Positions 1 through 64,000 of a DNA stretch of 64,000 bases are shown piece by piece. The notes beneath the pieces were generated by a model. The model made no database searches. It worked only from the letters and a program-made list of their open reading frames with translations, and was not told the DNA's origin. The position numbers and the translations under genes were made by a program. Origin of the DNA: Geobacter sp. FeAm09 (GTDB lineage: Bacteria; Desulfobacterota; Desulfuromonadia; Geobacterales; Pseudopelobacteraceae); assembly GCF_008330225.1 (NCBI RefSeq), contig NZ_CP042466.1:1126501-1190500 (forward strand). The letters are read 5' to 3'. The first letter of the stretch is position 1, and each line of letters begins with the position of its first letter.

Positions 1-590
1 TGGGCGAAGGGGGTGTGACCCAGGGTCGCCAGGTAGATGTGCACGAAGAGGAAGGCGCAGAAACAGCAGGCGATCAGGAAGTGGGCGCTCACCAGCGTCT
101 TGATCCCGCCGATGACCATGAAGATCTCACGCAGCGGGGCGATGTACATCAGGATCACCCCCGAAAGGATCACCAGCGGCAAAAGCACCAGCATGATCAT
201 CAGGTAGGCGGCCTTCTGCATCGGGTTAAACTTGCAGTCCGGGGTGCTGTGGTGCGGGTTGGGCCGCCCCAGGAAATAGTAGAAGAAGTAGAAGAACGCC
301 TGGCGGAAGAGCCCGTGCTTGATGTCCTCCAGGGTCGGGACGTAGAGCTTGAGCAGGGTGCCGGCCACGAACATGTAGTAGACGAGCCAGAGGGCGTAGG
401 AGATGGAGACCACGACGCCGGCGGTGTTGTGGAGCCTGATGGCCGCCTTGTAGGTGCCGAAGATATTCACGTATTCGGGGAACCTGATCTGCAGGGCGGT
501 GACGCAGAGGGTCACGATGCCGAAGGCGTTCAGCCAGTGCCAGATCCTGACCGGCATGGGGGTGAGGTAGACCTGTTCCGTATGTTTCAT
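1..590 (-). CDS. cbcB: CbcB-like diheme b-type cytochrome, partial (runs off window start)
   Basis: The minus-strand frame starts with ATG at 590, three bases after the cbcA stop, and is open to the window edge, so about 196 codons are present and the C-terminus is missing. The protein is a four-helix membrane cytochrome b of the b561/hydrogenase/FdnI type. Conserved His residues in or next to the helices (RIWHWLN, RLHNTAG, SAHFLIA, FVHIYLA) are the likely haem ligands. It is nearly identical to the complete copy at 62060-62794. In Geobacter sulfurreducens CbcBA, the b subunit oxidises menaquinol and passes electrons to the heptaheme c subunit in the inner membrane. The cbc assignment rests on the gene pair plus the adjacent BccR-type regulator. 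Confidence 0.85.
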   Translation of the reverse strand, partial: MKHTEQVYLTPMPVRIWHWLNAFGIVTLCVTALQIRFPEYVNIFGTYKAAIRLHNTAGVVVSISYALWLVYYMFVAGTLLKLYVPTLEDIKHGLFRQAFFYFFYYFLGRPNPHHSTPDCKFNPMQKAAYLMIMLVLLPLVILSGVILMYIAPLREIFMVIGGIKTLVSAHFLIACCFCAFLFVHIYLATLGHTPFA

Positions 591-1020
591 GGCTCAGTGC
601 TCCTTCCGGTTTTTTCTGGTGAGGAAGCGCAGGGTACCGTGGCCGATCGGCATCATCATGCCCCCGGCGATGATCAGCGCGCCGACGATGTTGAGGGCGC
701 TGCTTCTGGTGGTGCCGAGCATGTAGAAATCGGGCGTCCCGTACAGAATATCAAGGATGGCCCCTTTTTCAACCGCCAGGCGGGTCACGTTGCCGTTTTT
801 GTCCGGGAAGGCCACGTAGCTGGTCTGCATCGCCTTGGGTCCCGACGAGTGGCAGAAGGAACAATCCCAGCACTTCTCGTTGATCTGGTAGGTATGGGTG
901 ACCGTTTCGGGGGTCATCATCCCCCAGAGCCGCATCCCCTTGCCGCGCGCCTCGCGGTTGAACTCCCGCAGTTCGGCCAGGGAGATGAAGCCGTCGCCGT
1001 TTTTGTCCACCAGCCGGCTC
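1..1020. repeat. Inverted repeat, left copy (cbcB + 3' half of cbcA)
   Basis: This segment is the near-perfect reverse complement of 61630-62649, and the two align without an obvious gap. It spans cbcB and the C-terminal half of cbcA. Similarity falls sharply upstream of the EF-hand-like segment of cbcA. The sharp edge suggests gene conversion or recent exchange between inverted copies about 60 kb apart. No transposase or terminal repeat accompanies it. Confidence 0.85.
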
Positions 1021-1646
1021 ACATCCCCGTTTATGGGGCGCAGCGCGGTAAGTTCGCCGTAGGCGGCGGTTTTGAAGTCGCCGTGGGGGTCGCCCGGCTT
1101 CTTGTTTTCGATGGACATGGTGATGACATAACTCTTGGAGCCGGTGTGGCAGGTGACGCAGGGAAGCGAATCCAGGTGCAGGTCGGCCTGGGGAAGCCAT
1201 TTGGAATGGCTCTTGATGGTCTTGTTCTTGTCGTGGCACCTGGCGCACCTGGCGTTCAGGTAGTCGCCGGAGGCCGCGATGCCCGGCTTGACTTCATGGG
1301 GGTTGTGGCAATCGTTGCAGGTCGCCTTGGCGCCATGCAGGCTTGCGCCGTATTCCGCCTGGATGGGGGCGTGGCATTCCTTGCACCTGGCCTTGGTGGG
1401 GCGCGAGCCGTCCTTGGGATGGGCCGCCGTCACCGAGTCGTGACACGAGGTGCACCCAATCAGGGCGTGGGTGGTGGCGGCGAAGGTGCTCGCCTCCACG
1501 TACAGCCGTTCGCCTCCTCTTTTGGCAACCTCCCGGTTGCCGTGGCAGGCGAGGCAGCCGTCATTGTCCGCCACCGCCGCGCAAACGGCGGCGGGCAGCA
1601 TGAGAACAGCCAGGCACAGTATCGCTCTGCAAACATCCGTCTTCAC
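594..1646 (-). CDS. cbcA: CbcA-like membrane-anchored heptaheme cytochrome c
   Basis: Start is GTG at 1646, preceded by AAGGAGAG. The long in-frame upstream extension lacks a signal peptide and is not used. The 350-aa product has a Sec signal peptide and seven CxxCH haem motifs (CLACH, CTSCH, CKECH, CNDCH, CARCH, CVTCH, CSFCH). A canonical EF-hand-like loop ([12 protein letters not shown]) lies between haems 6 and 7. One C-terminal membrane helix is followed by a basic tail. The architecture matches the periplasm-facing c subunit of CbcBA, which takes electrons from CbcB. It is co-transcribed with cbcB (4-base gap). The C-terminal half is almost identical to the 61004-62056 copy; the N-terminal half is clearly diverged, though the haem motifs are kept. 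Confidence 0.85.
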
Positions 1647-1870
1647 GTGAGCTCTCCTTTTCCCCGGGCCCCGTCCCGTGCGGGGCGGCGGGACAGTTGT
1701 GCTGTCTGGTGCGCATTGTTTCGGAGATGTTCCGCCGATTCCGGATCGAGGCGCCCGCGTCCCGTCTTCGGCTCCTTGGCGCACACCAGTGGCGCGCCTC
1801 GGGGCCTCCATCCTGGCCGCGTGGCTTCATCCCCGACGCGAAACCGGCACAGGTGCCGGTCTGTGCCGTG

Positions 1871-2107
1871 CTATTTATGGGTCACGGTTTGGGGTTCGAC
1901 TGCCTTGTTCCTGCCCATGGCCTTGGCGAACCCGAGCATCATCAGGACCGCCGGCATGAGTTGGGCGACGACGATCAGGGCGCAGAAGCCCAGGAAGATC
2001 CAGACGAAGAGCCCGCTGTTGTCTTCCCGCGCGCCGCTTGCCGCAAAGGCGCTGGATGCGGAACCGATGGCGATCGTGAGGGTGGTGATCAATGATGTGG
2101 TTTTCAT
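1871..2107 (-). CDS. Small exported/membrane protein of the cbc operon
   Basis: Start ATG at 2107 has a GGAGG ribosome site 5 bases upstream; an earlier in-frame ATG at 2137 is less likely. The 78-aa product has an N-terminal signal-like helix ending AFAASG, then a short acidic stretch and a second strongly hydrophobic helix ([19 protein letters not shown]). It is similar to the neighbour at 2184-2420 and to 60690-61004 beside the other cbcA, so it belongs with this cytochrome module. The function is unknown; a small assembly or accessory subunit of the bc complex is an inference. About 220 bp without a credible gene separates it from cbcA. Confidence 0.75.
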   Translation of the reverse strand: MKTTSLITTLTIAIGSASSAFAASGAREDNSGLFVWIFLGFCALIVVAQLMPAVLMMLGFAKAMGRNKAVEPQTVTHK

Positions 2108-2183
2108 GGCGTCCTCCTTCGGTAGTATAACATTCACAGTCTGTTTGGAAAGGTGTCCAAGCCCTTTTTCACCGGGTGCGGCG

Positions 2184-2420
2184 CTATTTGTCGCCGCCGG
2201 TTTCCTGTGCCTTTTTCCCGCTTGCCGAAAAGGCCCCCTTGAGCATGCCGACCAGCAGCATGATGCCGGGAACGAACTGGAACAGGACGATCAGGATGCC
2301 GAATGCGATGAAGAATGTGGCCAACAGGCTCAGGCCTTCTCCCTCTGCTCCCCCTCCCGCCGCCAGCGCCGTGCCGGCGGTGATCATCAGGGACAATAGC
2401 GTTGCTGATACGGTTTTCAT
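2184..2420 (-). CDS. Small exported/membrane protein, first gene of cbc operon
   Basis: The 78-aa product starts at ATG 2420, behind GGAGAGA. It has a signal-like N-terminus (ending ALAAGG), then a long hydrophobic helix (LLATFFIAFGILIVLFQFVP) and a charged tail. Size and layout match the next gene (1871-2107), so the two look like tandem paralogues. It is the first gene after the sigma54 promoter at 2474-2489. The second cbcBA module has only one such gene. The function is unknown. Confidence 0.75.
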   Translation of the reverse strand: MKTVSATLLSLMITAGTALAAGGGAEGEGLSLLATFFIAFGILIVLFQFVPGIMLLVGMLKGAFSASGKKAQETGGDK

Positions 2421-2473
2421 GGCTCTCTCCTTTCCTGCTGTGTTTGTCCTCGTGTTTCCTTGCCCATTGCCAG

Positions 2474-2489
2474 AGCATCGACCGTGCCA
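2474..2489 (-). promoter_or_regulatory. Sigma54 (-24/-12) promoter of the cbc operon
   Basis: On the minus strand TGGCACGGTCGATGCT matches the sigma54 consensus TGGCAC-N5-TTGCW at nearly every conserved base, with exact GG-to-GC spacing. It lies about 55 bases upstream of the first operon gene. The adjacent divergent gene encodes a sigma54 activator, which fits the known BccR dependence of cbcBA in G. sulfurreducens. Confidence 0.8.
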
Positions 2490-2598
2490 TGATCGTGCAA
2501 CTGCTTAAAAAATAACGATAACTCGTTTAAATGATTCAAGGTATATCCCCACGCCCGGGAACGGCGGGGCACGGGGCGCGGGCGAAGGCGCGGCCGCC

Positions 2599-2720
2599 TG
2601 TATAGCAATCCCATACAGTCGAAAAAGGGGGCGGGCGCAGGCAGGTCCATAGCAAGTCGGGATTGTTCAGGTTTTACGGGGTGATCGTTGAGAGGCACAA
2701 CCGTATAGCGAAATTATACA
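2599..2720. promoter_or_regulatory. bccR: Two related dyads, candidate activator (UAS) sites
   Basis: Two 19-base imperfect palindromes, TGTATAGCAATCCCATACA (2599-2617) and CGTATAGCGAAATTATACA (2702-2720), share the pattern GTATAGCnA-N-ATACA. They sit roughly 145 and 250 bases upstream of the predicted cbc start site, the usual range for sigma54 enhancer sites, and 130-250 bases upstream of the activator gene. No gene lies in 2421-2852. The binding role is inference; the gene symbol names the presumed binding protein. Confidence 0.5.
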
Positions 2721-2852
2721 GGCGGGATAAGTGGAGCGATGTGCGGCGGCGTCTTGCCAAAAAAGTGAAAACTATTATGTTTTGGGTAGTTGACATGCTT
2801 TTGAAACTAATGCACTGTTGATCTGTTGATCGGTACGGGAAGGAGATGGGAC

Positions 2853-4280
2853 ATGGGACAGTTCCGGGTGCTGGTGGTCGATGACGAGGCGGTGATCAGG
2901 GACGGCCTGAGGCGCATTCTCGAAGGGGAGGGCTTTGACGTCGAAACGTGCGTGAGCGGTCACAGCGCCATCGAATCCCTGCACGCCCGGGAGTTCGACC
3001 TGATCGTCACCGACCTGAAGATGCCGGGCATGAGCGGCATCGAGGTCCTCAAGGCGGTGAAGACCCTCCAGCCCGAAGCGCCGGTCATCATCATCACCGG
3101 CTACGCCACCGTGGATACGGCCGTGGAGGCCATGAAGAACGGGGCGGTGGACTATATCGCCAAACCTTTCACCCCCGAGCAGCTTCTCCAGAAGATCGAC
3201 CGGGCCCTGGAGCAGCGGGTCCTGCTCATGGAGGAACTCGGCAAGGCAAAGGATGCCGTCGCCTCCCGCCACGGCTTCGACCGCTTCGTGGGCCAGAGCA
3301 GGGAGATGCAGAAGGTCTACCACCGGATCATGCAGGTGGCCGCCACCGACAGCACGGTGCTGGTCACCGGCGAAAGCGGCACCGGCAAGGAACTGGTCGC
3401 CCGGGCCATCCACGAGAACAGCCCACGGAGCGACAAGGCGTTCGTGGCCGTGGACTGCAGCTCCCTGGCGGAAAACCTCCTGGAAAGCGAACTGTTCGGC
3501 CACGTCAAGGGGGCGTTCACCGGGGCGGTCCAGGCCAAGACCGGTCTTTTCAAGGTGGCCGACGGCGGCACCCTGTTCCTGGACGAGGTCTCCAACATCT
3601 GCATGGCTACCCAGGCCAAGCTGTTGCGGGTCCTCCAGGAGCGGATGGTGACCCCCATCGGCGGGACCCAGCCGGTCCCGATCAACATCCACCTGGTGGC
3701 TGCCACCAACCGCAACCTGCGCACCATGGTGGGTGAGGGGAGCTTCCGCGAGGACCTGTTCTTCCGCCTCAACATCATCCCCATCGAACTGCCCCCCCTG
3801 CGGGAGCGCAAGGGAGACATCCCCCTGCTCATCAGCCATTTCCTGAAGAAATTCACCGCTGCCGTGGGCAAGAACATCCGGGGGATCGCGCCGGACGCCA
3901 TGGCGCTGCTGGAGTCCTACGACTACCCGGGCAACGTGCGGGAGTTGGAGAACGCCATCGAGCGCGCGGTGGTGCTGACCATGGGCGAGGTCATCCACAA
4001 GGAGGACCTGGAACTCGCCCCGGACCGCCCCGAGGCGTCGCTTGTGCCCGGGCTGGCGGAGGGGTACGTCCCCCACACCTCGGACGAATTGAAGGAGATG
4101 AAGCGCCACATCCGGGACCAGGCGGTGGAGAGCATCGAAAAGGCCTTTGTCATGGGGGCCCTGGAGCGGAACAACTGGAACATCACCCGGGCCGCCGAGG
4201 AGACCGGCATCCTGCGCCCCAATTTCCAGGGGATGCTCAAGCGGCTGGGGATCTCGGTGAAGGCACAGTTGGAAAAATGA
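2853..4280 (+). CDS. bccR: BccR-like sigma54-dependent response regulator
   Basis: The chosen start ATG 2853 follows AAGGAG; an in-frame ATG at 2826 lacks one. The 475-aa NtrC-family activator has a receiver domain (acidic D10/D11, phospho-acceptor D54, K104), then an AAA+ domain with Walker A GESGTGKE (~173-180), the sigma54-contacting GAFTGA loop (220-225) and Walker B GGTLFLDE (~238-245). A Fis-type helix-turn-helix is at the C-terminus. It is divergent from the cbcBA operon, whose promoter is sigma54-type. In G. sulfurreducens BccR has this architecture and is needed to induce cbcBA as redox potential falls. The name is by context and architecture. The probable partner kinase is the convergent gene at 4492-6072. 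Confidence 0.85.
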   Translation: MGQFRVLVVDDEAVIRDGLRRILEGEGFDVETCVSGHSAIESLHAREFDLIVTDLKMPGMSGIEVLKAVKTLQPEAPVIIITGYATVDTAVEAMKNGAVDYIAKPFTPEQLLQKIDRALEQRVLLMEELGKAKDAVASRHGFDRFVGQSREMQKVYHRIMQVAATDSTVLVTGESGTGKELVARAIHENSPRSDKAFVAVDCSSLAENLLESELFGHVKGAFTGAVQAKTGLFKVADGGTLFLDEVSNICMATQAKLLRVLQERMVTPIGGTQPVPINIHLVAATNRNLRTMVGEGSFREDLFFRLNIIPIELPPLRERKGDIPLLISHFLKKFTAAVGKNIRGIAPDAMALLESYDYPGNVRELENAIERAVVLTMGEVIHKEDLELAPDRPEASLVPGLAEGYVPHTSDELKEMKRHIRDQAVESIEKAFVMGALERNNWNITRAAEETGILRPNFQGMLKRLGISVKAQLEK

Positions 4281-4295
4281 AGTTCAGAGGAACAT

Positions 4296-4476
4296 CTGCC
4301 ACAGAGACACGGAGACACAGAGAAAATCTTATTTACATGGATGAAGGGGATAAACAGGATAAAGCTTTATGCTTTTGCTCGTAACCAAGTTTCAAGTTTT
4401 ATCCCCTTCATCCTGTTCATCCCTGTAAAAAGCTCCTGCTTTTGATGTTCTCCGTGTCTCTGCGTCTCCGTGGCAG
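4296..4476. repeat. Nested inverted-repeat element between convergent genes
   Basis: Outer arms 4296-4328 and 4444-4476 are imperfect reverse complements built from CACRGAGACRC-type units. Inner arms 4332-4367 and 4394-4429 also pair and contain GGATGAAGGGGATAAA-type units. The element fills the gap between bccR and the kinase gene and could fold into one long cruciform or hairpin. Such repeats occur in many genomes as dispersed intergenic repeats (from memory, not checked). It may double as a bidirectional terminator. Confidence 0.75.
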
Positions 4477-4491
4477 AATTGCCCTTTAATT

Positions 4492-6072
<1,581 letters not shown>

Positions 6073-6145
6073 GGATGACCTTTGCGTTCGGAATTACGCG
6101 GTTATGGTTTCCTGGCTACATACTGCGTTTGGCGCAACAAGTCAA

Positions 6146-6170
6146 GTGGGGCGCATCGTATGCGCCCCAC
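6146..6170. repeat. Perfect 11-bp inverted repeat between divergent genes
   Basis: GTGGGGCGCAT and its exact complement are separated by CGT. It lies in the 180-bp region between the divergent kinase and scpB genes. It could be an operator or a hairpin in either leader; no T-run follows, so a terminator is unlikely. Confidence 0.45.
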
Positions 6171-6252
6171 CGGAGAAGAATGATCCCCCGGCCGCTTGCA
6201 TTTCCCCCAGATGCCGGTATAAGGAACACATTCGAGTCAGGGGAGGATTCCC

Positions 6253-7032
6253 ATGTCCCTTATCCTGTCATCCTACAGCGGCCACGTGGGTACCGCGACC
6301 TTCAACCACGCCCAGACCCGCAACAGCCTCTCCAACGAACTGCTCCGCGAGCTGATCGAGGCCCTGCGGCTCTTCGCCAAACGCAAGGCTCGGGCCGTGA
6401 TCATCCGTGCCCAGGCGGGGGTCAAGGTCTGGTCCTCCGGCTTCGACATCACCGAACTGCCGGTGCCGGGGCGCGACCCACTCTCCTACAACGACCCCCT
6501 GGAACAGGCGCTGCGGGAGATCCAGCTCTTCCCGGCGCCGGTCATCGCCATGATCGAGGGGAGCGTGTGGGGCGGGGCCTGCGACCTGGCTTTCATCTGC
6601 GACATGGCCATCGGCTGCCCCTCCTGCTCCTTCGCCATCACCCCGGCCAAGATCGGGGTCCCCTACAACTCCACCGGCATCCTGCACTTCATCAACGTGG
6701 TCGGGCCGCGCCTGGCCCGGGAGATGTTCTTCACCGCCAGGCCGATCGACGCACAGCGTGCCCTCCAGATCGGCATCCTCAACCATCTGGTGCCAACGGA
6801 GGAGTTGGAGCGCTTCTGCTACGACCTGGCGCACCAGGTTGCCGAGAACTCCCCCCTGGCCATCGCCGTGATCAAGGAACAGTTGCGCCTTTTGGGCAAC
6901 TCCCACCCCCTGAGCCCCGAAACCTTCGAGCGCATCCAGGGGCTGCGGCGCAAGGTCTACGACAGCTACGACTACCTGGAGGGGAAGAACGCCTTCAACG
7001 AGAAGCGCACGGCCGTTTTCAAGGGGGAATAG
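6253..7032 (+). CDS. scpB: Methylmalonyl-CoA decarboxylase (crotonase family)
   Basis: Start ATG 6253 follows GGGGAGG. The 259-aa length and sequence match E. coli ScpB closely: the GRDPLSYNDPL and EGSVWGGA segments, the oxyanion-hole region and the C-terminal ERIQGLRRKVYDS segment are all conserved. The enzyme decarboxylates (R)-methylmalonyl-CoA to propionyl-CoA in the cytosol. It would connect succinate/methylmalonyl and propionyl-CoA metabolism. The next gene on the opposite strand overlaps its 3' end by 14 bases, so the two are convergent. Confidence 0.88.
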   Translation: MSLILSSYSGHVGTATFNHAQTRNSLSNELLRELIEALRLFAKRKARAVIIRAQAGVKVWSSGFDITELPVPGRDPLSYNDPLEQALREIQLFPAPVIAMIEGSVWGGACDLAFICDMAIGCPSCSFAITPAKIGVPYNSTGILHFINVVGPRLAREMFFTARPIDAQRALQIGILNHLVPTEELERFCYDLAHQVAENSPLAIAVIKEQLRLLGNSHPLSPETFERIQGLRRKVYDSYDYLEGKNAFNEKRTAVFKGE

Positions 7033-7564
7033 GGAAAGCCTTCCGGCGCCGGTAGGCGAGGACCCGCTCGATGAAGTCCTCCCGGAAGCCGGGGGCGTCC
7101 AGCCGCCCCTCCTCTGTCACCGGCAAAAGCGGGAAGCGGGCCGTTACGGCTGCGGCGAACAAGCCGCTACCGCTCCCGGCCGCCGCGCCGTCATCGTAGA
7201 CCGGGACCTGCAACAGGCCGCAACTGGGCGAATTCTTTTTGAAGATGAAGCCGCACAGATCCTCCCTTTCCAACTCAATAACCCGCTTTTCGCACCAGGA
7301 AAGCAACCGGCCGGTCAGGTCGATGCGGGTTTGGTTCGTCATCAGGCGCGGGGCGGCCGGGTCCCCCTCCAGGCGCATGGGCTCCCGGGGTACGGGCAGG
7401 CCGCACGCCACCTCGGGGCAGACCGGCACGAACCGGAAAAAACGCCCCAGACACTCGGTGATGTTCCGGTCGCGCTTGTGGCCGCCGTCATAGCGCACCC
7501 GCTCCCCCAGCAGGCAGGAGCTGACGCCGATGACGATGGGGGCGGCCGCCGGTTCAGGGCTCAA
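7019..7564 (-). CDS. DUF523 (YbbK-like) family protein
   Basis: The 181-aa protein shows the DUF523 signature: N-terminal GVSSCLLGERVRYDGGHK, a CPEVACGLPVPREPMRL block and KKNSPSCGL. The conserved Cys residues suggest metal or Fe-S binding, but the family has no settled function. The start appears to be TTG at 7564, since no ATG or GTG fits the conserved N-terminus. It overlaps the stop of the upstream gene (7554-8306) by 11 bases, consistent with translational coupling. Confidence 0.8.
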   Translation of the reverse strand: MSPEPAAAPIVIGVSSCLLGERVRYDGGHKRDRNITECLGRFFRFVPVCPEVACGLPVPREPMRLEGDPAAPRLMTNQTRIDLTGRLLSWCEKRVIELEREDLCGFIFKKNSPSCGLLQVPVYDDGAAAGSGSGLFAAAVTARFPLLPVTEEGRLDAPGFREDFIERVLAYRRRKAFPIPP

Positions 7565-8306
7565 GGGTGCCGTCTTCGATGATCAGTTCATACTTGTAGC
7601 CGGCGCCGAAATCCCGGTCCTTGCGGAGCACCCCCACGGCCGTGACCACATCACCCTCGTTGGGCGCGGCCGCGGTGGTGGTGACGGTGAGGTCGTTGGT
7701 CTTCTTCTTGGCGCTGCCGCTGCCGTCCCGCAGATGGACCCAGTTTTTCCCCATGATCCCCATGGCCACCTTGACGACCTTCCCCCTGACCGCGACCTTG
7801 CGTTTGTTGAGGGTATTCTTGTTCTTGTAGAGTTCCGCCACCGTATAGGCATTGGGCCCGGCGGCCTTTTCCACCTTGGCGGTGCCGTTCTTGCCGGCGG
7901 CGGTTTTTGCCGGAGCCTCCTTGGGGGCGGCTTTCGGAGCGGGTGCCTGCTGTTCCGTGGGCCCCTGGGAGAAGACGATCCGCTCAAAGGTGCGGTTGAG
8001 GGTCTTGCTGGAGAAGTTGGCGATCTCGACCCCGGGACTGAACGACATCTTCTTGCCCACGGTCACTTCCATCTGGGGGACGGCCACCCAGCTCTTCGCC
8101 CCTTTGTTCTCCAGGGCGATATAGGTGTAGCCACCCGCATTCATGGTCTCCGCCACGGTTCCGGAGAGGGGGAGCGGCGTTTCCCCGGCATGCCGGGCCG
8201 CGGAGAGGTTGGTGAACCCTCCCTTGGGAAAGGCTTGGGCGGTCTGGGTCGCCGCTGCGAGCGAGATGGCCAGAATGATGCTGAACAACGGTAGGCTTCG
8301 AGTCAT
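7554..8306 (-). CDS. Exported protein with two OB-fold-like domains
   Basis: The 250-aa product has a Sec signal peptide (cleavage likely after TAQA). A first OB-like domain (~45-110; GTVAETMNAGGYTYIAL...WVAVP) is followed by an Ala/Lys/Pro-rich linker and a second OB-like domain (~170-240; VRGKVVKVAMGIMGKNWVHL). The arrangement resembles NrfJ-like periplasmic OB-fold proteins of Geobacter, often annotated as nucleic-acid binding although exported. The role is unknown; cytochrome or metal-cofactor handling is a guess. It is divergent from the NHL lipoprotein with a 271-bp gap. Confidence 0.75.
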   Translation of the reverse strand: MTRSLPLFSIILAISLAAATQTAQAFPKGGFTNLSAARHAGETPLPLSGTVAETMNAGGYTYIALENKGAKSWVAVPQMEVTVGKKMSFSPGVEIANFSSKTLNRTFERIVFSQGPTEQQAPAPKAAPKEAPAKTAAGKNGTAKVEKAAGPNAYTVAELYKNKNTLNKRKVAVRGKVVKVAMGIMGKNWVHLRDGSGSAKKKTNDLTVTTTAAAPNEGDVVTAVGVLRKDRDFGAGYKYELIIEDGTLEP

Positions 8307-8577
8307 GGAGGCTCCTTTGGGGGTGTTTGCGGAAAATCATATTGTTTTCCGGTGCGATGCACAAGCCTTATTTCAACCCCCCTTCCCATCCCGGACGCCG
8401 CCTGCCCCCGGCCGGTAAAGCGGTGTTATTCGTTGTGTTTACACGTTATGGGGTCTTGTGAGTCGGGGAAAAATCTGCTAAAACGTGGTCACGTGCGCAC
8501 CGATGCCGCGAGACTGCGGGGAAACGGTCGGGGTGCCGACGAAAAAATCGAGCCGGACCCAAAAAAGGGAGAATGAC

Positions 8578-9684
8578 ATGAAAAAGACAGGTGTATGTTG
8601 GTTCCTTGCCCTGGCAACACTCGCCGGTTGCGGCGGATCGTCAAGCAGTTCCGGGCCGCTGTACTCCTCCGGCACGTCCTACGAGACCACCAAGAACACC
8701 GTTTCGACGATTGCCGGCAGCGCCGGCGTGACCGGAACGGCCGACGGGATCGGGACGGCGGCGCGTTTCTCCATCCCCAACGGCATGGCCGTCTCCAGCG
8801 ACAAAACGACGCTCTACATGACGGATTACGGCAGCAACACCATCCGCCAACTGGTGCTGGCAACCGGCCAGGTCACCACCATCGCGGGCATCGCCGGCAC
8901 CAGTGGTTCCCTTGACGCGACGGGCACTGCGGCGACCTTCCATTACCCCCACGACATCGTCACGGACGGGACGTATCTCTATGTAACCGACATGGGCAAC
9001 CACACCATCCGCAAGATCAACATCGCGACCAAGGCGGTAACCACCCTCGCCGGCAAGGCGGGGACGGCGGGGACGGCGGACGGGACCGCAAGCGCCGCGA
9101 CCTTCAACGGCCCCGCCGGCATCGCCATCTCCGGCAGCACCCTCTATGTCACCGACGCCAACAGCAATACCATCCGCCAGGTGGATGCGACCAGCGGCGC
9201 CGTCACCACCATTGCGGGGAGCGCCGGAACCGCCGGCTCGGCCAACGGCACCGGGACCGCCGCGACCTTCAACGTCCCGGCCGGCATCACCACGGACGGT
9301 ACCAATCTCTATGTGTCCGATTTCAACAACAACCTGATCCGCACGATCGTCATTTCCAGCAAGGCGGTGACCACCCTGGCCGGGAGCACGAGCTACTACG
9401 GCTCCGCCGACGGTGTCGGCGCCAGCGCCAGCTTCTACGCGCCCAACGGCATCACCACGGACGGCACCAATCTCTATGTGACCGATGCCAACAACCACAT
9501 CGTGCGCAAGATCGTCATCGCCAGCGGAACGGTGACCACGATTGCCGGTGTCGCGGCAACCTCCGGCTCGAGCGACGGCAGCAAGAATTTCGCCCGGTTC
9601 TACTTCCCGGTGGGCATCGCCTCCGACGGGACGAACCTCTATGTGGCGGATGCCAACAACAGCACGATCCGCGAGATCCAGTAA
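8578..9684 (+). CDS. NHL-repeat beta-propeller lipoprotein
   Basis: Start ATG 8578 is chosen because it gives a lipoprotein signal (lipobox TLAGC, C18) behind AAAGGGAGA. The 368-aa product then has six repeats of about 55 residues with the pattern VTTIAG..G..DG.G.AA.F..P.GI..DGT.LYVTD..N..IR, which is the NHL repeat. It should fold as a six-bladed propeller anchored in the outer membrane or periplasm. NHL proteins bind ligands or proteins; the partner is not known. Repeat-to-repeat similarity is high, suggesting recent internal amplification. Confidence 0.85.
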   Translation: MKKTGVCWFLALATLAGCGGSSSSSGPLYSSGTSYETTKNTVSTIAGSAGVTGTADGIGTAARFSIPNGMAVSSDKTTLYMTDYGSNTIRQLVLATGQVTTIAGIAGTSGSLDATGTAATFHYPHDIVTDGTYLYVTDMGNHTIRKINIATKAVTTLAGKAGTAGTADGTASAATFNGPAGIAISGSTLYVTDANSNTIRQVDATSGAVTTIAGSAGTAGSANGTGTAATFNVPAGITTDGTNLYVSDFNNNLIRTIVISSKAVTTLAGSTSYYGSADGVGASASFYAPNGITTDGTNLYVTDANNHIVRKIVIASGTVTTIAGVAATSGSSDGSKNFARFYFPVGIASDGTNLYVADANNSTIREIQ

Positions 9685-9692
9685 CGCAGAAG

Positions 9693-9723
9693 GGCGGTGC
9701 AGGGGGATGGCCCCTGCACCGCC
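9693..9723 (+). terminator. Strong hairpin after the NHL gene
   Basis: A perfect 13-bp stem (GGCGGTGCAGGGG and complement, 5-base loop) begins 9 bases after the stop codon. It has no T-tract, so it is either a weak intrinsic terminator or an mRNA-stabilising hairpin. Confidence 0.55.
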
Positions 9724-9795
9724 TCCGGTCCCGGGTCACAATCTTTCCCAACTTTGGGGGATTGTTGCCGCCGAGAAAGTTTGCTACAACGACCC

Positions 9796-9987
9796 ATGAA
9801 GATTCCGGTATTATTCATAGACGGCACTCCCGGCGTTGTGGGTGACGATGAACTCGAATCGTTTATCCAGAAAAGGCGCATCCTCGCTTTCCGCCGTTCC
9901 GACGGCTGGGTGAGGGTTGCCAAGGACCCCCTGCGGGGGGCGTCCGGCACAAAGGCCTATGACGGGAAAGAACGAAGAAAGGCGTAA
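9796..9987 (+). CDS. Small conserved-looking cytosolic protein
   Basis: The 63-aa product starts at ATG 9796; no strong ribosome site precedes it. It reads MKIPVLFIDGTPGVV..., with a central amphipathic segment and a C-terminal YDGKERRKA tail of a type seen in other small Geobacter proteins. There is no signal peptide or membrane helix. I do not recognise a named family. The next gene starts 11 bases downstream on the same strand. Confidence 0.55.
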   Translation: MKIPVLFIDGTPGVVGDDELESFIQKRRILAFRRSDGWVRVAKDPLRGASGTKAYDGKERRKA

Positions 9988-9997
9988 GGGACTCACC

Positions 9998-10330
9998 ATG
10001 CGAATCCTCCTCACCACCATGCTCTTCCTCGTCCTCTGCCCCCTGGCGGGGGCGGCCCTTGCCGACGACAGATCCGACTGCATCAACAGTTGCGCGGGCG
10101 ACAAACGGTCGAACGACATGTACTGTCCGCCGGCCGGCGGCTATTCGGATGAAGACCACCGGCAGTGCGTCGAAAAAAACACCACTGCATATGGCGATTG
10201 CGTCAAGGCATGCTCTCCCGCGGCACCTCCCCCGGAACCGCCCCCCGCCGAACCGCAGCCGGCCGATCCGCAGCCCGTTCCCGAGCCGTCGTCCCCCCCG
10301 CCCGAGGGTCCCGCCGCCGGCGACAAATAA
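9998..10330 (+). CDS. Secreted Cys-containing protein with Pro-rich tail
   Basis: Start ATG 9998 gives a 110-aa product with a clean Sec signal peptide (ALA-DD cleavage). The mature domain of about 50 residues has six Cys (CINSC, YC, CVEK, CVKAC), suggesting disulfides. A C-terminal tail of repeated PEPPPAEPQPADPQP units follows. Function unknown. The signal peptide and organised Cys spacing support it as a real gene although it is short. Confidence 0.65.
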   Translation: MRILLTTMLFLVLCPLAGAALADDRSDCINSCAGDKRSNDMYCPPAGGYSDEDHRQCVEKNTTAYGDCVKACSPAAPPPEPPPAEPQPADPQPVPEPSSPPPEGPAAGDK

Positions 10331-10525
10331 ACGCCGCGGGCCCCGGCCTCACGACGTCACTCAGGCCACTGGGCCACGGAGCAACGGCGACTCGCCGGAA
10401 AAAACACGTTTGCCGGGCTGGGGGCGATGTTATCCGTATTCGGGTTGTGCCCCCTTCACCCCCTGCGCGATGGTTTTCCCTGGCCTACCCTTGCCCGTGA
10501 TGGCTCCCCGCCACGCATTGTCCCC

Positions 10526-11434
10526 CTATGCCCCCTTGATGAAGGTGCCGTTCTGGAACTCCTCGAAGGCGACCCGCAACTCTTCCTGAGTGTTCATGAC
10601 GATGGGGCCGTACCAAGCTACCGGCTCGTGGAGCGGTTTCCCCGCGATGAACAGGAAACGGACCGGCCGTTCCCCCGCTTCGATCAGCACGTCGCTCCCT
10701 TCGCGTTTGTAGAGGACCACGGTTTCCGGTCCGCAGATACAGCGCCGGTCCAGATCCATCCATCCCGAGCCCGCCATCTCGTAGGCAAAGGCGTCCCGCT
10801 GCTCGTCGAAATACCCCTCGCCGTCCAGCACGTAGGCGACGGCGGTATGTCCGGCCGTGACCGGGTGGCGGAAGGCGGCGCCGGCCGGGATGCTCACGTC
10901 CAGCATCTCCGGGTCGATCACGATATCCCTCACCGGCCCCTGGACCCCGTTGACCCTGCCGCTGACGATCTTGACCCTGACCCCCGAATCCAGGGTAACC
11001 TCCGGGATGTCGGCCGCCTTCACGTCCCGGTAGCGGGGCGCCATCATCTTCCGGTCGGCCGGCAGGTTGGCCCAGAACTGGAAGCCCCACATCATGCCGG
11101 TCGGGCTCTTCTGGGGCATCTCCTGGTGGATGATGCCGCTGCCGGCCGTCATCCACTGCACGTCGCCGGGGCCGATGACCCCCTTGTTGCCCATGCTGTC
11201 CCCATGTTCCACCACCCCTTCCAGGACATAGGTGATGGTCTCGATGCCCCGGTGGGGGTGCCAGGGAAAGCCGGGCAGATATTCGGCCGGGTTGGCGGTG
11301 TGAAAGTCGTCCAGCATCAGGAACGGGTCGAACAACGGCACCTGGGAGTTGCCGAAGGCGCGCTTCAGGTGGACGCCGGCCCCCTCGACGGTGGGGCGGC
11401 TTTTGTACAGCTTGTCGATGGCGCGGGTGGTCAT
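10526..11434 (-). CDS. Pirin family protein
   Basis: Start ATG 11434 follows GAAAGGAAAT; the long upstream open frame has no pirin homology. The 302-aa bicupin has the pirin metal-site motifs HPHRGIET (~59-66) and, further on, IIHQEMP, with the N-terminal R-x-F-G and FDPFLMLDDF segments. Pirins bind Fe; some act as quercetinases and others as redox-linked regulators, so the substrate cannot be assigned. A 20-bp perfect hairpin separates it from the upstream amidohydrolase gene on the same strand. Confidence 0.9.
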   Translation of the reverse strand: MTTRAIDKLYKSRPTVEGAGVHLKRAFGNSQVPLFDPFLMLDDFHTANPAEYLPGFPWHPHRGIETITYVLEGVVEHGDSMGNKGVIGPGDVQWMTAGSGIIHQEMPQKSPTGMMWGFQFWANLPADRKMMAPRYRDVKAADIPEVTLDSGVRVKIVSGRVNGVQGPVRDIVIDPEMLDVSIPAGAAFRHPVTAGHTAVAYVLDGEGYFDEQRDAFAYEMAGSGWMDLDRRCICGPETVVLYKREGSDVLIEAGERPVRFLFIAGKPLHEPVAWYGPIVMNTQEELRVAFEEFQNGTFIKGA

Positions 11435-11458
11435 GGGGGGATTTCCTTTCAGGGAGAT

Positions 11459-11505
11459 TTGGGGTGTATGAGTCCCATGAGTCCTATGGGACTCATACAC
11501 CCCAA
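11459..11505 (-). terminator. Perfect 20-bp hairpin between amidohydrolase and pirin genes
   Basis: Arms 11459-11478 and 11486-11505 are exact complements with a 7-base loop and contain repeated GAGTCC/GGACTC units. It sits 8 bases beyond the amidohydrolase stop and 24 bases before the pirin start. It may terminate or attenuate transcription into pirin. No long T-run follows. Confidence 0.5.
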
Positions 11506-11513
11506 CAATCATA

Positions 11514-13340
11514 TCAGAATGCGAAGCATGTACAACCAACCCCCCAGGGGCCGACCTCGCCGAATACCCGGTGGGTATGCCGGTGGAGCGGGTTGTCGCA
11601 CGAACCGGCCGCCGCCAGGGCAGGCAGTTCAGGTTCGCCATGGCCATCCCGGTATGCCCCGCCATAGACGCCCGTGGGCGACCAGTCGGGAGAGACCGGC
11701 GGCAAGGGCGGCGCCAGGGAGGCGAAGTCGCCCGCCCCATGGACGATGCGTCCCCCCATGATGGTCAAAAGCGACTCGATCCCCTTGATCTCCTCGTCGG
11801 GCACGCTGAAATAGTCGGCCGACAGCACCGCCAGGTCGGCGAACTGGCCCACCGCGATGCGCCCCTTTTTGCCCTTATCCCCGGAAAACCAGGAACTCCC
11901 CTCGGTGTAGAGCCCAAGGGCCGTGGCCCGGTCCAGGCGGTTCTCCTCGCCGTACAGGGAGAGGCCCCCCACGGTCTTGCCGGTCACCAGCCAGTAGAGC
12001 GAAACCCAGGGGTTGTAGCTCGCCACCCTGGTGGCGTCCGTGCCCGCGCCCACCGGGATCCCCATGCGGAGCATGGTCGAGATGGGCGGGGCCATGCTGG
12101 CCGCTTTTTTCCCGTAGCGCTCCACAAAGTATTCGCCCTGGAAGGCCATGCGGTCCTGGATGGCGATGCCGCCCCCCAGGCGGCGCACCCGCTCCATGCT
12201 CTGCTCCGAGATGGTCTCGGCATGGTCGAAGAACCAGCGCAACCCGTTGAAGGGGATCTCCCGGTCAATGGCCTCGAACACGTCCAGGAACCGGGTGATG
12301 GATTCATCGTAGGTGGCATGCAGCCGAAACGGCCAGCGTTTTTCCGCCAGCAGGGCCACCACCTTCTTCAACTCGGCCTCCATGACCGGCTGCAGGTCGG
12401 GGCGCGGCTCCAGGAAGTCCTCGAAGTCGGCTGCGGAAAAGACCAGCATCTCGCCCGCGCCGTTCACCTTGTAGACGTCGTTGCCGTGTCCCGGTTCGGT
12501 GATGTCGGCCCAGCGGGCAAAATCATCGTACTCCTGCCCGGGGCGCTGGGTGAACAGGTTGTAGGCGATGCGCAGGGTGAGTTCGTCCCGTCCCGCCAAC
12601 TCCTCCATCACCCGGTAGTCGTCGGGGTAGTTCTGGAACCCGCCGCCGGCGTCGATGCAACTGGTGATGCCGAGCCGGTTCAACTCGCGCATGAAGTGGC
12701 GGGTGGAGTTGACCTGGTCGTCGAAGCCGAGCTTGGGCCCCTTGGCCAGGCTGGCGTAGAGGATCATGGCGTTGGGCCTGGCGATCAGCAGACCGGTGGG
12801 ATTGCCGGACCTGTCCCGTTGGATCTCCCCGCCGGAAGGGCTTGGAGTCTCCTTCGTGTACCCCAGGGCCCGGAGCCCGGCCCGGTTGACGAATGCCCGG
12901 TCGTACAGGTGCAGGACAAAGACCGGGGTGTCCGGGGCGGCGGCGTTGATCTCCTCCAGGGTCGGCATGCGCCGCTCGGCGAACTGAAACTCGGTCCAGC
13001 CGCCGATGACCCGCACCCACTGGGGCGGTGGGGTGCGGCGGGCCTGATCGCGCAGCATGTGAAGCGCCAGGGCCAGGGAGGGCACCCCGTCCCAGCGCAG
13101 CTCCATATTGAAGTTGAGCCCCCCCCTGATGACGTGGATGTGGGAATCGTTCAGGCCGGGGACGACGGTGCGCCCCCTGAGGTCGATCCGCTGGGTCGCG
13201 GCAGGGGCGTGGGCCAGCACCTCTTCGCCGCCCAGGGCGGTGATCCGGCCGCCGCTCAGGGCAACGGCGGAAGCCGTGGAATGGCCGCCATCCGCTGCGG
13301 CAATGGCGCCGTTATACAGAATCATGTCAGGTGCGTTCAT
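11514..13340 (-). CDS. YtcJ-like metal-dependent amidohydrolase
   Basis: Start ATG 13340 is the first credible start; upstream codons of the open frame overlap the next gene. The 608-aa protein is of the Amidohydro_3/YtcJ type: an N-terminal beta-sandwich (ILYNGAI...GRITALG), then VVPGLNDSHIHV with the HxH metal pair, RLHATYD and DHAE His residues, and the catalytic-type Asp in GAGTDATR. C-terminal lines (GRIAVGQFADLAVL) complete the composite domain. Substrates of this family vary, so none is assigned. It is the third gene of a four-gene minus-strand run with short gaps (11-20 bases). Confidence 0.88.
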   Translation of the reverse strand: MNAPDMILYNGAIAAADGGHSTASAVALSGGRITALGGEEVLAHAPAATQRIDLRGRTVVPGLNDSHIHVIRGGLNFNMELRWDGVPSLALALHMLRDQARRTPPPQWVRVIGGWTEFQFAERRMPTLEEINAAAPDTPVFVLHLYDRAFVNRAGLRALGYTKETPSPSGGEIQRDRSGNPTGLLIARPNAMILYASLAKGPKLGFDDQVNSTRHFMRELNRLGITSCIDAGGGFQNYPDDYRVMEELAGRDELTLRIAYNLFTQRPGQEYDDFARWADITEPGHGNDVYKVNGAGEMLVFSAADFEDFLEPRPDLQPVMEAELKKVVALLAEKRWPFRLHATYDESITRFLDVFEAIDREIPFNGLRWFFDHAETISEQSMERVRRLGGGIAIQDRMAFQGEYFVERYGKKAASMAPPISTMLRMGIPVGAGTDATRVASYNPWVSLYWLVTGKTVGGLSLYGEENRLDRATALGLYTEGSSWFSGDKGKKGRIAVGQFADLAVLSADYFSVPDEEIKGIESLLTIMGGRIVHGAGDFASLAPPLPPVSPDWSPTGVYGGAYRDGHGEPELPALAAAGSCDNPLHRHTHRVFGEVGPWGVGCTCFAF

Positions 13341-13351
13341 AGCGCTACCCC

Positions 13352-13933
13352 CTACCTTTGAGGGCGGTGTCCCAGCCAGGGCCGGAGCATTCTCGCCAGC
13401 ACCGGCATGACCGCCCAGGTGAGAACAATGACAATGCCCACGGCTATCGCCAAAGCTTGCAATAGCTGGGACAGGTTGGTTATGAAAGGATTCAGCAGCC
13501 AGGGTACCAGCATGCTGACCGGCCAGACGCCCAGGACCGTGACGACGGCCATCTTCCAGCGGGGAGGGGGGACCAGCGCCTGGTGGCCGGGGAGGGTGAA
13601 CCAGGTTTCCAGGCCGGACACCTCCTGGCGTTGTGGCGCTCCCTCGGTCAACGGCGCAACGGCTGCTTCCCACTGGCGGAACAGGGATGAGGCATAAAAG
13701 CGGTCGCGGCACTCTCCTGTGCCGAAACGGCGTACAATCCCGTATTCGCGAGACCCGGTGCCCGGCTCCGGTCGCAGGACATGCACCCCCAGTTGCCCCT
13801 CGGCGTGCAGGGAGCGGGCGATGAAGTCATGCAACTCCGCCTCGAACCGTTCTTCGCATCCGGTCCTGACCGTGCGCAACGTCAGGACGGCGACAACCTC
13901 TGCCGGTTTCTCCGCTGTTCCGTAGGTGTTCAT
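13352..13933 (-). CDS. Antibiotic-biosynthesis-monooxygenase (ABM) domain membrane protein
   Basis: Start ATG 13933 gives 193 aa; an earlier ATG at 13981 would overlap the upstream gene. Residues ~12-105 resemble an ABM ferredoxin-like domain (VLTLRTVRTGCEERFEAELHD, then a REYGIVRRF strand). Two C-terminal membrane helices follow (~130-150 and ~160-182). ABM-TM proteins of this layout are common but uncharacterised. It lies in a run with amidohydrolase and hydrolase genes. Confidence 0.72.
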   Translation of the reverse strand: MNTYGTAEKPAEVVAVLTLRTVRTGCEERFEAELHDFIARSLHAEGQLGVHVLRPEPGTGSREYGIVRRFGTGECRDRFYASSLFRQWEAAVAPLTEGAPQRQEVSGLETWFTLPGHQALVPPPRWKMAVVTVLGVWPVSMLVPWLLNPFITNLSQLLQALAIAVGIVIVLTWAVMPVLARMLRPWLGHRPQR

Positions 13934-13952
13934 GACGTTAGCCGGTTCATGA

Positions 13953-14921
13953 TTACTGCGTACCGGTCCCCGGCGGTCCATCGATGAAGTCGATGATCGC
14001 GGGAATCACCACCGTGGGCGCCTCTTCCATCAGCCAGTGCCCCGAGCCGGGGACAACCGCCCCCCTGACATCCGTAGCCACCAGTCTGGTTTGTTCGATG
14101 AGGAAGGTGCCGCTGGCTTTCTCGCCGGTCAGGACCAGCACCGGCATAGGGAGCTTGCTCTGCGAGAGCAGTTCGAAGTCCTTCGCGTCCCGCTCGAAGG
14201 CGCGGAAGTACTCGAACCCGGCGCGCATGCCACCGGGCTGGGCGTAGGCCCTGGCATAGAGGCGGCGGTCGGCCTCGGGCACCGAATGCTTGGGATCGGC
14301 GGCAAAGTCGTTCCAGAAATGCTCGAAGTAGGTGCGCTCACGCCCCTTGACCAGGGCCAGCGGCACCGCGCCGTAGAAATGGAAGTGCCACAGGTCGCGC
14401 ATCAGCCAGACCTCCTTCCAGGTGCCGATGCCGGGCAGGAAGGCATCCATGAGCACGACGCGCTCGGTGGCCCGGGGAAACTGGGCGGCGTAGGCGTAGG
14501 TCACCATCAGGCCGATGTCGTGCCCCACGATGCTCACCCGGTCAAAGCCGAGCGATGAGGTCAATTCATGGATGTCCACGGCCATGTTCTTCTTGTCGTA
14601 GCCGGATTCCGGTTTGGCCGATCCCCCTGCGCCGCGCAGGTCGGGAACGATGACGGTATGGTGCCGGGCGAGTGGCTTCATGAGCGGACGCCACATCAGA
14701 CCGGTTTCGGCATAACCGTGCAGCAGGACCACGGGGCTGCCCGTACCGCCGATGAGATAATGCAGCCGGACCCCGTTGACCTGGGCGAAGCGCTCGGCAA
14801 AGCCGGCCGGGGCCGGCTCTGCCGCGGCGCGGAGCGGTGAAACGGCCAGCAGCGCCACTGCGGCAATGATGGCACAACCGACGGTAAAGCCCCGTCGGGA
14901 TGATATCGTGTGATCTATCAT
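13953..14921 (-). CDS. Exported alpha/beta hydrolase, epoxide-hydrolase-like
   Basis: Start ATG 14921 gives 322 aa; the upstream frame extension runs antisense through an OsmC remnant and is not used. The N-terminus has a twin-arginine-like signal (SSRRGFTVG) and hydrophobic stretch to AAA. The catalytic domain has the HGYAET oxyanion motif, a nucleophile elbow GHDIG with Asp rather than Ser, and a GSGHW catalytic His. Asp nucleophiles are typical of epoxide hydrolases and haloalkane/haloacetate dehalogenases, so one of these reactions is likely. Periplasmic location is inferred from the signal. Confidence 0.82.
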   Translation of the reverse strand: MIDHTISSRRGFTVGCAIIAAVALLAVSPLRAAAEPAPAGFAERFAQVNGVRLHYLIGGTGSPVVLLHGYAETGLMWRPLMKPLARHHTVIVPDLRGAGGSAKPESGYDKKNMAVDIHELTSSLGFDRVSIVGHDIGLMVTYAYAAQFPRATERVVLMDAFLPGIGTWKEVWLMRDLWHFHFYGAVPLALVKGRERTYFEHFWNDFAADPKHSVPEADRRLYARAYAQPGGMRAGFEYFRAFERDAKDFELLSQSKLPMPVLVLTGEKASGTFLIEQTRLVATDVRGAVVPGSGHWLMEEAPTVVIPAIIDFIDGPPGTGTQ

Positions 14922-14982
14922 GATGTTAACCTCTGCTTTCCTGACGGTCCGCCGGAGGTCGCCGCAGGGATGGCCTCGCGCC

Positions 14983-15096
14983 CTATGACACGAGTGTCGC
15001 CTCCAGGGTGATTTCGGTGTTGAACAACTTGGAAACCGGGCAGCCGCCCTTGGCCATGCAGCTCTCCTTGCCGAAGCTCGCGTTATGGAACGTGGG
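14983..15096 (-). pseudogene. 3' remnant of an OsmC-family peroxiredoxin gene
   Basis: In the minus frame ending TAG at 14983-14985, about 37 codons read ...HNASFGKESCMAKGGC and then PVSKLFNTEITLEATLVS. This matches the C-terminal Cys-containing end of OsmC-type lipoyl-dependent peroxiredoxins. The rest of the gene is missing; the remnant begins immediately after the stop of the isochorismatase-like gene, so a deletion has joined the two. Not expected to be functional. Confidence 0.65.
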
Positions 15097-15747
15097 CTAG
15101 TGCCCGCCGCCGGCCCGGCTGGGAGGCGCGCCGTGCACCATGGTGTAGGCGTATTCCACACCCTGGCCGTAGGCGCCGCACAGTTCCTTGACCACCGCCA
15201 TGACGTCGTTGTAGGTCTCTTTGTGCGCCCAGTCCCGCTGGTATTCGAGAAGTACCTGGAGTGCGGTCACCGGGACCGCCCCCGCCTGTTCGATGCGGCG
15301 CATGGCGGCGTTGTGAGCCGTCACCGAGGTGCCCCCCGAGGCGTCCTCGACGGCATAGACCTCAAAGCCGGCCCTCATGGCCTCCAGGGTGGGGAAGGCC
15401 AGGCAGACCTCGGTCCAGAGGGCGGCCATGACCAGCTTGTTTCTCCCGGTCGCCTTGACGGCGGCGACGAATTCCCCGCTTTCCCACGAGTTCATGGAAC
15501 TGCGTTCGATCGGTTCCTGGTCGGGGAAGATGTCCAGGAGTTGGGGCCACATGTTGCCCGAGAAACTTTTGGTCTCGACGGTGGTGAGGATGGTCGGGAC
15601 CTTGAAGATTTTTGCCGCTCTGGCGAGCAGAAGAACATTGTTGAAAAGGGTCTGGCGGTCGATGTTGGCAACCCCGAAGGTCATCTGGGGCTGAAAGTCG
15701 ATGAAGACGACGGCGCTGTTGGCCGGGTTGAGCAGTTCGGTTTTCAT
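15097..15747 (-). CDS. Isochorismatase-like cysteine hydrolase (YcaC type)
   Basis: Start ATG 15747 follows AGGAGG. The 216-aa protein shows the family triad: Asp in VFIDFQPQM (~17), a Lys region after TTVETK (~62) and the nucleophile Cys in ALWTEVCLAFPT (~118). The cis-peptide region and the GVEYAYTMVHGA C-terminus match YcaC-like hydrolases. The substrate is unknown. Upstream, GTCCTT/AGTCCT motifs repeat around the start region, perhaps a regulator site. The OsmC fragment follows directly. Confidence 0.85.
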   Translation of the reverse strand: MKTELLNPANSAVVFIDFQPQMTFGVANIDRQTLFNNVLLLARAAKIFKVPTILTTVETKSFSGNMWPQLLDIFPDQEPIERSSMNSWESGEFVAAVKATGRNKLVMAALWTEVCLAFPTLEAMRAGFEVYAVEDASGGTSVTAHNAAMRRIEQAGAVPVTALQVLLEYQRDWAHKETYNDVMAVVKELCGAYGQGVEYAYTMVHGAPPSRAGGGH

Positions 15748-15870
15748 GGAATTGCCTCCTCTAGGACTGTTTTTGTCCTTAACGACAATTTAAGTCCTTT
15801 CAAAAAATAGTTGCAACAGTAAAATACGGTCGGAAGGGCGGAGCGGCCCAAACCTTCACCGCATAAGAAA

Positions 15871-15911
15871 GGCCGGGCAGCGCGAAGGGTATCTCCTTCG
15901 GCGGCCCGGCC
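15871..15911 (-). terminator. Intrinsic terminator of the lipoprotein operon
   Basis: A GGCCGGGC/GCCCGGCC outer stem with an inner CGAAGG/CCTTCG stem is followed, on the minus strand, by TTTCTTAT. It lies downstream of the 16039-16919 gene pair. The rest of 15748-16038 shows nothing gene-like. Confidence 0.6.
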
Positions 15912-16038
15912 ATTTCAGCGGGACGTTCTTCACCCTCCTTCAAGGGAGTGGGGCGGTCGTACTCCGGTGGTCAACCAGATGAAACCCGGTTGGAGGGGCG
16001 CACCGCTTGCGCCCTGTTGTGCAACGCCCCACAGGGGG

Positions 16039-16518
16039 TTAGTCCACGTCGTACACCCAGACGTCCATGTGGGGCGCATGGCGCCGGTCCCTGATGACGG
16101 CGCCGGTCCCATCGTTGATGATGAGCGTAGAGACGGAGCAGGAGTCCGGCGCGGGAGAGCCGCCCGTCGCCGTATCCACGCACTTTTTCAGGGCATCGAA
16201 CTCCCGGTTGGCGTCGTGGAGGCAGGTGGCGTTCTTCAGCAGGCACTCGGCGGGGAAGGTGAGGTGCAGGGCCATCTTCCTGCCGCCGACAAAGCCGATG
16301 GCGACGATCCTGACCTTCTCTGCAACCTGTTTGGTGGTGACGGTGATGTTCCTGTTGGTGGGGAGGTAGCGGTAATTGCCCGCTCGATAGGCCTCAAGGG
16401 CGGTCCGGGATTCCAGGTAGAGGTCGCCGATGCCTGCCGGCTTTTCGGCACAGCCGGCCAGCGCCATGAAGATTGCTGCCCACCGGGAGAACCGGGCTGC
16501 CGTTGCGCGGCCTATCAT
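16039..16518 (-). CDS. Lipoprotein of unknown function
   Basis: Start ATG 16518 has an excellent CTAAGGAGGT site; the longer open frame upstream is antisense to the neighbouring lipoprotein's coding. The 159-aa product has a lipobox (MALAGC, C23). The mature domain is mixed alpha/beta with five Cys (CLLKNATC, KKCVD, DSC...). No family is recognised. It forms a two-gene unit with 16530-16919 (11-base gap). Confidence 0.7.
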   Translation of the reverse strand: MIGRATAARFSRWAAIFMALAGCAEKPAGIGDLYLESRTALEAYRAGNYRYLPTNRNITVTTKQVAEKVRIVAIGFVGGRKMALHLTFPAECLLKNATCLHDANREFDALKKCVDTATGGSPAPDSCSVSTLIINDGTGAVIRDRRHAPHMDVWVYDVD

Positions 16519-16529
16519 CGGCCACCTCC

Positions 16530-16919
16530 TTAGAGTGCGGGCGCAGGCATACCCTTCGGTGCCGAGGTGGCATTGGTGAAAGCGGGGGGGAAGGAAAGGG
16601 CCTTTGCCATGACGGCGGTGTTGTGCCCGAGGGGCGGGCGGGACGCCGCGTCCGGGTGTGGCGAAGGTGCGCCGTCCGCTCCGGCAAGGTCGATGCCGAG
16701 CAGGGCGGCATTGGCGGCGATCTCGTTCAGGGGCACGCCGTTGATGTAGATCGCCAGGGAGGCGGTCTCGCCGTCGTTCGTCGTGGTGGCGGACCGGGAG
16801 CCTGAATAGGTGGCTAACGCCACGGTGCCGTCCGCCGCCGGCGTTCCTGACGGGGCGGCGCCGCATCCGCACAGGGCCAGCGACAGCATCACCACGCAAT
16901 ATCCATTACAGCTCTTCAT
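16530..16919 (-). CDS. Small lipoprotein of unknown function
   Basis: The 129-aa product has a signal with lipobox-like LALCGC (C19). The mature part is rich in Ala, Thr and Pro with little predicted structure beyond a short beta segment (ASLAIYINGVPLNEIAANAALLGIDL). It is the first gene of the pair with 16039-16518. Not recognised. The 280 bp upstream hold no gene, only GTCGCAGAGTTGCAGAGTCGC-type direct repeats of the sort common in intergenic regions. Confidence 0.6.
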   Translation of the reverse strand: MKSCNGYCVVMLSLALCGCGAAPSGTPAADGTVALATYSGSRSATTTNDGETASLAIYINGVPLNEIAANAALLGIDLAGADGAPSPHPDAASRPPLGHNTAVMAKALSFPPAFTNATSAPKGMPAPAL

Positions 16920-17200
16920 TCGTTACGGCTCCCCGGGTACACGTCAAACAATCGAAATAGGGTGCAACACATGCGTCATATTTGCTGTTTTTACCATGAA
17001 GCGACGAAAAAAGGAAGATTATTGCAGTGAATGAGGCGGTGCGGCTGCGCCGGCCATTCAACCGGGAAAAAAATCTGTCGCAGAGTTGCAGAGTCGCAGG
17101 GGCGCCGGGCAGCGCAAAGGCAGGTATTTTTTCGTGGACTTCTGTCGTTTCGGGACTCCGTGGCCTGTCGTTCTCAGGGAGGCATGACACCCCTGCCGGT

Positions 17201-17529
17201 TCACGACCTCGCCCCCGCCAGCCGGAACGCCTCCCGAATCTCCTCCATCCGGCGGCGGTTCTTCCCCAGGTCCGAATACCCGACCCGCGAGGCGGAACGC
17301 ACCTGGATGCAGTTTCGTTCCCGGTCCAGCAGGAATTCGGCGTCGTCCACGAAGAGGGTGGTCCGCAGCTCGACCCGCAGGTATCCGGGCACCTCCTGGA
17401 TGACGGTCGCGTCGGCCCGCCGGGCAAGGAGCCGCTTCAGGCGGCCAATCGGCCGTCCCGTGCCCCCAGGTCGGTGGGGCGGTCACCGGTACAACCGGCC
17501 AGGATGCCCGACAGGATACCCATAAACAT
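17201..17529 (-). pseudogene. Broken DUF1499 lipoprotein gene (internal deletion)
   Basis: The 5' part (17437-17529) encodes a lipoprotein-like start (GILAGC) and the DUF1499 N-terminal block RPTDLGARDGRLA. The 3' part, in another frame, encodes LKRLLARRADATVIQE, GYLRVELRT and the family hallmark VRSASRVGYSDLGKNRRRMEEIR. The expected middle (about 40 residues with the CP-SPNCVSS motif) is missing and the frame is shifted at the join. This is a real deletion rather than a one-base error. The family has no known reaction. Confidence 0.75.
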
Positions 17530-17620
17530 GCCCCTGATGATGAGCCGCAACGGATCGGGCTGTTCGCCCGGCAGGCGGCAGGGGGCGAACAGCCTGTCTG
17601 CGCCCCCGGGAGGAAAGCGG

Positions 17621-18238
17621 TTACGGGAGGTTGTCATAGCAGATGTTGACGCTGCGCTCCGACAGTACCTTGCCGGCCGAGTCGAAGCCGTCCAGCACCG
17701 TGACCTTGAAGGTGCAACCGGTCTTTCTCGTTCCCTTGATCGTCAGGTCCCTGGTGGGGCGGGAATAGATGATCACGGAAAATCCGGCCGGGGACAGCGC
17801 TCCTGTGGCTGCCGAGTAAACGGTCTTTTCATAGTCCACATCGGGAGATGGCGCCATGACCGGCTTTGAGTAGGCCCGGATCTTGCCGTCCACCACGAGG
17901 TAGTTGGTGAGCTTTTTCGGGGTCATTTCGTCAACTTCCTGGCCTGACCCTGCAACAGCGATGACTATCTGATGTGCATGGTCTCCGGCAAGGAATACCG
18001 CCGTGATGCCGCCGCTGCTGACAGCCTTCCTCGACTTCGCGGCATTGCATACCGCCAGTTCTTCAGGGCCCTGCGGTTCCCGGGAGACAACACTGTTGGC
18101 CCACGTCTCCGTTTCCGTGTCAAGGCTGCCGACCAGCGCAAGGCCGCCGGAACAGCCTGCCGTCATGGCGAGCAGGCAGCACGCGAGGGCGATCCTCATC
18201 GCCTGTGCGGCGCGGGGCATCATATCGCTGTTCTTCAT
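17621..18238 (-). CDS. Lipoprotein of unknown function
   Basis: Start ATG 18238 is chosen to give a lipoprotein signal (LLAMTAGC, C29); upstream codons lack features. The 205-aa product has a mostly beta mature domain with three further Cys. Similarity is limited to the general style of the neighbouring lipoproteins; no family is recognised. It lies upstream of the DUF1499 remnant on the same strand. Confidence 0.68.
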   Translation of the reverse strand: MKNSDMMPRAAQAMRIALACCLLAMTAGCSGGLALVGSLDTETETWANSVVSREPQGPEELAVCNAAKSRKAVSSGGITAVFLAGDHAHQIVIAVAGSGQEVDEMTPKKLTNYLVVDGKIRAYSKPVMAPSPDVDYEKTVYSAATGALSPAGFSVIIYSRPTRDLTIKGTRKTGCTFKVTVLDGFDSAGKVLSERSVNICYDNLP

Positions 18239-18302
18239 GGGGTACCCCTTTGTCGATGCTGTCAAACATACCACAAAAACAGGGCGGCGGAGAGGGTAAT
18301 GG

Positions 18303-18342
18303 GAAAAAAAGACCGCCACGCGACGTGGCGGGGTCTTTTTTG
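18303..18342. terminator. Bidirectional intrinsic-terminator hairpin between divergent genes
   Basis: AAAAAAAGACCGCCACG and CGTGGCGGGGTCTTTTTT form a GC stem flanked by A and T runs on both sides, 65 bases upstream of the 17621-18238 start. As it lies between divergent starts, it would act as a leader attenuator or insulate the two promoters. A second palindrome, GCCGGGATCCCGGC, follows near 18352. Confidence 0.6.
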
Positions 18343-18493
18343 TGCACTCTCCGCCGGGATCCCGGCGGCATCTGGCGCGATATTATTGCATTAATAAAGC
18401 GTAATGGTATTATGGTACCAGTCCGGAGCGGGGCGAACCAGGGTGTGCCGCGATGTTCGTCCAAATTCTCTCGAAAAATCAGGAGCGTCAACC

Positions 18494-19333
18494 ATGCAGC
18501 AGTGGAAAAAACTCGGACAGATTCTTGTGGAGAAGGGAATCTTGACCCCCCTCTCCGTCGAGCGCCTGCTCGCCGTCGCCAAGCGCCGCCAGAACCGCTT
18601 CGGCTGGACCCTCGAAGATATGGGCCTGGTTACGGGGGACGAGCTCGCCGGGGCGCTTGCGGAGCAATTCGGTCTGAAGCGGGTCTCGAACCTGGCGAGC
18701 TATTCCTATAGCCAGGAGGTGCTGGGCGTTGTCACCCCCGAGTTCGCGCTCCAACACCTGGTTTTTCCCCTGAAGCTGGAGGGGAAGAAGCTGGCCCTGG
18801 CGGTGGCCGACCCCACCGACATGAAGGTCGTGGACAATTTCGCGGTGAACAACGGGTTGCAGATCATCCCGTGCGTTGCCAGCCGCAGGCACATCTACGA
18901 GGCCGTCAGCACCTTCTACCTGGGGAAAAGCGTGCAGGAGCCGCAGCAGGTAACGGTGCTCGTGGTGGACGACGACGTGGTCACCCAGACCGTCCTGAAG
19001 GATATTCTGGCTCGGCAAGGGTATCGGGTGGTGGTTGCCAACGACGGTATGGAGGGGTTCAAGGAGGTCATCGCCACCAAGCCCCACCTCATCATCGTCG
19101 ATAAGGTGATGCCGAAGCTCGACGGCTTTGCCCTGCTGAAATCCCTCAAGGCCATTCCCGAGATCCGCACCATCCCGGTCGTCCTCATCAGCGACAAGAT
19201 GTCGGACGAGGACGAGGCGCGGGTCTTCACCATGGGGTTTTTCGATTACGTGCCCAAGCCGGTGAAGGAGATTACGCTCGTATCGAGGGTGAAACGGGCC
19301 TTGGGGGACGCGGGGGCCGAGGGGGATGCGTAA
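18494..19333 (+). CDS. MshEN (GspE N-terminal) domain fused to a receiver domain
   Basis: Start ATG 18494 follows CAGGAG. The 279-aa protein begins with two helical segments of the MshEN/T2SSE-N pattern (KLGQILVEKGILTP and TLEDMGLVTGDELAGALAEQFGL) and the following alpha/beta part (LALAVADPTDMKVVDNF). A receiver domain follows from ~155 (VLVVDDDVV; acceptor Asp in IIVDKVMP; KP near the end). MshEN domains can bind c-di-GMP, and no ATPase domain is present. It may couple c-di-GMP and phosphorylation to pilus/secretion or motility; inferred, not shown. Confidence 0.82.
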   Translation: MQQWKKLGQILVEKGILTPLSVERLLAVAKRRQNRFGWTLEDMGLVTGDELAGALAEQFGLKRVSNLASYSYSQEVLGVVTPEFALQHLVFPLKLEGKKLALAVADPTDMKVVDNFAVNNGLQIIPCVASRRHIYEAVSTFYLGKSVQEPQQVTVLVVDDDVVTQTVLKDILARQGYRVVVANDGMEGFKEVIATKPHLIIVDKVMPKLDGFALLKSLKAIPEIRTIPVVLISDKMSDEDEARVFTMGFFDYVPKPVKEITLVSRVKRALGDAGAEGDA

Positions 19334-19377
19334 GGCGCGGGGAGCGCCCCCATCGTGCGCCATGCGCCGGCGGACGA

Positions 19378-19405
19378 GAGCCCCCTTCCCGGCGGGAGGG
19401 GGCTC
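19378..19405. terminator. Bidirectional hairpin between convergent genes
   Basis: GAGCCCCCTTCCC pairs with GGGAGGGGGCTC across a short loop. It sits between the convergent MshEN-receiver and chemoreceptor genes, where a shared terminator is expected. No T-run, so confidence is moderate. Confidence 0.5.
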
Positions 19406-19415
19406 ACCAGGGGCG

Positions 19416-21113
19416 TTACACCCGGAACATCCTGACCATGTCCTGCAGTTCCACCGAGAGCCGGGACAGGCTCGAGGAGGACTGGGAGATGTCCATGGAA
19501 CTCTTGGCGCTCATCTCCACCACATCGGAAATCTGCTGAATGTTGTTGGATATCTCCCGGGTCGTGGCGGTCTGCTCCTCCGCTGCCGTGGCGATCTGGC
19601 TGATCTGCGCAGTGACCTCGTTGATCTTCTCCAGGATCTCCTCCAGCGCCTGGCCGGAGCGGGCCGCCTCGGCGGTCCCCTGCTCCACCTCCCGCACCCC
19701 TGCCTCCATGGCGGACACCGCCTGGCGGGTTTCGCCCTGGATATTCTTGATCATCTCGCCGATCTCGCGGGTGGCCCGCGCCGTACGCTCGGCCAGGGCG
19801 CGCACCTCGTCGGCCACCACCGCGAACCCTCGCCCCTGCTCCCCGGCCCGGGCCGCCTCGATGGCGGCGTTCAGGGCCAAAAGGTTGGTCTGGTCGGCAA
19901 TGTCCTCGATGGTGGCCACGATGGCGCCGATCTGGTCGGAACGGGTGCCGAGCTGCTCCACCACGGTGGCGGAACTGCGCACCTTGTCGGCGATGCGGCT
20001 CATGCCGTCCACCGTGCCCCTGACGATGGCGGCGCCGGCCTGGGCCGTCCTGCTGGCCTGGTTGGAGCTCTCCGCGGCCCGGTGGCAGTTGTTGGCGATA
20101 TCCATGCTGGTGGCCGACATCTCTTCGCTGGCCGTGGCCACAGTGTTGGCCTGGCCGACCACCTCGTGGGAGGCGCTGGCCATCTGGTCGGCGTTGCCGT
20201 TCAACTGCACCGAGGCCGAGGCCACCTCCTGGGAGCTCCTGTTGACCTTGTCCATGACCTGGCGCAACTGCTCCACCATCCGGCGCATGGCCTCGTAGAC
20301 CCCACCGCGCCCCTGCTCGAAGCGGTAGGTCAGGTCGCCGGCCGCCACCTGCTGGGTGATCTCCTCCAGGTGGGTCGGCTCGGTGCCGATGTGCAGCAGC
20401 AGGCGCCGGGTGACGAAGATCGACACGACGGAGATGAGGATGATCAGGACCACGGTGACGCCGATGATCAGGTAGATCCCTTCTTTGAGGCTCTTCATGC
20501 TCTCGTCGGCGGCCTTGTTGACCAGGGCGTCCAGGTCGTCCACGTAGTTGCCGGTGCCGATCACCCAGCCGAAGGGTTTGAACTCCGCCGAGTAGCCCCG
20601 TTTCGGGGCCGGTTTGCTTTCACCCGCCCGGGGGAACCAGTAGTCGGTGAAGCCGCCCCCCGGCTGCATCCCGTTCCTGATGATCTCCCGGACCAGGTAT
20701 TTCCCCTTGGCGTCCTGGGAATCCATGCGGCTCTTGCCCTCCACCGGCTTGCCCAGGAGGACGACGTTGACCCCCTCGGTGGTGTCGGCCCAGAAATAGC
20801 CGTCCTTGCCGTACTTCAGGCCGCGCAGCAGGTCGGCGCCCAGTTTCCGGGCCTCTTCCGGCGACGTGCCGTCCTTCTGGGCGCGGTCGTAGACCGCCTG
20901 CAACATGCTGACGGCCATCTCCACCTGGTTTTTGGCCTGGGTGTCGAAATCGCTGAACAGGGATTTTTTATACATTTCGATGGAGCTATGGTACGCGGCC
21001 ACATACTCCTTCAAGGCGATGCAGGTGGTCGCCAACGCCAGCCCGATGCTGCACGCCAGCACCATCAGGAGTATCTTGTTCCCGAATCCCAGCCCGTGTT
21101 TTCCCGTAACCAT
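19416..21113 (-). CDS. Methyl-accepting chemotaxis protein with Cache sensor
   Basis: Start ATG 21113 is chosen because TM1 then begins at ~13. The 565-aa protein has TM1 (~13-35), a periplasmic single-Cache domain ([18 protein letters not shown] ... [15 protein letters not shown]), TM2 (~212-234), HAMP and a long cytoplasmic coiled coil. The canonical hairpin tip [20 protein letters not shown] is intact. There is no C-terminal CheR pentapeptide. Such receptors bind small ligands, often carboxylates, at the Cache domain; the ligand cannot be read from sequence. Confidence 0.93.
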
Positions 21114-21343
21114 GTCGCCCCCCGTAGAGAAACAGTATGTGCGCCGCGGCGCCGGAACCGGCACCGAGCTGCCGAAAGCGAATCAAGTATATCAGAAAAT
21201 CCCGGGATATTTTCGTGCCCGAGCGGGCGGGGGAGACGGGGGGCTCAAAGCGTTTTCACCCACCGGGGGGGGACGATGCGGAGAGTGGTGGTCCCGGCAT
21301 CATGATTGTTGCGGCCCGGCGGGGCAGGGGGCGTGCAGGGGCG

Positions 21344-21424
21344 TTATCGCCTGCGGGAGACAAAAAAGAGGACCAGACCGAAGATCAGGCCGCACAGGAT
21401 GATGATATTTGCCACGGTATGCAT
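21344..21424 (-). CDS. Possible 26-aa single-helix membrane peptide
   Basis: ATG at 21424 opens a short frame: MHTVANIII..., about 16 hydrophobic residues and a basic SRRR end, a classic small membrane protein. No clear ribosome site precedes it, so it may be chance. It lies in the 776-bp gap 21114-21889, otherwise occupied by the leader RNAs. Confidence 0.3.
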   Translation of the reverse strand: MHTVANIIILCGLIFGLVLFFVSRRR

Positions 21425-21545
21425 GGAACCAGATTAGCATTAGTTTGGTAAACAAACAAACAAAACCTCGGGGAAAGGTCTTTTTTGCGTGCGCGCCGCT
21501 GCCTTTCCGTCGGGCCAAATTGTGCAAGCAATGTGCAAAAAGAGC

Positions 21546-21574
21546 TTGACAATTGCGCCGCGAAGAAATATCTA
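21546..21574 (+). promoter_or_regulatory. Sigma70-type promoter of tandem leader RNA
   Basis: TTGACA (21546-21551), a 17-base spacer and TATCTA (21569-21574). A TATAAT lies 4 bases further but gives a long spacer. Transcription from here would pass through both structured elements into the lipoprotein gene. Confidence 0.5.
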
Positions 21575-21698
21575 TAATAAACATGGATGTAATGGATATG
21601 CGGTAGCCACCCATTGCCCTGACTGAAAAAACTGCTGACCAGAATTGCTGGAGGCCAAAAACTTCTTCCCACGGGGAGGAGGCATTTTGGCCTTTTTT
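21575..21698 (+). ncRNA. Structured leader element A with intrinsic terminator
   Basis: The element contains AATGG...CCATT pairing, then TGACCAG-AATTG-CTGGAGG (21636-21654) and a terminator: GGCCAAAA (21653-21660), inner CTTCTTCCC/GGGGAGGAG, TTTTGGCC (21685-21692), T6. The CTGG hairpin abuts or overlaps the terminator stem, so alternative folding is possible, as in riboswitches or attenuators. The same core recurs in elements B and C. Conserved GEMM/c-di-GMP-I bases (GCAAACC, GCAAAGCC) are absent. Confidence 0.5.
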
Positions 21699-21729
21699 GT
21701 TTCCGTGCGGCGGCCGTCAGCCGATGGTC

Positions 21730-21823
21730 CGCCCTGTTGCCGGAAATCCATACCTAACCGCTGACCAGGAAACTGGAGGCCGGGGATAGCGCACAAAGCC
21801 GTGCGCTATCCCCGGCCTTTTTT
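21730..21823 (+). ncRNA. Structured leader element B with intrinsic terminator
   Basis: It has CCTGTTG, CCGGAAATCCATACCTAACC, CTGACCAG-GAAA-CTGGAGG (core 21763-21779), and a perfect 17-bp terminator stem (21778-21794 with 21801-21817) followed by T6. It is arranged in tandem 3' of element A and 66 bases upstream of the lipoprotein start, so two terminators precede one gene. Confidence 0.55.
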
Positions 21824-21889
21824 GTTTATTGCGGATCATGCAGGCTGCCGCCGGCCCTGCCGGCGGAAAAAAACCATCAGGAGGTTCAG

Positions 21890-23611
21890 ATGAAGAGGTT
21901 TTCACGTATGTTATTTGCAGCCATGGCCGTTCTGGCCCTCGGCCTGCCGGGGTGCGGCAGTTCCACGTCGGGTGCCGCTCCGGCTTCCGCCCCCTCGACC
22001 GGAAAAACCGTAACGGTCAATGGGGCGCTGGAGCCGGGCGCGGCCAAGGCGACCCTGAAGACGGTGGGAGCCGCAGCGGCTTCCATCGGCACGGTTACGG
22101 CCATCGATGCCGCCACCGGCGCCGTGATCAGCACCGCGCCGGCCAGCATCATCCCGGACGGCACGGGTACGGGGGGGACGTTCAGCGGCCTGGCGGTCGC
22201 CGTCCCTGCGACCCAGGCGGGCGTTATCCTGAAGGTGATCCTCAACAACGGCACGACCTACCGCTCGCTCGTCACCGCCGACCTGAGTGCGCAAACCGGC
22301 CCCTTGACGGCCACCATCGGCCCCAATTCCGATGCCGTCGTCGCCGCGGTATCCAGCTCTCTCGGCATCGGCGGCATCCTCGGGGACAGCGGCGTCAAGG
22401 TCGCCTCCGGCACCACGCTGGCCGCCGTCGCCGGCGCCGCCGCCAGCGCCGCCACCACGATCCTGCCGTTACGGGGGACCGCCTACGTGGTGGATACCAA
22501 CACCGGTTTCCCCGCCCAATCGGTTCCCGGGCTTACGCTCATCGACCGCGCGTCGCAGACGGTGATTAAAACGATCCGGTTCACCGACCAGCAGCTCAAC
22601 GATGTCGGCCATTTCGCCAACGTTACCGCCGACGGTTCGGAGTTGTGGCTGTGCAGCGGCAACTACCTGAGCACCACCGGCGACGTCAACGTCTACGACA
22701 CGGCCGCCTTCAGGAATATCAGCACCGTCAATGCGGGCAACCGGGCGAGCGTGATCAAATACTCCTTCCCCAACGTGGGCTGCGGGGTGCAGAACGTGCA
22801 GTCGCGTGACGGCAAGTACCTGTTCACCTCCATCGGCCAGGGCAGTAAAGGGGTCAACGTGTTTGATGTGAAAAACCACAAACACCTGGGCAAAATAGAC
22901 AACAGCAATACCGATCCCCACGTGGGCGACGTCTCCCCCGACAACAAAACCTATTACACCACCGCCAACTCCCTGAGCAAAGTGGTTGCCTATGACATTT
23001 CCGGCCTCCCCTCGGTGGTGCCGTCCTACAACACGAAACTCTTCGAGATCGACCTGGGCTACGGCACGCTCCACGCCCTGCGGCTGCACCCCAACGGCAG
23101 GTACCTCTTCGTGGGGAACAACACCTGGCCGGTACCGGCAGGCGCTGCCGTTTCCACTTCCGGCACCAACGTCATAGATCTGGCAACCAGGAAGATCATC
23201 GCCACCATACCGGGGCGGCCGCACAACTACGCCATATCCCCGGACGGCAAATACCTGGCGTCCACCGAACTGTCCTCTCCGGACTGCGAGGTCTCCCTGC
23301 CGGGCGATCCGGGCAACCGTCTCCAGTTCATCGACATCTCGACCCTGCTGACCGCCACCCCGGACCCCACGAAGATCAAGGAGATCTACCACTTCGAATC
23401 GCCGGGATACGGGGGGAGCCATTCATCGTGGGACCCGACGACGGGCATCCTCTACTTCTCGGTGTACGACACGAATTTCGATGGCTGGCTGTTCACGCTG
23501 AACACGCAAAACCTGTCGGCAGCCACGCCAAGCGTCACCCAGATCGGCAGCCTGATCAAAATAGGCCGGGCGCCACATGGCGTCTCGTTCCCGGGCATCA
23601 ACGGCGACTAG
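21890..23611 (+). CDS. Large lipoprotein with beta-propeller domain
   Basis: Start ATG 21890 follows CAGGAGG. The 573-aa product has a lipoprotein-type signal (GLPGC, C22), an N-terminal ~170-residue Ala/Thr-rich region with Ig-like strands, then a YVTN/YncE-like beta-propeller (~195-570) with recurrent ...DGKYLF.S...VFD, SPDNKTYYTT and HPNGRYLFVGNN units. It should sit on the outer membrane or in the periplasm. The partner or ligand is unknown. It follows the two tandem leader RNAs, so expression is probably conditional. Confidence 0.82.
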   Translation: MKRFSRMLFAAMAVLALGLPGCGSSTSGAAPASAPSTGKTVTVNGALEPGAAKATLKTVGAAAASIGTVTAIDAATGAVISTAPASIIPDGTGTGGTFSGLAVAVPATQAGVILKVILNNGTTYRSLVTADLSAQTGPLTATIGPNSDAVVAAVSSSLGIGGILGDSGVKVASGTTLAAVAGAAASAATTILPLRGTAYVVDTNTGFPAQSVPGLTLIDRASQTVIKTIRFTDQQLNDVGHFANVTADGSELWLCSGNYLSTTGDVNVYDTAAFRNISTVNAGNRASVIKYSFPNVGCGVQNVQSRDGKYLFTSIGQGSKGVNVFDVKNHKHLGKIDNSNTDPHVGDVSPDNKTYYTTANSLSKVVAYDISGLPSVVPSYNTKLFEIDLGYGTLHALRLHPNGRYLFVGNNTWPVPAGAAVSTSGTNVIDLATRKIIATIPGRPHNYAISPDGKYLASTELSSPDCEVSLPGDPGNRLQFIDISTLLTATPDPTKIKEIYHFESPGYGGSHSSWDPTTGILYFSVYDTNFDGWLFTLNTQNLSAATPSVTQIGSLIKIGRAPHGVSFPGINGD

Positions 23612-23731
23612 CCGGAAAAAGCCGCACGCCGCACCAGGATGCCCACCGCCGCCCCTCTGCCGCGGTGGGCATCCCGCGTGTGGCGCAGGAACCTGTGCGG
23701 CAGAGAGCCGCAGACTCAGGAAAGGAAGCAT

Positions 23732-24328
23732 ATGAAAAGACTATCGTTTTGCACGGCCCTGGCGGCCGCTTTGCTGCATGCCCTCATGCTGGCCGGTTGC
23801 GGGGGCGGCGGCTCCGCAACGGTGGCGGGCGTATCCGACGGCACCCCGCCCGCGAAAACCGAGGGGCCGGCCGCCCCGACCGGCGTAACCGCCACGGGCG
23901 GAATCAATATGGTCACACTCGCCTGGAATCCGGTTCCCGACGCCACCTCCTACAACATCTACTGGTCCGCGAATCCGGGGGTGACCCCGGGGACGGGAGT
24001 AAAAATCACCGGGGCAGGCAGCCCCTATCACCATGATGGGCTGCTGGTCAGCCAAACGTATTTCTATGTCGTGACGGCGGTGGACAGTTCCGGCGTCGAA
24101 GGCCCGGCCAGCGGGCAGGCGGCAACGGTTTCCGCAAGCAACGGCGCAAACCTGTACGCCGTGTACTGCGCCGGCTGCCACGGCTCGATTGCGGCCACGA
24201 CCATCATGGACGGCACCCCCGACCATATCAAGGCGGCGATTGCGGCCAACACGGGCGGCATGGGCACGCTTGCCACCCTGACCGCGGGCCAGATCGACAG
24301 TATCGCGCAGTTGCTGCCGTGCCATTGA
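23732..24328 (+). CDS. FN3-domain lipoprotein with monoheme cytochrome c module
   Basis: Start ATG 23732 follows AGGAAAGGAAG. The 198-aa protein has lipobox MLAGC (C23), a fibronectin type III domain (~48-135; PTGVTATGG...VTLAWNPVPDATSYNIYW) and a short C-terminal cytochrome c domain with CAGCH (146-150) and a downstream GGMGTL Met as the likely sixth ligand. FN3-cytochrome fusions occur among Geobacter surface proteins. A surface-attached single-electron carrier is the likely role. It is probably co-transcribed with the propeller lipoprotein (120-base gap). Confidence 0.87.
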   Translation: MKRLSFCTALAAALLHALMLAGCGGGGSATVAGVSDGTPPAKTEGPAAPTGVTATGGINMVTLAWNPVPDATSYNIYWSANPGVTPGTGVKITGAGSPYHHDGLLVSQTYFYVVTAVDSSGVEGPASGQAATVSASNGANLYAVYCAGCHGSIAATTIMDGTPDHIKAAIAANTGGMGTLATLTAGQIDSIAQLLPCH

Positions 24329-24381
24329 ATCTCCGTGCCGATTATTTAAAATATAATATTTATAGATATTATATTTTTATG

Positions 24382-24410
24382 TTGACAGCGTACACAATTG
24401 TTGCTAGTTT
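24382..24410 (+). promoter_or_regulatory. Sigma70-type promoter of leader element C
   Basis: TTGACA (24382-24387), 17-base spacer, TAGTTT (24405-24410), in an AT-rich stretch right after the FN3-cytochrome gene. It would start transcription at the beginning of leader element C. Confidence 0.5.
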
Positions 24411-24545
24411 AGTCCCACATTCGCCATGGAGCAGCACAAACAATGGCGCCTGTTGAACCTGCGGAACACCCATAACCGGCGACCGACCAGAAAAACTGGA
24501 GGTTAAGGCAGAGTGAGTCACACTCATGGCCTTAACCTCTTTTTT
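24411..24545 (+). ncRNA. Structured leader element C with intrinsic terminator
   Basis: It contains CGCCAT...ATGGCG pairing, CCTGTTG, GCGGAACACCCATAACCGG, the core GACCAG-AAAAA-CTGGAGG (24485-24502) and a terminator stem GAGGTTAAGGC (24499-24509) with GCCTTAACCTC (24529-24539) and T6. The core and order match elements A and B. It lies upstream of the rhodanese lipoprotein gene and accounts for most of the 24329-24662 gap. Confidence 0.55.
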
Positions 24546-24662
24546 ATTTCCGATGCACAGCGTCCGGGCCGGCCATACCCATGGAGGCTTTCACCCGTAC
24601 CCGGTTCGCAGCCACCACCGGACAATGCACCAAAATCCAGACAAGGAAAGGAACGCGCCATC

Positions 24663-25651
24663 ATGAAAGTCCCCCGTTTGCTCACCACCGCAGGTTTAGC
24701 CCTGGCCCTCGCAATCTCCGGAGTCCTCGCCGGTTGCGGCAGCAGCACCAGCAGCACTTCCACGAGTTCGACGCCAGCCACCGTGGCCAAGGCCGTGGAG
24801 AATTTCACCACCACGGATGCCCTGGCCACGGACCAGCAGAACGTCCTCGTCGTCGATGTCCGGGCCTTCAGCGCCTATAGCACCGGCCATATCCCCGGGG
24901 CCATCCGCAATACCGTGTCCCTGTACTCCACCACGGCATCGGCGACCGGCTCCGCCGGCACGCTCGGCCTGACCCAGGCCGAATTCGTCGCTTTGGCCGA
25001 CAAGCTGGGGATCACCCCCTCCACCAAGGTCGTGGCCTACGACACCGACAACAGTTCCTCGGTGGGCCGTTTCGTCTGGACCCTGCTCAGGTACGGGCAC
25101 AAGAACGTGGCCATTCTGGACGGCGGCTACCAGAAGTGGATTGCGGAAGGGCGTGCCAAGGCGACCAAGGCCAATTCCACGACGCCCACGGCCAACACCA
25201 TCTCCTATACCGTAACCAGCACGGCGGATATCGATGTCAGCGCCTCCTATGTCCTGTCCCACATCAACGTGCCGGGCACGGTCATCTGGGACGCGAGAAC
25301 CCCGCTGGAGTATATCGGCTATGACCTCCGCACCAACCCGCGGGGGGACACATCCCCTATGCGGTCAACCTCGACTGGACGAATCTCCAGCATCAGGACA
25401 GCACCGGGGCCTATGTGCTGAAGAGCAGCACCGATATCCTGGCCCTGCTGGCCCAGTACGGCATCACGCCCGACAAGGAGATCATCGTCCATTGCCAGGC
25501 GGGGGTGCGCTCCGCCTACGCCTCGGATACCCTTTTGGGGCTCGGCTTCACCAGGGTCAAGAACTATACCGGTTCCTGGGGCGAGTGGAGCGCCGCCAAG
25601 GACACGTCGGGAAACTATATCTATCCCATTTCCACCGGCACCAACCCCTAA
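24663..25651 (+). pseudogene. Tandem-rhodanese lipoprotein gene, interrupted by one-base frameshift
   Basis: ATG 24663 gives a lipoprotein signal (GVLAGC) and a first rhodanese domain (VLVVDVRAFSAYSTGHIPGA) whose active-site loop lacks Cys. The second domain starts (VIWDARTPLEYIG) but the frame breaks at the six-G run 25342-25347. The remaining frame continues with HIPYAVNLDWTN and the catalytic loop HCQAGVRS. One extra G restores a 329-aa protein. Such exported tandem sulfurtransferases transfer sulfane sulfur; rhodanese-like lipoproteins accompany some Geobacter outer-membrane conduits. The break may be a sequencing error. Confidence 0.8.
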
Positions 25652-25730
25652 CCGAACCCATCCCGCCCGCAAGCCAAGCCGGGGGCTCACGATGTCCCCC
25701 GGCGTTTGCGGCACATAAGGAGGCAGCACC

Positions 25731-26567
25731 TTGAAACGCACGGCTATCACGACACTCATGACCACCCTGGTGGTGGCGGCATACACCGGCATCGGCTTTG
25801 CCGGCGCCTGGACCGCCCCGAAGAACACCTTCTATGAAAAGCTGTCGTACAACTACTATTATGCCCACGAGAACTTCGATGCGTCGGGCAGCCGCGGCGG
25901 TACGGCCAATAACGGAAAATTCGCGGACCACAACATCAGCAACTATTTCGAATACGGCCTGCGCGACGACCTGACCGTCCTGAACTCGCTGACCTACAAG
26001 TGGCTGGACAACAGGGACGATACGGCCCATTCCACGGCCAGCAGCCTGGGGGACGTGGACCTGGGCCTGCGCTACAAACTGCTGGACAGCAACGCCGGCA
26101 TCGTCTCGACCCAACTGCTCGTCAAGATCCCGGGCGCGTACGACAAGGCCGACCCCCTGCCCCTGGGCAACGGCCAGTTCGATACGGAACTCAGGCTGCT
26201 CTATGGACGTTCCCTCTATCCTTTTATTCCCGGATACGGTAATGTGGAGGTCGGCTACCGCTGGCGCGCGGACGGTCCGTCCGACGAGGTCCGCTATCTG
26301 ATCGAGTTCGGCGTCGATGTCACCAAAAGCATCTTCACCCGGGCCAAGCTGGACGGCATCTACAGCGTGGACAACGGCAAAAAACATGACGGCAGCGGCA
26401 ATCCCACGACGACCAACAACTTCGACCTGGGCAAGCTGGACCTGACCGTGGGCTACAAGGTGACTCCCGCCTGGGGCGTGGAACTGAGCTACCGCCCCGA
26501 TATCTACGGCCAGAACACGGCCGCCGGGGCGAACTATTCCTTTGCCCTGTACTACAAGACCCCCTGA
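25731..26567 (+). CDS. Outer-membrane beta-barrel protein
   Basis: The start is TTG 25731 behind AAGGAGG. The 278-aa product has a signal peptide (GFAGAWT) and alternating amphipathic strands (FYEKLSYNYYYAHENF, YFEYGLRDDLTVLNSLTYKW, LGLRYKLL, VEVGYRWRA) ending in ...YYKTP. The size suggests roughly 12-14 strands. It follows the rhodanese lipoprotein by 79 bases and probably shares its operon. The transported substrate is unknown. Confidence 0.75.
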   Translation: MKRTAITTLMTTLVVAAYTGIGFAGAWTAPKNTFYEKLSYNYYYAHENFDASGSRGGTANNGKFADHNISNYFEYGLRDDLTVLNSLTYKWLDNRDDTAHSTASSLGDVDLGLRYKLLDSNAGIVSTQLLVKIPGAYDKADPLPLGNGQFDTELRLLYGRSLYPFIPGYGNVEVGYRWRADGPSDEVRYLIEFGVDVTKSIFTRAKLDGIYSVDNGKKHDGSGNPTTTNNFDLGKLDLTVGYKVTPAWGVELSYRPDIYGQNTAAGANYSFALYYKTP

Positions 26568-26678
26568 GATCGGTTGCGGTAATCGATAGCCGCGAGACGT
26601 CCGGCGCTCCCGGAACTCGTGCCGGCGGGACGCCGGCTGCGTCTCGGACATGCGGTGAAACCCGGGAAAGGATATGTC

Positions 26679-27395
26679 GTGATACAGGAACGAACCGTTA
26701 CCCCTGAACAGGGACGCCAGCCGAAGCGCTCCTGGAAAGCGCCCCTGGTGCTGGCCCTGGTGGCGGCGGCCGCGGCCGGCGTGCACCTGTCGGGCGCCAC
26801 CCACTATTTCCAGCAGGAAAGGCTGCAGGCGCTGATCGCCTCCTACGGCCTTCTGGCTCCTGCCATCTATATTTTGATCTATGCCCTGGCGCCGGTGCTG
26901 TTCCTCCCCGGCCTGCCGATCACCGTTGTCGGCGGCATCCTCTTCGGCCCGGTCTGGGGCGTGGTCTACGCCATTACGGGCGCCACCCTCGGCGCCTCCC
27001 TGGCCTTTCTGGTCGCCCGCTACGGCGCGCGCGACTGGGTGGCGGCCAAGCTCACCGGAGCCAAATGGCACCGGCTGGACGACGAGGTGGCGCAGCACGG
27101 CTGGAAGGTGGTGGCCTTCACCCGCCTGATCCCGGTCTTTCCCTTCAACCTGCTGAACTATGCCTTCGGCTTGACCAAGGTCCCCTTTGCCCACTACGTG
27201 GCGGCCTCCTTTGTCTGCATGCTGCCGGCCTGCATCGCCTTCATCGTCTTTTCCAGCTCGCTCGTGGGGCTGATCAAGGGCACGGTGTCGCCGACGGCGC
27301 TCCTAGGCATCGGCCTGGTGGTGCTGGTGTCGCTCATCCCGGCGGCCTACCGGCGCTTCAAGGGGCACCGGGCGGCCGGAGCGGCTGCCGAGTGA
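26679..27395 (+). CDS. TVP38/TMEM64 (VTT/DedA-like) membrane protein
   Basis: GTG 26679 follows GGGAAAGGA and is preferred over an upstream GTG at 26619. The 238-aa protein has about six membrane segments and the VTT-domain signature FLPGLPITVVGGILFG...GATLGASLAF, with the conserved R-x-I/P-x-FPFNLLNYAFGL segment. The family is linked to lipid/undecaprenyl-phosphate movement; the exact role is unassigned. Its stop overlaps the next gene's GTG start. Confidence 0.85.
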   Translation: MIQERTVTPEQGRQPKRSWKAPLVLALVAAAAAGVHLSGATHYFQQERLQALIASYGLLAPAIYILIYALAPVLFLPGLPITVVGGILFGPVWGVVYAITGATLGASLAFLVARYGARDWVAAKLTGAKWHRLDDEVAQHGWKVVAFTRLIPVFPFNLLNYAFGLTKVPFAHYVAASFVCMLPACIAFIVFSSSLVGLIKGTVSPTALLGIGLVVLVSLIPAAYRRFKGHRAAGAAAE

Positions 27396-28147
27396 GCCCG
27401 GCGCCCCCCGACATCGCCCTGATCATCCCGGCCCGGAACGAGGAGTTGTCGCTGCCGGGCGTGCTCGGCAACGTGCCCCCGGAGATCACGCGGGTCGTGG
27501 TGGTGGACAACGGCTCCACGGACGGGACGGCCCAGGTCGCCGCCCTATGGGGGGCACAGGTCGTCGGGGAGCCGGTGCCGGGGTACGGCAGGGCCTGCCT
27601 GGCCGGGCTGGCCTCCCTGGGACGTAACCCTCCGGCCATCGTGGCGTTCGTCGATGGCGACGGCAGCGACGACCTGGCGAGCCTGCCCGGCCTGATCGCC
27701 CCGGTGGCCGCCGGGGAGCGGGATTTCATGCTGGGGCGGCGGGTGCCGGTGGAACGGGCGGCCCTCAGTTTCCAGCAGCGCTTCGGGCACTGGCTGGCCA
27801 CCGGATTGATCCGGCTCTTCTGGCGGCACCGCTACCGGGACCTGGGGCCCATGCGGGTCATCCGCTGGACGGACCTGGAGCGCCTGGCCATGGCCGACCG
27901 GGCTTTCGGCTGGACCGTGGAGATGCAGGTCCGGGCCGTCAAACAGGGGCTGCGGATCGAGGAACGCGACGTCCCCTATCACCGGCGCAGCGCCGGGACG
28001 TCCAAGATCAGCCGGACGATCGGCGGCACGGTCAAGGCCGGGAACACGATCCTCTGGGTCATCGGCCGCGAAGTGGTGCAGGGACTACGGCAGAAACAGC
28101 GGCGGGAACTACCTTCCGGAACGGCTATCGTCGCCGGGCCGCACTAG
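27392..28147 (+). CDS. Family 2 glycosyltransferase
   Basis: GTG 27392 overlaps the VTT gene stop (GTGA). The 251-aa protein has the GT-A start IALIIPARNEE, the nucleotide-binding DNGSTDGT, the DxD-type VDGDGSDD and a later WTVEMQVRAVKQG segment, like UDP-sugar:lipid-phosphate transferases. No membrane helices, so it is peripheral. With the VTT protein it may act on a polyprenyl-linked sugar; the pairing is inferred from overlap. Confidence 0.85.
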   Translation: MSPAPPDIALIIPARNEELSLPGVLGNVPPEITRVVVVDNGSTDGTAQVAALWGAQVVGEPVPGYGRACLAGLASLGRNPPAIVAFVDGDGSDDLASLPGLIAPVAAGERDFMLGRRVPVERAALSFQQRFGHWLATGLIRLFWRHRYRDLGPMRVIRWTDLERLAMADRAFGWTVEMQVRAVKQGLRIEERDVPYHRRSAGTSKISRTIGGTVKAGNTILWVIGREVVQGLRQKQRRELPSGTAIVAGPH

Positions 28148-28199
28148 TGCCCCGCAACTAACCGCACGGGACACGAGACAACGATAAGGAGAACAAATC

Positions 28200-29090
28200 A
28201 TGCAGGTTAGCGCACCATCTCTCCGGCCCGCCAAGCGGGCCGGTTTGTTTCAGGTTATGGCTGTTGTGTTGCTCATGGCGGCGGCAGCCGTCTGCTGCTC
28301 CCCGGTTGCCATGGCGGCCGATCTGGGGTTGATCGATGCGGCCACGCTGAAGGGAAACCCCGCGAAATGGGTCGTCCTGGACGCCCGGCCCCGGGCCGAG
28401 TGGGAGGCGGGCCACATCCCCGGGGCCATCCCGTTCTCCTGGGAGAACTACACCCGCACCGACGCCAGGGGGGTGAAGTACAGCTCGTTTCCGCCCCAGG
28501 AGGTGGCCGTGGCGCTGGCCGGGCTGGGGATCGACGAAAAGACGCCCATCGTGGTGTACGGCGATGCGGACAAGAGCTGGGGGGGCGAGGGGTATGACGT
28601 GTGGCTCCTCTCCTGGCTCGGGCACAGGGGGCCCATCCGGCTCCTGAACGGCGGCCTTCAGGCCTGGCGCGGCCAGAACCTCCCCCTGGCCAGGGGGGCG
28701 GAAAAGCCCGCCGCCCGAAAGGCCCGCTACCACGTGAGCCTCAAGCCCCAATACCAGATCGCCACGGAAGAGGTGCAAAGCGGCAAGGGGGCCTACGCCC
28801 TGGTGGACGTCCGTTCGACCTTCGAATGGCTCAAGGGGCGGATACCGGGGGCCGTCCATATCCCGTGGGAGGAGTTCTACACCGGCAAGGAGCACCGGCC
28901 GCTGCCGGCGGCGGAGCTTAAGAAGCTGCTCGCCAGGCATGGCGTGGATACCTCGAAACCGGTGGTCTACTACTGCCTGGGGGGGATACGTTCGGGATAT
29001 GCCTGGACGGCCCACCAACTGGCGGGGCTGCCCGAGGCCCATAACTACAAGGGGGGCTGGGCCGCCTGGGAAAAACGGCCGGGCCAGTAA
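28200..29090 (+). CDS. Exported tandem-rhodanese sulfurtransferase
   Basis: ATG 28200 follows AAGGAGA. The 296-aa product has a signal peptide (AMAADL) and two rhodanese domains (~45-165 and ~175-290). The first has VLDARPRAEWEAGHIPGA but no active-site Cys. The second has DVRSTFEWLKGRIPGA and the catalytic loop YCLGGIRS. It is intact, unlike the broken lipoprotein paralogue at 24663. Probably a periplasmic sulfane-sulfur transferase. Confidence 0.87.
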   Translation: MQVSAPSLRPAKRAGLFQVMAVVLLMAAAAVCCSPVAMAADLGLIDAATLKGNPAKWVVLDARPRAEWEAGHIPGAIPFSWENYTRTDARGVKYSSFPPQEVAVALAGLGIDEKTPIVVYGDADKSWGGEGYDVWLLSWLGHRGPIRLLNGGLQAWRGQNLPLARGAEKPAARKARYHVSLKPQYQIATEEVQSGKGAYALVDVRSTFEWLKGRIPGAVHIPWEEFYTGKEHRPLPAAELKKLLARHGVDTSKPVVYYCLGGIRSGYAWTAHQLAGLPEAHNYKGGWAAWEKRPGQ

Positions 29091-29107
29091 GGAAAGGGAG
29101 CCGCACC

Positions 29108-29638
29108 ATGATGAGCCCCGCACCGTTCTCATATCGAGCCGCAGGCGCGTTGCTGCTGCTGTCGTTCCTCCTGTGCGCCGTACCCGCGGTCGTCTGCGCA
29201 GGCACGGAGCAGGCCCCCATGAAGACGCCACAGGGGAGCGGCAAGAAGAAGCTGCTCCTGTTCGCCAAGAACCCGGCTACGTGGGCCATCGTCACGGGGG
29301 GCGCCACCGGCAGGCTGGTCTATCGCGAGAAAACCGGCGCTTTCGTCCTGAATGCCGCCGGGCTGCGCCCCCGTTCGGCCTACGCCCTGGTCAGATACGC
29401 GGACGTCCCCCCGCGGGTGGATATCCTGGCCCGGGGGGAGAGCGACCAGCGCGGCAACCTGGAACTGCACGGCGTCTGGCATATCTGGATGAAGAAGTTC
29501 TGGGTGGTGCCGGCCGAGGATGTGGCGGGCAGGGCCGGAGAGGCCGGTTCGTTGCGGGCGTGGCGGCCGGAGCGGTATCTGTTCGAGGAAAAACAGTTGG
29601 GCATCCCCTGCGATTGCCCCGAGCCGGAGGAACCATAG
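29108..29638 (+). CDS. Exported protein of unknown function
   Basis: The 176-aa product has a signal peptide (VVCAGT). The mature domain is a single beta-rich unit (GATGRLVYREKTGAFVLNAAGLRP, YALVRYADVPPRVDILARGES) with a C-terminal CDCPEPEEP end. It resembles allantoin-like or CHRD-style beta domains only loosely; I do not assign a family. It follows the rhodanese gene by 17 bases. Confidence 0.62.
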   Translation: MMSPAPFSYRAAGALLLLSFLLCAVPAVVCAGTEQAPMKTPQGSGKKKLLLFAKNPATWAIVTGGATGRLVYREKTGAFVLNAAGLRPRSAYALVRYADVPPRVDILARGESDQRGNLELHGVWHIWMKKFWVVPAEDVAGRAGEAGSLRAWRPERYLFEEKQLGIPCDCPEPEEP

Positions 29639-29683
29639 TGGCGGCACTGATCACCATGAAGGGCACACGGGTATGATCCCGGC

Positions 29684-31159
29684 ATGAGGTCCCTGCTGTC
29701 CGCACTCATTCCGGTTCTGACCGTGGTCCATTTCGGCGCCCTGTTCGGCCTCTGCCTCTACGGAGCGCACCGGATCTGGCTGATCCGCTGCCTGTACCGG
29801 CCCAAGGGCCCGGCGGCGCCGCAGCCGGCTCCGCCCGCCGACCTCCCGGTGGTCACGGTGCAACTGCCGCTGTACAACGAGCGCTTTGTGGCGCAGCGCC
29901 TGCTGGACGCCGCCGCCCGCCTCGACTGGCCCCGGGACCGCTTTCAGATCCAGGTGCTGGACGACTCGGACGACGACACCCGCCAGTTGGTGGACGAGCG
30001 GGCCGCCCGGTGGCGAGGGGAGGGGATCGACATCGCCGTGGTGCGCAGAACCGGCCGCGCAGGCTACAAGGCCGGGGCGCTGGCCCATGGGCTGGCGACG
30101 GCGCGGGGGGAGTTCATCGCCGTCTTCGATGCCGACTTCATCCCGGCCCCCGGTTTCCTCCACGCCACCGTCCCCTGGTTCGCGGACCCGGGGGTCGGCA
30201 TGGTCCAGACCCGCTGGGGCTTCTGCAACGCCGACCACTCCTGGTTCACCGGCATCCAGGCCCTGCTGCTGGGTCCCCATTTCAGCATCGAGCACCGGGT
30301 GCGCTACCAGCAGGGGCTGTTTTTCAACTTCAACGGCACCGCCGGGGTCTGGCGCAGGAGCGCCATCGCCTCCGCCGGGGGGTGGCAGTCCGATACGGTG
30401 ACCGAGGACCTGGACCTGAGCTACCGCGCCCAGTTGGCGGGGTGGCGCTTCGTCTACCGGGAGGAGTGCCGGGTGCCGTCGGAGCTGCCGGTGACCATGG
30501 CGGCGCTGCGCAGCCAACAGCAGCGCTGGGCCAAGGGCTCCGTCCAGACCGCCCGCAAGATCCTGCCCCGCTTGCTGCGGGCGCGCCTCCCCCTGGCGGT
30601 CAAGATCGAGGCGGTGGCCCATCTCATGGCCAATATCTACTGGCTCCTGGGGATGGTCGTCATGCTGACCCTCTACCCGGCGGTCACCTGGCGGGTCGGC
30701 ATCGGCCTGCACCAGATGCTGCGCATCGACCTGCCGATCTTTTTGGCCACCAGCGGGGCGATCATGGGCTATTTCCTGCTCTACGCCCTCCGCAGCGGGT
30801 CGGGGAAACTGCGGCACCTCCTCGTGCTGCCCGCCCTCACCATCGGGCTGGCCCCCAGCATCTCGCTCTCGGTGCTGCAGGGGCTCTGCCGTTCCGGCGG
30901 AACCTTCGAGCGGACCCCGAAATTCGGCCTGCAGGGGCGGGAGCGGATGCCGGGGCTGGCCTTCCTCTATCGCCAGAAAAGTATCCCCTATATCGTCATG
31001 AACCTTGCGCTGTTCCTCTACTGCCTGCTGCCGCTGCTCTTCGCCTGGCAGCGGGAAACCTGGTTCGCCGTGCCGCTGTTCCTGCTCTTCCCCTTCGGGT
31101 TCGCCCTGGTGATCGCCAAGGACCTGGCCGAGGCGCTGCCGTCCCGCCGGGCGCTCTGA
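29684..31159 (+). CDS. Membrane processive-type glycosyltransferase (GT2, CesA/CslA-like)
   Basis: ATG 29684 opens a 491-aa protein with an N-terminal helix, the GT2 domain motifs D (QVLDDSDDDT), DxD (VFDADFIP), TED (VTEDLDLS) and QQRW (QQQRWAKG), and four C-terminal membrane helices. This is the layout of beta-glycan/mannan synthases. It should polymerise or transfer a nucleotide sugar at the inner membrane. No PilZ domain is seen. Convergent with the next gene. Confidence 0.9.
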   Translation: MRSLLSALIPVLTVVHFGALFGLCLYGAHRIWLIRCLYRPKGPAAPQPAPPADLPVVTVQLPLYNERFVAQRLLDAAARLDWPRDRFQIQVLDDSDDDTRQLVDERAARWRGEGIDIAVVRRTGRAGYKAGALAHGLATARGEFIAVFDADFIPAPGFLHATVPWFADPGVGMVQTRWGFCNADHSWFTGIQALLLGPHFSIEHRVRYQQGLFFNFNGTAGVWRRSAIASAGGWQSDTVTEDLDLSYRAQLAGWRFVYREECRVPSELPVTMAALRSQQQRWAKGSVQTARKILPRLLRARLPLAVKIEAVAHLMANIYWLLGMVVMLTLYPAVTWRVGIGLHQMLRIDLPIFLATSGAIMGYFLLYALRSGSGKLRHLLVLPALTIGLAPSISLSVLQGLCRSGGTFERTPKFGLQGRERMPGLAFLYRQKSIPYIVMNLALFLYCLLPLLFAWQRETWFAVPLFLLFPFGFALVIAKDLAEALPSRRAL

Positions 31160-31172
31160 AACCTGGCGGGCG

Positions 31173-32560
31173 CTAGCATTCCGTCGCCTGCCGCTTTCTC
31201 CTGAAAAATCCGCCCGCCAGATATGCCGTTATCGGCGCCAGAAAGATCGCCGTTGTCACCGGCATGCTCTCCAGCCACTGTCCCTGGATGAAGTAGGGGA
31301 TCTGCACCCGGTAGGCCAGGAAGACCGCCCAGCAGAGCACCAGGCCGGCCGGGCCGGGGGAGAAGGGGAGGAAGACCGCCAGACAGAGGGCGTACCAGGG
31401 TTGCAGGGTCGGGGTGAGCAGCAAAAACGCCATGGCCATGGCATAGCATGCCCCCAGCGCCCGGCGCATCCCGGCGGCCGAAGGTGCTCCGCAGCCGATG
31501 CCGCGGATGCAGTGGAGCATGATCGTGGCGGCCGCCAGCAGGAAACAGGAGGACAGAAGCAGCCGGGCACCCGTTCCCGAACCGGTGACGGCGCGCAGCA
31601 CGTTGAAGGCGAACCCGGCGAATTCCCAATTGCGGGCGTAGGCGTCCAGGGTGGCGGCCATATTGGCCAGATGGGGGAGGAACGGCAGCAGCAGGGCCGC
31701 TAACGCCGCGAGGAATCCGGCGGCGAAATACCGCCGCCGCCCCGGCGGAACCATGAAGAAGAGCAGCGGCGCCGGGATGAACGGGAACAGCTTCACCAGG
31801 CCGGCAGCCGCCAAAAGTGCCCCGGAGAGCAGAAACGGCCACGGCCGCCCACCGGTTCCGGTGCTCTCCCGGCGCCCCGGTAGCAGCAGGCAGACGGCGG
31901 CGAGCAGCAGGGCAAGCCCTGCGCCGTCCACATGCCCCGAGCCGGCGATCTCCACCACCGGCAGCGGATGCCACGCGTAGAGCGCCGCCCGCCATGCCGG
32001 CAGCTCCAACCGTTTCAGCAGCAGCGCCACCAGCAGGCACAGCCCCAGGTCGAGCAGCGTCAGAAGCGCCTTGAGGCCGGTAATGGTACCCCCCAGGGCG
32101 GCGCCCCCGGCAAAGACGACCTGGGCCATGGGGGATAGATGGTGATATAGTCGGGATGATTGATCCGGGCATGAACGGCGGCCAGTTCCGGCGGGGGACT
32201 CACGGCGGTGGGGGCCGCGGCGTAGGGGTTGATGCCGTGCAGCAGGCTGCTGCCGTCCCACAGGTAGCGGTAGCAGTCGTCGGACAGTTGGGGCGGGGCG
32301 AACAGGAACATGAGGCGCAGGGCGAGCGCCACGGCGAGAATGACGGGCGGGGACCAGGCGATCCTCCCCTGCCCGCGGTAATGGAGGGCAGCGGCGAGCG
32401 CCATGGTCATGACCGCCGTGGCCCCCACCAGCATCGGTACCGCCAGACGCAATTCGGGCTGCCGGGCCAGGAGAAAAGCGGCCGTCAGGATGGCCGCCGG
32501 CAACAGAACGGGGATGGCGCGGCCGGTTCCCCGGTTGTGACGTTTTGTGCTGATGTCCAT
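31173..32560 (-). pseudogene. Polytopic glycosyltransferase-like (DUF2029/GT87-type) protein, one-base frameshift
   Basis: ATG 32560 opens a frame with several membrane helices and the motif DDCYRYLWDGSSLLHGINPYAAAP, typical of polyprenyl-sugar mannosyltransferase-like proteins. The frame breaks at a five-base G run (plus strand 32130-32134), just after DYITIYPP. The other frame continues MAQVVFAGGAALGG with at least six more helices to 31173. One extra base restores 462 aa. A homopolymer sequencing error is the simplest explanation. Confidence 0.78.
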
Positions 32561-32903
32561 GGATCACGGCGGTCCGGGTGTGGGGTGACAGGCTGGTGCA
32601 TGGTAGCGGCCCGTCCGGGAAAATCCAAGTGCAAAATGAGGCCGCCCCTCAAGTCTTTTTGCGCGTCCGCGGTCGCCACCACTTGCCAAAGACGGGGGGT
32701 GGGGGTATGGTACTGTCGGCGTTCATCCTACCGCGAATGATATATACTTATAATCTATTTAAAAAATATTATCGCAATCTAATTTAATTCTTGTTAAAAA
32801 GTAACTATTTGTGGCTTAATAGGAAAAAATTTATTATATTCCCTCTCGCGTCGGTACTTTTCATTCTTGTGGCAGGGCCAGGGCAGCGCAAGGAGGATTT
32901 TGC
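32561..32903. other. 343-bp divergent intergenic region
   Basis: No credible gene. It holds a hairpin (32631-32662, TGAGG/CCTCA inside GCAAAA/TTTTTGC) and an AT-rich stretch (32735-32845) with TATAAT-like hexamers, probably promoters for the flanking genes. Confidence 0.5.
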
Positions 32904-35066
32904 TTGCAACAGATTCCGGGAACCATTCTCGATGCCATAGAGGCGATCCAGTTGCCGTCCATGCCGCAGGTCCTGCTGCGGTTTTTGAGCGCCACCAACG
33001 ACGATCAGACCTCCATGGCCGACTTGGCCAGGGTGGTGGAGCAGGACCCGGCACTGAGCGCCCGGGTCCTCACGGTCGCCAATTCGCCCGCGCTCCGGAG
33101 TGGGGCGGAGATCAAGAGCCTCGATCAGGGGCTGGTCGTGCTGGGCACGCGCCTCATGAGGACCCTGGCTTCGTGTCTTGCCATCCAGAGTGTCTTTGCC
33201 CGTACCGCCGGCGACATGAGATACGACCTGACCGGGTTTTGGGGCCATGCGCTCCGGGTTGGCGAATTGGCCTCCGCCATCGCCGCCCGCGTGGGCTATC
33301 CCGACCCCGGCGAGGCTTACCTGGCCGGCCTGATGCACGATATCGGCCAACTGCTCCTCCTGGGAGGGGTGGGCGACAGCTACGGCGTCCTTTTGGGCAG
33401 GAGCGACGATGAAAGAGCGCTGCAGGCGAATGAATGCACGCTGCTCGGCACCGATCACAGCGCCGTGGGCGCCTGGCTGGTCGATCAGTGGAACCTCTCG
33501 TCGTTCATGGCCGATGCGGTTCTCTTTCACCACCGGCCGGCCAACGAGATCGTGGAGGCCGATCCCTTGAGCCGGATCGTGTGGTCTGCCCACAGCATCG
33601 ACAACTGTGCTGCCGCAGAACCCGAATCGGCCCTGGCCGCCGCCGTCATCGAGGCGGCCCTGGGCATCACCGCGGCCGAGGTGGCGGCCATCCGGCAGAC
33701 GTGTTCCGAGCGTATCGCCGAGTTGGCAGCCGCGCTCGGCATCGAGAGTACCGGATACCCGAAGACCCTCCCCGATTTCGCCACCCCCTTCGAACACTTC
33801 AGGTCAAAGCTGAACGACACCAGCGTGACCTATTCCCGCCTGGAGGCCCTGGTGCGCGACATGGCCACCATGAACTCCCTGCAGCACAACCTCACCGCGC
33901 TCTGCAGTGAAGCCGAAATCGTCATGGCCCTGCGCGAATCGGCCCGCATCCTGTTCGGCGCCGGACGCATCGCTTTCCTGTTCGTCCAAAAGGACCGGCA
34001 GGTGCTCTCCGGGGCGAATATCGCCGGGCAGCCGCCCCTGCTCCAGCGGCTCGAAATCAGGCTCGACTCCGGACAGAGCCTCGCGGTAACTGCCCTCCTG
34101 GAACAACGGCCCGCCTCCACCTTCGACGGCGAACCGGAGGCTGCCGCGCTTGTGGATGTGCAGGCCACCCGCGCCCTGGGGGGCGAGGGCATCCTGTATG
34201 TTCCCCTGTGCACCCGCGGCAACCGCATCGGCGTCATGACCTATGGCGTGACCGCAGCCCAGTACGCGCGGCTGCTGCCCCGCCTCGACCTGGTGGCCAA
34301 TTTCGCCAATCTGGCCGCGGAAAGCGTCGAATCCTGGCGCGCGGCCCGGGACCGCGAGCAGGAGATGGCCACCACCATGAAGAGCGGCTTCGAGCAACGG
34401 GCGCGCAAGGTCGTGCACGAGGCCGGCAATCCGCTCGCCATCATAAAGAACTATCTGAAGATCGTCAGCCGGAAGGTGCCCGACGAACTCGGCGTGCAGC
34501 AGGAGCTGACGATCCTCGGCGAGGAGATCGATCGGGTGACGCAGATCGTGCGGAGCCTGGTGGACGTTGCCGAAGTCCCGAAGGACACGGGCGCATTCGA
34601 CGTCAACACGGTGATCGACGAGATGCTGGCGCTGTATGGCGAAACCTTCTTCGCCGGTTGCGGCATCACCGTCCTCAAGTCCCTGGAGCCCCGGCTTTCC
34701 CCGGTAGCCGGGGACCGGGACAGTTTCAAGCAGATCCTGTTCAACCTCTGGAAAAACGCGTCCGAGGCGATGCCGGCCGGTGGCCGCATTACCATCTCTA
34801 CGCGGGGGGACATGCTTCTGGATGGGCAGCCCTCCGTGGAGATCCATGTCAGCGACTCGGGTCCCGGCCTGCCCCCCGAGGTCATGCAGGGGCTCTTCAA
34901 GCCGCTGGCACCCAACCGGCGGCCGGGGCATTCCGGCATCGGGCTGTCCATCGTGGCGTCCCTGGTCGAACGCCTCGGCGGCCGCATCGGCTGCCAGAAT
35001 CAGGACGGGCAGGGGGCATGCTTCATCATTCTTTTGCCGCAGGCCAAGGGACAGCCCAGCGAATGA
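32904..35066 (+). CDS. HDOD-GAF-like-histidine kinase hybrid
   Basis: Start TTG 32904 follows AAGGAGG. The 720-aa protein has an N-terminal HDOD domain (~10-210; IQLPSMPQVLLRFL, YLAGLMHDIGQLLLLGG), then a GAF-like region (~335-480), a HisKA-type helix with the H-box KVVHEAGNPLAIIKNYL (H~504) and a HATPase domain (N box LWKNASEAM, DSGPGLP, GIGLSIV). No membrane helix, so it is cytosolic. HDOD domains scaffold signalling in chemotaxis and c-di-GMP pathways. Its stop overlaps the start of the GGDEF-EAL gene, so the two are a coupled pair. Confidence 0.88.
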   Translation: MQQIPGTILDAIEAIQLPSMPQVLLRFLSATNDDQTSMADLARVVEQDPALSARVLTVANSPALRSGAEIKSLDQGLVVLGTRLMRTLASCLAIQSVFARTAGDMRYDLTGFWGHALRVGELASAIAARVGYPDPGEAYLAGLMHDIGQLLLLGGVGDSYGVLLGRSDDERALQANECTLLGTDHSAVGAWLVDQWNLSSFMADAVLFHHRPANEIVEADPLSRIVWSAHSIDNCAAAEPESALAAAVIEAALGITAAEVAAIRQTCSERIAELAAALGIESTGYPKTLPDFATPFEHFRSKLNDTSVTYSRLEALVRDMATMNSLQHNLTALCSEAEIVMALRESARILFGAGRIAFLFVQKDRQVLSGANIAGQPPLLQRLEIRLDSGQSLAVTALLEQRPASTFDGEPEAAALVDVQATRALGGEGILYVPLCTRGNRIGVMTYGVTAAQYARLLPRLDLVANFANLAAESVESWRAARDREQEMATTMKSGFEQRARKVVHEAGNPLAIIKNYLKIVSRKVPDELGVQQELTILGEEIDRVTQIVRSLVDVAEVPKDTGAFDVNTVIDEMLALYGETFFAGCGITVLKSLEPRLSPVAGDRDSFKQILFNLWKNASEAMPAGGRITISTRGDMLLDGQPSVEIHVSDSGPGLPPEVMQGLFKPLAPNRRPGHSGIGLSIVASLVERLGGRIGCQNQDGQGACFIILLPQAKGQPSE

Positions 35067-37300
35067 ATTTTTTCGTCCAGTCCACATTCAACCATGCCCA
35101 CGACATGGCCGACCAGACGGAGCGCATACTCATCGTCGACGACGAGCCGCGCATGCGTTCCAGCCTGCGCCAGCTCCTGGACGGCCCGGGCCGGGACATC
35201 GTGGAGTGCGGCACCGGCGAGGACGCGATCGCCATACTCAAGGACCAGAACATGGGCCTCGTCCTCCTGGACATCCACCTCCCGGGGGTGTCCGGCCTGG
35301 ATGTGATGGAATGGATCACCGACTTCAATGCCGCGACGCGGGTCATCATGGTCAGCGCGGATGCCGATATCGATTCCGCCATACGCGCCCTGCGCAGCGG
35401 GGCCGTGGAGTTCATCCGCAAGCCCTACGACCTGGAGGAGATGCAGCACAAGGTGGACAACGCCCTGCTGCGCAGCCGCCTGGAGCGCATCAATACCCTG
35501 ATGACCACGCGCCTCGAACTTTCCGAGCGGATGCACCGCTTCCTGGTGGAAAGCTCGCCGGACCTCATCTACACGCTGGATACGGACGGCTGCTTCATAT
35601 TCGTCAACGGCCGGGCCGAGTCGCTGCTCGGCTATTCGCGCGGCGAACTTGTCGGGCGCCACTACACCGCCATCGTTCGCGAGGAAGACTGGGACACCGC
35701 CCGCTACGCCTTCACCGAGCGGCGCCGCGACAGCCGCGCCACCACAAACGTGGAAGTGCGCCTGAAGTGCAGCGACAGCCGCAGCTTCGAGCCACGCTTC
35801 ATCGTGGCCGTGGTGAGTGCCATGGGGGTCTACGAGGAAAACGGCGACGGCGGGGGGCCCCTGCGCTTCATCGGCACCTACGGCGTCGCGCGCGATATCT
35901 CCGAACGCAAGAAGGCCGAGGAGACCATCAGTTTCCAGGCCATGCACGACCACCTTACCCATCTGCCGAACCGCCGGCTGTTCAAGGACCGGCTCGAATT
36001 GTCCATGAACCAGTCGAAACGGAACGGCCGGCTGGTGGGCGTCATGTTCATCGATCTCGACCGCTTCAAGCTCGTGAACGATACCCATGGGCACGCCGAG
36101 GGGGATGAACTCCTGGTGAACGTGGCCCACCGCCTGCGCAATTGCGTCAGGGCCGGCGACACCCTGGCCCGCCAGGGGGGTGACGAATTCACGGTGCTTT
36201 TGCCCGATCTGTACCGTTCCGAGGATGCATGCATCATCGCCGAGAAGGTGCTTGACGCCCTGAAGGCGCCCTTCCAGGTGAAGGGGCAGGAATTCCGGGC
36301 AACGGCCAGCATCGGCATCGCCGTGTATCCGCACGACGGGGACAGTGCCGATGCACTGTTGAAGAACGCCGATATTGCCATGTACAAGGTCAAGGCCACC
36401 GGCAAAAACAATTATCTGCTGTTCACGCCGGAGATGAATGCCGGTTATCACGAGCGCATCAGGCTTGAGAACGAACTACGGCAGGCCATCGGCAACGCTG
36501 AGTTCGAGTTGTACTATCAACCCAAGATCAGCATTTCCGGCGGCAAGGTCGTCGGCCTGGAGGCCCTGATCAGATGGCGCCATCCGGTACACGGGCTCTT
36601 GAATCCGGCCAGCTTCATCGACCTGGCCGAGGAGTCGGGGCTGATCTGCGACATCACCGACTGGGTGCTGGCCGAGGCGTGCAGCCAGATGGCCCGCTGG
36701 CGCGACATGGGGCTGAACAATCTGCGCATTTCGGTCAATGTCTCGCCCTCGGAGTTCACCCACAGCGACTTTCTCGAACGGATCGTGTGCAACATCACCA
36801 AGAACCGCTTGCCGGCCGACGCCGTGGAGATAGAAATCACCGAAAATCTCCTGCTGCACGACGCCACGGGGGTCATCGACAAGATGCGCTACCTGCGCAA
36901 CCACGGGGTGGGGATCGCGATCGACGACTTCGGCACCCGCTACTCCTCCCTCAACTACCTGCGCAAGTTTCCCATCAGTGCCATCAAGATCGACCAGTCG
37001 TTCGTGCGCGACCTGACGACGGAAACGCGCGTCTCGCCGATTCTCAACGCCATCATCGGCATGGCGCGCGGCTTCGGGCTGCATCTCGTGGCGGAAGGGG
37101 TGGAAACGGTATTCCAGATGAAAACCCTGAACGAACTGGGGTGCGACGAGATGCAGGGGTATCTCTTCAGCAAGCCGGTACCCGCCGCCGAACTCAGGCC
37201 GGTGCTGCTGAACGCGCTTCCGAATCTCCCGGACCGGTGGCACTACGGCGCCCGGATGGCCTCCCCGGGGATGGCCGCGACGGTAGGCGCACCCGATTGA
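35063..37300 (+). CDS. REC-PAS-GGDEF-EAL c-di-GMP regulator
   Basis: ATG 35063 overlaps the previous stop (ATGA). The 745-aa protein has a receiver domain (VDDEPRM, acceptor D70), a PAS domain (~155-285), a GGDEF domain with intact RQGGDEF active site and an EAL domain with intact EALIRW, plus downstream EITENLL and DDFGTRYSSLNYL motifs. It could both make and degrade c-di-GMP. The upstream HDOD kinase is the likely phosphodonor. Confidence 0.93.
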   Translation: MNFFVQSTFNHAHDMADQTERILIVDDEPRMRSSLRQLLDGPGRDIVECGTGEDAIAILKDQNMGLVLLDIHLPGVSGLDVMEWITDFNAATRVIMVSADADIDSAIRALRSGAVEFIRKPYDLEEMQHKVDNALLRSRLERINTLMTTRLELSERMHRFLVESSPDLIYTLDTDGCFIFVNGRAESLLGYSRGELVGRHYTAIVREEDWDTARYAFTERRRDSRATTNVEVRLKCSDSRSFEPRFIVAVVSAMGVYEENGDGGGPLRFIGTYGVARDISERKKAEETISFQAMHDHLTHLPNRRLFKDRLELSMNQSKRNGRLVGVMFIDLDRFKLVNDTHGHAEGDELLVNVAHRLRNCVRAGDTLARQGGDEFTVLLPDLYRSEDACIIAEKVLDALKAPFQVKGQEFRATASIGIAVYPHDGDSADALLKNADIAMYKVKATGKNNYLLFTPEMNAGYHERIRLENELRQAIGNAEFELYYQPKISISGGKVVGLEALIRWRHPVHGLLNPASFIDLAEESGLICDITDWVLAEACSQMARWRDMGLNNLRISVNVSPSEFTHSDFLERIVCNITKNRLPADAVEIEITENLLLHDATGVIDKMRYLRNHGVGIAIDDFGTRYSSLNYLRKFPISAIKIDQSFVRDLTTETRVSPILNAIIGMARGFGLHLVAEGVETVFQMKTLNELGCDEMQGYLFSKPVPAAELRPVLLNALPNLPDRWHYGARMASPGMAATVGAPD

Positions 37301-37441
37301 CGTGCCCCGCACGGGCGTCCGGCGGTCCAAAGCGCGCGCCTTCGGGCCCGGATGCCGGAACGGCCGCTCCGGCCCGGCGGCGGGAAAGCCGCCAAGGCGG
37401 CAACATGGCGCCATGCCGGATTTCGACCGGGTGGCGGCAGC

Positions 37442-37473
37442 GAAGAGGAGGCGACCGGAAGCACCTCCTCTTC
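37442..37473 (+). terminator. Perfect hairpin after the GGDEF-EAL gene
   Basis: GAAGAGGAGG and its exact complement with a 12-base loop, 141 bases past the stop. No T-run. The remainder of 37301-37594 shows nothing else. Confidence 0.45.
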
Positions 37474-37594
37474 CGGCACCCACCGGTTCACCGGTCCCTT
37501 CCCGGCTCCCTTTCCCCTTATCTCGTCTCACGTCCCCTGTGCTGCGGCCATATATTTTGTAAACAATATCGAATAGTTGTGCTTATTTGGACTA

Positions 37595-37799
37595 TTGACA
37601 TTTGACGACATTTTTGTTACCTCCCATACCATCTGCGTATAACGTGCCGTTTCTTCGGGAGAATGATATGCACGGCCCCGAACCGGGGATCAAGCTGCCA
37701 TAGGGGGCTCCGTATTCCGGCAACGAAATGCGGAGCCATATTTGTGCGGCTTGGAGAACAGAAACCGCCAATCGGACGCGTGGCCGACAGGGAAGCTGC
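37595..37799 (+). other. Promoter and structured leader of sensor kinase gene
   Basis: TTGACA (37595-37600) with TACCTC 17 bases later gives a candidate promoter. The ~170-base leader holds CCCCG/CGGGG pairing and an 11-bp stem GGCTCCGTATT/AATGCGGAGCC (37706-37737) followed by ATATTT. It may be an attenuator, but no family is recognised. Confidence 0.4.
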
Positions 37800-40584
37800 A
37801 TGAATCGGAATAGTGTCGTAACCGGGATCGCATTGGGCCTTGCGGGGTTCGCCGTCAACTGGTTCAAGTTCGAGCTGTTTTTCGATGTCCACCTCCTGTT
37901 CGGCTCGATCGTTTCCATGTTTGCCATCATGCGCTTCGGCCTGGCAACGGGAACAATCGCCGCCCTGGTGGCGTCGGCCTGTACGTGGTATCACTGGCAT
38001 CACCCCTGGGCAATCGTCACGTGGACCGCCGAGGCGTTCTTCGCCGGCCTCGTCGCCAAACGGAGCCGCTGGAGCCTCCTGGCCGGCGATTTTTTCTACT
38101 GGATCAGCGGCGGCCTGCTGCTGGGGTACCTCTTCAATGAATACTTCATCGGCGCTTCCCTCCGGACCGTCCTGCTGATAACCCTCAAGCAGGGGATCAA
38201 CGGCATCTTCAATACGCTCGTGGCAACGGGGCTCTACATTGCCTTCGCCTGCGAGAACCGCGGCACGCGCGACCTGCCGACGATGTTTCAGACGCTCTTC
38301 ACCTCCCTGGCGATCTTCATCCTCGTGCCGGTCATGGGGTATTTCTATTTCGGCATCAACGACTCGTTCCACCGGCGTCTGCGGGACTATTGCGCCGACA
38401 CGGCGCAAATCTGCGACATCGCCGAACAGGATGTCGCGCTCTGGCTCGCCGACAGGCGTTATGCGGTACAGGCGCTGGCCGATCTCGCCGGTTCCGTGGC
38501 GCACATGGAACAACCGGAACTGCAGCGTATCGTGGAAACCATGCACGCCGCCCACCCGGATTTCAAGAGAATGGTCATCGTCAACAAATCTTCCGTTACC
38601 CGGGCATGCGCCCCGCGGTTGGACGAGTACGGCGTCTCGACCATCGGTATCGATCTGTCCACGCGCTCCTACAACGCCATCCTCCGTTCCTACAGCGCCA
38701 GCCGGAATCCGCTGTCGCACCCCCTGTTGTTCGACCTGTTCAGGGGGGAGGCCATCGGCGTCAAGGGGCCCAAGCTCCGGATCATCGCTCCCGTGTTTGT
38801 CCGGGGCGCCTACGGGGGAGCGGCCTCCGGGGTGCTGAACTTGGCGTCGCTGCAGGAAGTGCTGCAGGAGATCGCCGGTACCAGCGCCATGGCCATCACC
38901 GTGGTCGATCAGCGGGGCAATGTGGTCGTCGGCACCAAGACTTCCCTGAAGCCGCTGACCCCCTATACCCCCCGCAGGGAGGGACGGTCATCCCGGTCGG
39001 CATGGGGGTGAGCCACTGGGAGCCCGAGCAGCGGCCGGGGGTTCCCGTTAGCAACCGCTGGTATGCGTCGGTCTATTTCAAGGAAAAGACCATAGCCGCG
39101 GGAAACGGCTGGAAGGTGGTGGTCGAGGCGCCGATCAGGCCCCTGGTGGAGGAGATCAGCCAGCAAACCATGGTGCTGTTCGAGGTCATCATCGCCTTGA
39201 TCGTTACGGTCATCGGCCTGTCACGGGTGCATGCCGCCCGATACTCGTTGTCCGTTCGGCAACTTGTGGACGTGACCCGACAGCTCCCGGAACGGTGCTC
39301 GTCCGGGGAGGAGGTCGTCTGGCCGCACTCCATGTCCCGGGAGATGTCGGGGCTGATCGCCAATTTTCAGGTGATGGCCGCTGCCATTCACCGGGATATC
39401 AAGGAGATGGAACACCTGAACGAATCCCTGGAACAGCGAGTGGCCGAAAGGACACAGGAGCTGCGGGAAGCGATCCAGTTCAGCGAACAGGTAATCCAGA
39501 GCGCCCAGGAGGGGATTGCCGTCCATGACCTGGAACTGCACTACCTGGCGTGGAATCCCTTCATGGAGACACTGAGCGGCATTACGGCCGATCGGGTGCT
39601 GGGGCGGCATCCGGCCGAGATATTCCCCCACCTGATCGAGACCGGCACCATTGCGCGCCTGGAAAGCGTGGCGGCAGGGGGGCCCCCAACGTCCATGGAT
39701 ATTCAGTTCCGCGACGCAGTGAGCGGAAAAACCAAGTGGGTTTCGGAACTGAGCGCCCCCCTGTGCAACTCCAAAGGCGTGATCATCGGAGCCATCACGA
39801 CGGTGCGGGATATCAGCAATCGCAAACGGATGGAAGAGCTTGCGCGGTGCGCCCTGGACAATGCCATCGGTGCCAACAACACGATGAAACGGCTGCTCCG
39901 CGTTATCGCCCACGAATTCCGCACCCCCCTGGGCCTGCTTACCGGCTGCACCGATATTCTCGACCGCTACTGGGACCGTTTGACCCCGGAAAAGCGCAGC
40001 GAACAGAACGGCCATATCCGCAGGGCCGCCCGGCAGTTGTCCAAACTGCTGGAATCGGTGGTGGCTTTCAATCACCTGGGAACGGAGACGCCGGTGGAGA
40101 GGCCGCTGGCGGACATCGGCGGGCTCTGCCGCACCATCGCCGCGGAGGCGGAGATAAACTGGGGGGCGGGCAGACCTTTACCGTTTCCATAGCGGCGGAC
40201 TGCGGCTGCGCCCGCCTGGACGAGATCCGTTTCCGGCAGATTCTCGAGAACCTGCTGAACAATGCCTTCCGCTATACGCCGTCCGAGGGGACCGTGTCGT
40301 TGCATGTGTGGCGGGAGGACGGTCGGGTGCTGGTGAAGGTGAGCGACACCGGCATCGGCATCCGGGAAGAGGACCAGGAGCTGATCTTTGAAGCCTTCTA
40401 CCGCAGCAGCAACGTGGAGGACCGCCGCGGCCTGGGCCTGGGCCTCTCCATCGTCCAGGAAGCATTGTCGCTGACAGGCGGAACAATCACCGTGGCCAGC
40501 AGGGTGGGCGAAGGCACCGTCATGCGGGTCGAACTGCCCGGCGCCGACCCCGAGCCGGCAGGGGAAGCCGCCCTCGCGACGTGA
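37800..40584 (+). pseudogene. Polytopic sensor histidine kinase, two one-base frameshifts
   Basis: ATG 37800 starts an N-terminal block of about six membrane helices. It is followed by a periplasmic Cache-like domain (~190-400), another helix, a PAS domain, HisKA (RVIAHEFRTPLGLL) and HATPase (ENLLNNAFRY, DTGIGI, GLGLGLSIV). The frame breaks at C6 38968-38973 and at G6 40161-40166; one extra base at each restores 928 aa. Domain order across the breaks is exactly as expected, so the gene is probably intact in the organism. Its likely partner is the NarL-type regulator at 40649. Confidence 0.82.
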
Positions 40585-40648
40585 ACGGGAGGCGGGGAAG
40601 CGCCTTGGGCGGCGTGCCCGGGGAAACCGAGAAAACAGGAGTGCAGCC

Positions 40649-41293
40649 ATGGACTCGATCCTGATAATCGAAGATGATCCTTCGTACCGCAACATGATGG
40701 AATTGATCCTCCAGATGGAGGGTTTTGACGTCCGAACCGCCGTCGATGGCCAATCGGGCCTTGACCTGCTCCACGAAAAGCGCCCGGATCTGGTCCTCTG
40801 CGACATTCTGATGCCGGACCTTGATGGCCACCAGGTACTGGAAGCCCTGAAAAGCGAACACGCCTATGCCGAGATCCCTTTCATCTTCGTTACCGCCATG
40901 GGGGCGCGCGGGGAAATCCGGTTCGGCATGGCCAAGGGGGCCGACGACTATCTGCCCAAGCCGTTTTCCGCGAGCGAGTTGCTCGAAGCGGTCACCTCAA
41001 GGCTTCGCCGGCATAAAATGATCCTCCAGCAGGGCGGCATCGCCCCTTTCGAGAAGGAATTGTCCACCCTGCGCCACAAGGTCACCAAACGTGAACGGGA
41101 GATCCTGGTAATGGTGGGGCGCGGCGATACCTCCCGGGACATCGCCGAGCAGTTGGGCATCAGCCTGAAAACCGTCGAGGCCCACAGGGCGAATCTCATG
41201 TTCAAGCTCGATGCCGCTAATGCCGCCAGCCTGGCGCGCTGGGCGCTCATAGTGACGCAGTTCGCGGGAGAATTTTCCGGCCAGATGCGCTGA
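40649..41293 (+). CDS. NarL/LuxR-family response regulator
   Basis: ATG 40649 follows ACAGGAG. The 214-aa protein has a receiver domain (IIEDD, acceptor D52, KPFSASELLE) and a C-terminal LuxR helix-turn-helix (TKREREILVMVGRG...IAEQLGISLKTVEAHRANLM). It lies 64 bases after the sensor kinase and 0.93 kb upstream of the porin-cytochrome-AOR cluster, which it may control (inference). Confidence 0.92.
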   Translation: MDSILIIEDDPSYRNMMELILQMEGFDVRTAVDGQSGLDLLHEKRPDLVLCDILMPDLDGHQVLEALKSEHAYAEIPFIFVTAMGARGEIRFGMAKGADDYLPKPFSASELLEAVTSRLRRHKMILQQGGIAPFEKELSTLRHKVTKREREILVMVGRGDTSRDIAEQLGISLKTVEAHRANLMFKLDAANAASLARWALIVTQFAGEFSGQMR

Positions 41294-41719
41294 TGGTTTT
41301 GTAACATCTTCAGTAAAATACGGTATATTGCCGCCCTTCCTCTCGCCGGCCCCCCTGAAAAAGGAGCAGGCCGCTTTCCTTCCTCACTGTTACATTTTTT
41401 TCCGACTATGAAAAAAAATGGCATTTCTAGGGGTTTCCCCCAATAGACACGTAACAAAATTACCTATAAGTTTATACACAACATAAACGCACACAGCATG
41501 AATATAATGAATACATAATTTAAATTTTTGCTACCAGCTCTCCGAGCCGATACACCTACAAGCTAAAACTCATGGTGTAAGGCCAATGGGTAATGCCGGA
41601 AACGGCAGTACCTTCCTATAGAAAAGGAGTGGCTTCTTCAATAACAGTTGAGGAGCACTCCGATGTTGATACGTATACAGATAAATGTAGTACTGTGCTG
41701 TTTCATATGGCACATTATA

Positions 41720-41735
41720 TGGCTTTTCAATTGCC
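41720..41735 (+). promoter_or_regulatory. Possible sigma54 promoter upstream of porin cluster
   Basis: TGGCTTTTCAATTGCC keeps the invariant GG and GC with correct spacing and the TGGC/TTGC cores. It is 490 bases upstream of the porin start, which is long, so support is modest. Confidence 0.3.
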
Positions 41736-41802
41736 ATTCGTACTATGGAGATTTACATAATAACTGTCGTGTCAAAAAAACGCCTTTTGCACAACTGATC
41801 AA

Positions 41803-42099
41803 CTATACGCCTATAGTTGCCGTACAATCTGCAAATATAAAGCGGATAGCCGTATGTACCGCTTCGAGTCCATCCTCAGTCTCAGCTTTCATCGCGATAC
41901 CAACCGTTATTTCGGAGCCGGACCGGCTTGTTGCACGATATATCCACCCGCAGCCCTGCGGAGTAACGGCATGCCATCCCAACAGATTATTACCCAGCCG
42001 CGCGTCTCCTGCGTAGTGCCGCAGATGAAAACGGATGGGGTTGTCCGACGAGCTGCCGCCTGCAATCCCGGCGCGCAGGTACTCACGGCGGTACGACAC
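41803..42099 (-). CDS. Unrecognised 98-aa open frame
   Basis: It reads ...YLRAGIAGGSSSDNPIRFHLRHYAG... with no recognised domain, signal or clear ribosome site. It could be a remnant or chance. It is kept only because the region is otherwise empty. Confidence 0.2.
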   Translation of the reverse strand: MSYRREYLRAGIAGGSSSDNPIRFHLRHYAGDARLGNNLLGWHAVTPQGCGWIYRATSRSGSEITVGIAMKAETEDGLEAVHTAIRFIFADCTATIGV

Positions 42100-42170
42100 C
42101 GATAAATCGGCCTGGGGCTTTTGTGCGCGCGTTGCCAGGGCCGGCCACGGGAAAAGACGGATGTCGTACC
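42090..42170. repeat. 9-bp inverted repeat flanking 63 bases
   Basis: GGTACGACA (42090-42098) and TGTCGTACC (42162-42170) are exact complements. They lie 60-140 bases upstream of the porin start and may be a regulator half-site pair or the base of a leader hairpin. Confidence 0.4.
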
Positions 42171-42227
42171 AAAACCAGCCGGTCAGTGCTGTCTCTGGAA
42201 AAATTCAAAGATAAAGGAGGCGCGGTA

Positions 42228-43429
42228 ATGAGGCTTATAAGTCTTGCAGCAATCCTGCCGACTCTTATCTGCGTGCCGGTACTCTCGCATGCAGTGGAGA
42301 TGAATATAACAAGTTCGACCCAGTACCTGTGGTATCGGGATTTTGTGGCAGACAAAACCCAAAACGACGTTGCGGAATACATGCGGCTCAACGGAACCAA
42401 GCTGGACAAGGATGGGAAGATCAGCTTTTCCGGCTACGGCAGGGTCACGAAACAGGTAACCAGCAGTGAGGACCTGCAGGGGAGGTTGTATTACCTGTAT
42501 CTGGACTACCGCGATGCCGTCAAGGACCATCTGGACCTGCGGGCCGGCAGGAGTTTCGTCAACTCCGCTGCGGTATCGGGAACCATGGATGGGCTCTCCG
42601 TCAACCTGAAAAACCTGGGCCCCTTCGGGGTCACCGCCTTTGGCGGCCGGGAAGCGATCTTTCAGGACAAGCAGGAGGTCGGCGGCGGCAATGCCATCAT
42701 GGGGGGAGCATCTACCTCGATACGGCAAAGAGCACCCACATCGAGGTCGGCTACGGCAACAAGTACCGGCACTCCCAGTTGGCCAGGGAGAGCGTCGGCC
42801 TCAAATTCTCGACGACGCCCGTGGACATGCTCAACATCTATGGGCAGGGGAAGTACGACACCATCGCCGAGCAGATCAACGAACTGCTGCTGGGCGTAAA
42901 GGTGGTGCCGCTTAGAAAGCTGAGCCTGAGGGTCGAGTATGACGAAAGCCGTCCCACCTTCGACCGGGACTCCATATACACCATCTTTGCCGTTGACCGG
43001 TACCGGGAGATCAGCGCCGCCGCCGAATACCAGTTTACGTATGACTACCGGCTCAACGCCTCCTACGCCAAGGAACGCTACGGAGAAGGCGCCGAGGCCG
43101 ATGTTTACGACATCGGCCTCACAACTCGCCCCCTGAAGAATCTCAACCTCAGTGTCAGTTACGAAAAGAGGAACGGCTATACCGGCCAGCTCAGCGGCCT
43201 GAGGATCAATGGCGGGTACGATATGGACAAGGCGGCGATTCAGGGCGGGATCGATTACGACGATTTTTCCCGGGCCGACTCCCGCAGCAGCACGGCGAAA
43301 AAATACTGGGCCGGCGTGACGTACCGCTACAACAAGATGGTCGGCATAACCACGAGGGCCGAATACGATGTCAATTATACGAGCGGCGACAGCTATCAGG
43401 GATTTGTCGCCTTTAACGTCAACTATTAG
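42228..43429 (+). pseudogene. Outer-membrane porin-like protein, one-base frameshift
   Basis: ATG 42228 follows AAAGGAGG. After a signal peptide (LSHAVE) the protein shows amphipathic barrel strands (KISFSGYGRVTKQV, GRLYYLYLDYRDAV, HLDLRAGRSFVNS). The frame breaks at G6 42701-42706 and continues with IYLDTAKSTHIEVGYGNKYR to the aromatic end FVAFNVNY. One extra G gives 400 aa, about 16 strands. It is directly followed by a heptaheme lipoprotein cytochrome, so the pair resembles a porin-cytochrome conduit. The break is probably an assembly error. Confidence 0.82.
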
Positions 43430-43446
43430 CTTCGTGGAGGAAGACC

Positions 43447-44085
43447 ATGCGACACACCGGATTTGTTAGGACAACGCTGCTCAGTACCACCTTTCTCCTC
43501 CTGGTCGCCTGCTTCGCATCCGCCAGGACCGACCACAAGGAGTACAAAAACAGCAAATTGAACGAATGCCAGGACTGCCATAGCGGTGCGGGCGACGTGA
43601 CCAACCATGGCGGGTACCGGGAGCACCGGATGCTGGCGGAACGGGCCGACACCAACTGCATCGACTGCCACCAGCAGTCGTTCTGTCTCGACTGTCACAG
43701 CGGCGGCAACATCGAGGCCTACAAGCAGAAAAGCCTGTCGCGCACGGGCGAGGCCATGCCCTCCACCCACGGCCCCGACTTTGTCGCCACCCATGCCCTG
43801 CAGGCCAAATCCCCCCAGACGTGCTACCGCTGCCACGATTCGAGCTTCTGTTCGGACTGCCATGGCAAGGTGAAGAACAAGGGGAGCATGAGCGTCAAGT
43901 CGCACTGGGCAGCGGGCAACACCCAGAAATATTTCCTGAACAGGAATTCGTCGGCGGCGGAGATCGCCGTACACGCCGCGGAAGCGCGGCGGGAGTTGCA
44001 ATCCTGCCAGGGGTGTCATCCCGATGCGGTCGTCTGTTCGCAATGCCACAACCTGAAGGCCCCGGGCGGCAAGGTGTTCAAATAG
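43447..44085 (+). CDS. Heptaheme c-type cytochrome, probable lipoprotein
   Basis: ATG 43447 follows TGGAGG. The 212-aa product has a signal ending LLVAC (lipobox-like) and seven CxxCH motifs (CQDCH, CIDCH, CLDCH, CYRCH, CSDCH, CQGCH, CSQCH). Further His residues can serve as distal ligands. It is 17 bases after the porin gene and upstream of the Fe-S/AOR pair. The likely role is electron transfer between the periplasmic enzyme and the outer-membrane barrel. Confidence 0.9.
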   Translation: MRHTGFVRTTLLSTTFLLLVACFASARTDHKEYKNSKLNECQDCHSGAGDVTNHGGYREHRMLAERADTNCIDCHQQSFCLDCHSGGNIEAYKQKSLSRTGEAMPSTHGPDFVATHALQAKSPQTCYRCHDSSFCSDCHGKVKNKGSMSVKSHWAAGNTQKYFLNRNSSAAEIAVHAAEARRELQSCQGCHPDAVVCSQCHNLKAPGGKVFK

Positions 44086-44243
44086 GCGCCGCCGCAGGCA
44101 ACGGTGCGGACAACGTCCAACCGTTTATGTATCGGGCCATGAGGGGCGGAAGCGGACGTTCCGCGTCCGATGCCTGGCCACCTGATCTCACGATGGAATG
44201 AACAGATATTAAGTACAACCAGGAAGTCGAAAGGAGACGGCAC

Positions 44244-45038
44244 ATGATCGAGATATTCAAAACAGTTGCTGGAGAAATGTCGCAGAACGCCTCAACGGAA
44301 GAGGTAACCGAACTTATCCGCAAACACATTTCCCGGCGGCAATTTCTCATAGGTACGAGCGCAGTCGGCATGGGCGTCGCCTCGCTCTGCATCTTCGGCT
44401 GCGGCAGCCACGGTTCGCCCTCGGCGCCGCGCCAGGTCTACGTGGCCAACGCCCTGGGGATGGTCGTTGCCGACCCGACCCTCTGCGTGACCTGCCGCCG
44501 CTGCGAAGCGGCGTGCGTCGGGTACAACAACGGCGATGCCACATCGACCCTGCAGCAGCCTACCATCGCCAACGTCAAGGTCAGCCGGAATATGTACTGG
44601 GGTGTGGATGGTGTGACGTCGAATGCCTACGAGGGGGAGGGCAACTACGGCAACTACCGCACCGTCCAGGACGTATGCCACCAATGCCCGCACCCGGTGC
44701 CATGCCAGTTGGCGTGTCCCCAGGGGGCTATCGAGGTCATCGACCCGGTCAACGCCAGGGTCGTGAACGTGGATAAATGCGTGGGGTGCGGCATCTGCGT
44801 CGCGGCCTGTCCCTGGGCGATGCCGGCCCTGAGCGGCGCGGTGAACGCCCTGAATTCCAAGTCGCACAAATGCACCCTGTGCAACGGCAACCCGGAATGC
44901 GTCCAGACGTGCCCCACCGGCGCCCTGACCTACACGGCGTGGGCCGATATGACCAAGACCGTACCGACGCGCCAGACCGTGCCCGCATCCATCCAACTGG
45001 CCGCGGATGTCGCCGGCACCTGCGTGCAGTGCCACTGA
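44244..45038 (+). CDS. Tat-exported four-cluster Fe-S protein (NrfC/YdhY/HybA-like)
   Basis: ATG 44244 follows GAAAGGAGA. The 264-aa protein has a twin-arginine signal (SRRQFLIGTSAVGMG) ending at FGC, perhaps a lipobox. Four Cys groups for [4Fe-4S] clusters follow: CVTCRRCEAAC, CHQCPHPVPCQLAC, CVGCGICVAAC and CTLCNGNPECVQTC. The C-terminus ends in CVQCH, a CxxCH motif at the last five residues, unusual for this family. Such proteins move electrons from a molybdo- or tungsto-enzyme. The gene is 45 bases upstream of the AOR gene. Confidence 0.92.
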   Translation: MIEIFKTVAGEMSQNASTEEVTELIRKHISRRQFLIGTSAVGMGVASLCIFGCGSHGSPSAPRQVYVANALGMVVADPTLCVTCRRCEAACVGYNNGDATSTLQQPTIANVKVSRNMYWGVDGVTSNAYEGEGNYGNYRTVQDVCHQCPHPVPCQLACPQGAIEVIDPVNARVVNVDKCVGCGICVAACPWAMPALSGAVNALNSKSHKCTLCNGNPECVQTCPTGALTYTAWADMTKTVPTRQTVPASIQLAADVAGTCVQCH

Positions 45039-45083
45039 TGCCCATAACACGAAGACACAACTATCATCATAAGGAGGTAGGAA

Positions 45084-47441
45084 ATGGCTGAATATGGTGG
45101 ATGGACTGGCAAGACCTTACGGGTGAATCTGACCACGGGCAGCATCTCCACGGAAGACACCCTGGCAAAATACAAGGACGTCATCGGCGGCGTGGGCCTG
45201 GGGAACAAGGTGCTGTGGAACGAGGTGCCCGCGGGCACGACAGCTTTCTCCCCCGAAAACCGGCTCGTCTTCGCCCAGGGGCCGCTGAGCGGCAGCGGCG
45301 GGCCGCTGACCGGACGCTGCAGCATCATCTCCCTCTTGCCCTACGCCATGAACGACCTGCCGGGTGCCGGGCACATGGGAGGACACTTCGGGCCGGAGAT
45401 CAAGTATGCCGGCTATGATGCCATCATCATCCACGGCAAGGCGACCACGCCGGTATGGCTCCGGATCGAGAACGACAAGGTATCCCTCGAGGACGCAACC
45501 GCCATGTGGGGCAACGGCATCTACTACGCCTACGAGCAGGTCGCCCTCAAGATGGGCTCCGACGCGCATGTGGCGGCAATCGGCCAGATTGGGGAGAATC
45601 AGTTCCGCCTCTCCAACATCCTGTGCGACAAGTCCCACTCCGCCGGCGGAGGGCTGGGGGCCGTCATGGGCTCCAAGAACCTCAAGGCCATCGGCATCAA
45701 GGGCACCGGATCGGTGAAGATCGCCACCGACAAGAAATCGTGGAAGGCTCTCAACAACTACATCCTGAGCCTGCTCGGCTCCAACAACAACCACGTGGTA
45801 CCGAGCACGCAACAGCCATGGGCGGAATACTACGACTCCGGCTCCCGCTGGACGTCCGCCCCGGGCATCTTCTGGGGCGCAGCCCAGCCGCCGGTGGAGA
45901 CCGGCTACTGCACGGACTTCGAGTCCACCACGTCCGACTGCCCCAGCCCCAAAAACAAATTGGGCCGGCGCTGCCACAAGGGATACAAGGACTACGGGAC
46001 CGTGGGGGCGAACCACACGGTCAAGATGAACGGCTGCCATCACTGCCCGATCCGCTGCCACATCTCCACGGACTTCCCCGAGCTGGAGCAGTACGGGGCG
46101 TTCCGCTACAACGAGAACACCTGCACCGGGTACCGGGCCATGTCCGACCTGATGACGAGGACGCTCTCCAGCGATGCGAACAATGCCCTGCGCTGCGACA
46201 ACATGAGCACCTACGTTTCCCACGATATCGGGTTCTGGACCGACTACGGCGCCTACACCAGCACCTACACCTGGGCCAAGACCCACGTGATGACCGCGGC
46301 CGAGTGCACCTACCTGGGGCTCCCCGCATCATATGTGGGGAAAACTCCCTTCCAGAACCGTCTCCCGGCCGCGGAGCTGACCATCCTGAGCGGCAACTCC
46401 ACCGGTGCCAAGCCCTACACCGCGGGTACCCCCTGGGCCAAGAGCGATGCCGGCGACCCGACGGCGATCCAGGACCTGGCGGCCCTCTTCATCGCCAAGA
46501 ACAACAAGGTCCCCACCTTCACCAACGTGGTGTGCAACGGCACGTATCGCTGGGGGGAGCAGTGGCCCGAGATCGACTTCATCTCGGAACACGGCAAGTC
46601 CCTGACCCACTTCAAGTTCGGCATGGAGAAGCATCACGGCGTGGAGAGCATGGGGCAGGTAGGGTGCCTGATCAACCTGTTTTACAACCGTGACCCCATG
46701 AACCACTCCCACCAGAACCAGACCGTGGGACCGCCGGCCGCCCTGCGGGAGACGATCATGAAGGAGCTCTTTTCCTCGTCCACGTCGGTGAGCATCTTCA
46801 ACGACCCGGCCGGAAGCGACGTGGGTATCGTGAACTCGGCGAATACCTCCGGCTATTCTGCCGCGACCAAGGGGAAGGCCGCCTTCGCGGCGGCGTGCCT
46901 GGTGGACGTGGAGCTCAAGAACTCCCTGATCGAGTGCGACTGGACCTTCCCCCTCTGGATGTCGCCGCTCAAGAGCAGGAGCTACCGCGGCGACGCCACG
47001 GTTTCCGCCCAGTCGTACACCGCCGTGACCGGCGAGGCCATGACGTGGCCGCAACTGCAGAAGATCGGCCTGAGGATCTTCACCCTCTTCAGGTGTCTCA
47101 CGGCCCGCTACATGGACTACTACGTCAAGCAGGCCGACGCCACCAAGGCGGTCAACATGCGTACCGATCACGACGTCATGGCCCCTTGGCACTTCGAAAC
47201 CGCCAACTCGCCCGTGAACGTGGCAACGGGTAACACCGACTGCTACCCGGCGTCGAACGTGGCGTTCACCGGAACCACGCAGCTGATGACCGAGGCTGAC
47301 ATGAACGTGGCCCGGGATTACATCTACGACATGTTCGGCTGGGACAAGACCACCGGCATGCCGACCTCGGCGACCCTGACGAGCCTTGGCCTCGACTACA
47401 TCAAGGACGACGCGGCCGTGGCAAAGCTGATCGTGGCGTAG
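45084..47441 (+). CDS. Aldehyde:ferredoxin oxidoreductase family (W/Mo-bis-pterin) enzyme
   Basis: ATG 45084 follows AAGGAGG. The 785-aa protein has AOR hallmarks: IGGVGLGNKVLW, GPLSGSGGPLTGRCS, MGGHFGPEIKYAGYDAIII, GENQFRLSNILCDKSHSAGGGLGAVMGSKNLKAI, and the cluster ligands C318-C321-C325 (CHHCPIRC) with C528 as probable fourth. It has no signal peptide. Export by hitchhiking on the Tat Fe-S partner is possible. It is longer than typical AORs (about 600-700 aa), with extra Ser/Thr/Gly-rich inserts. The substrate is unknown; an aldehyde or another two-electron organic or inorganic substrate is possible. Confidence 0.92.
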   Translation: MAEYGGWTGKTLRVNLTTGSISTEDTLAKYKDVIGGVGLGNKVLWNEVPAGTTAFSPENRLVFAQGPLSGSGGPLTGRCSIISLLPYAMNDLPGAGHMGGHFGPEIKYAGYDAIIIHGKATTPVWLRIENDKVSLEDATAMWGNGIYYAYEQVALKMGSDAHVAAIGQIGENQFRLSNILCDKSHSAGGGLGAVMGSKNLKAIGIKGTGSVKIATDKKSWKALNNYILSLLGSNNNHVVPSTQQPWAEYYDSGSRWTSAPGIFWGAAQPPVETGYCTDFESTTSDCPSPKNKLGRRCHKGYKDYGTVGANHTVKMNGCHHCPIRCHISTDFPELEQYGAFRYNENTCTGYRAMSDLMTRTLSSDANNALRCDNMSTYVSHDIGFWTDYGAYTSTYTWAKTHVMTAAECTYLGLPASYVGKTPFQNRLPAAELTILSGNSTGAKPYTAGTPWAKSDAGDPTAIQDLAALFIAKNNKVPTFTNVVCNGTYRWGEQWPEIDFISEHGKSLTHFKFGMEKHHGVESMGQVGCLINLFYNRDPMNHSHQNQTVGPPAALRETIMKELFSSSTSVSIFNDPAGSDVGIVNSANTSGYSAATKGKAAFAAACLVDVELKNSLIECDWTFPLWMSPLKSRSYRGDATVSAQSYTAVTGEAMTWPQLQKIGLRIFTLFRCLTARYMDYYVKQADATKAVNMRTDHDVMAPWHFETANSPVNVATGNTDCYPASNVAFTGTTQLMTEADMNVARDYIYDMFGWDKTTGMPTSATLTSLGLDYIKDDAAVAKLIVA

Positions 47442-47448
47442 CAAAAAC

Positions 47449-47479
47449 GGGGAAGCCCCGGCGGGCTTGGGGCTTCCCC
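47449..47479 (+). terminator. Hairpin after AOR gene
   Basis: GGGGAAGCCCC and GGGGCTTCCCC are exact complements with a 9-base loop, 7 bases past the stop. There is no T-run, so partial termination or mRNA end protection is likely. Confidence 0.6.
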
Positions 47480-47605
47480 GCTGCAACGCGGCACTGCCGC
47501 GCGTTGCCATGTTTCCTGTTCATCCGCAGCGCTTTTCCCCGTCCGGTGCCGTGCCGGGCGCGGGGGCGGCGCATACCGCACATCAACCGTTTGGAGGATA
47601 GAACC

Positions 47606-48562
47606 ATGCAGGAAGAAGAAGCGACAGCCGAGCCGACTGAGAGCGACCGCGCCACCGAGGCGGAGGAGCGGGCCGTGGCATGCGGGGGGGATGAAACCGG
47701 GAAAATGAATGTGGAGTTCCTGAACGATGCGGCCCTTGCCGCGGAGTTGCGGGAGAAAACCGAGGAGATCAAAACCAGGATTGCTGAGATGGTGCGGGCT
47801 CATTCACAGCACGCCGCCCTGACCCTGGACGAGGACATCGTCGCCCTCGACGATTACTTGCGCTACGGCAGAATAGAACTTGGCGCCGTTCTGGCCGAGA
47901 TGGCCACCGATGAACGCTACCAGGACATCAAGGCCATAACGACCGCCACGGGGCTGGTGTTCGTTTACTCTGACACCCACGTGGAAGCGGACGCGGCCGC
48001 CGCCAAAAGCGTGGTGGAAGAAGCAAAATACATGCTGGCGGGCGCCATCAGAAACGACTCGTGCAACCATGCCAGGCTTACGCCTGCCGGCGACATCCAC
48101 GCCATGGCGCCCGATACGGACCCCGCGGTCATCGACATCATTCTGCAAGGTCTTCCGACGGAGCCGCGCTATGCCGACATCAAGACGGTCACGGCGGCCA
48201 ACGGTGAGGTGTTTTACCACTCGAACCGCCATCTGGCGGACAATTATGCCGCCACGTTGCTGCTCTCCATGGCCGGAGACAACTGCGCAACCATTGCAGA
48301 AGCGGTGCGGGAGGAATCCCGGGTCTACCAGAGAACGACCAATACCTGCACCTTTCTCAACCACAGCCTGTACGGCATCCCCTACGGTGACCTGGAGAAC
48401 GCCCTTGCCGCTACGCTGCAGAGCCCGGCGTACTCGGATATCAAAAGAATGGCCCATCCGGCCACGGGGGGCGTTCATCTCTATTGCGACCGTTACCTCG
48501 ACGAGGAGCGGGCATGGGCCATCATGGATTGGGATGAGGTGGGGCGGGACAACAATCCCTGA
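47606..48562 (+). CDS. Unrecognised three-repeat protein downstream of AOR
   Basis: ATG 47606 follows TTGGAGG. The 318-aa soluble protein has no signal peptide. After an acidic N-terminus it contains three units that each end with a similar block: [48 protein letters not shown] and [25 protein letters not shown] (shortened: Y-x-DIK-x5-6-G-x-V/H-x2-Y-x2-R/T-H/Y-L/V). Each block is preceded by a helical L-x3-L segment. I do not recognise the domain. Its position suggests a role in AOR maturation or substrate handling. Confidence 0.72.
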
Positions 48563-48591
48563 GGCCCGGGCGATATCGGGGGAGAACAGGT

Positions 48592-49269
48592 ATGACGATA
48601 CGCTTCGGCCTATTTCGTGGTGTACCGGTGGTTGCCCTGACGTTCTGCCTCCTGCTGACTGTCGCTTGCGGAACCGGGGGCCAGGGGGCGTCCTCGACGG
48701 AAGCCACACCAGCCACAACAACGACCCCGGAGGCGCCTGCTGCGCCCGCGTCTCCGGCAACGGCGCCGGACGATACCACCGCCGCGGAAGTCCTGAACCC
48801 GGACGACCTGGCCCGGCTCCTGGCGACCGGTTCATGCCCCGGCTGCGCCCTCCGCGGGGCGGACCTCCCGCTCCATGACCTGGTAGATGCTGATCTGACT
48901 GGGGCTGAGCTGGCGGGGGCCAACCTGTCCGGGGCGAATCTGGCCGGCGCCTACCTGGGCGGGGTGGACCTGACCGGAGCGAACCTGACCGGCGCCAATC
49001 TCTCCGGGGCGTTTCTGGAACACGGGAACCTGGCCGGGGCGAATCTGACCCAAGCCGATCTGACCGGGGCCGATCTGACGACCTGGGTCGATCTCAGCGG
49101 AGCGATCCTGAGTGGGGCCGACCTATCCGGAGCCGACCTCTCCGCCGGTACGAAGTACCTCTCCTACGCCAATCTGACCGGGGCGGTGCTCGATTCCACA
49201 CTGTTGAACGGCACGATCTGGATAGACGGCAGGGTGTGCGCCGAGGGCTCCATCGAGGTGTGCCGATAA
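48592..49269 (+). CDS. Pentapeptide-repeat lipoprotein
   Basis: ATG 48592 follows AACAGGT. The 225-aa product has a lipoprotein-like signal (LLTVAC, C26), a Pro/Ala/Thr-rich linker and, from about residue 80, more than 20 A(D/N)LxG-type pentapeptide repeats that should form a right-handed quadrilateral helix. No enzymatic motif is seen. It probably acts as a rigid surface scaffold. It is co-oriented with the AOR cluster. Confidence 0.85.
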
Positions 49270-49351
49270 GGCGGAAGAGGGGAGGTTGGCGGTGCCACTC
49301 CGAGTTGACACGAAGAACCACGGCGAAAAATCGCTGCGAAAGGAAAAAACG

Positions 49352-49855
49352 ATGGCAAAGGCAAAAGTGGGCGACAAGGTTCGGGTGCACTACAAGGGAA
49401 CGCTGGATGACGGTCTCATCTTCGATTACACGGGGGAGTTCGGGCATGTCATCTGCGCGCCCATGGAACTCGTCATCGGCCGGGAGGGGGAGGACGACCT
49501 GCCGCCCAAGTTCCACGAGGCGCTCATCGGCATGGAGCCGGGAGAACGGGTGACGGTCAGGATCCCGTGCGAAGACGCCTATGGCGAGCATTCCGAGGAG
49601 AAGGTATTCGAGATGCCGCGCAGCGAGTTGGCCCCGGAAGAGGAGATGTGCGAGGATTGGCGCTACCCCAACAACAAAACCATACCTCCCTTTGACCCGA
49701 GAAAGGGTGAGCGGCTGGAAATTTGCCTGCCGGACGGAACCTACATACCGGCCATCCTGACCAAGATCACTGAAAGCACGTACACCCTGGACGCCAACCA
49801 CCCCTGGGCCGGCAAGGACCTTACCTACGACATCAAACTGGTGGAGATCGTCTGA
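49352..49855 (+). CDS. FKBP-type peptidyl-prolyl isomerase (SlyD-like)
   Basis: ATG 49352 follows GAAAGGAAA. The 167-aa protein begins VGDKVRVHYKGTLDDGLIFDYT, has the FKBP core (ELVIGREG..., HEALIGMEPGERVTVRIP, EDAYGE) and an inserted domain before the final strand block ITESTYTLDANHPWAGKDL, as in SlyD/FkpB-type chaperones. There is no signal, so it is cytosolic. Such chaperones help fold Tat and metalloenzyme substrates, which fits the location between AOR and fdhD. Confidence 0.9.
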   Translation: MAKAKVGDKVRVHYKGTLDDGLIFDYTGEFGHVICAPMELVIGREGEDDLPPKFHEALIGMEPGERVTVRIPCEDAYGEHSEEKVFEMPRSELAPEEEMCEDWRYPNNKTIPPFDPRKGERLEICLPDGTYIPAILTKITESTYTLDANHPWAGKDLTYDIKLVEIV

Positions 49856-49927
49856 CGGGGCGGGCCAAGTGCCGCAGACCCCGGGCATCATCCGGAACGG
49901 GCCGGATATTCCAACGAGGTGGCCATC

Positions 49928-50758
49928 ATGGACAATACGACTCAATGCACCGTTACAGTCTACGATCACCGCTGCAACGCCAGGGCAAACTCGGAGCGCT
50001 CGGTTGCCGTGGAGAGCGCGCTTGTAATCGGCGTGAACGCAGCAACGGACTACACCATCATGCGGACGCCCGGCCATGACCGGGAGTTGGCCGCCGGTTT
50101 CCTTCTGACGGAAGGCATCATCGACGACGTGCATGAAATCCTGATGCTCAGGCAATGCCCGGAAACGCCCCACGCCATCGCGGTGCAGACGTCGAACGCC
50201 TCCGCCGCTCCGGCAAGCCGGAACCTGGTGGTGAATTCGTCATGCGGGCTGTGCGGCAGGGCGGACATGGATGCGCTGCTGGAAACGCTCGGCCAGGCGG
50301 GGCATGGCCTCAGGGTTCCCTATTCGGTCATCTACGATATTCCCAAGCGGGTCATGCCGGCCCAGTCCCTGTTCAAGGCCGCCGGCGCCACACACGCGGC
50401 TGCGCTGTTCGACGCGGCCGGCGACATATTCGTGGTCCGGGAGGACGTGGGGCGCCACAACGCCATGGACAAGGTGATCGGTGCGGCGCTCCTGCGGGGC
50501 AAGCCGACCGCGGACATGGGGGTTTTCCTTTCGGGCCGGGTGAGCCTGGAACTGGTGGTGAAAGCGGCCCGCAGCGGCATATCCGTCATGGTGTCGGTCA
50601 GCGCGCCGACCGATGTGGCGGTGACGATGGCGAACAGGCTGGGCATCACCCTGACCTGTTTTGCGCGCGAGACCGGTTTTACGGTGTATGCGCACCCCGA
50701 GCGGATCGCCTTTGCCGGGGCCGCCGGAGAGGCGCCCGCCGCTTATGCCTACGGGTAA
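49928..50758 (+). CDS. fdhD: Formate dehydrogenase accessory sulfurtransferase FdhD
   Basis: ATG 49928 follows CGAGGTGG. The 276-aa protein has FdhD motifs: TPGHDRELAAGFLLTEGII, the sulfur-relay loop SSCGLCG, and VREDVGRHNAMDKVIG with SGRVSLELVVKAARSG. FdhD passes sulfur from IscS to the bis-MGD cofactor of formate dehydrogenases. No formate dehydrogenase gene is visible in this window; the nearby pterin enzyme is the AOR-type protein, so the target is open. Confidence 0.95.
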   Translation: MDNTTQCTVTVYDHRCNARANSERSVAVESALVIGVNAATDYTIMRTPGHDRELAAGFLLTEGIIDDVHEILMLRQCPETPHAIAVQTSNASAAPASRNLVVNSSCGLCGRADMDALLETLGQAGHGLRVPYSVIYDIPKRVMPAQSLFKAAGATHAAALFDAAGDIFVVREDVGRHNAMDKVIGAALLRGKPTADMGVFLSGRVSLELVVKAARSGISVMVSVSAPTDVAVTMANRLGITLTCFARETGFTVYAHPERIAFAGAAGEAPAAYAYG

Positions 50759-50821
50759 GCCCCCCGCCACGCCGGTCCGTGTCGTTCGTCCCGGTTTCGA
50801 CTGTCAAAGAGGAGTTCTGGT

Positions 50822-52090
50822 GTGATCAGCATCGAGGAAGCACAAACGTCCATATTGAGCGGCGCCGCCCCGCTGGGGCTGGAGGAGGTCCCCCTGCTCC
50901 AGGGGCTGAACCGGGTGACGCCGGCGGACCACATTGCGCCGTGGGACATCCCGTTGACGGACAATTCGGCCATGGACGGATATGCCTTCTCCTCGGCCCG
51001 GTTTTCCGGCCGGCCGTTGCAGGTTACCGGTTTTCTGCCGGCCGGAGGGAGCCGTGCCATCCCGCTCCCCCCGGGGGAGGCGATCAGGATCATGACCGGC
51101 GCCCCGATCCCACCGGGCTGCGACACGGTCGTGCCGTTCGAGGATGCGGCCGTGCACGGCGACCTGATCAGTCTGTCCCCCGGGATCAAAAAAGGCGCCC
51201 ATGTGCGCAGGCGGGGGGAGGACATCCGCTGCGGCGACGTGGTCATCTCCGCCGGTTCCTGCCTTAGACCCCAGGAACTGGGCATGCTGGCGGCCATGGG
51301 AACCACCGTGGTGACGGTGTACCGGAAAGCGCGGGTCGCCATTCTCGCCACGGGCGACGAACTCATGGAGCCGGGCGCCACCCCGCTTCCGGGAAGGGTC
51401 GTCAACAGCAACAGCTACACCCTCGCCGCGCTGGTGGGCGAGGCGGGCGGGGAGGCGACCATGCTCGGCATCGCCCCCGATCTCCCGGGGGAGACCTGCG
51501 CGAAGATCAGGGCCGGCCTGCGTGCCGCCGACATGGTGCTCACGACCGGCGGCGCCTCGGTAGGCGACCACGACTTCGTCAAGGCGGCAATCGAAAGGCT
51601 GGGGGGAACCATCACGTTTTGGAAGGTCAACGTGAAACCGGGCAAGCCTTTGGCCTTTGCAACGCTGGAGGGGAAGCCGGTTTTTGCCCTGCCGGGGAAC
51701 CCGGCCGCCGCCATGGTCTCCTTTGAGCTGTTTGTCCGGCCGTATCTCCTCAAGGCCATGGGGCACCAACGAATCTTCCGGCCGAAGGCCCGGGCGGTCA
51801 TGCAGGAACCGGTGGCCAACGACTGCGGACGGCCGCACCTGGTCAGGGGGATTGTGGCGCGACACAACAGCGGCTACGTCGTGTCCACCACCGGCAATCA
51901 AAGCTCCGGCCGGCTCTCGTCCCTGACCCGGGGAAACGCCCTGATCCACCTGGCTCCGGAATCGTCGTATTCCGCCGGCGACACGGTGGAGGTCCTGCTC
52001 CTGGACCAGAGGTTCGAGATGGGGGAAACCGTGGAGCACGCCGCCGCCCTGTCCCCACGGCCACGCGGAATTTTTGCTGCCGTGCGTTGA
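50822..52090 (+). CDS. moeA: Molybdopterin molybdenumtransferase MoeA
   Basis: GTG 50822 follows AGAGGAG. The 422-aa protein shows the MoeA core: DNSAMDGYAF, GEAIRIMTGAPIPPG, VRRRGEDI, ATGDEL, TTGGASVGDHDF and ALPGNPAAA with the C-terminal beta domain. MoeA inserts molybdate or tungstate into adenylylated molybdopterin. It lies next to fdhD and upstream of moaA, forming a partial cofactor set. Confidence 0.96.
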   Translation: MISIEEAQTSILSGAAPLGLEEVPLLQGLNRVTPADHIAPWDIPLTDNSAMDGYAFSSARFSGRPLQVTGFLPAGGSRAIPLPPGEAIRIMTGAPIPPGCDTVVPFEDAAVHGDLISLSPGIKKGAHVRRRGEDIRCGDVVISAGSCLRPQELGMLAAMGTTVVTVYRKARVAILATGDELMEPGATPLPGRVVNSNSYTLAALVGEAGGEATMLGIAPDLPGETCAKIRAGLRAADMVLTTGGASVGDHDFVKAAIERLGGTITFWKVNVKPGKPLAFATLEGKPVFALPGNPAAAMVSFELFVRPYLLKAMGHQRIFRPKARAVMQEPVANDCGRPHLVRGIVARHNSGYVVSTTGNQSSGRLSSLTRGNALIHLAPESSYSAGDTVEVLLLDQRFEMGETVEHAAALSPRPRGIFAAVR

Positions 52091-52138
52091 GACGCCGCCG
52101 GCCCGGGAACAAAACGAAGAGTTGAAGGAGTGCCGATC

Positions 52139-52621
52139 GTGACCAAACTAACCCCCTGCTGTTTCTGCAACGTGGATGAGTCCGAGGCCGTGCTGTCCAA
52201 TGACCACGCAATCGCCATAGCGGACGGTTTTCCCATCACGCCCGGCCATTGCCTGATCGTCCCCCGGCGGCATATCTCCTCATTCTTCGAGGCAACCCCG
52301 GAGGAGCAGCGGGCGCTGTTCGACCTGCTGGCCGAAGTGCGGCAGCTCCTGCTCCGTCCACAGCCCCTCTCTACCCCCGGCGGCCCGGTGGCGGTTTCGC
52401 CCCCCGACGGCTTCAACATCGGCGTCAACGACGGCCCGGCGGCCGGCCAGACCGTCATGCACCTGCATATCCACCTGATCCCCCGCTATCTGGGGGATAC
52501 GGAAGACCCGCGCGGCGGCGTGCGCTGGATCATGCCGGTCAAGGCCCCCTATTGGAAAAAGATGAACGGCACGGGGAGTCAGGCCGGCGAGCGGGCGGCT
52601 TTGCTTGCGGTGGCGTTGTGA
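52139..52621 (+). CDS. HIT-family nucleotide hydrolase/transferase
   Basis: GTG 52139 is placed 9 bases after AAGGAG; a GTG at 52130 is too close to it. The 160-aa protein has an N-terminal CCFC pair, DGFPITPGHCLIVPRRHI and the HIT motif HLHIHLIPR. HIT proteins hydrolyse dinucleotides or AMP-lysine-type conjugates. The link to the cofactor genes may only be positional. Confidence 0.88.
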   Translation: MTKLTPCCFCNVDESEAVLSNDHAIAIADGFPITPGHCLIVPRRHISSFFEATPEEQRALFDLLAEVRQLLLRPQPLSTPGGPVAVSPPDGFNIGVNDGPAAGQTVMHLHIHLIPRYLGDTEDPRGGVRWIMPVKAPYWKKMNGTGSQAGERAALLAVAL

Positions 52622-52640
52622 GGATGCGGCGGGGGGCTTT

Positions 52641-53093
52641 ATGGAACTGAAAGACGACGTACTGGCGGCCTGCAAAGGCATCGTTGCCGCCAAGGTGCGA
52701 AATGCCAGGGAACTGAGGCTGGCACGGCTGGAGAAGGCCGTCGGGGAATCGGTGCACATACTCGACACGTGCAACGAACTCACCCGCAACAGCGATTATA
52801 GCTACCGCTGCGCCCCTATCGACGGCGGATATGAAGTCACCTACTCCGGAGAGAGCATAAGCGGCACCATACGGATCGTGGACAGCGACCGCGACACCCA
52901 CGAGACAAAGCCCAAGGATGGGAACGTGCTGCTGTCCGTGCTGTGCAGGGCGCACTCGTGTCAGACGCGCTCCTTTTACAACGGGGCGATCCCCGAGAAG
53001 GACATCATAGGGTTTATCAGGTACGCGACGCGGGGCCCGACGCTCAACGACCGTTTGCGCAGGATGGCCGGACGTTATCAGGGCGATTTTTAG
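52641..53093 (+). CDS. Soluble protein of unknown function
   Basis: The 150-aa product starts at ATG 52641 behind a G-rich sequence. It has no signal or membrane segment. The N-terminal half is helical (VLAACKGIVAAKVRNARELRLARLEKA), the centre beta-rich (YEVTYSGESISGTIRIVD) and the end basic. Four Cys are present. I recognise no family. Confidence 0.6.
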   Translation: MELKDDVLAACKGIVAAKVRNARELRLARLEKAVGESVHILDTCNELTRNSDYSYRCAPIDGGYEVTYSGESISGTIRIVDSDRDTHETKPKDGNVLLSVLCRAHSCQTRSFYNGAIPEKDIIGFIRYATRGPTLNDRLRRMAGRYQGDF

Positions 53094-53185
53094 GGCCCGC
53101 GGCGAGACAGGCCGACGGCGGGACCGCCGGAGAAAATGCAACGGAACGGGCAGGCACGGCCTGCACAAACCACAAGGACGGGACA

Positions 53186-55549
53186 ATGCCCCAGAACCAG
53201 GCAGCATCGAAAGAAACCGCCCCTGCCGCACAGAGCGCGGCCGATCATTTCAGCGGGGCCGTCGAACATCATCGGGCCGGCCGCCTGGACGAGGCCGAAA
53301 GGCTCTATCGCCAGGCCCTGTCCCTGGATGCCGGCCATGCCGACAGCCTCAACATGCTCGGCATCATCGCCCACCAAAGGGGCGACCTGGACGGCGCCAT
53401 CGGGATGATCGGCCAAGCGATCTCCCTGAACGGGGAAACGGCCGAATTTCATTCCAATCTCGGCATCGTCCTCAGCCACCAGGGGCGGCTCGAAGAAGCC
53501 GTCGCCAGCTACGAACGTGCCCTCGCCATGAAACCTGAGTACCCGGAGGCGCTGTACAACCTGGGCAATGCCCTGGTGGGCCAGGGGCGGCTCGGCGAGG
53601 CCGTTGCCGCCTACGAGCGGGCCATCGCCGTCCGGCCCGAGTTTCCCCAAGCCCTCTCCAACCTGGGGAACGCACTCCAGAGTCAGGGCAGGCTGGGCGA
53701 GGCCATTGTCAGCTACGAACAGGCGCTGGCCATCTGGCCGAACTTCCCGGAGGCCCTCTCCAACCTGGGCAACGCCCTCATGGACAACGGGAGCTTCGAG
53801 GAGGCGGCCGTGCACTACCAGCATGCCATCGCCATCCGGCCGGACTACCCGGAGGCCTCCTGCAACCTGGGCATCGCCTTGCTCACGCAAGGTGAGACGG
53901 AGCAGGCGCTGCTCATGGCCCTGTATGCGCTGAGGATCGAGGAGGGCCCTGCCAGCCGTCTGCTGTTCTGCGACTGCCTTAAGGCTGCCGGCCCGGAGCT
54001 GTACCGCTCCGGCCAGCTCGAACTGGTCTACGGCCTGGCCGTGCGTGCCGTCACCGAAGCCTGGGTCCGGCCGAAGGACCTGGCGTGCCCCTGCCTGTCC
54101 CTGGCGCTGGCGCGGAACGAGGCGCTGCAACGCCTCATGTCCCGGGCGCTCGAGGTGTGGCCCGGGCGCTTTGCCGCTGCCGTGGAACCGGAGACCTGGG
54201 CAGCGCTCGCCGGCGACCCCCTGCTGCTCTGCCTGCTGAAAGCCACGGCGATCCCGCAGGCGGAGTGCGAACGGCTCCTGGCCTGCCTGCGCTCCGCCAT
54301 GCTGGCGGCGGTCGAAGCGGCGCCAGCCGGGGAGGGGGACCTTGTGGCCTGCTTCAGCGCCCTGGCCCAGCACTGCTTCATCACCGAATACGTGTTCGCG
54401 CTGCCCCCCGAGGAAAACGAACGGGCCGGGCGCCTGCGGGACGAGGTGGCGGCGGCGCTGGCGGCGGAAAGGGAGGTTGCCCCGCTGGCGCTTATGGCCG
54501 TTGCCGCCTATTTCCCGCTGCACACCCTTCCCCGGGCCGGGACGCTTTTGTGCGGCGAGTGGCCTGCCGAGGTCCGTGAGGTGCTCCGGCAGCAGATCGA
54601 AGAGCCCGGAGAAGAGGCGCGCCTGCGGGACGCCATCCCCCGGCTGACGCCGATAGAAGAACCCCTCTCCGCGGCGGTGCGGGCGCAGTACGAGCAGAAC
54701 CCCTATCCGCGCTGGGTCCGGGAACCGGCATCTTCGGAGATGTCCTCCCTGGACGCCTGCCTGCACCGGGAGTTCCCCCTGGCCCCCTTCGACAACCAGG
54801 AGCAGAACGGGGAGATGTACATCCTCGTTGCCGGCTGCGGCACGGGGCAGCACCCGATCCAGACGGCCCGCCGTTTTCCCCGGTCGCGGATCCTGGCCAT
54901 CGACCTGAGCCTCTCGAGCCTGGCCTATGCGGCGCGGAAGAGCCGGGAAGCGGGCATAACGAACATCGAATACGCCCAGGCGGACATGATGCACCTGGGA
55001 GATCTCGGGCGGAGCTTCGACGTGATCGAGGCGGTGGGGAGCCTGATGTGCCTGGAATCCCCCCTTGACGGCTGGAAGCTCCTGCTTTCGCTGCTGCGCC
55101 CCGGCGGTTTCATGCGCATCGGGCTGTACAGCGAACTGGCGCGTGAGTGCGTGGTGGCCGCCCGGGGGCATATCGCTGCCCAGGGTTACCAGGGTTCTCA
55201 GGCGGAGGACATCCGCCGCTGCCGGCAGGAGATCATGGCGCAGGGAGCGGACGGCCCCCTGGCGCGCCTTCTGTCGCTGGGCGACTTCTATACCACGAGC
55301 GAATGCCGCGACCTCCTGTTCCACGTACAGGAAGCGCGGCACACGATCCCGCAGATCAAGGAGAACCTGATGGAGCTTGGGCTCACCTTCATCGGCTTTT
55401 CCCTTGAGCCCGGGGTGGTAAGGAAGTACCGGTCCCGTTTCCCTGAAGACTACTCCCGGACGAGCCTGGACTTCTGGGATCTGTTCGAGCACGAACACCC
55501 CGAAGTCTTTACCGGGCTGTACCAGTTCTGGGTCCAGAAAAACCGCTGA
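53186..55549 (+). CDS. TPR-repeat protein with SAM-dependent methyltransferase domain
   Basis: ATG 53186 gives 787 aa; the open frame upstream lacks features. Residues ~20-260 are about seven TPR units (GRLDEAERLYRQAL..., EYPEALYNLGNALVGQGRL...). A helical middle follows. A class I methyltransferase domain has motif I VAGCGTGQ, IDLSLSSLAYA, ADMMHLGDL and LLRPGG. From residue ~244 to the end the sequence is identical to the second copy at 57733-60507. The methylated target is unknown; TPR suggests a protein partner. Confidence 0.88.
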   Translation: MPQNQAASKETAPAAQSAADHFSGAVEHHRAGRLDEAERLYRQALSLDAGHADSLNMLGIIAHQRGDLDGAIGMIGQAISLNGETAEFHSNLGIVLSHQGRLEEAVASYERALAMKPEYPEALYNLGNALVGQGRLGEAVAAYERAIAVRPEFPQALSNLGNALQSQGRLGEAIVSYEQALAIWPNFPEALSNLGNALMDNGSFEEAAVHYQHAIAIRPDYPEASCNLGIALLTQGETEQALLMALYALRIEEGPASRLLFCDCLKAAGPELYRSGQLELVYGLAVRAVTEAWVRPKDLACPCLSLALARNEALQRLMSRALEVWPGRFAAAVEPETWAALAGDPLLLCLLKATAIPQAECERLLACLRSAMLAAVEAAPAGEGDLVACFSALAQHCFITEYVFALPPEENERAGRLRDEVAAALAAEREVAPLALMAVAAYFPLHTLPRAGTLLCGEWPAEVREVLRQQIEEPGEEARLRDAIPRLTPIEEPLSAAVRAQYEQNPYPRWVREPASSEMSSLDACLHREFPLAPFDNQEQNGEMYILVAGCGTGQHPIQTARRFPRSRILAIDLSLSSLAYAARKSREAGITNIEYAQADMMHLGDLGRSFDVIEAVGSLMCLESPLDGWKLLLSLLRPGGFMRIGLYSELARECVVAARGHIAAQGYQGSQAEDIRRCRQEIMAQGADGPLARLLSLGDFYTTSECRDLLFHVQEARHTIPQIKENLMELGLTFIGFSLEPGVVRKYRSRFPEDYSRTSLDFWDLFEHEHPEVFTGLYQFWVQKNR

Positions 55550-55553
55550 AAGG
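53917..55553 (+). repeat. Direct repeat, first copy (1,637 bp)
   Basis: This segment appears identical to 58875-60511 (offset 4,958) and covers the methyltransferase halves of both TPR genes plus a few bases past the stop. The repeat brackets tatA-moaA-MOSC. Confidence 0.88.
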
Positions 55554-55574
55554 CGGCACGTGAGGAGGTTTTAT

Positions 55575-55814
55575 ATGTTCGGATTTGGCGTACCCGAGAT
55601 GGTGATCCTTCTTGCCATAGTCCTGGTGGTTTTCGGTGCGGGAAAACTGCCGGAAGTGGCGGGAGCCATGGGGAAAAGCATTCTCAATTTCAAGAAAGCG
55701 GCACAGGGCGCGGACGAAAGGGTGATTGACGCCCCCGCCGCGGCACCCGTCCGCAACGGGAACGAGGCGGCGGTGGAAATAGATCTCGCCGCCCCCCGGA
55801 AGGACGAGGCCTGA
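55575..55814 (+). CDS. tatA: Tat translocase subunit TatA/TatE-like
   Basis: ATG 55575 follows GAGGAGG. The 79-aa protein has the TatA layout: one N-terminal helix (PEMVILLAIVLVVFGAGKLPE) with the FG hinge, an amphipathic helix and an acidic tail. It would help export folded Tat substrates, such as the Fe-S protein at 44244. tatC is not in the window. Confidence 0.92.
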   Translation: MFGFGVPEMVILLAIVLVVFGAGKLPEVAGAMGKSILNFKKAAQGADERVIDAPAAAPVRNGNEAAVEIDLAAPRKDEA

Positions 55815-56088
55815 ACGCTCCATGGTTCGTGCCGTGCGGCGACGGTGCACGCGGCTTGAACGGTGCATTCGCATGGCGGGGAGGTTCGGGGCTTTGCGCG
55901 CCGGGCTGCCGCCATGTACCGGAAACACCGCTGGGACAGGTTGTTCCCCGACGGTGCCATGAACGCCCCGCGGCGTTTCGCCTCCCTCTCGACGCGGGGC
56001 GTTCACCCACAACTCAAACAGTCAGCCCATGGCCGGCCGCGTGCCGGCCCATGCCGCAGCCTCCCCGGAGAGGCGCAAGGAACAAGCG
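55815..56088 (+). other. Gap upstream of moaA
   Basis: I see no gene in this stretch. Together with the small frame at 56089-56199 it forms a 375-base gap between tatA and moaA. GC-rich palindromic stretches (GGCGTTTCGCC, GCCGGCC) occur but no clear promoter or terminator. Confidence 0.4.
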
Positions 56089-56199
56089 ATGAAACAGGAT
56101 AGGAAGACGAAGACAGTGGCACCCGCAGCGCGAGCCATGGAGGCCTTCCCCCGCATGCCCGCCGCACGGCGCGCCCAGGTAGCTGCACCATGCGCCTGA
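56089..56199 (+). CDS. Possible 36-aa leader peptide overlapping moaA start
   Basis: ATG 56089 behind CAAGGAACA opens MKQDRKTKTVAPAARA..., basic and Ala-rich, and ends 10 bases inside moaA. The overlap suggests translational coupling to moaA, but chance cannot be excluded. Confidence 0.28.
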   Translation: MKQDRKTKTVAPAARAMEAFPRMPAARRAQVAAPCA

Positions 56200-57170
56200 T
56201 CGACTCCCAGGGGAGAAACATAAACTACATGCGCCTGGCGGTGACCGACCGCTGCAACCTGCGCTGCGTGTATTGCATGCCCAAGGCCGGCATCGCCAAA
56301 AAAGGGCACGACGCGATCCTCTCCTACGAGGAGCTGCTGTTCGTCGCGGAGACCGCCGTCGGCCTGGGCATCGAGAAAATCCGCATCACCGGCGGCGAAC
56401 CGCTGGTGAGGGCCGGCATCGTCCCGTTCCTCGACCGTCTGGCCGAGATCCCGGGACTGCGGCACCTGGTCCTGACGACCAACGGCCTCGCCTTGGAGGA
56501 TATGGCCGGCGACCTCTACCGGAGCGGCGTCCAGCGCCTGAACGTCAGCCTCGACTCCCTCGATGGGAAAACCTTTGCCGGGATCACCCGTGGCGGTGAT
56601 CTGAAAAAGGTGCTTTCCGGGCTCGATGCCGCCGAGCAGGCCGGTTTTCCGCCCCCCAAAATCAACATGGTCGTCATGCGCGGGGTGAACGATGCCGAAA
56701 TACCCGATTTCGTGGAAATGGCCAGGACCCGCGGCACCACCATCCGTTTCATAGAGTACATGCCGGTGGGGTGGGAGGACGGCTGGCAACGCTACTGCGT
56801 TCCCGGCAGCGAAATCCTGGAGCGGATCAGAGCCCGGTACACCCTGGTGGAAGTGCACAAGGGGCCATCCGCCGGGCCCTCGCGGGACTTCCGCATCCCG
56901 GGGTCGCGGGGCGCCGTCGGCATCATCACCGCCGTATCGGAACACTTCTGCAACGCCTGCAACCGGATCCGGGTCACTTCCACCGGCCAGGCCCGGGGAT
57001 GCCTCTTTGCCGGCGAGGCCGCCGACCTGGTCCCCTGGCTGCGCCCCGCCGACCGCTCCGGCCTGGCAGGGGCGCTTTCGGAAATCGTTTCCCGCAAACC
57101 GGTTCGCCACAGAATTTCGGCGCCGGGGCATTCCCACGAACGCTTTACCATGTCCCAGATCGGAGGCTGA
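56190..57170 (+). CDS. moaA: GTP 3',8-cyclase MoaA
   Basis: ATG 56190 gives a 326-aa radical SAM enzyme with the CxxxCxxC motif CNLRCVYC, the GGEP motif (TGGEPLVR) and the C-terminal second cluster (HFCNACNR and GC). It ends in GG. It catalyses the first step of molybdopterin synthesis, GTP to 3',8-cH2GTP. moaC, moaD and moaE are not seen nearby. Confidence 0.96.
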   Translation: MRLIDSQGRNINYMRLAVTDRCNLRCVYCMPKAGIAKKGHDAILSYEELLFVAETAVGLGIEKIRITGGEPLVRAGIVPFLDRLAEIPGLRHLVLTTNGLALEDMAGDLYRSGVQRLNVSLDSLDGKTFAGITRGGDLKKVLSGLDAAEQAGFPPPKINMVVMRGVNDAEIPDFVEMARTRGTTIRFIEYMPVGWEDGWQRYCVPGSEILERIRARYTLVEVHKGPSAGPSRDFRIPGSRGAVGIITAVSEHFCNACNRIRVTSTGQARGCLFAGEAADLVPWLRPADRSGLAGALSEIVSRKPVRHRISAPGHSHERFTMSQIGG

Positions 57171-57171
57171 A

Positions 57172-57615
57172 ATGGCGCACATCCTCGCCGTCTGCATCAG
57201 CAAAAACAAGGGGGAGCGCAAGAAACCGGTCCCCGTGGCGGAACTGCGCGAAGACCACGGCATGGTCGGCGATGCCCATGCCGGCGAGTGGCATCGCCAA
57301 GTGAGCCTTTTGGCCAGGGAAAGCATCGACAAGATGCGCCGGCTGGGGCTGGAGGTGGATGCCGGGGATTTTGCCGAAAATATCACCACCACCGGTATCG
57401 ATCTGGTTTCGCTGCCCATCGGCACGCGCCTCAAGGTCGGCCCGGCCCTTTTGGAGGTGACCCAGATCGGCAAGGAGTGCCACAACCGCTGTGCCATCTT
57501 TTACCAGGCCGGCGATTGCGTCATGCCCAAAGAGGGGATCTTCGCCAAGGTTATCGATGCGGGGCTGGTCTGCCCGGAGGATGAGATACGGATCGTCCCG
57601 CCACGAGCCGTCTGA
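57172..57615 (+). CDS. MOSC-domain protein
   Basis: ATG 57172 starts two bases after the moaA stop. The 147-aa protein has the MOSC pattern: VCISKNKGERKKPV, GMVGDAHAGEWHRQVSLL, FAENITTTGIDL and the conserved Cys in GKECHNRCAIF. MOSC domains carry sulfur on Cys and act on the Mo cofactor. The coupling to moaA supports a cofactor role. Confidence 0.9.
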   Translation: MAHILAVCISKNKGERKKPVPVAELREDHGMVGDAHAGEWHRQVSLLARESIDKMRRLGLEVDAGDFAENITTTGIDLVSLPIGTRLKVGPALLEVTQIGKECHNRCAIFYQAGDCVMPKEGIFAKVIDAGLVCPEDEIRIVPPRAV

Positions 57616-57732
57616 ACCGGGGTGCCGCCGGCCGCCGCCTCGCGGTGCGCTCGGCCGGAATCCGGCGTATGCGGGATACCACGTGCACCTGCCTTTATTG
57701 GCACATACCGGATGTTAGGGACAACTTCGCCC

Positions 57733-60507
57733 ATGGCCGACACCTTCCACATCATTGAAAAGGCCCTGCAGCAGGCGATCACGCTCAACCGGTCCGAAGC
57801 CGGGGAAGCGTGCCGTTCCCTCCGGCAGGCACCGCCCAGCCGCCCGGAGGCCAACTACAACCTCGGCATTATGGCGATCGGGGTCGGCGAACCGGATGGC
57901 ACGCTCCTGTTTCTGCAAAACACCCTGGAAGCCAACCCGACGTACCGTTACCACTGGCTCTCCTATGCCGAGGCGCTGCTGGCCGCCGGCAGGGTGCAGG
58001 ACGCCGAATTGGCCCTGGAACTGGGCATGCGGCATGGCCTCTCGGGAGCGGCGGCCGAGGCGCTCATGGCGAGGATCGCCGACGAGCGCCGGACCAGCGC
58101 CGCGCCGCCGCGGCATCTCCGGCAACGGCGCGGCACGAACTCCCGGCACCCGGAGCCCGCGGGAGCGAAGAAAGCCAAACATACCGAAAGCGAAGCGTCC
58201 AGGCTTTTCGGACAGGCCGTCGCGCACCACCAGCGCGGCCGCCTGGCCGAGGCCGAAAGGCTCTATCGCCAGGCCCTGTCCCTGGATGCCGGCCATGCCG
58301 ACAGCCTCAACATGCTCGGCATCATCGCCCACCAGCGAGGCTACCTGGAAGTGGCCATCGAGATGATCGGCAAGGCAATCTCCCTGAACGAGGAAGTGGC
58401 CGAATTCCATTTCAATCTTGGCATGCTCCTCAGCCACCAGGGACGACTCGAAGAAGCCGTGGTCCGTTACGAACATGCCCTCGCCATGAAACCTGAGTAC
58501 CCGGAGGCGCTGTACAACCTGGGCAACGCCCTGGTGGGCCTGGGGCGGCTGGGCGAGGCCGTTGCCGCCTACGAACATGCCATCGCCGTCCGGCCAGAGT
58601 TCCCCGAGGCCCTCTCCAGTCTGGGCAACGCCCTTCAGGGCCAGGGCAGGCTGGGCGAGGCCATTGTCAGCTACGAACAGGCACTGGCGATCTGGCCGAA
58701 CTTCCCCGAGGCCCTCTCCAGCCTGGGCAACGCCCTCATGGACAACGGGAGCTTCGACGGGGCCGCCGTGTGCTACCAGCAGGCCCTCGCCATCAGGCCG
58801 GACAACCCGGAAGCGCCATGCCGGCTCGGCAGCGCATTGTGCGCCCAGGACAAGATCGAGCAGGCAATGAAAGCGGCCCTGTATGCGCTGAGGATCGAGG
58901 AGGGCCCTGCCAGCCGTCTGCTGTTCTGCGACTGCCTTAAGGCTGCCGGCCCGGAGCTGTACCGCTCCGGCCAGCTCGAACTGGTCTACGGCCTGGCCGT
59001 GCGTGCCGTCACCGAAGCCTGGGTCCGGCCGAAGGACCTGGCGTGCCCCTGCCTGTCCCTGGCGCTGGCGCGGAACGAGGCGCTGCAACGCCTCATGTCC
59101 CGGGCGCTCGAGGTGTGGCCCGGGCGCTTTGCCGCTGCCGTGGAACCGGAGACCTGGGCAGCGCTCGCCGGCGACCCCCTGCTGCTCTGCCTGCTGAAAG
59201 CCACGGCGATCCCGCAGGCGGAGTGCGAACGGCTCCTGGCCTGCCTGCGCTCCGCCATGCTGGCGGCGGTCGAAGCGGCGCCAGCCGGGGAGGGGGACCT
59301 TGTGGCCTGCTTCAGCGCCCTGGCCCAGCACTGCTTCATCACCGAATACGTGTTCGCGCTGCCCCCCGAGGAAAACGAACGGGCCGGGCGCCTGCGGGAC
59401 GAGGTGGCGGCGGCGCTGGCGGCGGAAAGGGAGGTTGCCCCGCTGGCGCTTATGGCCGTTGCCGCCTATTTCCCGCTGCACACCCTTCCCCGGGCCGGGA
59501 CGCTTTTGTGCGGCGAGTGGCCTGCCGAGGTCCGTGAGGTGCTCCGGCAGCAGATCGAAGAGCCCGGAGAAGAGGCGCGCCTGCGGGACGCCATCCCCCG
59601 GCTGACGCCGATAGAAGAACCCCTCTCCGCGGCGGTGCGGGCGCAGTACGAGCAGAACCCCTATCCGCGCTGGGTCCGGGAACCGGCATCTTCGGAGATG
59701 TCCTCCCTGGACGCCTGCCTGCACCGGGAGTTCCCCCTGGCCCCCTTCGACAACCAGGAGCAGAACGGGGAGATGTACATCCTCGTTGCCGGCTGCGGCA
59801 CGGGGCAGCACCCGATCCAGACGGCCCGCCGTTTTCCCCGGTCGCGGATCCTGGCCATCGACCTGAGCCTCTCGAGCCTGGCCTATGCGGCGCGGAAGAG
59901 CCGGGAAGCGGGCATAACGAACATCGAATACGCCCAGGCGGACATGATGCACCTGGGAGATCTCGGGCGGAGCTTCGACGTGATCGAGGCGGTGGGGAGC
60001 CTGATGTGCCTGGAATCCCCCCTTGACGGCTGGAAGCTCCTGCTTTCGCTGCTGCGCCCCGGCGGTTTCATGCGCATCGGGCTGTACAGCGAACTGGCGC
60101 GTGAGTGCGTGGTGGCCGCCCGGGGGCATATCGCTGCCCAGGGTTACCAGGGTTCTCAGGCGGAGGACATCCGCCGCTGCCGGCAGGAGATCATGGCGCA
60201 GGGAGCGGACGGCCCCCTGGCGCGCCTTCTGTCGCTGGGCGACTTCTATACCACGAGCGAATGCCGCGACCTCCTGTTCCACGTACAGGAAGCGCGGCAC
60301 ACGATCCCGCAGATCAAGGAGAACCTGATGGAGCTTGGGCTCACCTTCATCGGCTTTTCCCTTGAGCCCGGGGTGGTAAGGAAGTACCGGTCCCGTTTCC
60401 CTGAAGACTACTCCCGGACGAGCCTGGACTTCTGGGATCTGTTCGAGCACGAACACCCCGAAGTCTTTACCGGGCTGTACCAGTTCTGGGTCCAGAAAAA
60501 CCGCTGA
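57733..60507 (+). CDS. TPR-repeat protein with methyltransferase domain, second copy
   Basis: ATG 57733 gives 924 aa. Compared with the copy at 53186 it has an extra N-terminal ~150 residues (MADTFHIIEKALQQAI..., partly TPR-like, then a basic linker). Its TPR region has diverged in patches, while residues ~381-924 are identical to the first copy. The mosaic pattern indicates gene conversion. The role is unknown, as for the first copy. Confidence 0.88.
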   Translation: MADTFHIIEKALQQAITLNRSEAGEACRSLRQAPPSRPEANYNLGIMAIGVGEPDGTLLFLQNTLEANPTYRYHWLSYAEALLAAGRVQDAELALELGMRHGLSGAAAEALMARIADERRTSAAPPRHLRQRRGTNSRHPEPAGAKKAKHTESEASRLFGQAVAHHQRGRLAEAERLYRQALSLDAGHADSLNMLGIIAHQRGYLEVAIEMIGKAISLNEEVAEFHFNLGMLLSHQGRLEEAVVRYEHALAMKPEYPEALYNLGNALVGLGRLGEAVAAYEHAIAVRPEFPEALSSLGNALQGQGRLGEAIVSYEQALAIWPNFPEALSSLGNALMDNGSFDGAAVCYQQALAIRPDNPEAPCRLGSALCAQDKIEQAMKAALYALRIEEGPASRLLFCDCLKAAGPELYRSGQLELVYGLAVRAVTEAWVRPKDLACPCLSLALARNEALQRLMSRALEVWPGRFAAAVEPETWAALAGDPLLLCLLKATAIPQAECERLLACLRSAMLAAVEAAPAGEGDLVACFSALAQHCFITEYVFALPPEENERAGRLRDEVAAALAAEREVAPLALMAVAAYFPLHTLPRAGTLLCGEWPAEVREVLRQQIEEPGEEARLRDAIPRLTPIEEPLSAAVRAQYEQNPYPRWVREPASSEMSSLDACLHREFPLAPFDNQEQNGEMYILVAGCGTGQHPIQTARRFPRSRILAIDLSLSSLAYAARKSREAGITNIEYAQADMMHLGDLGRSFDVIEAVGSLMCLESPLDGWKLLLSLLRPGGFMRIGLYSELARECVVAARGHIAAQGYQGSQAEDIRRCRQEIMAQGADGPLARLLSLGDFYTTSECRDLLFHVQEARHTIPQIKENLMELGLTFIGFSLEPGVVRKYRSRFPEDYSRTSLDFWDLFEHEHPEVFTGLYQFWVQKNR

Positions 60508-60511
60508 AAGG
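58875..60511 (+). repeat. Direct repeat, second copy (1,637 bp)
   Basis: Matches 53917-55553 with no difference that I could find over coding and flanking bases; see the first copy. Confidence 0.88.
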
Positions 60512-60560
60512 TATGGTGCGTCCGGGGGGCGGCACTCCGGGGCCGCAGGAGGGGGGCAAC

Positions 60561-60576
60561 TGGCAGCAGCGCTGCA
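60561..60576 (+). promoter_or_regulatory. Sigma54-like promoter of second cbc module
   Basis: TGGCAGCAGCGCTGCA has the GG and GC at the right spacing and near-consensus flanks. It lies 113 bases upstream of the small-protein gene at 60690. The GTATAGC-type dyads found at the left module are not seen here. Confidence 0.6.
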
Positions 60577-60689
60577 AATACGGAGGAAAGCGAGGGTATC
60601 TATGAACAACGACGATTGACCCGGAGAAGCGCACAACCGCCATAAGACGGCGTACTGGTTCATACCGATAACGGATTAAGGAGGATGCG

Positions 60690-61004
60690 ATGAAAGCAGC
60701 AACGATAGGGAACAGTCTCATCATCATGCTCGGCTCTGCCTCCGGCTCACTGGCGGCAGGCGGCGCCAGGGAGGACGGCAGCGGCATCTGCGTCTGGATC
60801 TTTCTGGGATTCTGCGCCTTGATAGTTTTTGCCCAGCTCATGCCCGTGGTGCAGTTGCTGGTGGGGTTCGCCATGGGGGTCGGCGGAGCGGCCGGCCAGA
60901 ATACAGGGGTAAGCGGACGTAGCGGCAACGGCGCCAAGGGGCGGGCAGGCATGCTGCCGCTGGCTGGCCGGGACGACGCTGCCGGCAAGAAAAGGAGAGC
61001 TTGA
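60690..61004 (+). CDS. Small exported/membrane protein of second cbc module
   Basis: ATG 60690 follows TTAAGGAGG. The 104-aa product is homologous to 1871-2107: [15 protein letters not shown] and the hydrophobic helix [21 protein letters not shown] are shared. It has an extra Gly/Arg-rich tail of about 35 residues. Its stop overlaps the cbcA start (TGATG), showing coupling. Confidence 0.75.
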
Positions 61005-62056
61005 TGGCCGTGCGTATCATGATGGTGTGCCTTGCCGCACTGGTGCTCCCCGTCGTTGCTCCGGCAGCGGCGGCGCCTTCGGACAATGACCGCTGCCTCA
61101 CCTGCCACGGGAGCATGGATATCGTGAAGAACAAAGGTGGAGGCCGGCTTTATGTGGAGCCGGGCACGTTCTCCTCCACCGCCCATGCCCTGGTCGGGTG
61201 TGCTTCATGCCATGATTCGGTGACGGCCGGGCATCCCCAGGACGGTGCCGTCCCTGTCAAAGCCGGCTGTGGGGAATGCCATGCCCCGGTCCAGGCCGAA
61301 TATGCCAAAAGCCTCCACGGCGGCAGGGCAACCTGCAACGACTGCCACAACCCCCATGAAGCACGGCCTGCTCTGGCGGTTTCCGGCAAATATATCAACA
61401 GCAAATGTGCCAAATGCCACGATATGGGCAAAACAGTCAAAAATCATGCGAAATGGCTCCCCCAGGCGGACCTGCATATCGATGCCATCCCCTGCATCAC
61501 CTGCCATACCGGCTCAAAGAACTATGTCATCACCATGTTCATTGAAATCAAGCAGCCGGTGCCGCCCGGCGACTTCAAAACGGCAGAATACCCAGAACTC
61601 GCGGCGTTGCGCCCCATCGGCGGCACTCTCAGCCGACTGGTGGACAAAAACGGCGACGGCTTCATCTCCCTGGCCGAACTGCGGGAGTTCAACCGCGAGG
61701 CGCGCGGCAAGGGGATGCGACTCTGGGGGATGATGACCCCCGAAACGGTCACCCATACCTACCAGATCCTGGGCAACCGCTGGGACTGCTCCTTCTGCCA
61801 CGCCTCGGGACCCAAGGCGATGCAGACCAGCTACGTGGCCTTCCCGGACAAAAACGGCGGCATCACCCGTCTGGCGGTGGAAAAGGGGGCCATCCTGGAC
61901 ATCCTGTACGGGACGCCCGATTTCTACATGCTCGGGGCCACCAGAAGCAGCGCCCTCAACATCGTCGGCGCGCTGATCATCGCCGGGGGCATGATGATGC
62001 CGGTCGGCCACGGTACCCTGCGCTTCCTCACCAGAAAAAACCGGAAGGAGCACTGA
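61004..62056 (+). CDS. cbcA: CbcA-like membrane-anchored heptaheme cytochrome c, second copy
   Basis: ATG 61004 follows AAAAGGAGAG; a TTG immediately upstream is not needed. The 350-aa protein has a signal peptide, seven CxxCH motifs (CLTCH, CASCH, CGECH, CNDCH, CAKCH, CITCH, CSFCH), the EF-hand-like [12 protein letters not shown] and a C-terminal helix. The C-terminal half is almost identical to 594-1646, the N-terminal half diverged. Role as in the left copy: electron transfer from CbcB to the periplasm. Confidence 0.85.
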
Positions 62057-62649
62057 GCCATGAAACATACGGAACAGGTCTACCTCACCCCCATGCCGGT
62101 CAGGATCTGGCACTGGCTGAACGCCTTCGGCATCGTGACCCTCTGCGTCACCGCCCTGCAGATCAGGTTCCCCGAATACGTGAACATCTTCGGCACCTAC
62201 AAGGCGGCCATCAGGCTCCACAACACCGCCGGCGTCGTGGTCTCCATCTCCTACGCCCTCTGGCTCGTCTACTACATGTTCGTGGCCGGCACCCTGCTCA
62301 AGCTCTACGTCCCGACCCTGGAGGACATCAAGCACGGGCTCTTCCGCCAGGCGTTCTTCTACTTCTTCTACTATTTCCTGGGGCGGCCCAACCCGCACCA
62401 CAGCACCCCGGACTGCAAGTTCAACCCGATGCAGAAGGCCGCCTACCTGATGATCATGCTGGTGCTTTTGCCGCTGGTGATCCTTTCGGGGGTGATCCTG
62501 ATGTACATCACCCCGCTGCGTGAGATCTTCATGGTGATCGGCGGGATCAAGACGCTGGTGAGCGCCCACTTCCTGATCGCCTGCTGTTTCTGCGCCTTCC
62601 TCTTCGTGCACATCTACCTGGCGACCCTGGGTCACACCCCCTTCGCCCA
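61630..62649. repeat. Inverted repeat, right copy (3' half of cbcA + cbcB)
   Basis: Reverse-complement partner of 1-1020; see the left copy. Confidence 0.85.
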
Positions 62650-62794
62650 CTTCAAACCGATGTGGGACGGCTGGGAGGAAGAGGAGGTCGAGGACGAAAC
62701 GGAACCGGCAACCCTGGCCGCGGCCGAAGCCGGGCCGACAACGCCGGCCGCCGCCGGCGAACCATCATCTCCAGGAGGACCCCATGCGTGGTAA
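62060..62794 (+). CDS. cbcB: CbcB-like diheme b-type cytochrome, second copy
   Basis: ATG 62060 lies 3 bases after the cbcA stop. The 244-aa protein has four membrane helices with the His pairs noted for the left copy, then an acidic, Ala/Pro-rich C-terminal tail (EEEEVEDETEPATL...). Together with CbcA it forms a menaquinol:cytochrome c-type complex in the inner membrane. Its end overlaps the next gene's start by 11 bases, so the 15-haem cytochrome is part of the operon. Confidence 0.87.
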   Translation: MKHTEQVYLTPMPVRIWHWLNAFGIVTLCVTALQIRFPEYVNIFGTYKAAIRLHNTAGVVVSISYALWLVYYMFVAGTLLKLYVPTLEDIKHGLFRQAFFYFFYYFLGRPNPHHSTPDCKFNPMQKAAYLMIMLVLLPLVILSGVILMYITPLREIFMVIGGIKTLVSAHFLIACCFCAFLFVHIYLATLGHTPFAHFKPMWDGWEEEEVEDETEPATLAAAEAGPTTPAAAGEPSSPGGPHAW

Positions 62795-63998
62795 CCGTAT
62801 CGCAGCCATAATCCCTGCCGTGCTGCTCTGCAGCGTGATGGCCCATGCCGTGGAGGTCCGGGATGTCACCTTCACGACGAACAATGCCGGCAAGGTACTC
62901 TTCAGCCACAGGAAGCACATCCAGCAGAAACAGACGGCCAACAACTGCAAGGCCTGTCACGACACCCTCTACCCGTTCAAGAAAAAGGCCAGCTACACCA
63001 TGGCCGACATGGAGAAGGGGAAATCGTGCGGGGCCTGCCATGACGGCAAAGGCGCCTTTGCCCTGAAGGAGTGCGCCCGCTGCCACCAGGTGAAGGAGAT
63101 CGCCTTTGCGGTGAAGGAGACCGGCACCACCCGGTTCAGCCACCAGAAGCACCTGGCCGCCAACCCTGATTGCACCGCGTGCCACCCGGCCCTGTTCGCG
63201 GCGGGCCACAACAAGCGGAGCACCATGGCGGAGATGAGGCAGGGGAGGTCGTGCGGGGCCTGTCATAACGGCAAGCGGGCCTTCGGCATCAGCGCCTGCA
63301 CCCGCTGCCACCCGGTGAAGGAGGTTGCCTTTGCAGTGAAGCAGACCGGTACCACCCGGTTCAGCCACCGCAAACATCTGGCCGCCAACCCGGCCTGCAC
63401 CGCGTGCCACCCGGCCCTGTTCTCGGCGGGCCACAACAAGCGGAGCACCATGGCAGAGATGAAACTGGGGAAATCATGCGGGGGGTGCCATAACGGCAAG
63501 CGGGCCTTCGGCATCGCCGCCTGCACCCGCTGCCATCCGGTGAAGGAGATCGCCTTTGCGGTGAAGCAGACCGGCACCACCCGGTTCAGTCATACCCGGC
63601 ATATCGCCAACTATTCGTGCGGCGAGTGTCATACCCGGCTCTATCCGGTCAAGGGGCGGCATACCCCCGTCACCATGGCACGGATGGAGAAGGGCGCGTC
63701 CTGCGGCGCCTGCCATAACGGTACCGATGCCTTCTCCCTGAAGGGGTGTACCTCCTGCCATCCCGTCAAGGAGGCCGCCTTCGAGGTCAAGGATGCCGGC
63801 AACGTCGCTTTCAGCCACAAAAAACACCTGGAGATGTATACCTGCGGCGACTGCCACCCGGCGCTGTACGCACCCGCCAGGAGCACCCGCCGGGTTGGCA
63901 TGAAGGAGATGGAGGCCGGCCGGTCGTGCGGCGCCTGCCATGACGCCAAGAGTGCCTTCAGCGTAAAAGACAAATGCGACGCCTGCCATAAGATGTAA
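62784..63998 (+). CDS. 15-haem cytochrome c of five triheme (c7-type) repeats
   Basis: ATG 62784 follows CAGGAGGA. The 404-aa protein has a signal peptide (MAHAVE) and five repeats of about 70-75 residues, each with FSHxKH, three CxxCH motifs and an SCGxCHxG segment: 15 CxxCH in all. This is the c7/nanowire triheme-repeat pattern known from Geobacter dodecaheme cytochromes. The middle repeats are nearly identical, so the array has grown recently. It would carry electrons away from CbcBA across the periplasm. Confidence 0.92.
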   Translation: MRGNRIAAIIPAVLLCSVMAHAVEVRDVTFTTNNAGKVLFSHRKHIQQKQTANNCKACHDTLYPFKKKASYTMADMEKGKSCGACHDGKGAFALKECARCHQVKEIAFAVKETGTTRFSHQKHLAANPDCTACHPALFAAGHNKRSTMAEMRQGRSCGACHNGKRAFGISACTRCHPVKEVAFAVKQTGTTRFSHRKHLAANPACTACHPALFSAGHNKRSTMAEMKLGKSCGGCHNGKRAFGIAACTRCHPVKEIAFAVKQTGTTRFSHTRHIANYSCGECHTRLYPVKGRHTPVTMARMEKGASCGACHNGTDAFSLKGCTSCHPVKEAAFEVKDAGNVAFSHKKHLEMYTCGDCHPALYAPARSTRRVGMKEMEAGRSCGACHDAKSAFSVKDKCDACHKM

Positions 63999-64000
63999 CC

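What the first reader, a model, noticed from the sequence alone, without database searches (positions are those of the whole stretch)
42228..57615. Porin-cytochrome-FeS-AOR cluster with its own W/Mo cofactor and Tat genes
The sequence shows, on one strand, a barrel protein, a heptaheme lipoprotein-type cytochrome, a Tat-signal four-cluster Fe-S protein and an AOR-family enzyme. These are followed by an FKBP chaperone, fdhD, moeA, tatA, moaA and a MOSC protein. Known AORs are mostly cytosolic and ferredoxin-linked. AOR-plus-Fe-S pairs (YdhV/YdhY-like) exist, but a pair tied to an outer-membrane porin and heptaheme cytochrome, with cofactor insertion and sulfuration genes nearby, would be an extracellular-facing tungsto/molybdoenzyme respiratory system. 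Substrate and direction of electron flow are unknown.
Basis: partly seen in the sequence, partly recalled or inferred. Interest (0 to 1): 0.82.

Follow-up and report, generated by a model that had tools for sequence, protein, structure and literature searches.

The report
Periplasmic tungsten/molybdenum enzyme beside outer-membrane cytochrome
A Geobacter-like bacterium carries a YdhV-type tungsten or molybdenum enzyme, of a group whose job is unknown, right next to genes for an outer-membrane electron wire, which suggests but does not prove that the enzyme trades electrons with the cell surface.

Summary
The genes are real, with corrections. The AOR (45084-47441) is a full-length YdhV homologue, so a Class V/clade-41 tungsten-oxidoreductase: a group exported by a Tat-signal Fe-S subunit, function unknown. 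The barrel and heptaheme cytochrome are an OmbB/OmaB-type porin-cytochrome pair without an OmcB-type gene; the cytochrome lacks the eighth heme, and the barrel ORF is frameshifted at a G6 run (probably an assembly error). One other genome among 277 of the class has a close AOR (61%); there FeS-AOR-YdhW-FKBP-fdhD are syntenic, without the pair. None of 57 further clade-41 loci shows the pair. So enzyme plus maturation genes is a conserved module; enzyme plus porin is seen once. Two findings favour a cytochrome link: Fe-S subunits on one side of the clade-41 tree, the window's included, end in a c-heme motif CxxCH (18 of 59), and in Shewanella the same enzyme pair lies beside a divergent UndA-type cytochrome gene in 14 of 18 loci. 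Most likely a periplasm-facing or outer-membrane respiratory enzyme wired to a reduced porin-cytochrome conduit, built like Shewanella DmsEFAB. Substrate, direction and co-function are unproven.

The parts
42228..43429 (+). OmbB-type outer-membrane barrel (porin-like), split in two frames at G6 run 42701-42706
   Evidence: blastp of both parts to single ORFs of about 410 aa in relatives, alignment in two frames, Porin_4 E=9.4e-4, below cut-off
43447..44085 (+). OmaB-type multiheme cytochrome c: 7 CxxCH, LVAC lipobox, lacks the C-terminal eighth heme of its relatives
   Evidence: (up to 52% identity)
44244..45038 (+). YdhY-like Tat Fe-S subunit (S): 16 Cys in four cluster motifs, loose lipobox IFGC, C-terminal CVQCH
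   Evidence: (PRK09898 E=5.7e-37, below cut-off)
45084..47441 (+). YdhV-like AOR (L), 785 aa, clade-41/Class V; five Cys invariant in 37 of 37 rows; seven inserts shared with G580
47606..48562 (+). YdhW-like protein (W), 318 aa, longer than YdhW; probable maturation or accessory factor
   Evidence: blastp E=9e-14 to E. coli YdhW, NCBIfam PRK09947 E=6.3e-34, below cut-off
48592..49269 (+). pentapeptide-repeat lipoprotein; no homologue seen in the G580 locus, membership doubtful
   Evidence: Pfam Pentapeptide E=2.3e-43
49352..49855 (+). FKBP-type prolyl isomerase, 167 aa; syntenic in G580
   Evidence: FKBP_C E=1e-12; 49% identity in G580
49919..50758 (+). fdhD, one of two copies in this genome
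   Evidence: homologue in the same position in G580 at 31%
50822..52090 (+). moeA (metal insertion into pterin)
52130..52621 (+). HIT-family protein; membership doubtful
55560..55814 (+). tatA
   Evidence: (TatA_B_E E=2.9e-17)
56190..57170 (+). moaA, one of three copies in this genome
57172..57615 (+). MOSC protein, like the MOSC half of MoaC/MOSC fusions
   Evidence: NF011069 E=9.1e-61

Best explanation
This is a Class V (clade 41, YdhV-type) tungsten/molybdenum oxidoreductase module, S-L-W-FKBP-fdhD (with moeA, tatA, moaA and MOSC close by), that has come to sit behind an OmbB/OmaB-type outer-membrane pair. L (AOR) binds bis-pyranopterin and a 4Fe-4S cluster in the cytoplasm; W, FKBP, FdhD and MoeA help to mature it (inferred); S, with four 4Fe-4S clusters, carries it out by the Tat pathway (signal shown, export inferred). 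The C-terminal CxxCH of S binds one c-type heme (motif and its conservation shown, heme inferred) that exchanges electrons with multiheme cytochromes, here most likely the OmaB-type heptaheme cytochrome in its OmbB-type barrel. S-L thus takes the place of the missing OmcB-type partner, on the plan of DmsEFAB of Shewanella (outer-membrane protein, cytochrome, Fe-S subunit, Mo enzyme). I think a terminal reductase of an unknown substrate slightly more likely than an oxidase (about 55:45). Stepwise likelihoods: identity of S-L-W 0.95; periplasm-facing 0.9; heme on S 0.7; coupling to the OmbB/OmaB-type pair 0.5; complex at or outside the outer membrane 0.3.
For: S, L, W are homologues of YdhY, YdhV, YdhW in the usual order of clade-41 loci. 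S-L-W-FKBP-fdhD synteny in G580. AOR model (pLDDT 84.6) matches solved AORs, Z 31-41. C-terminal CxxCH beyond the 16 cluster Cys in 16 of 57 S proteins of L094-L173, plus window and G580; on a 38-row L tree (37 rows labelled) the trait needs one change. fdhD within 1.5 kb of the AOR in 8 of 57 loci. Barrel and cytochrome are OmbB/OmaB-type: the pair stands in 12 of 12 regions fetched around strong cytochrome hits (one of them this genome's own paralogue), in 11 of 12 followed by an 8-12-heme ORF. Barrel-cytochrome gap 17 bp; cytochrome-S gap 158 bp with no terminator-like site in it. Independent case: Shewanella S-L beside a divergent 11-heme UndA-family gene in 14 of 18 loci, S with an LTGC lipobox in 18 of 18. 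Precedent for conduits capped by a Mo enzyme: PMC6148476 and PMC11302344 (passages).
Against: No second genome shows the porin-cytochrome pair with this enzyme: G580 lacks it in 11.8 kb upstream and 0 of 57 clade-41 loci show it. Only one genome was available for a close comparison. The cytochrome lacks the C-terminal eighth heme and the barrel frame is broken, which also fits a decaying conduit. The 158-bp gap before S leaves room for a separate promoter. The lipobox of S is not canonical (IFGC), and G580 has none. The model of S was too poor to place the tail (pLDDT 54). Most tail-bearing S proteins have no multiheme gene nearby: such genes lie within 6 kb in 7 of 57 loci, 5 of them Shewanella, whose S has no tail. 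Four of 18 Shewanella loci lack the UndA-type gene.
Confidence: 0.45

Rival explanations
1. The enzyme module and the porin-cytochrome pair are neighbours by accident in an accessory region. S-L works as a soluble or inner-membrane-linked periplasmic enzyme through small periplasmic cytochromes, and the OmbB/OmaB-type pair is an unrelated or decaying conduit.
For: No synteny of the two parts in G580 or in 57 clade-41 loci. Backbone synteny with a same-genus genome stops at window 37300, so the cluster lies in a segment not shared with it. The pair has lost one heme and the OmcB-type partner, and the barrel is frameshifted.
Against: Same strand and tight order; seven heme sites intact at up to 52% identity, unlike decay; a histidine kinase in the window is split at homopolymers too, with shifts in the same direction; Shewanella shows an independent, repeated link of the same enzyme to an outer-membrane-type cytochrome.
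Confidence: 0.4
2. Electrons run the other way: S-L oxidises an aldehyde-like or other low-potential substrate in the periplasm and passes electrons through the outer-membrane pair to an external acceptor, bypassing quinones.
For: Aldehyde/acid couples lie near -500 mV (PMC13328260, passage), so AORs usually oxidise aldehydes; Geobacter-type cells respire external acceptors.
Against: A clade-41 enzyme showed no activity on 46 aldehydes (PMC13328260 section 12; only L was purified there); the nearest architecture, DmsEFAB, is a reductase.
Confidence: 0.35
3. The CxxCH tail of S is not a heme site but a metal or proofreading motif.
For: No heme data; a single CxxCH at the end of an Fe-S protein is unusual; the S model does not resolve the tail.
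Against: CxxCH is kept in the 18 tails while the two middle residues and the rest of the tail vary, and the four clusters already have their 16 Cys; in four loci (L051, L100, L103, L106) the tail runs on into a hydrophobic, helix-like stretch, and a cytochrome b ORF lies between S and L.
Confidence: 0.25

Closest known systems
E. coli YdhYVWXUT and other Class V (clade 41) tungsten-oxidoreductases (PMC13328260)
   Same: Homologous S, L and W in the same order; Tat-type signal on S; no function known
   Different: No YdhX, YdhU or YdhT follows directly; S has a C-terminal CxxCH that E. coli YdhY lacks; L is 785 aa with seven inserts; FKBP and a second fdhD follow; a porin-cytochrome pair precedes
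Cetobacterium somerae CsWOR41 locus (L034)
   Same: AOR, small YdhW-like protein, fdhD, tatA, moeA together
   Different: No cytochromes annotated, tatC present, tungstate-type transporter genes upstream (named TupABC in PMC13328260), no CxxCH tail
OmbB-OmaB-OmcB porin-cytochrome (Pcc) conduits of Geobacter (PMC4245776; PMC6148476 uses the names OmaB and OmbB the other way round)
   Same: Barrel and multiheme cytochrome match the barrel/8-heme pairs of such clusters in relatives, in the same order
   Different: 7 rather than 8 hemes, lipobox on the cytochrome, no OmcB-type gene; an Fe-S/AOR pair follows
Shewanella DmsEFABGH (PMC11302344)
   Same: Plan: outer-membrane protein, cytochrome, Fe-S subunit, Mo enzyme, maturation factors
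   Different: AOR in place of a DMSO-reductase-family enzyme; other barrel and cytochrome families; surface location not shown
Shewanella clade-41 S-L beside UndA-type gene (seen here)
   Same: Same enzyme family next to an outer-membrane-type cytochrome gene
   Different: Cytochrome is an 11-heme UndA-family protein on the other strand (strict lipobox pattern in 9 of 14); no porin-cytochrome pair seen; S without heme tail

Membership tests
Class V / clade-41 (YdhV-type) tungsten-oxidoreductase | L subunit falls in the YdhV clade | tested here: met
   Full-length match to YdhV, 36% over 99%; best NCBIfam model is the YdhV one, though below its cut-off. On its own fully supported branch with G580 in a tree of clade-41-like rows without outgroup; clade 41 was not rebuilt from the paper's dataset
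Class V / clade-41 (YdhV-type) tungsten-oxidoreductase | S subunit with Tat signal and/or membrane helix | tested here: met
   SRRQFLIG motif and hydrophobic stretch (Pfam TAT_signal only E=0.051, below cut-off); homologous to YdhY
Class V / clade-41 (YdhV-type) tungsten-oxidoreductase | At least one further subunit | tested here: inconclusive
   YdhW-like gene follows; whether it is a subunit or a chaperone is unknown
Class V / clade-41 (YdhV-type) tungsten-oxidoreductase | Contains W or Mo on bis-pyranopterin | not testable with these tools
   Needs purified protein; the fold agrees with AORs
Porin-cytochrome (Pcc) conduit, OmbB-OmaB-OmcB type | Porin-like outer-membrane protein | tested here: inconclusive
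   Homologous over its length to barrels of Pcc-like clusters, but the ORF is frameshifted; strand count not predicted
Porin-cytochrome (Pcc) conduit, OmbB-OmaB-OmcB type | Periplasmic multiheme c-cytochrome (5-14 hemes in the published set) | tested here: met
   7 CxxCH, homologous to the 8-heme protein of such clusters; range from PMC4245776
Porin-cytochrome (Pcc) conduit, OmbB-OmaB-OmcB type | Outer-membrane lipoprotein cytochrome (absent in some published clusters) | tested here: not met
   No such gene follows; an Fe-S gene does. So not filed as a complete Pcc cluster; it may still work like a two-component one
Dms-type capped conduit (DmsEFAB) | DMSO-reductase-family catalytic subunit | tested here: not met
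   Catalytic subunit is AOR family. Analogy only
Dms-type capped conduit (DmsEFAB) | Enzyme on the outside of the outer membrane | not testable with these tools
   Only a loose lipobox on S

The most novel reading that the evidence does not exclude
Class V AORs are outer-membrane or surface respiratory enzymes in cytochrome-rich bacteria: in this Geobacterales genome an S-L complex with a built-in heme on S replaces the OmcB-type cap of an OmbB/OmaB-type conduit, and in Shewanella the same enzyme, lipidated on S, works with an UndA-type surface cytochrome. That would be an AOR-family counterpart of DmsEFAB and a first physiological setting for clade 41.
Probability: 0.3. Interest if true: 0.82.

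Novelty: new variant of a known kind. Interest (0 to 1): 0.6.

Why it matters
Class V enzymes make up over 10% of the family according to PMC13328260, E. coli included, and that paper gives none a known activity or role. A conserved CxxCH tail on the Fe-S subunit of part of the group and a repeated neighbourhood with outer-membrane-type cytochromes offer a concrete, testable electron partner in genera (Geobacter relatives, Shewanella) that can be grown and in which electrode and knockout assays exist. [quoted passage not shown]

Tried and rejected
Dedicated inner-membrane partner: the c-cytochrome/cytochrome b/15-heme set at 61001-63998 was considered as the quinone link. Its cytochrome b has a 97% copy at the left window edge and 83-88% homologues in all five same-genus genomes searched, in which the AOR search found no match at E 1e-30; so it is a core locus that is duplicated here, not a part of the module.

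A viral scan with the AOR found no relative. Promoter and terminator scans gave numbers near chance, as did a sigma-54 pattern (22 matches, 31 expected). The structure of S was unusable. A PDB sequence search with the heptaheme cytochrome gave nothing useful. Searches for neighbours in the 57 loci used blastp at 1e-8 with the window's proteins; distant fdhD or barrel genes may be missed, and only 34 of 57 loci have more than 6 kb on both sides, 44 more than 5 kb upstream. Copy numbers of moeA and tatA were not tested. The identification of the pair with OmbB/OmaB rests on gene order, heme counts and lipoprotein partner in relatives; no named Geobacter reference sequence was compared. The pentapeptide, HIT and TPR-methyltransferase genes were not studied further.

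Papers: PMC13328260 abstract, passages and section 12 seen; PMC4245776 passages and section 7; PMC6148476 and PMC11302344 passages; all others only in search listings. Nothing was found by the searches 'Shewanella + UndA + aldehyde ferredoxin oxidoreductase', 'aldehyde ferredoxin oxidoreductase + outer membrane cytochrome + extracellular electron transfer' and 'tungsten + aldehyde + iron-sulfur + CXXCH + Tat'; the library holds open-licence PMC papers only, so this is weak evidence of novelty. PMC13328260 does mention cytochrome-containing subunits in gammaproteobacterial Class V loci, so the Shewanella link may be partly on record in its supplement, which I did not read. Nitrate/FNR control of E. 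coli ydh is recalled and was not used as evidence.

Full report
What is there. The window lies in a 4.1 Mb single-contig genome at C1:1126501-1190500. On the + strand, in order: a barrel gene in two frames (42228-43429), a seven-CxxCH cytochrome with an LVAC lipobox (43447-44085), a Tat-signal Fe-S protein (44244-45038), an AOR of 785 aa (45084-47441), a YdhW-like protein (47606-48562), a pentapeptide lipoprotein (48592-49269), FKBP (49352-49855), fdhD (49919-50758), moeA (50822-52090), HIT (52130-52621), an unknown ORF (52605-53093), a TPR-methyltransferase ORF (52943-55549), tatA (55560-55814), moaA (56190-57170) and MOSC (57172-57615).

The enzyme. The AOR matches E. coli YdhV over its whole length (36% identity, 99% covered), its best NCBIfam model is the YdhV one, and its model (pLDDT 84.6) aligns with solved AORs at Z 31-41, rmsd 2.7-3.3 over 553-581 residues. 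Five cysteines are invariant in 37 of 37 rows, and seven inserts of 3 to 19 residues are found in at most 3 of the 36 other rows but are shared with G580. The Fe-S protein and the gene after the AOR are YdhY- and YdhW-like. These are the S, L and W parts of what PMC13328260 calls Class V, clade 41: Tat-linked or membrane-linked, function unknown, no activity on 46 aldehydes for the one tested, of which only L was purified.

Where else it occurs. In the 56 other genomes of the relatives search, five of them of the same genus, there are only partial matches (best 156 bits against 1851 for itself). In the class, 277 genomes, one other genome (G580, same order, another family) has a full-length one at 61%. 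In G580 the order is FeS (59%), AOR (59%), YdhW-like (53%), FKBP (49%), fdhD homologue (31%), and no barrel or multiheme ORF lies in the 11.8 kb upstream. G580 has no OmaB-like gene of comparable similarity elsewhere (best 45 bits, against 174-177 in two other genomes of its family). In the phylum, 395 genomes, 15 including the window's own pass E 1e-60. In none of the 57 did blastp at 1e-8 find the barrel, the heptaheme cytochrome or FKBP; 44 of them hold more than 5 kb upstream. Eight have fdhD within 1.5 kb of the AOR. Backbone synteny with same-genus G005 stops at window 37300 and does not resume in the stretches compared (own genome to 139.5 kb in window numbering against 18.5 kb more of G005), so the cluster lies in a segment that this relative does not share there.

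The porin and cytochrome. Homologues of the cytochrome are found in 45 of 57 genomes (own included) at E 1e-6, the strong ones (E below 1e-30) at 38-52% identity. I fetched 12 regions around strong hits, one of them this genome's own paralogue. In all 12 a barrel gene homologous to the window's stands directly before the cytochrome gene, and in 11 of 12 an ORF with 8-12 CxxCH follows. Order, heme counts and the lipoprotein-like starts of that third gene agree with OmbB-OmaB-OmcB as described in PMC4245776 (PMC6148476 uses the first two names the other way round). The window's cytochrome aligns through hemes 1-7 and ends before the eighth, and the third gene is missing. Published Pcc clusters without the outer cytochrome exist, with larger periplasmic cytochromes; here it is smaller. 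The barrel frame breaks at a G6 run. A histidine kinase at 37.7-40.6 kb is also split, in homopolymer-rich stretches, and all three shifts go the same way, which I read as undercalled homopolymers in the assembly rather than decay; this is not proven.

A heme tail on the Fe-S subunit. In the window S ends in CVQCH, beyond the 16 cysteines of its four clusters. Of 57 S proteins from L094-L173, 16 have such a C-terminal CxxCH (one S, L119, is partial); with window and G580 it is 18 of 59. It also stands in all 12 S proteins of L050-L061, some of which are the same contigs as loci in the 57. In L051, L100, L103 and L106 the tail runs on into a hydrophobic stretch, and a cytochrome b ORF lies between S and L. 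The tail is absent from the enterobacterial, clostridial, fusobacterial and Shewanella S proteins seen. On a tree of 38 L proteins, 37 labelled, the label needs one change (branch support 91, quick method, no outgroup). This points to one gain or loss of a c-type heme and to electron exchange with cytochromes or cytochrome b.

An independent case. In Shewanella S-L lies beside a divergent 11-heme gene of the OmcA/UndA family (PDB UndA 3ucp E=5.7e-99; Pfam OmcA-like_N). Of 97 Shewanella genomes searched, 19 have the AOR at E 1e-80. I fetched 18 of these (the nineteenth, G660, lies on a contig that ends too near the gene): 14 of 18 have the UndA-like gene adjacent, 4 have none in the 4.3-4.7 kb upstream of S, and S has an LTGC lipobox in 18 of 18; a strict lipobox pattern was met by 9 of the 14 UndA-like proteins. 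L identity to the query ranges from 59 to 100%, and the neighbour is found among the most distant ones too, so it is old.

Cofactor genes. fdhD is present twice in this genome and at most once in the five same-genus genomes; moaA three times, as in one same-genus genome, once or not at all in the other four. With the fdhD link in 8 of 57 loci, in Cetobacterium, in L060/L061 and in G580, FdhD is probably a maturation factor of part of clade 41, as PMC13328260 suggests for Cetobacterium. moeA, tatA, moaA and MOSC are not next to the enzyme in G580, so for them 'its own' is open.

How it may work. Shown: genes, homologies, Tat motif, heme motifs, syntenies. Inferred: cytoplasmic maturation of L, export with S, heme on S, electron exchange with the OmaB-type cytochrome, and the enzyme as cap of the conduit. 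Reductases built this way exist (DmsEFAB), and PMC6148476 itself suggests looking for non-cytochrome parts such as Fe-S clusters as the exposed lipoprotein. Against it stands that this exact combination is seen once, with a conduit that looks reduced. I give coupling even odds.

Verdict. The firm part is a new, long-form member of a known, uncharacterised family with a CxxCH-tailed Fe-S subunit. The porin link is a single case, made more interesting by the Shewanella neighbourhood.

Noticed in passing
1-1088 and 61562-62649: Inverted repeat, 95% over 1088 nt: a second copy of a core cytochrome c/cytochrome b/multiheme locus at the right; the other copy lies at the left edge of the window and beyond.
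   Followed up: partly
52943-55549 and 57622-60507: Two TPR-methyltransferase ORFs, identical in their last 543 residues and 1633 nt, on either side of tatA-moaA-MOSC; a recent duplication or gene conversion.
   Followed up: partly
37728-40584: Sensor histidine kinase split over three frames in homopolymer-rich stretches, followed by a LuxR-type response regulator (40649-41293); possible regulator of the cluster and a sign of assembly indels.
   Followed up: partly
62996-63895: Four 225-nt direct repeats in a cytochrome-c7-like gene with about 15 CxxCH.
   Followed up: no
L180 (G000:C1:1189001-1206000), window numbering 75432-79500: Beyond the window: an ORF that looks like another barrel, followed by a Tat-signal ORF that looks like a molybdopterin enzyme (by eye, not searched).
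   Followed up: no
L060 and L061: Desulfobacterota clade-41 loci with fdhD-S-L-W followed by a further Tat Fe-S protein, a 399-aa protein and a 16-CxxCH cytochrome; the plan recalls Hmc complexes (name recalled, not tested).
   Followed up: partly
L051, L100, L103 and L106: S subunits whose CxxCH tail runs on into a hydrophobic stretch; a cytochrome b ORF lies between S and L.
   Followed up: partly
41300-42227: About 900 bases without a clear gene before the barrel gene, GC 48% against 64% for the window.
   Followed up: no
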